Source: a virus | Strand: one strand, 5' to 3' | Virus record (IMG/VR): IMGVR_UViG_3300013101_000036 | Location: 1-36,399 of that record | Length of the DNA stretch: 36,399 nucleotides | Part shown: positions 1 to 36,399 of the stretch, piece by piece | Layout of the letters: the number at the start of each line of letters is the position of its first letter | Numbering within the stretch: the first letter of the stretch is position 1 | Position numbers and translations under genes: made by a program | The notes under the pieces: model-generated | The model's input: the letters and a program-made list of their open reading frames with translations, nothing else | Told to the model about the DNA's origin: nothing | The model's database searches: none

Positions 1-225
1 GATAATATGTAAAGCCTCTGGCACTAAATCACTAGAGATCTTAGACCGTATAACTTCATCCACAATTTGTGTGGGTAAGCTCTCTGTCTCAACTACAGTT
101 ATCTTAGTCTGTATGTCAGAAGTAAGTATGGTAGGGTTTGTATCATTCTGTATTACCGTGTCTTCAGGTGGATTAGTTTCTACCTTAGTTTGGTTGTCAT
201 CTACTACAATTATCTCACCAGCCAT
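1..225 (-). CDS. Partial small tail-region protein, function unknown (3' end beyond window)
   Basis: An open frame begins with ATG at 225 and runs off the left edge after 75 codons without a stop. An AGGAG Shine-Dalgarno sits 7 bases upstream of the ATG, in the 9-base gap after the preceding gene. The visible peptide begins MAGEIIVVDD and is rich in Thr, Val, Ile and acidic residues (for example TILTSDIQTKITVVETES), with no cysteine and no hydrophobic segment. I do not recognise the family. Its place directly after a BppU-like tail-tip gene suggests another tail-tip or fibre protein, but that is inferred only from context. Confidence 0.7.
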   Translation of the reverse strand, partial: MAGEIIVVDDNQTKVETNPPEDTVIQNDTNPTILTSDIQTKITVVETESLPTQIVDEVIRSKISSDLVPEALHII

Positions 226-234
226 GATGTACTC

Positions 235-609
235 CTATCTGGTAGTCTCATCGTACGCCTTAATAGACCCCCTACACAGTCGCCTAACATCTGTATTAGG
301 AAAGATAATCTCTAAGCCATAGACACCAGATAGCCAGTCCCAATCGGTAGATAATACGTCAGACACATATAGGTCAATAGTTCCTGCCGCATCCCCTAAC
401 TGTATTCCACCATTTTCTGTGGTGAGTTCGTGGAGTATCACATCTGAGGTGATCTCTGGCCTAATCTGCATACGAGCAGTAGCACCTGTTAAGTCTATAG
501 GGTCTTGCGGATCTACTTCATACGTCCATATAAATCTATGTCGAAATGTAGACCCTTTTTCAATCTCTATGTTTATGACAACACTACGTCTTGATATTTT
601 AACAGCCAT
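235..609 (-). CDS. Small tail-tip protein, BppU N-terminal-like
   Basis: A 124-residue protein with the pattern of a widespread phage family related to the N-terminal domain of baseplate upper protein BppU. It has a charged start with IEIEKGSTF, then PIDLTGATARMQIRP near residues 36-50, a central acidic strand region, then WLSGVYGLEIIFPNTDVRRLCRG near residues 92-115 (the VYxLEI...G.V.R core). Such proteins form beta-sandwich parts of the tail tip or baseplate; the role here is inferred from the family and position. The start at 609 follows an AGGT ribosome binding site and a 38-base gap holding a copy of the dispersed palindrome. The next gene starts 9 bases after its stop. Confidence 0.75.
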   Translation of the reverse strand: MAVKISRRSVVINIEIEKGSTFRHRFIWTYEVDPQDPIDLTGATARMQIRPEITSDVILHELTTENGGIQLGDAAGTIDLYVSDVLSTDWDWLSGVYGLEIIFPNTDVRRLCRGSIKAYDETTR

Positions 610-631
610 GCTATGTACCTGTAATGAAAAA

Positions 632-645
632 TGAACTCAAGTTCA
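632..645. promoter_or_regulatory. Dispersed palindrome, copy 1 (intergenic)
   Basis: TGAACTCAAGTTCA is an interrupted palindrome with half-sites TGAAC/GTTCA around four central bases. It lies 2 bases beyond the stop of the gene ending at 648 and 22 bases before the ATG at 609. It is identical to the copies at 13192 and 35405. I see no promoter elements beside it and no T-run that would make it a terminator. It is proposed as a protein-binding site; the binding protein is unknown. Confidence 0.7.
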
Positions 646-647
646 AC

Positions 648-884
648 TTAGACAAAATATTGTGGCAAGGTTTCGTCTCCTACTACTTTACCAACTGCTA
701 CACCATTGAATATTCTAACATCACCGCCTATAGCATACCGTATTGAATTGCTTTTTGGTATATCTTTCAAGCCAGTAGGAGTGGCTACCTGCAACACTGA
801 GCCTTTGTCTACAACTACTGTGCCTATGGCGGCATCCGCACTAGGTAGCAGTAACTTTTTAAGACTAGCTATGGAATTACTCAT
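648..884 (-). CDS. Very small tail-tip/hub accessory protein
   Basis: A 78-residue protein starting at 884 in an ATGA overlap with the stop of the preceding gene, so probably translationally coupled. The N-terminal third contains a short helix-like stretch (SIASLKKLLLPSADAAIG). The rest is beta-rich, with the pattern GGDVRIFNGVAVGKVVGDE near residues 53-71, resembling short OB-like phage proteins that follow the baseplate hub gene in some siphoviruses. The function is not established; placement in the hub cluster is the main support for a tail-tip role. Confidence 0.65.
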   Translation of the reverse strand: MSNSIASLKKLLLPSADAAIGTVVVDKGSVLQVATPTGLKDIPKSNSIRYAIGGDVRIFNGVAVGKVVGDETLPQYFV

Positions 885-1186
885 ATACGTGGTCTCTCTA
901 TGTCTAAGTCAGTGAACAGATCGGCCTCAGTAGCACTGTGTGATATGCCAATTATCTTTCCTCTCCATACTCGGCCTTGCAGAGCATCAATGACTTCTAC
1001 TATCTGGCCTACTCTTACGTTAGACCTATAGTTTGTGGATAGGGATATAGTATCAATAGGCTCATTGTCCTGTATTTCTGTAGTACCCCTGTTAACTGCC
1101 ACAGTCACATTGCTGAGAAGAGGATCAATGATGTCTGGACCCCGTATATCCCCTGGTGATCTTATGACAATGATATCTACGGACAT
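881..1186 (-). CDS. Small tail-tip protein with OB-like beta domain
   Basis: A 101-residue protein whose ATG at 1186 shares one base with the upstream TAA (TAATG). The C-terminal half reads VGQIVEVIDALQGRVWRGKI, then ISHSATEADLFTDLDIERP. This pattern of alternating strands occurs in small proteins encoded beside gpD-like hub genes and looks like a detached hub subdomain. The stop overlaps the next start as ATGA. A part in hub assembly is inferred from the neighbours, not shown by the sequence. Confidence 0.65.
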   Translation of the reverse strand: MSVDIIVIRSPGDIRGPDIIDPLLSNVTVAVNRGTTEIQDNEPIDTISLSTNYRSNVRVGQIVEVIDALQGRVWRGKIIGISHSATEADLFTDLDIERPRI

Positions 1187-1710
1187 TAGGCTGTATGTCC
1201 TGCAATGAATACTACTACAGGAAACTCGGTAGACCCGTTAACTGTTAGTGGTACATTATTCAGTCTATACGCTACATAGGTTGCTGTATAGCTTGCTTTA
1301 AGTACGGCTACTGCCTCTGTCGGTATACTGACCTGCGTTTCTGTAGCAGTAACTGCTCCACCTACTGTACCAAACCACTGAGATGAGAAGCCCCCATTAT
1401 TAGGGTATGATAAATTCTTAGACCGCTCATTAGCAAAGATCAAGTAACCATCGTTGCCTTCACCTACCTTATAGGGAGCACCTGCCGATATGGGTGTCAA
1501 GTTACCTATGCTTGTAGTAATATCATCAATGACTACTCCAGCACTTTTGAAGATCAGAATAACTGGATCATCAATACCTGGAACAAACTGAGTATTACCA
1601 TTGTTCATACCATCTGGTCTACCATCTACTTCTGCTGTAAGAATAGCTGAGCTATCCTCGTCTTTAGTGAATTGCACAGTGACGCTCGTTGTGTACTGTT
1701 TAGCTGCCAT
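1186..1710 (-). CDS. Tail-tip-associated protein, function unknown
   Basis: A 174-residue, mostly beta-predicted protein rich in Thr, Val, Gly and Asn with no cysteine. It starts at 1710, one base after the hub gene's stop, and ends in a TAATG junction with the next gene, so it belongs to the hub translation unit. The N-terminus (TTSVTVQFTKDEDSSAILTAEVDGRPDGM) suggests an immunoglobulin-like or beta-sandwich fold. I do not recognise a named family. A tail-tip structural protein is most likely from context. Confidence 0.6.
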   Translation of the reverse strand: MAAKQYTTSVTVQFTKDEDSSAILTAEVDGRPDGMNNGNTQFVPGIDDPVILIFKSAGVVIDDITTSIGNLTPISAGAPYKVGEGNDGYLIFANERSKNLSYPNNGGFSSQWFGTVGGAVTATETQVSIPTEAVAVLKASYTATYVAYRLNNVPLTVNGSTEFPVVVFIAGHTA

Positions 1711-1711
1711 T

Positions 1712-4700
1712 TTACTGATCCTCTATAACATATTGAACTGGTGTACCTGCTACGCCCTGCGTATCACATATTAGGCACTTAACTTTATATTTAACTAGAG
1801 CTAACCCGTATCCGTTGTGTACAGTAAGGTCTGCTGTTAATTCACTTTCGTATTGTTTATGAATTATAGCCCCTAAACTTACAGAGTACCATGTTATGCT
1901 CGTGATACTCTCTGCTATAAAGGACAGAGCACCTTTACCATCTACAAACTCAACTACCTGCTCTTCGTCTCTAGTGTCCCATGTTTGCGTACCTATAAAT
2001 GCAGTACCTGCATCTGTAGTCTTAATTAAGATACCAAGCCTCCACGGTGTAGGGTATGCACGTAACACACCTTTTAACTCGTTAGTTTCATCTGGTATGA
2101 ACTCTAAAACGTCCCCATAATCATTGTCACTGTCAGTGACTCTGTACTTGTTATAGCCTGATCTAGCCTCGTAGTTCTCACTCGCAGATAGGTTGTCTTG
2201 CAGATCAGCATAGTAATGGTCTACCGTAGAGGTAGGATATGCATTAGTGTTAACTATGTACTTACTGCGAACTATTAAACTACCATCTAAGTCAGAAGTA
2301 ATGATAGCCCCAAACGTGCCAAGTATGGATACCACTAAGTCCAGTGGCTGAGCATTAGTAGCCACCACTAGATTAGCAGGGATATACCAATCAGTGAAGT
2401 CCCAAGTAACTGATTGACCTAATATGTCTTCTACAATCTCACTTGCTAATGTTGCAGTATCATACGACACAGTGACTGAAGATGACCTTGGTGATCTGAG
2501 AGACATAGCAGGACTCTGCCCCTCTACCACTATAGATGACTCCGCTGGGCTTCCTCTATCCACACTCTTAGTGTTGTACTGGAATGTATACACCTCACCA
2601 CGAAGGTCAACTGTAAATAACGCACCCTCTACAAACTCACCATAGTAAGTAAGGTCTTTCAGTATCATTCTACATGTCCACACAGGGTCGCTTTCTGCTA
2701 TAGCTATGTTAGTCTCCAACAGCTCTACCCATTTTCCGTTTATGTATGCACGAGGTGGGGCTAACATTGGTGGTATTACTGTATCTGCCTGTAGTGTCCA
2801 ATAACTAGAGTGGTCAACCACTACGGTGTTGTGTCCTAGTATGCCCCAGTCACTCTCGTGCTGTACGACAGCAGGATACACACGAGTGTACGTAGCTTCA
2901 TGTTGCTTTCTGTTTATAGTAAATATGGTGTACACAGACTCATGTTGTGCATTTGCGTACCCAAGATTATTGTACTGAGCTGTATGCTGATATACGACCA
3001 TAGGTGGTGAGTCATACAATGCAGTATGTCCAGCTCGTATAAACGATAGGTTATTATAGTTAGATACATGCTGGTTACGTGCTATAGGGAATTGGGTGTA
3101 TGTGGACACATGTTGCTGATTCACTATAGCAAAGTCACCCCATGCAGCTTCATGCTCCGCTGACACTATGTAGTTGTATATGGATTCATGCTGATTAGCC
3201 ACTGTCTCAATAATAGTATCGTAAGGTGCTTCATGTTGTGCATTGAACACGCCTAGCTCTATATACGGGGCAGTATGTTGCACTGACATACTATAGTGGA
3301 TAAGAGCTACATGCTGATTAGCCGCTCTAGTCTCATATAGTGCTTCATGTTGTGATACAACGGATAGGCCATACGAGGATTCATGTGCATAACGGACTTT
3401 AAAGTACGCATCAAACATGTACTCTTGGCTTATATATTTATACAGGTCAACATCTACCGTCCATTCCTGTCCTAATTCAAACTTAAACAAAGTCTTATCT
3501 CCTGGTGGTAAATATGATACAAATATCTGTGTTGAGTATGAAGATATAAACAAGGGGTTACTTGTGTTATTTACTGTACTAGACCCGAATATCATTAATG
3601 GGTGAGCACCGTCTCCCCAATAACTTAGCATAAGAGCGTTGTGTGGTGGGCTTCCTTTCCATGCCTCAAAGTACTCTCTAGGTGTGCCTGGGTATGCAGA
3701 AGGCTCTGTAGACCCATACGCTAATAATGCTGGTGAAGCAGGGGTAGTTAAGATATTCTCACCGTACGCACCTACACCATCCGCTGACTGAATGTAAGCC
3801 ACACGCTCTGCTGTGGTCTGCCAACCTACAGGGAAGAGTAGAGAATTGTGTGCCATGTATTCCACATAGCCCATGTTATGACTGTGTATATGGGATACAT
3901 CAGGGCCATACCCATTCCATATCCCTTCAATAGCTGCTAACCCGAAGTTATCCCTATGATTATTTACATAGTCTAGTAACTCCTGCACAAAGTCCATACT
4001 TGTTATTAGGTATTCTAGCCCAAGCTCAGATTCTCTCAAGTTAGCACCAGAAGAGTCTAAAGCATACTGCATGTCCAGCTCTAGGCTTATAGCTCGTACT
4101 GAGTACTCCTGATCTATCTCCCATCGTGATGCTACTAGCTCCATGAGCCTTGGATATTCATGACCTAGCTCAAATATGGCATCACCTAGTGCATACTGCA
4201 TGTCCAGCTCTAAGATTATAAGAGATAACCCAGAGGCATTTACCACACAGTTGTTTATACCAGCAGCATTTATTGGCCTAGAGTTTATAGCACTGGATAT
4301 AGGGCAATCAGCACCCACCCCTCTGGTGTTATATGATATGTCCCATTCTTTTCTTACACGTTTGTCTGACTCTGGGATACTTATATCATTTATTCGCTCA
4401 TCATTTACATCAAAAGTATACTCTTGCTTCGGTGGTACAGGAGACCCACCTACTGCTGCCATAATAAGAGTATTACGGCTTTTTATGCCAATAGAATCAT
4501 GTATTACAATGGATGCTAAGGGGTCAGTTAGCTGTACATTGCCTAGTTGCACCCCGTTGTCTCTTGATCTCTCGTACACTGCATCAATCGTGTGATCATG
4601 GTAGAGAGAGGCAGACCCGTCCACTGTTATGCCAAGTATGCCACTAGCATTTATATCCTGTGAGTTACTTAATGCAGTACTAGATGGTCGAGTACGTTGC

Positions 4701-6133
4701 CCTATACCCTCTAATGCGTGGTCATTAGTTATGTTAATGGACGCATCTTTATATGTAGCATTTATCCACTGATATACTACAACATCATCTACAGCAAACG
4801 GATTAGTATCTGGGTAGTTACTGCTGTTAGCTGTACCTTTGAATCTGACTTTGACATCAGAGTTGGTATAGCTGTTGAGGTCTAATGATTTGTTATTCCA
4901 GAAATAACTATCACTAGCATCTTGGAATGTGTCTGCTGAGGTTCTGATAAACTCAGTAACCCATGCAGATCCGTCCCATACTTGAACTTCAAATGTGCCT
5001 GGTGCATAGCCATTAGCAAAGTACCAATGCAGAGAGTAGTAAAAAGATGCATAAACTCGGTAAGTGGTGGGGTCATACGCAGTTATTGTATCGAGATTAG
5101 CTACATCATTTATATTAGCAGGGGTATATTCTACGAAGTTACCCCCTTGAAAGCCTGAGTCAGGTCCTGTACCGTAGTTACCACCACTACTAGATACCAC
5201 AGACCAATCACCATTATCTCCTGCGGCATTTTCAAGATAAGGCCCTAGACTTCCATCAGTGAATTGAGAGATATGTACTACAGTCGGTTCGCCCTCTTCA
5301 ATAATCAAAGGAACAGTAGAGCTACCCTCTGCCTCAGTGGGTTGCCCTTCGTCCTTTACAACCATAATGTTGTACAAACCAAACGCAGGCATGGTAGGTA
5401 TTATTAATTCTATCTCATCATCTGCCCATGAAGCTGTGCTCGCCTCTACCGCCACTGTAGATGTATCTAATGTGAACGCATCCAGTATAAGAACTTTATC
5501 GTTAACGCCTTTGGTTGCCCCAAAGTTACCACCTACAATGTTCACAGACTCGCCAACACTGGCGTATTCTTTAGGTGGATCTATAAATTCAATAAAGGGA
5601 GAGAGGTCTACATAGTCATATACCATTTCCCATTTCTGGTTAGTATTCCATGTACCACCATTAGGGTTGCCTTCAGTAGGCCATGTAGCTGGATATGATG
5701 CAGAGGGATCATTAGATACAGAAGAGGATGAGATGAACCAACCACCAGATGGCCCCCAATCTGGAACATCGTTATAGTGATGGAAGTTACGACCAGATCC
5801 AGCTTGTCCTTTTACTACAACCCAGATAGGTTGACCAGAAGGATATACGCCTGTTAGGGTGAAAGTGGGTGCATCCCAATCCACTCTAGTAGTATTCTCC
5901 ACCCATTCTTCAATGAGGACAGCACCTGTAGGATCGTCTACTGTGCCACCTGAATATACTGCGAATCTGAGGTCAGTTTGAGTAGCTGCCTGACTACTGG
6001 AGTAGGTAACTTGTAAAGTTAATCCTGTAGCTGTCCCATGCCATTCTGGTATGAGATAAGAGATCATCCATACAGCTTCTACGACTGTGCCATAACCTGT
6101 GCCGTATGTAGCCCCTACTCTGTTCTGTGGCAT
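1712..6133 (-). CDS. Large mosaic tail hub protein with IPT/TIG, CAP/SCP, QH repeats and gpD-like hub domain
   Basis: A 1,473-residue protein, the second largest here. From the N-terminus I see: a Trp/Ser-rich beta-sandwich region (about 1-170); an IPT/TIG-like domain (about 180-280, with PFIEFIDPPKEYASVGESVN); a jelly-roll-like region (about 290-450); a segment with ELDMQYAL repeats (about 630-710); a CAP/SCP domain (about 713-860) with H762 in YMAHNSLLFP, E792 in YGENIL, and W825/H831 in WKGSPPHNALML; fifteen [Q/A/E/G/D]H repeats (about 916-1112); and a C-terminal region (about 1115-1473) with ILGQSVTWDFTDWYIP and TSDLDGSLIVRSKY. That last region resembles gpD/gp27-type hubs that cap the tail tube. 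The hub assignment rests on pattern and on the small tail-tip genes that follow. A CAP domain inside a tail hub is unusual; its role (cell-surface binding or processing) is unknown. Confidence 0.8.
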   Translation of the reverse strand: MPQNRVGATYGTGYGTVVEAVWMISYLIPEWHGTATGLTLQVTYSSSQAATQTDLRFAVYSGGTVDDPTGAVLIEEWVENTTRVDWDAPTFTLTGVYPSGQPIWVVVKGQAGSGRNFHHYNDVPDWGPSGGWFISSSSVSNDPSASYPATWPTEGNPNGGTWNTNQKWEMVYDYVDLSPFIEFIDPPKEYASVGESVNIVGGNFGATKGVNDKVLILDAFTLDTSTVAVEASTASWADDEIELIIPTMPAFGLYNIMVVKDEGQPTEAEGSSTVPLIIEEGEPTVVHISQFTDGSLGPYLENAAGDNGDWSVVSSSGGNYGTGPDSGFQGGNFVEYTPANINDVANLDTITAYDPTTYRVYASFYYSLHWYFANGYAPGTFEVQVWDGSAWVTEFIRTSADTFQDASDSYFWNNKSLDLNSYTNSDVKVRFKGTANSSNYPDTNPFAVDDVVVYQWINATYKDASINITNDHALEGIGQRTRPSSTALSNSQDINASGILGITVDGSASLYHDHTIDAVYERSRDNGVQLGNVQLTDPLASIVIHDSIGIKSRNTLIMAAVGGSPVPPKQEYTFDVNDERINDISIPESDKRVRKEWDISYNTRGVGADCPISSAINSRPINAAGINNCVVNASGLSLIILELDMQYALGDAIFELGHEYPRLMELVASRWEIDQEYSVRAISLELDMQYALDSSGANLRESELGLEYLITSMDFVQELLDYVNNHRDNFGLAAIEGIWNGYGPDVSHIHSHNMGYVEYMAHNSLLFPVGWQTTAERVAYIQSADGVGAYGENILTTPASPALLAYGSTEPSAYPGTPREYFEAWKGSPPHNALMLSYWGDGAHPLMIFGSSTVNNTSNPLFISSYSTQIFVSYLPPGDKTLFKFELGQEWTVDVDLYKYISQEYMFDAYFKVRYAHESSYGLSVVSQHEALYETRAANQHVALIHYSMSVQHTAPYIELGVFNAQHEAPYDTIIETVANQHESIYNYIVSAEHEAAWGDFAIVNQQHVSTYTQFPIARNQHVSNYNNLSFIRAGHTALYDSPPMVVYQHTAQYNNLGYANAQHESVYTIFTINRKQHEATYTRVYPAVVQHESDWGILGHNTVVVDHSSYWTLQADTVIPPMLAPPRAYINGKWVELLETNIAIAESDPVWTCRMILKDLTYYGEFVEGALFTVDLRGEVYTFQYNTKSVDRGSPAESSIVVEGQSPAMSLRSPRSSSVTVSYDTATLASEIVEDILGQSVTWDFTDWYIPANLVVATNAQPLDLVVSILGTFGAIITSDLDGSLIVRSKYIVNTNAYPTSTVDHYYADLQDNLSASENYEARSGYNKYRVTDSDNDYGDVLEFIPDETNELKGVLRAYPTPWRLGILIKTTDAGTAFIGTQTWDTRDEEQVVEFVDGKGALSFIAESITSITWYSVSLGAIIHKQYESELTADLTVHNGYGLALVKYKVKCLICDTQGVAGTPVQYVIEDQ
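2798..3388 (-). repeat. Fifteen-copy QHxxxY protein repeat array in the hub gene
   Basis: This stretch encodes residues about 916-1112 of the hub protein. It contains 15 units that each begin with a pattern [Q/A/E/G/D]-H-[E/T/V/S]-[A/S]-x-[Y/W], as in QHEALY, QHTAPY, QHESIY, EHEAAW, QHVSTY and QHESDW. Units are 12 to 16 residues long, most often 14. One unit (QHVALIHY) has a two-residue insertion before the aromatic. The DNA copies have diverged, so the repeat is kept at protein level and is not a recent tandem duplication. Regular His/aromatic spacing suggests a stacked beta structure or a metal-binding face. Confidence 0.85.
4062..4083 (-). repeat. 22-base direct repeat, copy A (encodes LELDMQYAL)
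   Basis: A 22-base stretch identical to positions 4191-4212, 129 bases (43 codons) away, in the same reading frame of the hub gene. Both copies encode the peptide LELDMQYAL. The exact nucleotide identity contrasts with the diverged QH repeats further on and suggests a recent duplication or gene conversion. Confidence 0.85.
4191..4212 (-). repeat. 22-base direct repeat, copy B (encodes LELDMQYAL)
   Basis: Partner of the repeat at 4062-4083. The flanking peptide (FELGHEY, ELGLEY and ELGQEW elsewhere) shows that related EL-x-x-[Q/E]-[Y/W] units recur across this part of the hub protein, with this pair the most similar. Confidence 0.85.
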
Positions 6134-6152
6134 ACCTCACTCCAAATATTTA

Positions 6153-6563
6153 CTAGGTATAGATAGAGTCAAACTCGCCAGCTAAGAATCGGAAGATGTC
6201 GTTGGTTTGTATATCTCTTGCTATATTTAAAATACCATAATATAGCACATTACCAGAAGTACTTGCGTCCATGATCGCTATGTGTGTGATGATGCCCCAC
6301 CCTGCTGTGGCCTTAGTAAACTCCCAATCTTCATTATTGCTTGTAGTCTTCAAGGCAGACGCAGTAAAGCTCCGTGTCGTGCCATCAATAAGAAGCCGTG
6401 AGTAACTGCCACCAGATGCTTCATCTTGACTGCCTTCTGCATTATCGTCCAGACCGTTAACTGATGTAAATAATGCTATGTACGTGTTAGGTGGTGGGCT
6501 ATACACTGTACTTCTTAGTACGTGGTTATTAAGTAGATCCGCTAGATACGTAGAGTGTGCCAT
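6153..6563 (-). CDS. Small virion protein of the tail-fibre-associated family
   Basis: A 136-residue protein whose ATG at 6563 overlaps the preceding TAA as TAATG. It has the pattern of a common small phage tail/fibre-associated family: an N-terminal helix with a Leu-rich start (YLADLLNNHVLRSTVY), PPNTYIALFTSVN near residue 26-38, SGGSYSRLLID near residue 50, EDWEFTKATAGWGIITHIAIMDA near residues 77-99, and a final DIFRFLAGEF. The family occurs beside receptor-binding genes in many phages; no enzymatic residues are evident. It sits between the fibre array and the hub gene, with a 19-base gap before the hub. Confidence 0.75.
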   Translation of the reverse strand: MAHSTYLADLLNNHVLRSTVYSPPPNTYIALFTSVNGLDDNAEGSQDEASGGSYSRLLIDGTTRSFTASALKTTSNNEDWEFTKATAGWGIITHIAIMDASTSGNVLYYGILNIARDIQTNDIFRFLAGEFDSIYT

Positions 6564-7267
6564 TATGTTTTACCTGTTGTGACCTGTGTAATAGGTGTAG
6601 TTGCTTCAGCTATTTGCCGTCCAAGTGTCTCTAATGCTGAGGGAGATTCACCACCATGCAGTGCTGGTGTGTACAGCGTGTTAGATACACTATGCAATAC
6701 ACCATTTAGCATGTCCTTAAATCTACTGATATCACACGCAGGCATCTGCTGAAGAGCAATGCTTACACCCTGAGAAGGCCCACCGTTATTAGCTATAATG
6801 TGTGCTGCGGTATCCGTAGCTAACTTCACTAAATAGTATTCTGCTTCTGCATTTTGTAGCAATTCATATACCTCGTCTTCCGTGGTATCGTTATTGAACC
6901 CAAGTTCAATTTCGCAAGCTGCAAGATTCTGCTCGTGCTGTAGTATCTCTCGCTCTCTCCCCAGCATGGTTCTATTAAACGCCTCTAGCCGTCTGTACTG
7001 CCTACTTATCTTTAGGTTAAGAAGCTCTGATCTATCTGGGTTATCTCTTGTATTATATAGCTTCTTTTTTAGCTTCTTAATACGCAAGTTCAATACGGCA
7101 ATGTCATATTCACTATCTGCCTTACCGCTGTACGCTATTTCCAGTTCTATAACACTCTGCCTAAAGCGTCTAGCTGGTGTTAGTTGAGACCCGTCCACAA
7201 AGTTCTGTATAGCATAATTGCTTTGAGGTTGTGAGCAAGCGTTCATGTATCTTTTTATATTGTCCAT
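6563..7267 (-). CDS. Helical/coiled-coil protein, function unknown
   Basis: A 234-residue protein that differs from its beta-rich neighbours: residues about 38-140 are strongly helical and charged (LNLRIKKLKKKLYN, LLNLKISRQYRRLEAFNRTM, REREILQHEQNL), consistent with an antiparallel coiled coil. The C-terminal part is milder, with LQQMPACDISRFKDMLNGVL. It has no signal peptide or membrane segment. It could be a fibre assembly chaperone or a helical virion part; neither can be proved here. It starts at 7267 after an AGGT site and ends in a TAATG junction. A copy of the dispersed palindrome lies inside it at 6895-6908. Confidence 0.6.
   Translation of the reverse strand: MDNIKRYMNACSQPQSNYAIQNFVDGSQLTPARRFRQSVIELEIAYSGKADSEYDIAVLNLRIKKLKKKLYNTRDNPDRSELLNLKISRQYRRLEAFNRTMLGREREILQHEQNLAACEIELGFNNDTTEDEVYELLQNAEAEYYLVKLATDTAAHIIANNGGPSQGVSIALQQMPACDISRFKDMLNGVLHSVSNTLYTPALHGGESPSALETLGRQIAEATTPITQVTTGKT
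6895..6908. promoter_or_regulatory. Dispersed palindrome, copy 2 (inside a gene)
   Basis: TGAACCCAAGTTCA has exact TGAAC/GTTCA half-sites with central CCAA. It lies within the coding sequence of the helical protein, over codons for ELGFNN. Being inside a gene, it is not explained as a gene-end hairpin or as a leader element of the next gene. Confidence 0.6.
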
Positions 7268-7281
7268 ATTGTTACCTGTTA

Positions 7282-8580
7282 TTAAGATATTAAAGTATCA
7301 CCGTGTACTACTGCACCGAAACTGGGTACATCATAGTTTACACCAACTGCTATAGTTTCTGTAGCTACTGTGAAAGTGAAAGGGTTATCAGCTCTATATG
7401 CCCATATTTTCACAGTGTCGTGTGCCATACCCCTTACATCAGATACGCTCACTGGCGTAACTACACCTAGTATAGAATAGGATGTTCCTGACTTCTTTAT
7501 TATGGTATCAATAGGCCCATACCCACCAAATATATACCCTATGTTTGTATCAATATTGTGTGACCAAGCAGCAGGGTTCTTAACTGTAGTAGGTAACGTA
7601 CTGTAATATGCTGTTTGGTTTGAAAAGTTGACAGTAGTTATCGCATTATATGGTGGGTCATATCTTGACCCTAGAAATATCCCTTCATAGCTAGTGGAGA
7701 ATGTAGCATGAGTACTGTGCCCATACTGGAGTACTTGTGTTATGGCGTACCGTATAACTATAGTAGAGGTATCAAGTATGAGTAATGCAGTGTTATACCC
7801 TTCTGCACTAGATATCGCCATAGCTTGTGAGTAATCCAGGCCAGCGTACATAGCTAACATGGCATCTGCCCCCTTGTATCTTATAGGGGCTGGCACACCT
7901 GTTGACGTGTATGTGTTACACGCATACGAATATATCGCATGAGGGTTAGTGCTGCTAACAAGGATAGCAATACCTCGTGGTACTACGTTAGCAGCCGCTG
8001 TGGGATCTACGAGTTCTGTGTACTGCTCACTCATACTCGACCTCACCAACATACCCGTTTCAGTAGCTATATTAAATTGATGACACTGGGACGACCTCAT
8101 GGTGTACGCGGCAGTTACCGCTATGGATGAAGCAGGAGCTACGGTAGTTTCATGCAGTACCTCGCCATACACCGTACCCCAGCTATCCATAGTCCATAGA
8201 CGTATAGTGTACGTAGTATTAGGGTTCAGTGTAGGTACTATGCCTTTATCCCACTGTATAGTGAACCCTATTGTGAGACTGAAGGTAGATAAGGTTACTA
8301 TGAATAACAGCTCCTGTAACTTATCTTTGATAGCGTACTGGTATATCCCTACTGTGCAGTCCTCCGTTACCGTTATGTGAACAGCCGTGTGCATTGCAGG
8401 GTTTATGGTCTGGGTAGCCCCTGATGGGTTGATCACGTTTAGTGGCCTTACTACTCCTCCTAAAAAAGAAGAGTATTCATGATCTATTAGATTGTGTGGG
8501 TTAACAATGGCCTGACTACCTAATGCTTCTGGTAGTCCATGTATTTGCCCTAATCTTGGTAGGCTGTAATCTTTGGACAT
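7282..8580 (-). CDS. Probable tail surface protein with kelch-like repeats
   Basis: A 432-residue protein if started at the ATG at 8580, which forms a TAATG overlap with the preceding gene and has GGAG about 9 bases upstream. An ATG five codons earlier (8595) is possible. The middle region (YGHSTHATFSTSYEGIFLGS, WSHNIDTNIGYIFGGYGPID) has kelch or beta-propeller-like strands ending in GG, and the N-terminal half is beta-rich (TVHITVTEDCTVGIYQY-like pattern). It pairs with the longer kelch-like protein just upstream, suggesting that both form one tail-surface or receptor-binding assembly. The exact fold is uncertain. Confidence 0.65.
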   Translation of the reverse strand: MSKDYSLPRLGQIHGLPEALGSQAIVNPHNLIDHEYSSFLGGVVRPLNVINPSGATQTINPAMHTAVHITVTEDCTVGIYQYAIKDKLQELLFIVTLSTFSLTIGFTIQWDKGIVPTLNPNTTYTIRLWTMDSWGTVYGEVLHETTVAPASSIAVTAAYTMRSSQCHQFNIATETGMLVRSSMSEQYTELVDPTAAANVVPRGIAILVSSTNPHAIYSYACNTYTSTGVPAPIRYKGADAMLAMYAGLDYSQAMAISSAEGYNTALLILDTSTIVIRYAITQVLQYGHSTHATFSTSYEGIFLGSRYDPPYNAITTVNFSNQTAYYSTLPTTVKNPAAWSHNIDTNIGYIFGGYGPIDTIIKKSGTSYSILGVVTPVSVSDVRGMAHDTVKIWAYRADNPFTFTVATETIAVGVNYDVPSFGAVVHGDTLIS

Positions 8581-10286
8581 TAGCACATGCTCCATAAGTC
8601 TGTGGCTGACCCGATAGGATCATGATAATCTGTTATCCAGTCCCTAGATGTGTTGTATTGTCTATGTCTGTTTGTCACAATAGCGGCAGTGGCATTACAT
8701 AGAAGAGCACCATCTATACTTTGGGCTTGGTTCTCTCCGTCACATACTACTTGATGGGCATTACTGCCATACGGCTGTCTGTAGTAGTTAGTAAAGGTGG
8801 CTGTTACTGTATCAGTACCTAAGTCGTACTTCAGTATAGATGGGTTAGAAGCCGATCCTGTCCATATATAACTAGACATGTCCCTGAACAGCACCAATAC
8901 AGATGGGTCCCCTACCTTATAGGCCAAAGAGAACGCAGTAAGTACAGCATCTGTAGCACACTCCACTTTGTTCATATACCCTAGTGTCCTAGATCCTGCA
9001 TTATCATACGGATGCAGTATATATCCTATTACGTTGTTACATGCAGAAGAGATATATCTGGTGTTACTAGCGTCTGTCACACCTGTAATTACCGCACCGT
9101 TCTCTAATGCTAAGTCATACTTCAATATAGCATTATCAGCGTCAGTTGTTCCGTATGCACACACCCACGCATATACAGTATTAGTGAAAGTATGCCCGTA
9201 CGTAGAGTTATTAGGCATAGCTAGGTTATTACGCATAGACACAGGGTCTATTGATAACCTGTGAACGATGCTGTACGTGGAAGTACTTCCGTTAGGATCT
9301 CCTCCACCAAAAAAGAAGATATACCCATTAGCAGCTGATATAGCCCCACTCCCATGTCTCATGGCATATTTAAGTTCTATGGGTGATGACTGCAACCTAG
9401 TGGCAAATATATTCCAATCAAACCGATCAAGTGTTCTTACAGTAGCACCAGCAGTGGACTGACCTCCTGCTATGTATGAGTATTTGACTCCAGTAGCCTT
9501 ATACACATCCATATATGATCCAGCCTCGCCATGCTCCATCCATGCAGCCGCAGGTGCATATATCGTCACTCTCTCGTAATACTGTAAAGGAGGCCAAAAG
9601 GATATGTTACGAGGCCCTACAATACGGTACATGTTGTAGTGGCTATCGTTATACATACGACCGCCCATGTCGTGAACCTCAAATCTAGTACAAGGTAGAC
9701 CATTTCTAAACACGTTCACTGCTTGGAAATCTTGCAAGGTATAGCCCATGTTAGGCAAGGCTCTAACAGATGGGTACTGTTTATCTGTCATATCCCCTTC
9801 TATCGTATGATAGATAAACGACCCATTGTTTATATTTTTGTATACCCTCGATTCATTGTCTCGTCCTACAGTAATACTGGACATAAGCACAGATCCAAAC
9901 GAGCTACCACCGCCTCCAGAAGCTAATGCCTCTTCAGCCTTAGCTAGTGCTTCGTCTGCTGTGCTTGTTGTATCTTCTAGTTTGGTAGTCAGGTCGCTTA
10001 GCGTTTTAGCTGTGACATTGGCTGACACATACGTGTTTATAGGCCAAGGCTGCTGTATGCCTTCCACCCCTCTGGATACCGTAAGTGTGTCCCCTGTCCT
10101 GCTCTCAAGACTTACCACTTCCCATTTAGTGTATGACACATCGTGTAGGGTTATGAGTTCATACTCCCCGAAGCCTGGTGAGGTAAACAGACCACCTGTG
10201 CCTAGTGATATCTCAAGAGAAGTGTTGCTGTTGTCTATAGCTGTCTCTAATATAGTAGATGCTGTATTTGAAAATAGCTGTGTCAT
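8580..10286 (-). CDS. Tail fibre/receptor-binding protein with kelch-like propeller
   Basis: A 568-residue protein. Residues about 1-100 form a fibre N-terminal domain shared with the 115-residue gene at 13206-13553: FSNTASTILETAI, GGLFTSPGFGEYELITL, WEVVSLESRTGDTLTVSRGVEG. This domain probably anchors fibres to the tail. Residues about 103-130 are an Ala/Glu-rich helix ending in a GGGGSS linker. The rest shows kelch-like blades (YIAGGQSTAGATVRTLDRFD, GYIFFFGGGDPNGSTSTYSI). Start and stop overlap neighbours as ATGA and TAATG. A receptor-binding role is inferred from the architecture. Confidence 0.75.
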   Translation of the reverse strand: MTQLFSNTASTILETAIDNSNTSLEISLGTGGLFTSPGFGEYELITLHDVSYTKWEVVSLESRTGDTLTVSRGVEGIQQPWPINTYVSANVTAKTLSDLTTKLEDTTSTADEALAKAEEALASGGGGSSFGSVLMSSITVGRDNESRVYKNINNGSFIYHTIEGDMTDKQYPSVRALPNMGYTLQDFQAVNVFRNGLPCTRFEVHDMGGRMYNDSHYNMYRIVGPRNISFWPPLQYYERVTIYAPAAAWMEHGEAGSYMDVYKATGVKYSYIAGGQSTAGATVRTLDRFDWNIFATRLQSSPIELKYAMRHGSGAISAANGYIFFFGGGDPNGSTSTYSIVHRLSIDPVSMRNNLAMPNNSTYGHTFTNTVYAWVCAYGTTDADNAILKYDLALENGAVITGVTDASNTRYISSACNNVIGYILHPYDNAGSRTLGYMNKVECATDAVLTAFSLAYKVGDPSVLVLFRDMSSYIWTGSASNPSILKYDLGTDTVTATFTNYYRQPYGSNAHQVVCDGENQAQSIDGALLCNATAAIVTNRHRQYNTSRDWITDYHDPIGSATDLWSMC

Positions 10287-11266
10287 AATATAAATTCCAC
10301 CGTTGCTTGAGTACCATCAGGCCATGTACCTTCTGGTGTACTAAAATATTTATGTTTATGCCAAGTTATCTCGTCATCTGAATACACTACCATAAACCCC
10401 AAGGCAGTAGAACTGTACCCACGACCAGCGTTAATTGCTATAGTTACGGGAAGTAGAGGGGATGGAAATTGATACCCTGCACCATGCCCTTGGTATATCG
10501 AGCACTCAGTAGATAGGTTAGAGTCAAACGCTTCCGATATGCTCCTATCATTACATGTGATCCACGCAGTAGGCGTACCTGACCCTACTAAGTTAGACCC
10601 CCCTATCGCATTTCTAAATTCTATCTGACGTACAGAGAAGTAACTACCATTACGTGCTATATCACCAACTAGGATTCCCCAGTATTTATGTGACTGATAA
10701 GGCATACCTGCTTTCTTTAATCCTATGCTGATACGATGACTGTACCATCTATGACCCCACGGTATCTCTGGGTACACTTCTGCAAGTTCATGCTGTGTAG
10801 TATCACCAATCAACTGCCAATTCATTAAGTCATTAGACCCATGTAATATGTATCCACTAAGTGTGGTCTCTATGCACAAATTAATCTTATATAAGTGAAC
10901 ACGCCTGTTAAAGTCTATATAAAGGGATGGTGAACTGTTCTGTGTATAACTAAGAAACTGTAGAAACCCAGCAGCACCTAGACGCATTCTCGATAGCCAG
11001 TAATCCGTGGATGTTCTTGGCTCTACGTCCGACCATATAGTTACAGCCTCATCCATCATAATATTAGGGGAACTCTCGCTCTCCCTTATATCTATGAAAT
11101 GGTATCTCCCATGATAGCTAGATGAAGGTGCTATGGGCTGAAGTTCCATACGTCTATTATCTGGTGTGAATATCCGTAGATATCTGAACTTTGTGACTCG
11201 TGGTCCGTAGCTTTTATTTGCTGGTACAATACCTCCCAACTTAGTAGTAGATATACCGTACATCAT
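10283..11266 (-). CDS. Tail surface protein with two F5/8C (discoidin)-like modules
   Basis: A 327-residue protein with two galactose-binding-like modules in tandem. The first (about 30-205) includes LYKINLCIETTLSGYILHGS, NDLMNWQLIG and SHKYWGILVGD, then FSVRQIEFRN, a typical end strand of the fold. The second (about 206-327) includes AWITCNDRSISEAFDSNLST, LGFMVVYSDDEITWHKH and a final beta strand. Such modules bind glycans on surfaces, so host or mucus adhesion is likely but unproven. The start is an ATGATG at 11266/11263 overlapping the upstream TGA; I list the first ATG. Codon use is rich in ATA, AGA and CTA, unlike the capsid gene. Confidence 0.7.
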   Translation of the reverse strand: MMYGISTTKLGGIVPANKSYGPRVTKFRYLRIFTPDNRRMELQPIAPSSSYHGRYHFIDIRESESSPNIMMDEAVTIWSDVEPRTSTDYWLSRMRLGAAGFLQFLSYTQNSSPSLYIDFNRRVHLYKINLCIETTLSGYILHGSNDLMNWQLIGDTTQHELAEVYPEIPWGHRWYSHRISIGLKKAGMPYQSHKYWGILVGDIARNGSYFSVRQIEFRNAIGGSNLVGSGTPTAWITCNDRSISEAFDSNLSTECSIYQGHGAGYQFPSPLLPVTIAINAGRGYSSTALGFMVVYSDDEITWHKHKYFSTPEGTWPDGTQATVEFIL

Positions 11267-12750
11267 TCACTCCACGCCCACCAAGCATACTGTGTGCCTA
11301 GTGTGTTCACTTCTGCTTGGTCTGATTTAAGCTCAAACCCTGTATCATTGAGGGTTATTATTGACGTATAAGTAGTGTATGGATTACTAAGGTCAGCCAA
11401 GTACCCATTCTGCACATACACGGCATTATCTGCAATACCGTCATATATCCGCTTTATTACTACAACATGTGGATTGACACCCAGCGTGTCTATTATAGTG
11501 CCAGATATAGTGCCATCCCCTGTATACGTACCAGCAGAAAATAGACCAGGTGCTTTGTCTATGCAGATAACACCAGCCCACGTACTAGGGTATTCATCAT
11601 GAAAGGTTATCTGCTTTTCTGTTATACCGATAATAGGAGTTGTAGATGTTTTTTTAGTTAAGAATAACGTGTTGCCATAGTCAGGGTGTGTAAGCCCTAT
11701 TATAGATCCGCCATCAGTGAGCCAGATACAATCTGGTATTTTACCTAAAGGATTTATAGACACGGATACATCGCCTACTGTAGCCATATCCCTAGCCGTA
11801 GCTACCCCTAGCTCTGGGTTATTAGTAAAGCCAAACGCACTATACGTTTCTCCTCCTATAGAGAAACTACGAATATATGTATGATTAGGGTCCCATGAAT
11901 TAGTAGGTTCATGACCTATACCGTTTGCAAAACCTGTCTTAGTGAGTAGAGTACAGTTCTGATACGTGCTACTGCTATATCTGTCATATCCCTCACCTAT
12001 TACATTACGTATAGCCGCCTTATCGAGCCACATAACAGAGAATGTATGACCGCCTGAGTCTCCTCTTGTCTTAAAGAGTAGATACAGGCTTAGTTGGCAT
12101 CCTGTCTGTATAAATCTCCCTATGTTGACCCAGTATAGATGAGTAGATGGGGTGGTATTCCACATGGTTTCTGGATCATAAGTGTCACCAAGGATAGATG
12201 CATCTACAACTACGTCTTTTATGTGGTCTAGCGTACCTGGCCTGAAGTATCTGACATGCCATTCGTTATCATTATAGTCTGAATGAAACCGACCCTCTGG
12301 GATCACTAGCCTCCAGTATTTCGCTTTTATCTTTGTGTGAGGTATCCATATATAGGCAGGCAGGTCATTAGCAGCACTGGACTTCTCAAAGTAGGATACG
12401 AATATCGCAGGCAGTTCAAATCTATTCCATGTATACTTATCTGTGGACCACTCACAATGTAACTGTACGGATATACGACCACTTCCATACGTATCAAGAA
12501 AAGAGTTATCGCAGGATATAGCTACGTGTGTAAGATTAGTAGGTACATCAAACTCACAGCCAACTGCTGCTAGAGTTTTAACTAGCTTAGGCTCAGTCCA
12601 CCAGTCTACTGGCACTACTACAAAGTCACTATATGTACCGATACCTGTCCATCTACCCGTCCACATGCGTTTACGGCTCTTGTGCACTTTAGAGTCACTG
12701 GCTATAGGCAGTACCTCTTTATTCGGTAATCCGTAAGGCTTTCCAGGCAT
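11263..12750 (-). CDS. Tail adhesin: F5/8C-like module plus C-terminal beta domain
   Basis: A 495-residue protein. Residues about 35-170 look like a galactose-binding module (LTHVAISCDNSFLDTYGSGR, WSTDKYTWNRFELP, IKAKYWRLVIPEGRFHSDYN, WHVRYFRPG). The C-terminal part (about 385-495) contains GLFSAGTYTGDGTISGTIID then NPHVVVIKRI. This matches the pattern of a domain found at the ends of phage tail fibres and tail-surface proteins (DUF7483-like), ending in YAWWAWSE. The middle contains beta strands of unknown fold. It starts in a TAATG junction at 12750 and overlaps the following gene. Confidence 0.7.
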   Translation of the reverse strand: MPGKPYGLPNKEVLPIASDSKVHKSRKRMWTGRWTGIGTYSDFVVVPVDWWTEPKLVKTLAAVGCEFDVPTNLTHVAISCDNSFLDTYGSGRISVQLHCEWSTDKYTWNRFELPAIFVSYFEKSSAANDLPAYIWIPHTKIKAKYWRLVIPEGRFHSDYNDNEWHVRYFRPGTLDHIKDVVVDASILGDTYDPETMWNTTPSTHLYWVNIGRFIQTGCQLSLYLLFKTRGDSGGHTFSVMWLDKAAIRNVIGEGYDRYSSSTYQNCTLLTKTGFANGIGHEPTNSWDPNHTYIRSFSIGGETYSAFGFTNNPELGVATARDMATVGDVSVSINPLGKIPDCIWLTDGGSIIGLTHPDYGNTLFLTKKTSTTPIIGITEKQITFHDEYPSTWAGVICIDKAPGLFSAGTYTGDGTISGTIIDTLGVNPHVVVIKRIYDGIADNAVYVQNGYLADLSNPYTTYTSIITLNDTGFELKSDQAEVNTLGTQYAWWAWSE

Positions 12751-13178
12751 TAATAGTCACCACCCCACGCAGTTATATGCAACGGGCTTTCTATGGTTGT
12801 GTAAAGTGAAGCGTATAAGCTATCACCTGGTGCTAATGTAAGGAATCTGTCTGCTGGATCTAAATACTCAGCGTACACATAATCCAGTAAGCTGGCTACA
12901 GGTGCAGGCACACCAGATATTCTGTTGTACAGTGGCACAGGTATCTCTGATATTAAATGATAGTTGGTAGCATTCTCTATCCATAGCCGTATAACGGACG
13001 CAGTAGATATAGCGTCTGAGTGTACAGCACTTATGGCATGTACCCTTGACCCATTATCTACATCTGCTTGGAATAATTTAATAGTGCCTGACCCATCTGC
13101 CGTAGTGCTACCTAGTAGTAGCTCTATTGACGAGTTTCTTATACCACCCACAAATATAGGTTGTGCATTAGCTGCCAT
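12750..13178 (-). CDS. Small beta-rich virion protein
   Basis: A 142-residue protein of a recognisable small phage virion type: ANAQPIFVGGIRNSSIELLL at the start, ADGSGTIKLFQADVDNGSRVHAISAVHSD near residues 27-55, ASVIRLWIENATNYHLISEIPVP near residues 60-82, LAPGDSLYASLYTT near residue 117, and a final AWGGDY. Members occur among tail-fibre and decoration genes of many phages; their precise role is unknown. The start at 13178 follows a TAGGAG site placed directly after the palindrome at 13192-13205. The stop/start junction with the next gene is TAATG. Confidence 0.75.
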   Translation of the reverse strand: MAANAQPIFVGGIRNSSIELLLGSTTADGSGTIKLFQADVDNGSRVHAISAVHSDAISTASVIRLWIENATNYHLISEIPVPLYNRISGVPAPVASLLDYVYAEYLDPADRFLTLAPGDSLYASLYTTIESPLHITAWGGDY

Positions 13179-13191
13179 GTGTTCTCCTAGA

Positions 13192-13205
13192 TGAACTCAA
13201 GTTCA
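13192..13205. promoter_or_regulatory. Dispersed palindrome, copy 3 (intergenic)
   Basis: TGAACTCAAGTTCA fits exactly between the stop codon of the upstream gene (ending at 13206) and the Shine-Dalgarno of the gene starting at 13178. It takes up 14 of the 27 bases in this gap. In a region where most genes touch or overlap, the gap seems to exist for this site. Confidence 0.7.
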
Positions 13206-13553
13206 TTACTTAAAGTTTTGATAAGCGAATACTGTTAATACAGATCCTACTTGCTCTTTCTGCAAGAAGCGGTCAAGTGTGTCTTCAGTTATAGAAGCCT
13301 TTACTATAGCTCCTGCTAACCATGATCGTATTAGTCCCTCATGACCTCGCTCTACCTCCATTATGTCACCTACCCTGTCGATCATCTTAACGACCTCCCA
13401 GTATGTGCCATCCGTGATCGTAAGTAACTCAAATTCTGCCAAGGTTGGTGCAGTGAATAGTCCACCGTCAGTGGTAGCCACTGATATAGTGGTATCAGCA
13501 GTATCAATGTTTGACGTAAGGTATGTCTGTGCAAAGTTACTGTATATCTGCAT
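13206..13553 (-). CDS. Short protein consisting of a fibre N-terminal attachment domain
   Basis: A 115-residue protein that aligns by eye over nearly its whole length with the first ~100 residues of the fibre at 8580-10286: YSNFAQTYLTSNIDTADTTI, GGLFTAPTLAEFELLTI, YWEVVKMIDRVGDIMEVERG, then a stretch ending in DTLDRFLQKEQ. It therefore looks like a free-standing version of the fibre-anchoring domain, either an adaptor or a remnant of a fibre whose distal part was lost. It begins 2 bases after the stop of the 553-residue gene and is followed by a palindrome-containing gap. Confidence 0.75.
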   Translation of the reverse strand: MQIYSNFAQTYLTSNIDTADTTISVATTDGGLFTAPTLAEFELLTITDGTYWEVVKMIDRVGDIMEVERGHEGLIRSWLAGAIVKASITEDTLDRFLQKEQVGSVLTVFAYQNFK

Positions 13554-13555
13554 GG

Positions 13556-15217
13556 CTATCCCTTGTTGTTTAATATTGAAATGTGTATGGATACGTCATC
13601 TGGTGTTTCTTGACTTTGTGCATAGTCAACAAAGTCTCTCTTAAACCATATAGGTATAAAGTCATTCTGCGTTAGCATGGGAAGAGTATAGCAGGTATCT
13701 TCTGATGTGGCTAAAACGAAGTCAACGCCAGTAGGCTCTACGTTCTCGGAGGATACTGACTGGGCTATAGAATTAATACCAGAAGGATCTGCCCCTATAT
13801 ATATTTTGTTACCATTAGCTAGGTTATCCTTCGATATCCATATACGTATGCCTGCTGCGTCTTCCTTAGTTGACTTGTTTCTAAGGTATAAACATCTATA
13901 CGTGTCTGCACCTGTATACGCATCGAGTAATGTAGCGTCAGGGAATAGTGAGTTAATACCAGGTATAAGCTCAGTAAATGATATGTTACTACCTAGAGAT
14001 AGAGAAGGGTCAGTATTTGAGTTACCTCCAGATAAATGCATTGCCATGTTTACTATGCGTTTATATGTGCCTTCCTGTCCCTCTATGGTGTAGTTAATGT
14101 GTAGTGATCCAAAGTTATCAGGTGGATAGTATAGGTCAGGGCCTGTGAGGGCTATGTCATCTACATCAAACATACTAAACCCAGTAACATCCATATACCT
14201 TCCAAGGTATGCCAAGAACACACAAGACTTTAGACGAGTCTCATCTGTCGCTGATGAGTACAGTATAATCTCGTTACCACTGTTGACATCTAAAGGGACA
14301 GGGATGACACTACGTGACCTGCTATATGCATCAGGGACCACGCCATGAGGGGGATTAGACCAATAGGGTTCAGTGCCCCTTACAGACCATCCCTGCATAG
14401 AGTATCTTATAGTAAATAACGCAGTACCTGCATTTCCTGGGTATGATGGCCTATACTCCGCATCTGATGACCATAAGTCTGCCGTTCTTTCATACTTACC
14501 TCCTCCTAGCGACCACGTAATAGGTACAGTGAGATAGCCTATAACTGCAAACGTGCTACCCCCTAACCTAGATGCCCATACATCTCCATTACTATCAAAC
14601 CCTGCTATATTGCTATAGGGTACTGCATAGTTCTCACTAAGTAGATGGTCAGGATCAGCCTGTCTAGGGTTCACTACTATACTAGAGTATGTGCCATCAA
14701 ATACAACAGCAGTTGGTGGCTTTGCACCATACTGTCTAAAGTAGGGTATATCCCAGATGTTAGCCTCTTGAAACGTACTATTGGGGGATGGTAGCCAGTC
14801 ATTTATAGGGATCTCATAATCTGATCTATCAGGGGATGCCACTTCTGGAAACATCTGTATTTCGTCATACGTGAAATATCCCACTAGATGTACAGTAGGT
14901 GTCGGTATGCCGTAGTAAACACCTGTATACACGTACTTCTCTGGGTTAGAACCCTCTGGCCCTAGGTTCACAAGAAAAAACTCTTTGCTATATGCAGACA
15001 TGCCCCAGCCTACTGCACTAAGCACAGGCAGGTCTGACATACCTGGATACCAGTAATCTACACACAGATACCTACCAGGATTCCCTTGGCTACTATCGTT
15101 AACGTAGTACATCATAGCCACTGCACCGTTAGCAGGCACATACTTTTTTAATGATTGGAGACGTACATTAAGGTCTCGTGATGCTATGCTCCACGGCTTA
15201 TCTAGGAATACGGGCAT
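13556..15217 (-). CDS. Tail surface protein carrying a C-terminal copy of the shared IW-K-R domain
   Basis: A 553-residue protein. The first ~380 residues are beta-rich and aromatic (YLCVDYWYPGMSDLPVLS, RTADLWSSDAEYRPSYPG) with no recognised family. The C-terminal ~170 residues are a copy of the domain shared by five genes here: MHLSGGNSNTDPSLSLGSNI near residue 390, YRCLYLRNKS and IRIWISKD near residues 440-460, IGADPSGIN, and FIPIWFKRDF near residue 525. The shared part probably docks these proteins onto a common site of the tail tip or onto each other. It starts 3 bases after the previous stop. Confidence 0.65.
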   Translation of the reverse strand: MPVFLDKPWSIASRDLNVRLQSLKKYVPANGAVAMMYYVNDSSQGNPGRYLCVDYWYPGMSDLPVLSAVGWGMSAYSKEFFLVNLGPEGSNPEKYVYTGVYYGIPTPTVHLVGYFTYDEIQMFPEVASPDRSDYEIPINDWLPSPNSTFQEANIWDIPYFRQYGAKPPTAVVFDGTYSSIVVNPRQADPDHLLSENYAVPYSNIAGFDSNGDVWASRLGGSTFAVIGYLTVPITWSLGGGKYERTADLWSSDAEYRPSYPGNAGTALFTIRYSMQGWSVRGTEPYWSNPPHGVVPDAYSRSRSVIPVPLDVNSGNEIILYSSATDETRLKSCVFLAYLGRYMDVTGFSMFDVDDIALTGPDLYYPPDNFGSLHINYTIEGQEGTYKRIVNMAMHLSGGNSNTDPSLSLGSNISFTELIPGINSLFPDATLLDAYTGADTYRCLYLRNKSTKEDAAGIRIWISKDNLANGNKIYIGADPSGINSIAQSVSSENVEPTGVDFVLATSEDTCYTLPMLTQNDFIPIWFKRDFVDYAQSQETPDDVSIHISILNNKG

Positions 15218-15220
15218 GTG

Positions 15221-15643
15221 TCACCATGATATCAAAGGATTAGGCCAGCTAAGGCGAAGAGTGGATAATTTGAACACAAGGTCAGTAGGGAACACTCCAT
15301 AACATATAAGCGGTTTATCTATATTGTATGCTGTAATATCTGCATAGATAACTAAATTGCTTACCGTAGTATCAAGTTGCTCAAAGGCTACATCACCTAT
15401 TCTGAACTCTGCCTTGGTCCCCGATGTTATTACATCTGCACCTGGTATAACTATGCCTCCTTTTTGGTAGTGCAATGTAGGTGCGACCTCTAGTGCTTGT
15501 ATATCATTGAATGATACCATCCTGTCTGTGTACTTAAACCCAGGAGCTAACAAAGCCATTTTCAACGTATCAGTAGCTAGACGCACACCTCCACCAAGTA
15601 TGAACTCCTTAGTACGTGTAAATTGGTAGACAGCTATACTCAT
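15221..15643 (-). CDS. Small virion protein of the tail-fibre-associated family
   Basis: A 140-residue protein whose TAATG overlap at 15643 couples it to the upstream adhesin. It follows the pattern of a small phage protein family near fibre genes: EFILGGGVRLATDTLKMALLA, then HYQKGGIVIPGADVITSG, AEFRIGDVAFEQLDTTVSNL and VIYADIT, ending LRLSWPNPLISW. A related small protein lies at 6153-6563. The role within the virion is unknown. A weak two-mismatch version of the dispersed palindrome falls within it at 15271-15284; I do not annotate it as a site. Confidence 0.7.
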   Translation of the reverse strand: MSIAVYQFTRTKEFILGGGVRLATDTLKMALLAPGFKYTDRMVSFNDIQALEVAPTLHYQKGGIVIPGADVITSGTKAEFRIGDVAFEQLDTTVSNLVIYADITAYNIDKPLICYGVFPTDLVFKLSTLRLSWPNPLISW

Positions 15644-17094
15644 TATGTTTTTACTCTATAAGTTATTCTTGATAAGTCATTAATGACGGAGGTTGCTGTG
15701 CCTTGCGGTATCGTCCGTCTTATCCATATAGGTACTCTCTGTTTAAATACTATATCCCCCAGTATTAATGGGTTCTCAAAGGTGGGTGAACTGAATGTCA
15801 CTCCAGCAGGTGCAGTGGCATTATCTGGCACAAACGCAGGCACACCGCCTATACCCACAGGATCTACACCTATCTCTATGGTAGAAGGGCTATACGTGTC
15901 ATACGTTATAAACATTATAAGCTCACGTAGTGCTGCAAACTCATGGGTGTTGTGGAAATACACACAAACATACGTGAATGTGCCTACGTCAGCTTCTACT
16001 GGTGATACATCCTCTAGTACCTCTTGATCCCCATTGTCTACCTGTACTCTATACGCACCGTCACTTGCTGGCAAATCTGCGTAGGTAACGGACACTGTAA
16101 GGTATCCCTCCATCGCCCCTCGGCCTGATAGCAGAGTATACACACCGTCATACCCCACAAATACTGACCCACCATTTATATCGCCACTAGGTATCCAGTT
16201 AAGCCACCGCTGTCCGATACTATCTGTCACTATCGTTATGTGCCCCTCACCTCTAGCACTACTAGACCCACTAAGCATTTGCACACCTGGCATACCGTCT
16301 ATGTAATTGAAGTACTGACTAAGTGCTTCTTCTGTGCTCATCACACCGCCAGTGCTCTTTAGTGGGTCACTATTAGCCACGCCACCAGAGTATCGCCAAG
16401 ATACATTAGCTAAAGATGCAGAGGAGGCAGACTTAGGGCTACTTGGTATATTATTAGAATTTGTAAACCCTTTTATAAGGAATATGTCCAATAAGTCATT
16501 AGCATCAGTCAGTCCTTTAACCAACTTTGTGTAAGTAGGTAGATAGCTTGCGGAGGTCAATTGCTTACTTATATGGTACTCACCTATAACGAAGCGTGTC
16601 TGATATCCATTAGGGTTTATCACACTTACTGGATCTGTAAATGACTTTATAAGTACCCAATCAGTACCGTTATCTGAGTATAAGAAAGAGATACCTGTAA
16701 TTTTAGTACCAGAAGACATCTTTGCTTGTATGTACCATACAGGTATATACAGGGGATCGGGGAACTCAAGATTACCCCAAGCATTACTACCTACGACATT
16801 GGTGGTCCAGCCATTAGTTGTAGCGTCAGATAGCAGAGCCTTAGCTATATAGGTCCACTCACCGACATCCACCCCTGCCGTATATACCACATTATCTTTT
16901 CCTGCCACGTCTATAGCAGACACACCCATACGTAGCATTTTTACAGACTCACCGTATGTCCCTTTATTTATCAAAGGCTCGCTAATAGGTGAGTCATAAT
17001 ACATAGGATTTACTACTTGCATGTTCCAGAAGCTAGTAGAGTCTGAGGAGTCTACCCTTACTCTGTAGTATCTGTGCTTCCCGAAATTAGCCAT
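15643..17094 (-). CDS. Tail adhesin: F5/8C-like N-terminus plus shared IW-K-R domain
   Basis: A 483-residue protein. Residues about 1-175 resemble a galactose-binding module (HRYYRVRVDSSDSTSFWNMQ, WYIQAKMSSGTKITGISFLY, SDNGTDWVLIKSF). The C-terminal part is the domain shared by five neighbours: RYSGGVANSDPLKSTGG near residue 230, YVCVYFHNTHEFAALREL near residue 375, IEIGVDPVGIGG near residue 405, and VPIWIRRTIPQG near residue 453. Its ATG directly follows the previous TAA. The combination suggests a glycan-binding head on a common tail-docking domain, which is inference. Confidence 0.7.
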   Translation of the reverse strand: MANFGKHRYYRVRVDSSDSTSFWNMQVVNPMYYDSPISEPLINKGTYGESVKMLRMGVSAIDVAGKDNVVYTAGVDVGEWTYIAKALLSDATTNGWTTNVVGSNAWGNLEFPDPLYIPVWYIQAKMSSGTKITGISFLYSDNGTDWVLIKSFTDPVSVINPNGYQTRFVIGEYHISKQLTSASYLPTYTKLVKGLTDANDLLDIFLIKGFTNSNNIPSSPKSASSASLANVSWRYSGGVANSDPLKSTGGVMSTEEALSQYFNYIDGMPGVQMLSGSSSARGEGHITIVTDSIGQRWLNWIPSGDINGGSVFVGYDGVYTLLSGRGAMEGYLTVSVTYADLPASDGAYRVQVDNGDQEVLEDVSPVEADVGTFTYVCVYFHNTHEFAALRELIMFITYDTYSPSTIEIGVDPVGIGGVPAFVPDNATAPAGVTFSSPTFENPLILGDIVFKQRVPIWIRRTIPQGTATSVINDLSRITYRVKT

Positions 17095-17904
17095 TTAATC
17101 ACCAACATACGTATTTATACCCAAGGTAAACATATTGTTTATCACCTCAGCAGATACGAACTTAGGTACAGTACGCTTAACCCATATAGGTATGCTTTCT
17201 CCAGGAGCGAGCACACTGAGTAGTTCTTGAGCTAATAGTGGGTCTAGCTCTGATTCAAAGGTCAGTCCTGATAATGCACTACTAGGGTCAGTCTCATCTA
17301 TTAGAGATACAGCAACACCCGTAGTAACCCCGTCACCTATACCTGCATCAGTATCAAAGGCGTACTCTATTAGATCGTCACCTTCTGTAGTGTTCAGTAG
17401 GTATAAAGCTAACTTTGCTATGTCAGTTACTACGTGATTATTAGTTAGGTAAATACACCGATGCTGGCGTATGCCATTGGTGGCTTGGTTCTTAGTTACG
17501 TCAGAAAATAGAGAGTTCTGCGGTGTACTTATCACGATGTTATCCACGCTGTACGTAGTGGGTAATGAAGCCTCCACCACATCAACCAGCATATACCCAT
17601 TAGGAGTGCCAGATGACCCTGCTAAAAAGTAGGTTCTATCACCCTCGCCTAGGTAACTTATGCGTAAACCTTGACTACCATTAGGTGGGGTCAGAGCTAT
17701 TGATGTGTTAGATGGGTCTACAATAAGCTGACCATCGCCATTCTGCATACCTGCAATCTCTAATACTGTTATCCCAGGTATAGTGAGTGCTGTGGACTGC
17801 TGTGATGCAGGGACTACAGAGGATTTAACACCGCCTATACTAAGTGTCTGATCCCCGTTAGCTGCACCACCTGAATACGTCAATACAACGTCTGCTATAT
17901 CCAT
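17095..17904 (-). CDS. Tail protein, shared IW-K-R domain (paralogue 2 of a tandem pair)
   Basis: A 269-residue protein made almost wholly of the shared domain: VVLTYSGGAANGDQTLSIGG near the start, HRCIYLTNNHVVTDIAKLAL and FDTDAGIGDG in the middle, and IPIWVKRTVPKF near residue 240. It has the same length as the gene just upstream (17904-18713) and a matching layout, so the two look like a tandem duplication that has diverged. They are joined by a TAATG overlap. The function is not known; a structural tail-tip role follows from the neighbours. Confidence 0.7.
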   Translation of the reverse strand: MDIADVVLTYSGGAANGDQTLSIGGVKSSVVPASQQSTALTIPGITVLEIAGMQNGDGQLIVDPSNTSIALTPPNGSQGLRISYLGEGDRTYFLAGSSGTPNGYMLVDVVEASLPTTYSVDNIVISTPQNSLFSDVTKNQATNGIRQHRCIYLTNNHVVTDIAKLALYLLNTTEGDDLIEYAFDTDAGIGDGVTTGVAVSLIDETDPSSALSGLTFESELDPLLAQELLSVLAPGESIPIWVKRTVPKFVSAEVINNMFTLGINTYVGD

Positions 17905-18713
17905 TAGATGAGAGCCGATATGCCAATTTTAGAGTAGTCATTAGCTACCTGTACATTGGTTTCTGGGAATACAGTACGCTTCTGCCAGAATCCAACAGCT
18001 TTGCCTGCTGGTATAGTCCCTAATTGCAGACCTGTAGCCTGTGTGCCTGGGCGAGTCCATACAACCTGTCCATCTAATATGCCAGTAGAGTCCTGCTCGT
18101 CCACTAGAGGGCCTAGTGCAGCATCCGCACCTTGACCTGTACCTAGTCCACCAGGATCGGCAGCAATATCCAGCTCATCAGGCCCTACAGGTTGCTCCTT
18201 CACCCATATTCGTACATCGTATGCTGGTAGATCATCTATATTAGTGTTTCGTATAAATAAGCATCTATACTCTATTCGCCCGTCTGTTGATTCTGTGGCT
18301 GACACTGCATCGAATACCCTATTAGTGGCATTATTAACCGAGATATCCGCATCTGAAATTGTAGTAGGGGGTAAAGCTGACAATACCACATCACAAATAA
18401 CATACCCATTAGAGTCACCTATAGCGTATATCCCATCACCTGTAACATCTACTCCGTTAAACTGCAAACCTCCAGCAGGCTGCCACAAGAGCTGACCCGT
18501 AACAGAATCCCATTTTATTACGCCAACACCTATGGCATTAGCGTACGCATTTATAATAGTAACACCTGTGACATTGGAAGGCTGTGTTGTGACCTGTGAG
18601 ATCACTTCTGCCGATGTTAGGCCAGACATATCACCACCAAGAGACAATATAGGATCACCATTAGTTATCCCTCCAGAGAGTATTACCTTTAAATCACTTA
18701 TCTGTATAGTCAT
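17904..18713 (-). CDS. Tail protein, shared IW-K-R domain (paralogue 1 of a tandem pair)
   Basis: A 269-residue protein with the same layout as the next gene: LKVILSGGITNGDPILSLGG at the N-terminus, YRCLFIRNTNIDDLPAYDVR and IWVKEQPVGPDELDIAADPG in the middle, and VGFWQKRTVFPETNVQVAND near the end. Here the usual IW-K-R is FWQKR. The start ATG at 18713 has TAGGAG about 6 bases upstream, in a 9-base gap after the cysteine-rich protein. No catalytic motif is visible. Confidence 0.7.
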   Translation of the reverse strand: MTIQISDLKVILSGGITNGDPILSLGGDMSGLTSAEVISQVTTQPSNVTGVTIINAYANAIGVGVIKWDSVTGQLLWQPAGGLQFNGVDVTGDGIYAIGDSNGYVICDVVLSALPPTTISDADISVNNATNRVFDAVSATESTDGRIEYRCLFIRNTNIDDLPAYDVRIWVKEQPVGPDELDIAADPGGLGTGQGADAALGPLVDEQDSTGILDGQVVWTRPGTQATGLQLGTIPAGKAVGFWQKRTVFPETNVQVANDYSKIGISALI

Positions 18714-18722
18714 GCATGTCTC

Positions 18723-21074
18723 CTAGTATACACCTATGGGATTAGTGGCTTCTGTGCCGTCACCAAAGATCCCAAGCGAATCACCTTCATTTATATAGTT
18801 TAGCCAGTTGTCTGACGGAGCTGTGTAATCCACACCATTTAGTGCAGGCTGTAGATAGCTCACCATCCAGTTCTCGTCACTACGTGCAAAGCCACCAGTG
18901 ACATAATTAAATTGTACTTCTGCTCTGAGTATATCATCGTAGTGCTTATTGTAGAAGAATGAGGACCATGACGACCATTTATTGACTCCCAGTATAGAGT
19001 TAGCATACCAGTCGTCCATCCGTGGCTCTATCAATAAGGCATCTGGGCTTCTCTGATCTAGCCCCTCCTGCCATCCTGTATTTATAAATACAGTGTCATA
19101 CACATACTTGTCAGTACCCTCTTTATGTTCATAGTCTACATCATCACTAAAAGGCCAGTCTGGTCCACCTATATCTTCTTTAGGGTCTGTCATATCCCCT
19201 TTCCAGTCCATACCAACTATACGACCAGAGTTAGTAGTGTCTACTATAGTGTCATTAGATATGTAGGTGGCCTCATCCGTGTCTATAGAGTGAGCTTCCT
19301 TCTGGTATAAGGTGGTAGTAATCTCCCCTGACGCACCGTTGTACCGTCCTGATTTTGCCGTTTTATTCCATTTTATCCATTCGTCTGAATACAGTTCTGT
19401 ATATATAATTATATAAGGATGGCGTAGATCAATGAAATGAGGAAAGCGTTTTGTATAGCCGTGATACTCAAGGTATACGTCCCACTCATCCCTTCTCTGT
19501 CCGTCATGGTTCTTCTGGTACTCACTACCATAGAAATCGGCAAACAGCGTAAACTCTTTAGATCCAGTAGAGTTGTCAAACTCTAGCTTATACTGCCCTT
19601 TACCACCTGACCACGGAGAACTAGCACCGTTTAGAAAGAAAGGAGGTACATCTGGGTGATTGTTACATGCAGGTTTGCCGTCATTTTGGCATTGCTCTAC
19701 TGAGCAGTCTACTACACCATGTGGGCATCTGCCATAGTCATACGGGTCTTCGGTATGCAATGGTGTTTGATAATACACATCACAGTCTACTCCCCAATTA
19801 AACTCCATGTTATGTGCCCTAACCACTTCTATGGTTACTTTAGCTGTTACTTGTGTGTCTCCATCGAAATCCGTAGCAACTACTTGAGCACCTAGTGCGT
19901 ACACTAACTGTTGTACCTTAAACCTAACGTAATTATGACCAAGCTGCTCATCAGTACATGGGTAGTTATTATCTGACACGTCCCTACAGGGTGCATCTGG
20001 GTGGTCTACTATGTTGTCACCCACACAGTCAGGGTCATCATCTGCTGGCACACTAGGATATGTACAGGGATAGGAGCACCAAAGGTCTTCTGGTGCATTA
20101 ACTACATGTTTTATGTATTGATGCTCTTCATGCCAGCGATACTTATCTATGTTTCCCCCATAATCAAACGAGAAACCGCCAGTGGCACTACCGACTTGTA
20201 GGATGTATTTAGATACGTGATCTTCTGTGTATTCCTCTCCATGCTCATCGAGGTACGTGGCCTCTACAGACCGCATACATACTGCTTTAGTGCACGACTT
20301 GTTGAAGAACCAAGGAGTGTCTGCTGGGTATGCTACCTCATCTATCTCGTGACCAGGTGTGCCCTGTATACTCTGATGTGGTATGTTATGTACTATCTTA
20401 TAGCCGTACGGGTTAGTTTGTAGGTTGTACGGAGACGTTAACTGGTCTCGTATTTCATCAGTCATACTGCCTTTAGCCCAGCCAGATAGCTTCATGTGAT
20501 ATTGGTATATCCTGTCAGCATCTCCGTTCTTGCATATTACATACAGCATCCATGTATCATCACTTCCTTTACGAGCAGCAGCACCTAACACTGGCAGAGG
20601 TGCTATAGCTACGTACTTACCTTGGTAGTACACATCACTATATTTATCCTCGTCATCATATATAAACCTGTCGTCTTTGAAGTAGCGAAGTTGGGGGCCA
20701 TGCCAAGACAGCCTCATATATATCTCATCACCCTCTTCTGTAGTACCGACAGATGGGCCTAGCCAGTCAATGTTGCCATATAACTGTGTGCCTGGCGTAT
20801 TGGATTTGCCCCATGAGCTATTACGCTTACTTACCAGTTTTACTTGGTTAGGTCCACCCATAGTACCAAGAGGTAATCGTGTCACATTGCCATCAGTATC
20901 TTCTTCAGTGTATGGATACCCCCACCCATTAGACGGTGGCTCATCATCTGGGCTGGCGTTTTCAGTGCCGTTATTTGGGTGACATAAGAAAATAGATACT
21001 AGAGGGGTAACAGAGTCCAGTGTTGTCTGTGGGCTGAACAGCCCTTCTGCCCACATCACTCCAGGATCACTCAT
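18723..21074 (-). CDS. Large cysteine-rich tail-tip protein, function unknown
   Basis: A 783-residue protein if started at the ATG at 21074, which overlaps the preceding TGA as ATGA; a GTG three codons earlier (21083) is less likely because its ribosome binding site is too close. It is rich in Asp, Tyr and Trp. Two cysteine clusters stand out: C333, C337, C350, C363, C373 and C431, C450, C457, C462, C470, in sequences such as DLWCSYPC, APCRD, YGRCPHG and VEQCQND with His nearby. These could bind metal or form disulfides outside the cell. No enzyme family is recognised. Placement between Dit-like and adhesin genes suggests a tail-tip component. Confidence 0.65.
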   Translation of the reverse strand: MSDPGVMWAEGLFSPQTTLDSVTPLVSIFLCHPNNGTENASPDDEPPSNGWGYPYTEEDTDGNVTRLPLGTMGGPNQVKLVSKRNSSWGKSNTPGTQLYGNIDWLGPSVGTTEEGDEIYMRLSWHGPQLRYFKDDRFIYDDEDKYSDVYYQGKYVAIAPLPVLGAAARKGSDDTWMLYVICKNGDADRIYQYHMKLSGWAKGSMTDEIRDQLTSPYNLQTNPYGYKIVHNIPHQSIQGTPGHEIDEVAYPADTPWFFNKSCTKAVCMRSVEATYLDEHGEEYTEDHVSKYILQVGSATGGFSFDYGGNIDKYRWHEEHQYIKHVVNAPEDLWCSYPCTYPSVPADDDPDCVGDNIVDHPDAPCRDVSDNNYPCTDEQLGHNYVRFKVQQLVYALGAQVVATDFDGDTQVTAKVTIEVVRAHNMEFNWGVDCDVYYQTPLHTEDPYDYGRCPHGVVDCSVEQCQNDGKPACNNHPDVPPFFLNGASSPWSGGKGQYKLEFDNSTGSKEFTLFADFYGSEYQKNHDGQRRDEWDVYLEYHGYTKRFPHFIDLRHPYIIIYTELYSDEWIKWNKTAKSGRYNGASGEITTTLYQKEAHSIDTDEATYISNDTIVDTTNSGRIVGMDWKGDMTDPKEDIGGPDWPFSDDVDYEHKEGTDKYVYDTVFINTGWQEGLDQRSPDALLIEPRMDDWYANSILGVNKWSSWSSFFYNKHYDDILRAEVQFNYVTGGFARSDENWMVSYLQPALNGVDYTAPSDNWLNYINEGDSLGIFGDGTEATNPIGVY

Positions 21075-21478
21075 AAGAACCACGTCCCCATTTCACGCTT
21101 AGCTACTTCCCACATGTTATCTGCATGTGTCTTCAGGTTAGCTGGGAAATGGGTGTTGGCCTCCCATACTAGATCAATAGATACAGTACCAGACCCTGTG
21201 CGTTCACGCACTGTGTTGCCTTCATTATCTTTGATCTCCAAGCCATCATTACCTTCTTTATCTTTGAGATCAGGTGGGTTGTATGTAGTAAATAATATAC
21301 GTCCTGTTATATCCGTGGATACTACGCCATAACATACATGGATAACTGCGATAAAACTTCCAGCATAGTCCTCTGGGACTTCGCCTTTCACATACACCGC
21401 ATCTTCTGTGAGTTCTGCTTCAGCGTAGAATCTACCGTATTCCATTCTTCGCTGTATCGCAGTGATGTTATTAGCCAT
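21071..21478 (-). CDS. Small tail-region protein, function unknown
   Basis: A 135-residue protein starting in a TAATG junction at 21478 and ending in an ATGA overlap with the next gene. It has an N-terminal helix (ITAIQRRMEYGRFYAEAELT), a beta region (YAGSFIAVIHVCYGVVSTDI), a charged loop with two DN/KEGN segments (DLKDKEGNDGLEIKDNEGN), and a helical end (KTHADNMWEVAKREMG). I do not recognise the family. Tight coupling to both neighbours suggests that it acts with them in tail-tip assembly. Confidence 0.6.
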   Translation of the reverse strand: MANNITAIQRRMEYGRFYAEAELTEDAVYVKGEVPEDYAGSFIAVIHVCYGVVSTDITGRILFTTYNPPDLKDKEGNDGLEIKDNEGNTVRERTGSGTVSIDLVWEANTHFPANLKTHADNMWEVAKREMGTWFL

Positions 21479-22746
21479 TATTTCTCCTTCATACTGGGTG
21501 GCTCTATCTTTAAATATGTAGACTGGTCGGAGTGCGAAGCTAAAAAGTGTACAGTGTCGTATCCGTCTTCTGCTCTTCCTGCGTTAGTCTGAGTAAACTG
21601 CACGTTATATACTTTATAGCGTATGGTATAGGATACTCGTGCAGTACCGTATACATCTATTGCCTTGTTACCTGTAGTTAGTGCTACTATCTCGTCTGCC
21701 TTAACCACACGCTGTCTTGGGTTCGTGTACACACGCTCAGATATCCACTCCACTTCTATTATATCTTCTCCAGGTGTAGCGAAGCGTGGGGTTATTCTGT
21801 TACCCCATTTATCTAAGAAGTCCCCCGTATCTACAATCTGTACACTGCTTGATGGCTGATAATGTAACTTAGCACTGAACCCTACATTAAACTGAACAAG
21901 GTCTGTTACATACTCTGTGTACACTGGCAGATAATTGGAGGTCTTAGATACATCATCATTCTTATTGTACGTGTCATTAGACGCATTAAACGCCTCTTCG
22001 TTATACTGCCCAGACGATATCTGTATATCGGCAAATACATCAGGTATCTGTCTCACCTTGCACGACATACCGATATCTAACCTAGATGAGCCAGTGATTC
22101 TAGGAGGGAAATCTTTATGCACCTCTAGTACCATGTTTACAGGACCAGAATCCTTATCAGATAGCTGAGTATTTCCCTGCTGACCACAAGGGTCTGGTGC
22201 TAGTGTTACTTGTGCAGATGCGGATGGATCGAACTGTATAGCAATAACTACTGCGGTGTTATAGCCACCAGAATACACCAGTCCAGTAGGCGACTGACCG
22301 ATAGAGCAGGGATCACCTGAGTAGGTGTATAGGTACAGCACATAGGGAGCAGAGTATCGTATACGTACAGCACCATAGCAGGTCTGAGATGCTACCACCT
22401 CATTCTTGGCTATGTTATACACGAAGCTGACATGAATAGGGAGACCCTGACTGTCATACACGCTCCCTAGAACCTCTATAGACACAGAGGAAGCCTTTGG
22501 GTATTTAAGAGTGTGAGACGAGGACCCTGCAAATACTGCAATGTCTTCTGACTCCAGCAGATCACTGCCTTTTCTCTCTATTCTACCTGTGGTTACTATG
22601 AGTTTATCTGATGTATGTGGATGCAGTCTGAGGTACTGCTGGTCCTCATCAGATGTTCTATCATCTTTCTCCCAGCGTAACGCACCTTTACTATCGCCAG
22701 ACTCACCAAAAGATATCTCCACATCTGTGTACAACGTGTCAGCCAT
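21478..22746 (-). CDS. Tail-tip structural protein, function unknown
   Basis: A 422-residue, mostly beta-predicted protein starting at 22746 after a GAGGA site. Notable segments are SVSIEVLGSVYDSQGLPIHV near residue 85-105, CYGAVRIRYSAPYVLYLYTY near residue 120-140, and FATPGEDIIEVEWISERVYT in the last third, where a repeated V-x-Y-x-x-R-Y pattern (ARVSYTIRYKVYNVQF) suggests stacked strands. It follows a palindrome-containing 39-base gap and ends in a TAATG junction. No family is recognised; the context is tail tip. Confidence 0.6.
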   Translation of the reverse strand: MADTLYTDVEISFGESGDSKGALRWEKDDRTSDEDQQYLRLHPHTSDKLIVTTGRIERKGSDLLESEDIAVFAGSSSHTLKYPKASSVSIEVLGSVYDSQGLPIHVSFVYNIAKNEVVASQTCYGAVRIRYSAPYVLYLYTYSGDPCSIGQSPTGLVYSGGYNTAVVIAIQFDPSASAQVTLAPDPCGQQGNTQLSDKDSGPVNMVLEVHKDFPPRITGSSRLDIGMSCKVRQIPDVFADIQISSGQYNEEAFNASNDTYNKNDDVSKTSNYLPVYTEYVTDLVQFNVGFSAKLHYQPSSSVQIVDTGDFLDKWGNRITPRFATPGEDIIEVEWISERVYTNPRQRVVKADEIVALTTGNKAIDVYGTARVSYTIRYKVYNVQFTQTNAGRAEDGYDTVHFLASHSDQSTYLKIEPPSMKEK

Positions 22747-22762
22747 ACCCCGTCCTCAATTA

Positions 22763-22776
22763 TGAACCTGAGTTCA
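22763..22776. promoter_or_regulatory. Dispersed palindrome, copy 4 (intergenic)
   Basis: TGAACCTGAGTTCA has exact TGAAC/GTTCA half-sites with central CTGA. It sits 9 bases past the stop ending at 22786 and 16 bases upstream of the ATG at 22746. The core runs opposite to copies 1 and 3, so the site is used in both orientations. Confidence 0.65.
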
Positions 22777-22785
22777 ATTTATGCT

Positions 22786-23781
22786 TTACGCACTTTCACC
22801 ATCTATAGCCACGATCACTTTATCACCTGTTAAGGAGTTAGCACCTGCTGGAATGATCCGTTTGTACCAGATAGGTACAGCCGCCGCTGCCGTAGTGAAT
22901 GTTATAGTATTACCTGTTGTGAACGTACCACTGAAACCTCTATAGTCCATAGTAAAATACGGCTTAGTGTAATCAGGGTTATTAGGGGTCAAGTCACTAG
23001 AGATGTTACCTGATAAGTTAATACCAAGAGTATCTGATGTAAGTGTGTACGTAGTAGCAGTGTCGAAGAATATAGTCCAATCCTGCTCCACTGTAGATAT
23101 GCTGTCTGTAATTATAGGGTAGACTACATCATCGTACGCACCTGACCCTGTTAGTGTAAACGCAGAGTATCCAGACACAATATCCGCACCTTCTACTACA
23201 GATGCTACACGAGTATCACCGCTTGCAGCATACGAGTTAACTAAGGCTGTGGCTAGAGTGATAGTAGCAACATCCCCTGCGTAAGTTGGTACACCTGATA
23301 TTACAATGTACTCTTCACTACCAACAGAGCTTACATTGGCTTTATCACTTATTCGTATTAGGTCCCCATCATTAAAGTAGTTTAATGCAACACCTTCAGT
23401 CATTACCTGAATAGTCATATCGTTAGCAGTAGCAGGCACGTTTAAATCACCACTACCATACTGTTGCTCAGATCCTGTAAGTGCCGATTGAGTGTCAGTC
23501 GCTGTGCCTTTGAATATGGTTATAGAGTCATCACCAGGGGTGAACGTCTCAACGAATATACGTGGGCGAACCAGAGACAGGTCATCGTCATTGGCTACAT
23601 GTATAAATACTTTACGGTATTTGGTAGAACCAGCCACACGTTCTGACTGAGGTACATCAGGCCATATATTGTTCTTAACACTTGTTGGAATCTGTGTAGC
23701 AGTCATTCTGCCACCGTTAGACCCTGCATCTGATCGCTCTACAGGATGTCTCCATATCATTTCTGATGACTGAATACTCAT
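22786..23781 (-). CDS. Tail/virion protein, divergent member of the shared IW-K-R family
   Basis: A 331-residue protein. The N-terminus (SDAGSNGGRM near residue 16-25, then NNIWPDVPQSERVAGSTKYR) matches a pattern I associate with phage virion proteins encoded near the tail tip. It is followed by KVFIHVANDDDLSLVRPRIF, equivalent to the CLYLRN segment of the other paralogues, and near the C-terminus by AVPIWYKRIIPAGA. It is thus a longer, more divergent relative of the four genes between 13556 and 18713, and the one nearest the tape measure. The start at 23781 has an AGGAG site 5 bases upstream. Confidence 0.7.
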   Translation of the reverse strand: MSIQSSEMIWRHPVERSDAGSNGGRMTATQIPTSVKNNIWPDVPQSERVAGSTKYRKVFIHVANDDDLSLVRPRIFVETFTPGDDSITIFKGTATDTQSALTGSEQQYGSGDLNVPATANDMTIQVMTEGVALNYFNDGDLIRISDKANVSSVGSEEYIVISGVPTYAGDVATITLATALVNSYAASGDTRVASVVEGADIVSGYSAFTLTGSGAYDDVVYPIITDSISTVEQDWTIFFDTATTYTLTSDTLGINLSGNISSDLTPNNPDYTKPYFTMDYRGFSGTFTTGNTITFTTAAAAVPIWYKRIIPAGANSLTGDKVIVAIDGESA

Positions 23782-23789
23782 GGTATCTC

Positions 23790-24176
23790 CTAAATAGTAA
23801 TTAGTTTAATTGTAGCTGTGTAATACCCATCAGGGGCTTGTGCTCCTACCTGATCTAAAGCTGTAGCTTCAAAAGCAGGGGCATCTTCATGTCTAAACAT
23901 AACAGGGTACGTCTTTGCACCAATAGTCAATGATAGCACGTTGCCAGCCTGTCTAGCCAGATCCTGCACATCTAACACTTGCTGCTTTGTTAACCAGCCC
24001 TGACCTTGATCCGCAGTTAATGTAATAGGCCGTCCTTCAAATAACTGCTGATATTGAATAACTGAAGCACCGCCAAGGGTGCGTTTATTAGTCTGTGCCA
24101 CGGCTTGTTGTGACCCTACCTCGTCTTCCCAGATCATGTCTGGGCTTAGAGTTACACCACTTAATATAATAGCCAT
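23790..24176 (-). CDS. Small Dit-like distal tail protein
   Basis: A 128-residue protein encoded immediately after the tape measure, one base separating stop and start. The pattern (NKRTLGGASVIQYQQLFEGR, PITLTADQGQGWLTKQQVLD, LSLTIGAKTYPVMFRHEDAP, YYTATIKLITI) matches small siphovirus proteins thought to form the distal tail ring that joins tube and tip. The position directly after the tape measure is where Dit proteins are normally encoded. The family call is from pattern memory and gene order, not from an alignment. Confidence 0.7.
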   Translation of the reverse strand: MAIILSGVTLSPDMIWEDEVGSQQAVAQTNKRTLGGASVIQYQQLFEGRPITLTADQGQGWLTKQQVLDVQDLARQAGNVLSLTIGAKTYPVMFRHEDAPAFEATALDQVGAQAPDGYYTATIKLITI

Positions 24177-24177
24177 A

Positions 24178-27100
24178 CTACCCTCTGCTCATCTTCTTGA
24201 GTGTGTTAACTAATTCTTTAGCTTGTTTACGCTCTCCATATAGCGTATATGCTTTATCACCAACATTCAAGGTGACACTACCTAAGTCTTCTGGACTTGG
24301 TGATGCAACAGATGACCCACCTCCTGATGGTGCAGCACCTGCTAGACCTCCACCAGCAAACGCAGGTAGCATACCCATGTTAAGCATATCAAAGAAGCCT
24401 TTGCCAAACTTGGATACCATAGAGGCACGTATTACATACTCACCGTTGGACAGCCATGACAGTATAGAATCAGAAGTAGCTGTACCTGCACCACGTATAG
24501 ACCCACCTGCTGCATTACTTTGTACGTCTTGATAACCACCATCCCTGTTGTTAGTTGGGGTGACACTGACTCCACTAGGTAAGTTTGTTATATTTACTTT
24601 TACATCGAAGGCTTCTTTAAATGCTTCCTCTAAATCTTTACGAGTCTTAGGAGTGTTAGCCTTAAAGTAGTATGTCTGTCCTTCTATTACTGCCTTTGTT
24701 GTGTTTTCCAGCTCCTCTTTGTTTGGTGTTACTGCCACGTTGTCGATCTTAAAGCTCTTTGAGCCATCAGAGTTCACTACATCAGTAACTATTAGGGAGG
24801 TTTCATAGGTAGCACCACTAGCATTAAGGACGTTATCAACTTGTGCGCTAAGTGTATCTACTGTACCGTCTTTTAGCACAAGACCAACATCTACATTGGT
24901 AGAAGGAATACCCCCAGCTAATGTCTTTCCTAAGTTCTTCCATAGATCATTGAACTTATCTGTAGATGCATATAAGTCAGAAAACAACTCACCTTTAGAA
25001 GCCATCTCAGATATCTTCGCATTGGCTTCTGCTACAGAGTTGCCTAGTGCTTTCATCCCTTTAGTCGATGCCAATGCTTCTGTATCCATCTTCTTAATTA
25101 AAGCGGTTGCACCTGGTACATTCTTTGTAAGCTCACCTATCTCTTTATTAAGCCCATCATACACATCAGATAGTTTACTTCTTTCTGCATCATTTAATGC
25201 GACTGTACTATCTGCTAAAGATTTACCTAGTGTTATCTGGTTAGCACGTAGGGTTATTCCAGCCTTGTCCATCTTCTTCAAGGCTTCTTCGTATGCTTGT
25301 ACCTTTCTAGGGTCTACGTCTTCTATACCTGCAAGGTCTTTTAGTGATTCACGAGAGCCTTTGGATGCGTCTTGTACGGCTATGGTAGCGTCTTCCAGCT
25401 CCAGCATAGCTTCATTATACTTCTGTATACCCTCCACACCCTCGAAGCCACCAGAATCCTGTGTCTCTTGGAACTTACGTGTAAGGTCTGCTAACTCTTT
25501 TTGTGCTGTCTTCTGTTCGTTTAACTTACGAGTTACATCGTCTTCTGCTACCTTTCTCTCGTTAGCCAGCTTAGCTAATCTAGCTATTTCCTTTGCCTGA
25601 TCCTTAGCAACGTCCCGTTGATCTTCTAGTAAAGATACCTTCTTTGTATCACCAGCGTCTCTCGCCCGTTCTATAAGTTTCTTATACTCTTTATCTATAT
25701 CTTTCAGCTCATACTTCAGACCTTTATCTACACCTAGATCAAACTTCTTATTCTTTGATGCCTGTGCTGTGTCTCTAATGACCTCATCAAGAGACCTGCC
25801 GTAATTCTCCATGCTCTTACGCATAGACCGTTGCGTTTTGTTTATGTTATCAAATGCACCGTCCATGCGATTAGCTGTAGCAATAGCATCATTAGTATAC
25901 TGATCGAACTCTTGCATCTGGTTATTAAGTGCAGCTCGCTTAACGATCATCTCAGATAGTTGATCTAATAACTTTTGGCTCCTGGTCTCAGCAGTGTTGT
26001 CCGATCCTGTATCTTGAGCAACAAAGTCCGTACCGTTAGCGAGAGCATAAGCTGCCCCTACCGCATTAGCATCTTCTATCTTCTTCTTAGCTAAGACTTC
26101 TCTGGCTCTTGCATCCTCTGTACTTTTAGTAAGGGCATCCAGTTCTGCTGTTGACATCTTAACTATAGCGTCAACGGCCATCTTTGATGCCACATTAGCC
26201 TCAGAAGCTCTAGCAGCCGTCATTTGCTTGGTTGCATTATCTATTATCTTCTGTTGTCTAAAGGCATCTAACTGTGCGTCTTCCACACTTTTATAGCTCG
26301 ATGCAGTCTCTTTGCTTAGCTCATTAATATCTTCCTGTAAACTCTTTATAATCGCAGCGTCCTTAGCCAGCTTCTGTGCTCTTGTATAACCTATTGACCC
26401 TTTGCTATCCTCTGCATATTTCTTACGTAGTGCGGCTACCTCTTCTTCTTTTGCTGCTAGTTTGTCTAGTGACTTAGCTGCAGCTTCACTACTAGCTTTC
26501 AATGCCTTAGCTCGTTGATCCTTTGCGTCCAATATTGTATTGGTGATGGCTACAAGCTCATCTACTTTATCTGTACCTAAAGCAAGGTCAAAACCTCCAA
26601 CAGCTTCACCCATCTCAGCTACTGCTGCCTCAGTATACTTAGCTGCCTCCTCAATAGCCTGCACTTGTGTAACCATAGCGTCAAGTGCTTCAAAGTCAGA
26701 TACATTTATGTCACTACCTAATTCAGTCAAGTTCTGTCTAAGATCATCTAACACCAGACTCAGTTCTTCTGCACTGCCCGTTTCAAAATCGAAATCCATT
26801 TTATCAGTAACAGTCTGTACTAAGTTGTCATATATAGTCTGTAGTCCTATAAGATTCTTCTTGGCTTCTTCAAGTCTCTCATTACTACCGTCAGATACTC
26901 CAGCGATTTGCAATGCCAGTAACTTCCTGGATGCTACATCTATCTCTTTTTGGTAGTCCTTAATACCAGCCACTAACTCTTTAGACCTATCATCCCCAGC
27001 TACTGCTGCTATATCAACCTTGGCTTCTATAGATATGTTAGCTAAGCGGTTTGTAATAGCATTTTCAAGCTGTTCTTGGATAGTGTTTGCTGCCTCATAC

Positions 27101-29334
27101 ACAGCAGATGCATCTTTAAACTGTTTCTTCAGTGCATCAGCAAATGCCACCTTATCTACAACAGGTGCTGCATCTATAGGTATTTCTATATCCAGCTTAG
27201 TACCGTCTAGTACGTCAGCCCCTGTCTCAAGCAATATGTTGGTAGCCTGTTTGTACTCTTTCTCCAGTTTACGTCTATCAATACGCACCTTCGCTTCATA
27301 ATCCACTTCAACTACTGATTGGAAACCTAGAGCTTCTGCTATCTCCTCTTTAAATGCGTATAAGCCAGCCAATATAAGACCCAGTGGGCCTAATAATGAC
27401 CTGAACGCTACTTTAAGAAGACCAAGTGCTTGTGTGAGTAAAGATGTCTTGGCAGCCGCCGCACCTAGCGGTACACCTAATGCCCCAAGATTAGCTACAG
27501 CCGCCGCAGTCTGTGCTGTTCCTGCTTGAGCAGCCTGTGCAGCCACAGACCTAGCTCTAGCCGCAGTCAGTTTAATCTGGGTTATAGCAGCCTTTTCTTG
27601 GGCTAGGGATACAGCAGACGTAGCAGTTGCGAGTGTGCTTTCTGCCGCTGACGTTGCAGCAGTCGCTAATGCTAATTGCTCACGAGCACGTACAAGGTTA
27701 GCTGAGTTAGCTACACCAACTAACTCTCTTCTGTTTACCTCTGCTTGTGCCGCAGCCTCACGTACTCGTGCAGCATTGACAGCAGTGATAGCTGCCAATT
27801 TACCTTGCAACGCAGCGACAGTAACTCGTGCGTTCTCTACAGCCACAGCAGTAGAGCTTACTATTATTGCGTTAGCTCGTTGTACTGCTCTAGCATTAGC
27901 TGATCGTGCAGTAGTAGATGCGTTTAATGCAGCAGTTACTGAAGTGAGTGCTTGGGTAGTAGTGGCGGCTGCCACCGTTGTGCCTGTAGCTGTTGCACTG
28001 AATATGCCTAGAGCGGTGGTGTAATAGCTGTTGAGGGCAACGACCATACCTACTATACCCTTAGACATACCTAGTATGACACCACTGATCCCTTTGATAA
28101 TGAGTAAGCTACCGATAGCCTTCATGATCTGGAATACGTTACCCCAGTTCACATGCAGCTCAGCAACCCACTTAACGGCATCTACCAATCCCTGTAGCAG
28201 ACTCTTCAGACCCTCTGACACCTGTAGTAAGAAGTCTTGACCCTCTGCACTAGCTAAGAACGCTTGCATGGATTTGACTGCTTCAAGTATCACAGGAGTA
28301 AGGTTGTCACCCATCTCGATGGCTAAAGCCTTCATCGAGTTCTTCATTACCTTACTCTGCTCAGTGAGCGAGTTCATCACCTTGTCATATTCTTCTAAGG
28401 ATGATGTGCCAGAGTTATACGAGTTGGTAGCCGTATCTAAGTGACCATATAGACGCTTGTATCCATCTGCTGCACTATTGATCAGTTTGGTATAAGTAGA
28501 TAGGATACGACCACCACCAAATAGCTCTTTAGCTGTGGCATCTCGTTGAGCACGATCCATCTCATATAGCTTAGTGGTGACAGTAGTTAATGCCCCTACT
28601 ACGTCCTGCTCCATGAGTTCTAACCATTTCTGGGTAGATAACCCTGCAACATCTGCGAAGTCCTCTGCCTTAGCAGACATGTTACTGAACACCTTAACGG
28701 TGGACGTACCAAGTACCTCTGTTTGTACACCCATGTCCTTGAAGAAGGCCACTAATGCACCAGATTGCTGTGCAGTAACACCACCAATACTACCTATCCG
28801 CTTCATTGCATCACCAAGCTCTGTGGCACTAGCTACAGATGTATTGGACAAGGCATTAAGCATAGAGAATATTTGCTCTACGTTACCTGGGTCTATATTG
28901 AATATGGAAGTGAGCTGTGCACCTAGTTTAGCGGCAGCTTCTGCGGTGAGACCAAGAGTTACTGTAGCTTTAGCCACAGACTCTGAGAACGCACGTATGG
29001 ATTCTACACCAAATGACCCTAAGCCTAGCTGACCTGCAATGGCTGCAATGTTTGCAAGCTCTATGGCACTCGTGCTCATAGTCTTGGACATTTCTAGTAA
29101 GCTACTAGATAGACTCTCTATCTGCCGTTCTGAGAAGTTAGTAGTCTTAGCTACATTAATCATCTCACGTTCAAAACGTGCAGCTTCTTGGGCTGGGAAG
29201 GTCATAGCTTTGAAAGCTACGGTAATGGATGCGACAGCACCTACAAATCGGATAATACCAGATTGTAGAGACTTTAAGGCAGCAGATGCATGATCGACTG
29301 CCGTTATTTTGATCTTTAGTTCACTGGTAGCCAC
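24178..29334 (-). CDS. Tail tape measure protein
   Basis: A 1,718-residue protein, the longest in the window. The start is GTG at 29334 with TAGGAG 7 bases upstream. Residues about 60-300 match the phage minor tail/tape measure core (TP901-type; for example AGQLGLGSFGVESIRAFSES, KELFGGGRILSTYTKL). Hydrophobic segments lie near 400-440 (GSLLIIKGISGVILGM) and 645-662 (LLGPLGLILAGLYAF). Between about 460 and 640 it is Ala-rich, and 900-1500 is charged coiled coil. Near 1620-1640 it has SDSILSWLSNGEYV, a motif common close to tape measure C-termini, then a Gly-rich end. If about 0.15 nm of tail per residue holds, the tail would be roughly 250 nm. It acts as length ruler and is ejected into the cell. 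Confidence 0.95.
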   Translation of the reverse strand: MATSELKIKITAVDHASAALKSLQSGIIRFVGAVASITVAFKAMTFPAQEAARFEREMINVAKTTNFSERQIESLSSSLLEMSKTMSTSAIELANIAAIAGQLGLGSFGVESIRAFSESVAKATVTLGLTAEAAAKLGAQLTSIFNIDPGNVEQIFSMLNALSNTSVASATELGDAMKRIGSIGGVTAQQSGALVAFFKDMGVQTEVLGTSTVKVFSNMSAKAEDFADVAGLSTQKWLELMEQDVVGALTTVTTKLYEMDRAQRDATAKELFGGGRILSTYTKLINSAADGYKRLYGHLDTATNSYNSGTSSLEEYDKVMNSLTEQSKVMKNSMKALAIEMGDNLTPVILEAVKSMQAFLASAEGQDFLLQVSEGLKSLLQGLVDAVKWVAELHVNWGNVFQIMKAIGSLLIIKGISGVILGMSKGIVGMVVALNSYYTTALGIFSATATGTTVAAATTTQALTSVTAALNASTTARSANARAVQRANAIIVSSTAVAVENARVTVAALQGKLAAITAVNAARVREAAAQAEVNRRELVGVANSANLVRAREQLALATAATSAAESTLATATSAVSLAQEKAAITQIKLTAARARSVAAQAAQAGTAQTAAAVANLGALGVPLGAAAAKTSLLTQALGLLKVAFRSLLGPLGLILAGLYAFKEEIAEALGFQSVVEVDYEAKVRIDRRKLEKEYKQATNILLETGADVLDGTKLDIEIPIDAAPVVDKVAFADALKKQFKDASAVYEAANTIQEQLENAITNRLANISIEAKVDIAAVAGDDRSKELVAGIKDYQKEIDVASRKLLALQIAGVSDGSNERLEEAKKNLIGLQTIYDNLVQTVTDKMDFDFETGSAEELSLVLDDLRQNLTELGSDINVSDFEALDAMVTQVQAIEEAAKYTEAAVAEMGEAVGGFDLALGTDKVDELVAITNTILDAKDQRAKALKASSEAAAKSLDKLAAKEEEVAALRKKYAEDSKGSIGYTRAQKLAKDAAIIKSLQEDINELSKETASSYKSVEDAQLDAFRQQKIIDNATKQMTAARASEANVASKMAVDAIVKMSTAELDALTKSTEDARAREVLAKKKIEDANAVGAAYALANGTDFVAQDTGSDNTAETRSQKLLDQLSEMIVKRAALNNQMQEFDQYTNDAIATANRMDGAFDNINKTQRSMRKSMENYGRSLDEVIRDTAQASKNKKFDLGVDKGLKYELKDIDKEYKKLIERARDAGDTKKVSLLEDQRDVAKDQAKEIARLAKLANERKVAEDDVTRKLNEQKTAQKELADLTRKFQETQDSGGFEGVEGIQKYNEAMLELEDATIAVQDASKGSRESLKDLAGIEDVDPRKVQAYEEALKKMDKAGITLRANQITLGKSLADSTVALNDAERSKLSDVYDGLNKEIGELTKNVPGATALIKKMDTEALASTKGMKALGNSVAEANAKISEMASKGELFSDLYASTDKFNDLWKNLGKTLAGGIPSTNVDVGLVLKDGTVDTLSAQVDNVLNASGATYETSLIVTDVVNSDGSKSFKIDNVAVTPNKEELENTTKAVIEGQTYYFKANTPKTRKDLEEAFKEAFDVKVNITNLPSGVSVTPTNNRDGGYQDVQSNAAGGSIRGAGTATSDSILSWLSNGEYVIRASMVSKFGKGFFDMLNMGMLPAFAGGGLAGAAPSGGGSSVASPSPEDLGSVTLNVGDKAYTLYGERKQAKELVNTLKKMSRG

Positions 29335-29344
29335 GGAAGTGCTC

Positions 29345-30033
29345 CTACATATCTAATGATTTTATGTGATTAGTTATTATTTTATTATCTTTCTTACCAA
29401 AAAGCCCAGAAATAACAGAAACTAAATCATGTATATAGGATAGTCTATTTGACGAGGACATGTATGTAGCTGAAGCGACATACGCTCTAAATTTGTCTAT
29501 AGGCATATCTAGTACGTCTGCCTCACGGAATCCACAAGACACAAGTACCAGTATCTCGTCTATTAAGAAGCTCGCTTTTTCCGAATACTTCTTTTCTTTT
29601 TTGATACCTTTGAAGTGGGAGATGTCTGGGTCTGTGGAGGTACTAACATTGGAACTATCTTTAATAAAAAAAAAGCCTTATTTAAGTCCCATTCTGCCAT
29701 AAGAATATCCATAGCATCTTCTACCTCTAAATCAAGGAATTGGTCTTCTGTCAGTGAGCATAATGCACTAGCAACTGGGTATATCTTATCCATACCGTTT
29801 ATTACCAAGTCCATTAAGACTGCTGTATTGTTAAGGTCTGCATTGACTTTATCAGATGGTGTATCCATCCCTATTTCAGCCATTACGAACTTTATGAAAT
29901 GTAGTACTTGACCTATCTGACGAACTTTACATTTGTAGATAGTAACGGTATCACCTGTAGATAGTGTGATAACGGGTTGTTCCTCATTGAGAATGTCAGA
30001 GACCTCTTTAGTCTCTTTTGTATAATTACTCAT
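29345..30033 (-). CDS. Tail assembly chaperone fusion G-T, made by -1 frameshift
   Basis: Ribosomes starting at 30033 read 123 codons to the TTA at 29667-29665, slip back one base on T TTT TTA, and continue from ATT at 29665 for 106 residues to the stop at 29345, giving 229 residues. I checked by hand that the -1 frame is open all the way (IKDSSNVSTSTDPDISHFKG onward) and includes SCGFREADVLDMPIDKFRAY, the typical T part. This is the lambda gpG/gpGT arrangement: the fusion binds the tape measure through T and recruits tail tube protein through G. Its place between major tail protein and tape measure is as expected. The T part lacks its own ribosome binding site. Confidence 0.9.
29563..30033 (-). 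CDS. Tail assembly chaperone G (unshifted product)
   Basis: The 156-residue zero-frame product. The start is taken at the ATG at 30033 (SNYTKETKEVSDILNEEQPV) after an AAAGGTG site; an upstream ATG at 30171 lies inside the major tail gene and is rejected. It is helical in its central part (ALCSLTEDQFLDLEVEDAMD) and ends in a basic tail, KVSKKKRSIRKKRAS. Like lambda gpG it should be the abundant form, with the frameshifted form at a fixed minor ratio. The leader gap upstream holds a copy of the dispersed palindrome. Confidence 0.88.
   Translation of the reverse strand: MSNYTKETKEVSDILNEEQPVITLSTGDTVTIYKCKVRQIGQVLHFIKFVMAEIGMDTPSDKVNADLNNTAVLMDLVINGMDKIYPVASALCSLTEDQFLDLEVEDAMDILMAEWDLNKAFFLLKIVPMLVPPQTQTSPTSKVSKKKRSIRKKRAS
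29665..29674 (-). promoter_or_regulatory. Programmed -1 ribosomal frameshift site
   Basis: On the coding strand a run of nine T is followed by A. In the zero frame it reads GCT TTT TTT TTA, which contains the canonical slippery heptamer T TTT TTA (29671-29665). Re-pairing of TTT and TTA one base back gives TTT and TTT, after which the new frame runs without a stop to 29345. I see no obvious strong stem-loop directly downstream, so a stimulatory structure is not demonstrated. Confidence 0.88.
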
Positions 30034-30054
30034 TTTACACCTTTCACCAAAAAC

Positions 30055-30068
30055 TGAACTTGTGTTCA
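30055..30068. promoter_or_regulatory. Dispersed palindrome, copy 5 (intergenic)
   Basis: TGAACTTGTGTTCA has exact TGAAC/GTTCA half-sites with central TTGT, in the 79-base gap between the major tail gene and the chaperone gene. It is flanked on both sides by A-runs on the plus strand (T-runs on the transcribed sense), so a weak hairpin-terminator reading is possible for this copy only. The same half-sites without T-runs elsewhere argue for a binding site. Confidence 0.65.
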
Positions 30069-30112
30069 AAAACGCACCCCATATTACTGAGGTGCTAACC
30101 CTGTCGGGGGGA

Positions 30113-30877
30113 TTACTTAGATACTTCAACCTGCTCGAAGAACTTAGAATCGCCAGACTGCTTGCTGTCATACAGAAGAGACCCTGTTAATTCCATCTGA
30201 GCCAGCTCTTCGTTGATGAGCTGATAGCCAGTAAGAGGATCAAGCTGTACACGGAACATATTGATAAGTACGTCTTTAGTACCGTCAATAGTATTCAAGC
30301 CCTCGAAACGTACATAACGCTCCATAGAGTTCTCTGTGAAAGCCACAACGCCTTTAGTTGCTGCTGAGTCATAATCAATGAACATTGTCTGACCACCGAT
30401 GATCGCACCACCATCAATAGGGGTGATCATGCCGTACTTTTCATCTATCGTGTAGTCAACCCCGATAACATAAGTAGTAATGGGTGTAGAGGCATCGCCT
30501 ACACTTACATTAGACACGTTTACTGCCCCAATAGGTACAGACATGCCCATCGCCAAGTCAAGAGGTGCAGTAATTTGTACTTCTTTAGCTACCTCTGCTG
30601 CAATCTCCACAGTATGACCCCAGAAACCTAGTGCCAAGTTATCAAGAGAGATGTTTTCCACGAGCATACGGAAAGTACCCTTCTTCTCTTGTACGATTGA
30701 CAAGTCGATAGCACGATTGCCTGATTCAGACTCTTTGTGCTCGAACTTAGTCACTTCAATAGAAATCTCAAGCTCTGGTACGTTACCCACAGCAAGAAAA
30801 CCTAGAGGTGCACCAGAGGCTGTATCACGTTCTGAAACGTAGACACTACCTTGGCCTGAATAATAGTTATTAGCCAT
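30113..30877 (-). CDS. Major tail protein (tail tube)
   Basis: A 254-residue protein with the profile of siphovirus tail tube subunits: YYSGQGSVYVSERD at the start, LAVGNVPELEISIEVTKFEH near residues 28-47, then DYTIDEKYGMITPIDGGAII near residue 145 (the typical V-D-Y-x-x-D...G-x-I turn) and ERYVRFEGLNTIDG near residue 185. It polymerises as rings around the tape measure. It lies between tail terminator and chaperone, the usual order. Codon use is well adapted (ATT/ATC and CGT rather than ATA and AGA) as for the capsid gene, consistent with high expression. The start at 30877 has GGAG 8 bases upstream. Confidence 0.93.
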   Translation of the reverse strand: MANNYYSGQGSVYVSERDTASGAPLGFLAVGNVPELEISIEVTKFEHKESESGNRAIDLSIVQEKKGTFRMLVENISLDNLALGFWGHTVEIAAEVAKEVQITAPLDLAMGMSVPIGAVNVSNVSVGDASTPITTYVIGVDYTIDEKYGMITPIDGGAIIGGQTMFIDYDSAATKGVVAFTENSMERYVRFEGLNTIDGTKDVLINMFRVQLDPLTGYQLINEELAQMELTGSLLYDSKQSGDSKFFEQVEVSK

Positions 30878-30895
30878 TTTTATATCTCCAAAATG

Positions 30896-31366
30896 TTATG
30901 TTCCGAAATTACCTGTTATGGGTAGTCGTACAGACCATGTTTGCCCATAGAAGATAACGCCATCTATTTGAGAGGGTAACGGACTTTCACCATTGAAGAC
31001 CCAACCTCTGTGATTTACACCCTTAAAGCCTAGCACAGCATCACTTACCGCATTTAATAAGTTCACTGCATCTACCTTAGTATCATCAATACCTGCTGCT
31101 GTACCGTACCGCAGAGCTACCATAATGCTAAAGTTTACAACCATCATCGTTACAGTCTTAGACACCTTACCAATACCTTGCCCAGTTTGACTGACTGGCG
31201 ATCTACCTTCGTATGTGACACCCACTAAAGGTAGTGTCTCGTACTTTATAACCTGTGTTAGATCACTAAGATCAAACGCAGAAAACCCTTTATCTGTAAA
31301 CTCTGGAACAGACTGTACTAGGGATAGTAGCTCATCTGTTAGTTCTTGTGTGGATATGTTAGCCAT
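30896..31366 (-). CDS. Tail terminator/completion protein
   Basis: A 156-residue protein with N-terminal helix (TQELTDELLSLVQSVPEF), central strands including LPLVGVTYEG and VNFSIMVALRYG, a helix with VDAVNLLNAVSDAVLGF and a terminal strand (FYGQTWSVRLPITGNF). This alpha/beta layout and length fit tail terminator proteins (lambda gpU or gp37-like) that cap the tube and join it to the head. It directly precedes the major tail gene. Family membership is inferred from layout and order. Confidence 0.75.
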   Translation of the reverse strand: MANISTQELTDELLSLVQSVPEFTDKGFSAFDLSDLTQVIKYETLPLVGVTYEGRSPVSQTGQGIGKVSKTVTMMVVNFSIMVALRYGTAAGIDDTKVDAVNLLNAVSDAVLGFKGVNHRGWVFNGESPLPSQIDGVIFYGQTWSVRLPITGNFGT

Positions 31367-31369
31367 AAT

Positions 31370-31927
31370 CTACCCAAAGTTAGCTATGAATCTATTAAAA
31401 GTAGCAGTCATCAGTACTTCCACTTCTGCTGCATCTCTTCGTGTTACCCCAAGAAAGGCTCTAGCAGGCATCTTAGATGTACCCTCTTGGTGATACCCAC
31501 CATACTCGTCCGTGTAATAATTTTTGACAGTACCATTCTTGAATATCTGTCTATTAACTACACGCCTTACGCCTATATCTGCTACACCTACATTAACACT
31601 GGTTGCCGTTTTAAGGGTATCTCGTGCTATGTATATAGCCTTACGTAGCTTATCTTTATCTACTAGCTTTTGTGCTCTATTCTTATTCTTTTTACGCTTT
31701 GTGCTATCTGATAGCCCTGCCCAAAAACTCCCTGTAACGGGGCTTCTCTGGGCATTACGGTTAGTACCCGTAGGTGCAAACCTGTCCTGTGTCTGACGCA
31801 AGATCATCTTAGTGATCTTGTTTTTATCTAATACTGTACCCAATGCATCTATAGATGTCTCTAACATCCTATTTAATCGTTGCTGACCAGTCATCCTGGT
31901 AGTGAACGTAAATAACTTATCAGCCAC
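31370..31927 (-). CDS. Neck/virion morphogenesis protein (gpG of Mu / HK97 gp10-like)
   Basis: A 185-residue protein matching the phage virion-morphogenesis pattern: DRFAPTGTNRNAQRSPVTGS, FWAGLSDSTKRKKNKNRA (the W-x-x-LS-x-S-T-x-x element), KLRKAIYIARDTL, NVGVADIGVRRVV and, near the end, PARAFLGVTRRDAAEVEVLM. Such proteins act at the head-tail junction. It is very basic in residues 55-80. The start is GTG in a TAGTG overlap with the connector stop, a variant of the TAATG coupling seen elsewhere in the window. Confidence 0.85.
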   Translation of the reverse strand: MADKLFTFTTRMTGQQRLNRMLETSIDALGTVLDKNKITKMILRQTQDRFAPTGTNRNAQRSPVTGSFWAGLSDSTKRKKNKNRAQKLVDKDKLRKAIYIARDTLKTATSVNVGVADIGVRRVVNRQIFKNGTVKNYYTDEYGGYHQEGTSKMPARAFLGVTRRDAAEVEVLMTATFNRFIANFG

Positions 31928-32532
31928 TACAGTGCCTCATAGTCAGATGTATCTACAAACATGCAATTCATACGTGGTCGTAAGTATTGCTGAATCATCA
32001 CATATACAAGCCGTCTATACTCTGGCGAGATATCTAAGATATCTTGCTTACCGTGTGCAGCCACTTGAGTGTGCATTATGTATACAGCAGCAGTAATAGC
32101 TGCCTCTGTGAGCCAAGAAGGTATACGGTCATCCGTCTCACCTTCAAAACCTGACACATACTTCACCATTAGGGCTTTACGTCCACTACTAGGTATAGAA
32201 TCAAGACTGATAATCCCATATATAGGATCAACAGAATAACTGTCCTTAGCAATATCAGTGTACGATCCGTCATCTTGCTTATACCCTATAGTAAGGATCT
32301 CGTCTTTGGCTACCAGCATCCGTGATAAATACAAGTTTGCACTTGAGTTCACCGCAGATGTGCCAGGGCTATAGTAGTCAGTGACTTCAGTAAGTTCTAA
32401 CACCGTCTCAAGCATACTAGCCAGCAACACTGTAGCAGCCTCTAACGCAGCCTCAGAAGAGGTAACTGCACCAGACAGCCCAGGGTTTATGGATACACGC
32501 TCTAACACTGCCTGTACTGTAGCGAGCTTCAC
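31927..32532 (-). CDS. Head-tail connector (adaptor) protein
   Basis: A 201-residue protein with the adaptor layout: helical N-terminus (SEAALEAATVLLASMLETVL), then strands around LTIGYKQDDGSYTDIAKDSY, SVDPIYGIISLDSIPSSGRK, VKYVSGFE and IPSWLTEAAITAAVYIMHTQ, ending in a helix. The Y-x-V-x-x-x-x-G-I-I-x-L and V-x-Y-x-x-G-[FY] elements are common in HK97 gp6-like connectors. The start is GTG at 32532, 2 bases after the previous stop, with only a weak G-rich site, so translation is probably coupled. A near-match of the dispersed palindrome lies at 32338-32351. Confidence 0.82.
   Translation of the reverse strand: MKLATVQAVLERVSINPGLSGAVTSSEAALEAATVLLASMLETVLELTEVTDYYSPGTSAVNSSANLYLSRMLVAKDEILTIGYKQDDGSYTDIAKDSYSVDPIYGIISLDSIPSSGRKALMVKYVSGFEGETDDRIPSWLTEAAITAAVYIMHTQVAAHGKQDILDISPEYRRLVYVMIQQYLRPRMNCMFVDTSDYEAL
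32338..32351. promoter_or_regulatory. Dispersed palindrome, copy 6, one mismatch (inside connector gene)
   Basis: TGCACTTGAGTTCA differs from the perfect TGAACTTGAGTTCA by one base in the left half-site. It lies inside the connector coding sequence. It may be a weaker site or chance; a specific sequence with up to one mismatch is expected about 0.01 times in a window of this size. Confidence 0.45.
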
Positions 32533-32534
32533 GC

Positions 32535-33281
32535 TTAACCCCCACTCTCAACTCGTTTGTTAGATGCTGGTCTGCTTAATTTGTACCAATACAGTACAAG
32601 TTGACCAGCGAAGTTAGGTGCGTCAATACCAGCATCATCTGTGCCTCGTCCATTGGTAAGATAGCTCTCACCCCCTGCTACGGATAACACAGCAGAATTA
32701 GTGGTCAGTGGGTAGTTATTACCTACGTCCCCTTCTTCCATAGCGTCAATGCGTATCTCTCCAGAAGATACCTTCGTAGCTGTAACGAAGTTATCTCCAT
32801 CTATACTGCCATTGTATGCATTAATAAGGTCAACAATGATATCTGTAATCTCATCATCAGTCGCACCTGGTTGTGGTACGGGTGCTACCTTATAGCCTGG
32901 TGGGTATGTATCGCTGAATATATAAAATGCATCAGCTACCTGAAATCCGTCACCCTCTAGCACTACCAGCTCAGCAGTAGGTGCTACGTAGATACTACCG
33001 TAGGCCCGTCTAGTTAGTATAGATACCTCACTGGTTCTATCTATTGGCTTACCTGCATCGTACTCTATGGCGGCAATGATAGTATCAGAGGGATGAATAG
33101 GGATGCCAGTGTATACATCTAGTGGGGTGATATCCCCAGCTTTACCTGCTTTACCTGCTTTACCTGCTTTAGCAATGAAGGCGTTGTCTATCACGTCAAT
33201 GCGTAGCCCTTGCAGTTCTGAGATACCTGTAGCGTTACTGTCACCGCCTACTCCAGGTTTCTGTATGTTACTAAATGCCAT
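32535..33281 (-). CDS. Probable head decoration/structural protein with AGK repeat
   Basis: A 248-residue protein between the capsid and connector genes. Residues about 38-50 form a short repeat, AKAGKAGKAGKAGD, encoded by an in-frame 9-base tandem repeat. Further on are ILTRRAYGSIYVAPTAELVV, FQVADAFYIFSDTYPPGYKV, and ITDIIVDLINAYNG followed by NFVTATKVSSGEIRIDAMEE. The last resembles the inserted beta domain that recurs in phage sheath, flagellar and decoration proteins. The role is inferred from its place. The start at 33281 has AGGAG 7 bases upstream. Confidence 0.6.
   Translation of the reverse strand: MAFSNIQKPGVGGDSNATGISELQGLRIDVIDNAFIAKAGKAGKAGKAGDITPLDVYTGIPIHPSDTIIAAIEYDAGKPIDRTSEVSILTRRAYGSIYVAPTAELVVLEGDGFQVADAFYIFSDTYPPGYKVAPVPQPGATDDEITDIIVDLINAYNGSIDGDNFVTATKVSSGEIRIDAMEEGDVGNNYPLTTNSAVLSVAGGESYLTNGRGTDDAGIDAPNFAGQLVLYWYKLSRPASNKRVESGG
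33139..33171 (-). repeat. 9-base tandem repeat (AGK repeat)
   Basis: On the plus strand GCTTTACCT occurs three times in a row, followed by GCTTTA, giving 3.7 units in perfect register. It is in frame in the gene at 32535-33281 and encodes repeated Ala-Gly-Lys. Copy-number change by slippage would add or remove three residues without breaking the frame. Confidence 0.9.
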
Positions 33282-33301
33282 GTCTTTATCTCCTAAAATT
33301 A

Positions 33302-33320
33302 GTGCCTAAATACACGGCAC
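33302..33320 (-). terminator. Hairpin in the gap after the basic-tailed protein gene
   Basis: GTGCC and GGCAC form a perfect 5-base stem around a 9-base loop, and on the transcribed sense the stem is followed by TAATTTTAG. A second AT-only hairpin (CTTAAT/ATTAAG, 33322-33338) overlaps the preceding stop codon. Either may weaken read-through or protect the upstream mRNA end. The short stem makes strong termination unlikely. Confidence 0.35.
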
Positions 33321-33333
33321 ACTTAATTACATA

Positions 33334-33657
33334 TTAAGCAGATTTACGTGCTCGTGTTGATTTCTTACGTGTAGCTTTAGGTCTAGGCTTAGCCACCTCA
33401 GTTTCTACTGGCTCATCCACTACATCTGGATCTACCATTGCTTCATGCTTAACAGGCTCTGCCACCTTAGTAGTGTCAGACACCAGCTCAAACATAGGAT
33501 GGAAGTTGTTTAACGCATCAACACGCTTAGCGTTCAATAGCGTAGTAACTAACGACTCATCAGTAATATTGTCGGTCAACCCACCTTGTAGAATAACAAT
33601 AGGGCTTGCCTTCTTGTTCATATAGCGTTGTGCACCAACTAATTTTAATACTGCCAT
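33334..33657 (-). CDS. Small head-region protein with basic C-terminal tail
   Basis: A 107-residue protein with the start placed at the ATG at 33657 (MAVLKLVGAQRYMNKKASPI), which has AGGAG 8 bases upstream; an upstream in-frame ATG at 33699 has no such site and crosses a hairpin. The body contains QGGLTDNITDESLVTTLLNA and an NNFHPMFEL strand. After an acidic stretch (DPDVVDEPVETEVA) it ends in a Lys/Arg-rich tail, KPRPKATRKKSTRARKSA, suited to binding nucleic acid or an acidic partner. Proteins of this sort often follow the capsid gene; the precise role is unknown. Confidence 0.7.
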   Translation of the reverse strand: MAVLKLVGAQRYMNKKASPIVILQGGLTDNITDESLVTTLLNAKRVDALNNFHPMFELVSDTTKVAEPVKHEAMVDPDVVDEPVETEVAKPRPKATRKKSTRARKSA

Positions 33658-33684
33658 TTTTATTTCTCCTAATTTAACACCTAA

Positions 33685-33715
33685 AATAAGCAACCCCACA
33701 ACAGGGTCACTTATT
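33685..33715 (-). terminator. Imperfect hairpin after the major capsid gene (possible attenuator)
   Basis: Arms AATAAG (33685-33690) and CTTATT (33710-33715) pair perfectly, a two-base internal mismatch follows, then ACCC pairs with GGGT around a 7-base loop. On the transcribed sense the hairpin ends in CTTATTTTAG. Lying in the 86-base gap directly after the capsid gene, it may act as a partial terminator or mRNA 3' end that raises capsid over downstream expression. Confidence 0.5.
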
Positions 33716-33743
33716 GCACCTATATAACTAAAAACCGTAAAGC

Positions 33744-34721
33744 CTATGGTACTACAGTACCAAGGTTTGTGGTCTTAACTACTGCTTCTTCCAGATCATA
33801 CAGACTGTCGATACGCATAGTAAGGACAATGATGATCTCACGAGCACGAATGTCTTTATCAGTCTCGATAGAAATATCACGCTGAACACCAAAAATGATG
33901 TTGTTAGGGAAGGTGAAGATAGAGTTAGCCGCTGGCATGTATGGTGCTGCATCGATCTGCAAGCCATAAGCCATAAGGTTGTTCTCAGTAGTCAAAGAGC
34001 TATCACCATAACCAGTAGCACGCTTAGCAACATTACCACGGTAGCGGATAGTTGATGGCGTACCAGTGTAGTAACGTAAATCATTCATGTTACGCAAATA
34101 CTGCTCAGGCATAGTAAGTAAATTACCTTCTACAGTATCAGGTATCAACGATACCGTCTCGCCAGAAGCGAAATCGCCAGCCGCATCATAAATATTAGAT
34201 GTTGCTTGCTTCAGTAAACCATCAAACGTAGCCATGTATGGGTCGCCTGATGCGGTGTCTCCATTAATGAGTAGGTCTTCCAGGTCACGAGCTACCTGAC
34301 GTGCCATTTCTGACATGATGTGGTCTTCAAAACCTGCACCTTCAATATTATCTTCCAGAACTTCATAAGGAATATGAATTTCAGCCATAACTTCTTTAGT
34401 AGTTAAGGTGATCTGAGATGTGACAACTTTAGAACGGTCAGCTGCCGCTAACCAGCGGTTATTAGAGCCGTCATCTTGTGCGTAAGGTGAAGTACCTTGA
34501 GGTGCTGCTTTCATCACACGCTGATCGAAGCCCATGCGATTAATCTTACGTTGTGGAGCTGACATATTAATCCAGCGAGCTTGGCTCAGGATAGTTGGCT
34601 CTTTTTTAATTAAATCAAGGAAGCGTTTTTCCTGTTCAGGATCGAGCTTACCACCGTTTGCTTCCAAATCACCGATACCGATATCGGCACGTTTGGACAG
34701 TACTGCATTTGATACACCCAT
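33744..34721 (-). CDS. Major capsid protein (HK97 fold)
   Basis: A 325-residue protein matching phage major capsid patterns: EKRFLDLIKKEPTILSQARW near residues 31-50, INRMGFDQRVMKAAPQG, a long central helix region (EDHIMSEMARQVARDLEDLL with INGDTAS), TFDGLLKQATSN, and near the C-terminus NIIFGVQRDISIETDKD (P-loop and strand region). It forms the icosahedral shell. No separate protease-cleaved delta domain is obvious; the N-terminal ~60 residues are helical. Codon use avoids ATA, AGA and CTA through at least the first 100 codons. The start at 34721 has AGAAGGA 7 bases upstream. Confidence 0.93.
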   Translation of the reverse strand: MGVSNAVLSKRADIGIGDLEANGGKLDPEQEKRFLDLIKKEPTILSQARWINMSAPQRKINRMGFDQRVMKAAPQGTSPYAQDDGSNNRWLAAADRSKVVTSQITLTTKEVMAEIHIPYEVLEDNIEGAGFEDHIMSEMARQVARDLEDLLINGDTASGDPYMATFDGLLKQATSNIYDAAGDFASGETVSLIPDTVEGNLLTMPEQYLRNMNDLRYYTGTPSTIRYRGNVAKRATGYGDSSLTTENNLMAYGLQIDAAPYMPAANSIFTFPNNIIFGVQRDISIETDKDIRAREIIIVLTMRIDSLYDLEEAVVKTTNLGTVVP

Positions 34722-34783
34722 GATGTATTCCTTCTATAAAATGTTAATAATAAAACGTGTATGAATGAGGGAGGTGCTAAACA

Positions 34784-35269
34784 TTAGCCACCAAATAATG
34801 CACCCTTGAATACACTACCAGTTTCATCACCACGAGTAGTGTTATCATCATAACGTACTGTGGATGTATCACCCAGTTCTTCTACCTTGTTAGCCAAAGC
34901 ATCAATAGTGGCTGTAAGTTTAGTGATAGCATCATCACCACGCTTAGCTGCATCACCATCGCTATCAGCGTCTTCTTCATCACCTTTAGCTTCAGGTTCT
35001 TTAGCTTCAGGTTCTTTGTCATCGCTACGTTGTGCAGCAAGTGCAGACTCAACAGCTTTAGCAACGATATCTTCTACATCAGAGCGTTTTACCATCTCTT
35101 CTTTATCAGACTCATCTTCCTTAGCTTCTGGTTCAGCATCATCACGCTTAGCTTCTACTTCAGGCTTAACGTCATCATCTTTTTTAGTAGTATCTGCAAC
35201 AGCATCATCAGAGCGTTTAGCTTCTGTCTCAGTGTCAGCAGTCACTTCTTTCTTTTTTTCAATAGTCAT
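34784..35269 (-). CDS. Nested scaffold protein (in-frame internal start)
   Basis: Inside the 483-residue gene, codon 323 is an ATG at 35269 preceded by AGAGGA with a 7-base spacer, an ideal ribosome binding site in the middle of a coding region. Initiation there would give a 161-residue protein, MTIEKKKEVTADTETE to the end GSVFKGALFGG. It is extremely acidic and charged, with repeated KRSDD and EPEAKE blocks and a helix near the end (ITKLTATIDALANKVEELGD). This is the profile of a capsid scaffold, as for Nu3 nested in lambda C. Directly upstream of the capsid gene is the expected place. Expression is predicted, not shown. Confidence 0.7.
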   Translation of the reverse strand: MTIEKKKEVTADTETEAKRSDDAVADTTKKDDDVKPEVEAKRDDAEPEAKEDESDKEEMVKRSDVEDIVAKAVESALAAQRSDDKEPEAKEPEAKGDEEDADSDGDAAKRGDDAITKLTATIDALANKVEELGDTSTVRYDDNTTRGDETGSVFKGALFGG

Positions 35270-36235
35270 ATTTTTGTCCTCTTTACGGCTATCTTTTGAA
35301 ATGTCAGAAGCCATGGAGCTGACTACTGATCTGGGGAGGCTGTTCATCAATTCTGTCATATAATAACTGTACTGACTAAGAGCGTTATTCATAAGATCAA
35401 CTCGTGAACTCAAGTTCAATCCAGAATATAGTGTGACTTCACGGAGAATGTCACTTAATTTGTAATTGGCATCATAAGCAGCATCTGTGTACATCTCATC
35501 TGCTAATGCTGCGTAGAAATCTAACTGACCATAGCCATAGTTGCCATAGCACTCTTCTACTACACCACGTTGTATGCTCTCTGGTAAATCGTTACGCTCT
35601 GTTCTGTAGATACGAGCAGTTATACCATCAGCGAGCTTAACACGGTCTGTTCGTTTGGCTTCTTCCTGCTTCTTGTAGGATACAGAGAATGTCTCATCGT
35701 CAATGCGCTCAAAGTTCTCATCTGTTACACATACGTTGATGCCTTCCAGATAATCTTTAACAAACGCCTCATCGTGACCCTCAAATTCGATGCAATCAAG
35801 AGTAGCACCTGCTATCTTAGAATCATCACATAATGAGGTAGTATTTGAGAAGGATGAAGTAGCTACGTAAGCCACTGCTTGCTTGTCTATACGGATAGCT
35901 ACAGTATCTGGCATTTCTTTTTCAAACATATCCTCACGTACTAACCGCACATACCCTTCACCCATATCAATCTCATAATCTTCTTCAAGACCGAATTGAT
36001 CCATTACTACCTTTGCGTCTTCTTCTGTAAAGTCAGTAGGTAATGCAATATATAACATGCCATCTTTCGAGTCGGTACGTCTTGTGCGTGTGGGTGTGAA
36101 TGTCTTTTCTTTGGGGTCAGTTTTTGAAACGTCAGACCTGACGATTTTGAAGCCAGTGCGATTAGCAGGGGCCTTTACCATAGATAGGTATTTAGGTTGT
36201 GTCGCTACAGCAATTTGTGCAAGTTTCTTAGCCAT
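34784..36235 (-). CDS. Head assembly protein with C-terminal scaffold domain
   Basis: A 483-residue protein. The start, AKKLAQIAVATQPKYLSMVK then APANRTGFKIVRSD, resembles the beginning of XkdF-type and related head-maturation proteins, but the protease core of that family is not evident in the remaining ~290 residues. Residues about 220-320 hold Tyr-rich helices. From residue 323 it becomes a charged scaffold-like tail with its own start. A basic [K/Q/R]R[S/T/G/D]D motif recurs throughout (VRSD, RRTD, KRTD, KRSD). It may be a protease/scaffold fusion or a head core protein; which is unresolved. The start at 36235 has AAGGA 8 bases upstream. Confidence 0.65.
   Translation of the reverse strand: MAKKLAQIAVATQPKYLSMVKAPANRTGFKIVRSDVSKTDPKEKTFTPTRTRRTDSKDGMLYIALPTDFTEEDAKVVMDQFGLEEDYEIDMGEGYVRLVREDMFEKEMPDTVAIRIDKQAVAYVATSSFSNTTSLCDDSKIAGATLDCIEFEGHDEAFVKDYLEGINVCVTDENFERIDDETFSVSYKKQEEAKRTDRVKLADGITARIYRTERNDLPESIQRGVVEECYGNYGYGQLDFYAALADEMYTDAAYDANYKLSDILREVTLYSGLNLSSRVDLMNNALSQYSYYMTELMNSLPRSVVSSMASDISKDSRKEDKNMTIEKKKEVTADTETEAKRSDDAVADTTKKDDDVKPEVEAKRDDAEPEAKEDESDKEEMVKRSDVEDIVAKAVESALAAQRSDDKEPEAKEPEAKGDEEDADSDGDAAKRGDDAITKLTATIDALANKVEELGDTSTVRYDDNTTRGDETGSVFKGALFGG
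35405..35418. promoter_or_regulatory. Dispersed palindrome, copy 7 (inside head assembly gene)
   Basis: TGAACTCAAGTTCA, identical to copies 1 and 3, lies over codons for LNLSS near residue 273 of the head assembly protein, 135 bases upstream of the nested scaffold start at 35269. It shows that perfect copies are not confined to intergenic gaps. Confidence 0.65.
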
Positions 36236-36250
36236 AATTGTATTCCTTAG

Positions 36251-36399
36251 TTACTCTTGTTCAACGGATTCACCAGATAATATATTGTACCGATGTCTGT
36301 GAGACATCGCTATCTCAGTGGACGTGTGTACCAATATCTCATGCTCGTGACCATCTACTTTATTTGTGCCACCAGATATAACTCGCCCATCGTCATCTA
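36251..36399 (-). CDS. Partial His-rich head-region protein (5' end beyond window)
   Basis: The last 48 codons of a gene enter from the right edge and end with TAA at 36253-36251. The visible peptide includes GRVISGGTNKVDGHEHEILV followed by HTSTEIAMSHRHRYNILSGE, with seven histidines in GHEHE and SHRHRY patterns that suggest metal binding. Similar His-rich tails occur in phage proteins encoded just before the capsid region, but the family cannot be named from this fragment. The gap to the next start is 15 bases. A perfect 8-base inverted repeat (36291-36309) lies within it. Confidence 0.7.
   Translation of the reverse strand, partial: DDDGRVISGGTNKVDGHEHEILVHTSTEIAMSHRHRYNILSGESVEQE
36291..36309. 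repeat. Perfect 8-base inverted repeat with 3-base loop
   Basis: CGATGTCT and AGACATCG flank the 3-base loop GTG. The repeat lies inside the end of the partial His-rich gene, about 55 bases upstream of the next ATG at 36235. No T-run follows, so it is not a typical intrinsic terminator; it could be an mRNA hairpin or a binding site. Confidence 0.6.

Follow-up and report, generated by a model that had tools for sequence, protein, structure and literature searches.

Evenly spaced, lineage-private palindromes dispersed over the genomes of a siphophage family

The cluster A mycobacteriophages L5 and Bxb1 carry more than 20 short dispersed sites, the stoperators, which lie at promoters and in the short spaces between genes (PMC9283540), and the motif is private to a lineage and diverges between relatives (PMC6550527). 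The L5 stoperator is a 13-bp asymmetric site that is bound by a monomer, occurs in one orientation only and loses its function if reversed (PMC9283540). The T1-like phages T1, TLS and Stevie, described as lytic, carry 16-21 dispersed, mostly intergenic copies of 21-22 bp repeats, which have no assigned role and have been likened to stoperators (PMC4319613, PMC11447400). In P1, the annotation places many C1 operators at promoters, dispersed over the ~95 kb plasmid prophage. Among bacterial arrays, the ram site of Bacillus subtilis is an inverted repeat of 14 bp that recurs along the replicon; it is chromosomal and lies near the origin, and its binder RacA, a MerR-type winged-helix protein, anchors DNA at the pole with a long coiled coil.

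We analysed a 36,399-base fragment of an uncultivated virus (hereafter the window), which carries siphophage head and tail genes on the minus strand. Among all 5+5 gapped palindromes of the window, TGAAC-N4-GTTCA (TGAACNNNNGTTCA) ranked first, with six exact copies where half-site frequencies predict 0.037. Four of the exact copies were intergenic and two (6895 and 35405) lay within genes, and copies with one mismatch numbered four against one expected. The features of the window are as follows.

632-645, unstranded: palindrome TGAACTCAAGTTCA in the gap 610-647, 2 bases past the stop codon of the upstream gene 648-884
6895-6908, unstranded: palindrome TGAACCCAAGTTCA within gene 6563-7267
13192-13205, unstranded: palindrome TGAACTCAAGTTCA, directly after the stop codon of gene 13206-13553; site and Shine-Dalgarno take up the whole 27-base gap 13179-13205
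15271-15284, unstranded: possible degenerate copy TGAACACAAGGTCA with one mismatch, within a gene
22763-22776, unstranded: palindrome TGAACCTGAGTTCA in the gap 22747-22785, with a Shine-Dalgarno directly downstream
30055-30068, unstranded: palindrome TGAACTTGTGTTCA in the gap 30034-30112, with a terminator-like hairpin just upstream of it, behind the major tail gene
30074-30095, minus strand: terminator-like hairpin GCACCUC...GGGGUGC followed by U5, between the major tail gene and the palindrome, recognised from sequence and folds
30113-30877, minus strand: major tail protein gene (phrog_807), which served to find relatives
32338-32351, unstranded: probable degenerate copy TGCACTTGAGTTCA with one mismatch, within a gene
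33744-34721, minus strand: major head protein gene (phrog_1623), which groups the window with relatives of SM1, DLP3/5, L338C, JP1 and SIO-2
35405-35418, unstranded: palindrome TGAACTCAAGTTCA within gene 34784-36235; the relatives L005 and L007 have TGAACTTAAGTTCA at the same place

Short tandem-like repeats were also seen at 33136-33171 and 34930-35240, inside genes 32535-33281 and 34784-36235.

The sequence-only reading of the window had proposed that the gaps of the tail module match the palindromes one to one and exist to hold them. We hand-checked the gene list, in which 493 of 36,001 bases (1.4%) are intergenic. The four tail gaps concerned (79, 39, 27 and 38 bases) were real and held one palindrome each, and the 27-base gap contained just the site and a Shine-Dalgarno, as had been described. 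They were the only tail gaps longer than 20 bases, although a 20-base gap (29543-29562) exceeds the 19 bases that had been given as the limit for all others. On the hand-checked list, the chance of at least four of six sites being wholly intergenic was P = 8e-8, and of the 14 gaps in the tail module, the four sites fell precisely in the four largest (P = 0.001 if gaps are picked at random). Because two exact copies lie inside genes, however, the match holds from gaps to sites and not from sites to gaps. None of the three head-region gaps (86, 62 and 52 bases) held a site; of the two hairpins attributed to them, the one at 33658-33743 was strong but the one at 33282-33333 was weak.

The association between gaps and sites was real and general, since the site, by approximate gene calls, was 3 to 18 times over-represented in the intergenic DNA of relatives. 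The further claim, that the gaps are there to accommodate it, failed. Among gaps of at least 25 bases, a site was present in 10 of 66 in SM1, 8 of 69 in DLP5 and 27 of 93 in L338C; the relative L008 had no site in the gap after its major tail gene; and the claim thus did not survive the refuting conditions that the earlier reading had itself set. The head gaps of the window likewise show that a gap can occur with no site in it. The gap 30034-30112 would exist without the site because a terminator-like hairpin lies there too. As most gaps of relatives are empty and some copies are coding, the gaps are not made for the site; rather, the site settles there when possible. The constrained feature is the genome-wide spacing of about one site per 2-4 kb, for which gaps and gene ends are probably the cheapest locations.

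The window tail protein matched many uncultivated relatives, and the head protein was 40-47% identical to those of Pseudomonas SM1/PaMx31, Stenotrophomonas DLP3/DLP5, Rhizobium L338C, Agrobacterium JP1, Aeromonas HJ05 and Vibrio phages. The nearest relatives, L005 and L007, shared the TGAAC palindrome, with one copy at the matching place in the counterpart of gene 34784-36235. More distant relatives carried TGAAATCGATTTCA instead, in 5-13 copies per 22-75 kb record, against 0 for a control pattern. A whole-record search for symmetric motifs showed that almost every examined member of a broad family of ~75-110 kb siphophages, including SM1, DLP3/DLP5, L338C, JP1, HJ05, SIO-2, 29Fa.3 and many uncultivated phages, has its own palindrome in about 14-58 copies. 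Exact copies numbered 30 in SM1 (TGCAA-N4-TTGCA), 31 in DLP5, 31 in DLP3, 47 in L338C, 33 in JP1 and 16 in HJ05. Among the motifs were GTGCAARCGYTTGCAC, GTGCAACATGTTGCAC, TTGCAAACGTTTGCAA, TTTGCAACCGGTTGCAAA, GCAATTAATTGC, TGCAAT-N2-ATTGCA, TTTGCAAC-N-GTTGCAAA, TTTGCACG-N-CGTGCAAA, TTTGACCG-N-CGGTCAAA, CGCACC-N-GGTGCG, TATAAC-N3-GTTATA and GCTATAAC-N2-GTTATAGC, and both even-centred and odd-centred geometries were found. Motif scores per 50 kb were mostly 30-90 in family members and below 10 in N4, P1 and shuffled DNA; N4 and P1 also served as control genomes for the palindrome count, and within 50 kb of either, the best palindrome had 2-3 copies.

The symmetric-motif search gave no clear motif in G027 and G029 and a weak, degenerate one in VHS1, and G013 and SIO-2 were low by exact copy count. 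One-mismatch or hybrid half-sites numbered 20 in SIO-2, 18 in VHS1 and 17 in G017, against 1.4, 3.1 and 1.5 expected. In SIO-2 (NC_016567.1) and G017 (L027-L030), many half-site pairs were mixed (TGCAAT+ATTTCA; TGAAAT+ATTACA), as if the binder tolerated changes at position 3. L338C carried 13 additional TGCAA-N3-TTGCA sites, with the arms one base closer, next to its 47 of the usual spacing. In 29Fa.3 (OP547478.1), the palindromes at 26326 and 44685 formed the stems of hairpins that resemble intrinsic terminators and precede runs of T. The DNA alignments of the relatives were too divergent for DNA scans, and single resolvase proteins of divergent members, used as queries, retrieved few new phages.

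Some of these motifs resemble operators of host regulators, and host proteins might accordingly silence the phages through the sites. The pattern TGNAA-N4-TTNCA is close to LacI-family operators, and GAAC-N4-GTTC to the LexA box of Gram-positive bacteria; TGCAARCGYTTGCA of SM1 and TGCAAACGTTTGCA of JP1 fit the LacI-family pattern with its central CG. We consider such a role highly improbable, as the motifs differ among phages of similar hosts, the spacing class shifts by one base, and 30-50 conserved sites would be an unusual phage investment against a host repressor. Identity with a LacI or LexA box was rejected as a resemblance only.

Compared with the cluster A stoperators, the family shares the 20-30 or more short, near-identical dispersed sites and the preference for short intergenic spaces, although about half of its sites are coding. 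The lineage-private motifs resemble the diversification of stoperators and repressors in cluster A phages (PMC6550527) and were therefore counted in favour of a stoperator-like reading. The family sites differ in being symmetric palindromes of 13-18 bp that are evenly spaced; in the symmetric-motif search the sites were inverted repeats in every genome. L5 stoperators need asymmetry and orientation and fail when reversed (PMC9283540), so we did not class the symmetric family sites as L5-type stoperators, and the symmetry counts against the stoperator-like reading. The T1-like repeats differ in being asymmetric and oriented, and in their unrelated sequence and phage family; the P1 C1 operators are asymmetric and promoter-tied, and P1 lacks a recurrent palindrome.

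The explanation that we tentatively favour, with a little less than even confidence, is that the palindromes are the dispersed sites of one phage-encoded, symmetric-dimer protein that acts on transcription genome-wide in a stoperator-like manner. The number, symmetry, even spacing, preference for gaps and stop codons, selection on the DNA, lineage-private motifs and fixed position ahead of some promoters are observed; the dimeric phage protein, the block to transcription and the silencing are inferred. The proposed dimer would bind the palindromes across the genome, and its occupied sites, one per 2-4 kb, would halt or impede RNA polymerase, since transcription runs almost wholly one way. They would also insulate promoters starting just downstream, and the outcome would be a phage that is silent while plasmid-like, or whose expression is timed.

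We analysed the placement of the exact sites in 24 genomes. The sites were more even than random placement (individually P < 0.05 in 16 of the 24; Fisher combined P about 4e-21), and mean spacings were mostly 2.3-5 kb. Gene boundaries and intergenic DNA were preferred (P 1e-2 to 1e-15 per genome). Sites started directly after a stop codon in 9 of 30 cases in SM1 (0.8 expected) and 15 of 47 in L338C (1.3 expected), and in several phages the order was stop codon, site, Shine-Dalgarno and start. These stop-codon sites, together with recombination genes as neighbours, could fit linkers that serve recombination where genes meet, or a different signal for DNA processing (packaging, replication or modification). 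We judge this very unlikely, since half of the sites lie in genes and the regular spacing is not tied to module borders.

Comparison of DLP5 with DLP3 showed that 30 of the 31 DLP5 sites align, 25 of them identically, with 98.6% identity in the sites versus 82% in the flanks. Within coding sites, third codon positions were identical in 84 of 84 cases versus 633 of 872 (73%) at random coding positions. These results indicate that selection keeps the site DNA itself, within genes too. As RNA, the motif formed a weak hairpin (-3 kcal/mol, z about 0), no better than shuffles; this weak fold and the selection on third codon positions led us to reject an RNA hairpin role and to prefer a role as DNA.

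A scan for sigma70-like promoters around 953 sites in 26 genomes revealed -35 boxes starting 15-19 bases from the site centre in 36 sense and 2 antisense cases, against a background of ~3 per bin. Most sites had no recognisable promoter nearby, which argues against the stoperator-like reading. In L338C (NC_023502.1), ~25 near-identical sigma70-like promoters (TTGACAAAGGATCGGTTC..GTTAGATT) occurred genome-wide, for example at 59719, 77327 and 79757; their -35 box is followed by a conserved AAAGGA block, which lies outside the palindrome. A palindrome stood 7-12 bases upstream in ~14 of these 25, and the other ~11 had the same core and none. As promoters with and without the palindrome coexist in L338C, the two are distinct elements, frequently combined at one place.

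The fixed, strongly strand-biased distance to -35 boxes would also suit a phage activator box that recruits RNA polymerase from about -50, with the promoter-less sites being activator-dependent and of poor consensus; the candidate binder described below, expressed with the replication genes, could then switch on later genes. This alternative is distinctly unlikely. The ~11 L338C promoters with no palindrome upstream speak against it, as does the lack of a recurrent -10-like element at a fixed distance over all sites, where the logos showed the palindrome only, and many sites have a Shine-Dalgarno and start codon within 10-20 bases, which leaves no room for a promoter.

The lead candidate for the binder is PHROG_19880, offered as a lead and not as proof; the window does not include the replication region and hence gives no view of its own copy. 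All 23 compared genomes that include a replication region encode this protein, in most between a helicase and a RecA-like gene. It was predicted with good confidence to be a MerR-type winged helix (mean pLDDT 86.6), with MerR-, RacA- and BldC-DNA complexes as its nearest structures. One residue of its recognition helix was Arg, Lys, Tyr or Trp in nearly all TG[CA]AA phages, Ser or Asn in phages with TGCACG or TGACCG, and Ala in the one with CGCACC; a single exception was seen, G023, with Ala and a TGCAAA site, and TATAAC phages also had Trp. This covariation with the motif points to PHROG_19880 suggestively only. Whole-protein distances gave partial correlations of 0.06-0.19 with motif distances, no better than control proteins, so covariation as proof of the binder was rejected. 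This result, and a location in the replication operon rather than a typical immunity region, weigh against the stoperator-like reading, in which PHROG_19880 would be the candidate binder. The strongest protein-motif correlation was that of the major capsid protein (0.60), which is a clade effect of the large-capsid clade G020-G025, with mostly odd-centred sites.

The other role-less protein that all 23 of these genomes encode was phrog_17202 ('Gene X'; SM1 44202-45551, DLP5 47761-48564). Its gene follows a RuvC-like gene and usually has a site ahead of it, which in six lineages lies 60-145 bases upstream. Its predicted structure has an SH3-like N-terminal and a helical C-terminal domain. It was rejected as the binder because its PDB matches were limited to the SH3-like domain. 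A repressor search among genes shared at clusters of close sites found no common gene.

The main rival to the stoperator-like reading is an architectural or segregation role, which would be the simplest account of the even spacing and which we regard as possible but rather unlikely. A protein bound to the replicon-wide array would condense, anchor or partition the phage DNA, as RacA at ram sites and MatP, Noc and KorB at dispersed palindromes do, and the even spacing would itself be the function. The family has palindromes dispersed over the replicon, spaced evenly whatever the coding context, and the half of its sites inside genes is under DNA-level selection. DLP5 is a low-copy phagemid (PMC7326821), and the winged helix predicted for PHROG_19880 is of the MerR type common to RacA, a chromosome anchor, although the model lacks the RacA coiled coil. 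However, the sharp promoter peak just downstream of sites and the gene-end placement are unexpected for a purely structural site, and in lytic phages such a role would be anticipated only where condensation is important. The annotated genes also speak against partition by ParB/parS, which combines a ParB carrying an HTH with ParA: DLP5 gp114 matches the ParB N-terminal domain only, gp002 matches a ParB-like nuclease domain, and no ParA is annotated in DLP5 or SM1. A bolder version, in which a family-wide, ruler-like palindrome array and a MerR/RacA-like architectural protein organise, anchor or globally silence the phage chromosome through lineage-specific sites, seems to us likewise unlikely though possible; if true, phages would have an equivalent of the centromere arrays or nucleoid-organising arrays of bacteria.

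The lifestyle evidence for the family is mixed. DLP3 and DLP5 form lysogens, which are stable in DLP3, DLP5 being the phagemid (PMC7326821), and lysogens of VHS1 are unstable but immune to superinfection (PMC10671443); these cases favour the stoperator-like reading. Against it, the majority of relatives are called lytic, for example Samunavirus UF_RH6 (PMC10281142), and the family resolvase had a match in only 1 of 84,980 bacterial species genomes under a restricted search pattern. This sole bacterial contig, Siccirubricoccus soli contig 185 (L226), is possibly a resident phage or plasmid.

A word search found no mention of the palindrome in papers on the family phages DLP3 and R21Y, and the family motif strings were absent from the phage papers searched, a limited literature. 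The array points to an apparently undescribed genome-wide DNA-binding system that would silence or organise the viral genome. Family phages infect Pseudomonas, Stenotrophomonas, Rhizobium, Agrobacterium, Aeromonas and Vibrio, and several have been proposed for therapy. The regular array offers a direct handle on their largely unexplained gene control, for which DLP5, SM1, L338C and JP1 are culturable, and it may explain lysogeny in some members while most look lytic. If the binder is found, the fast specificity changes would provide a natural experiment on a protein and dozens of its sites changing together.
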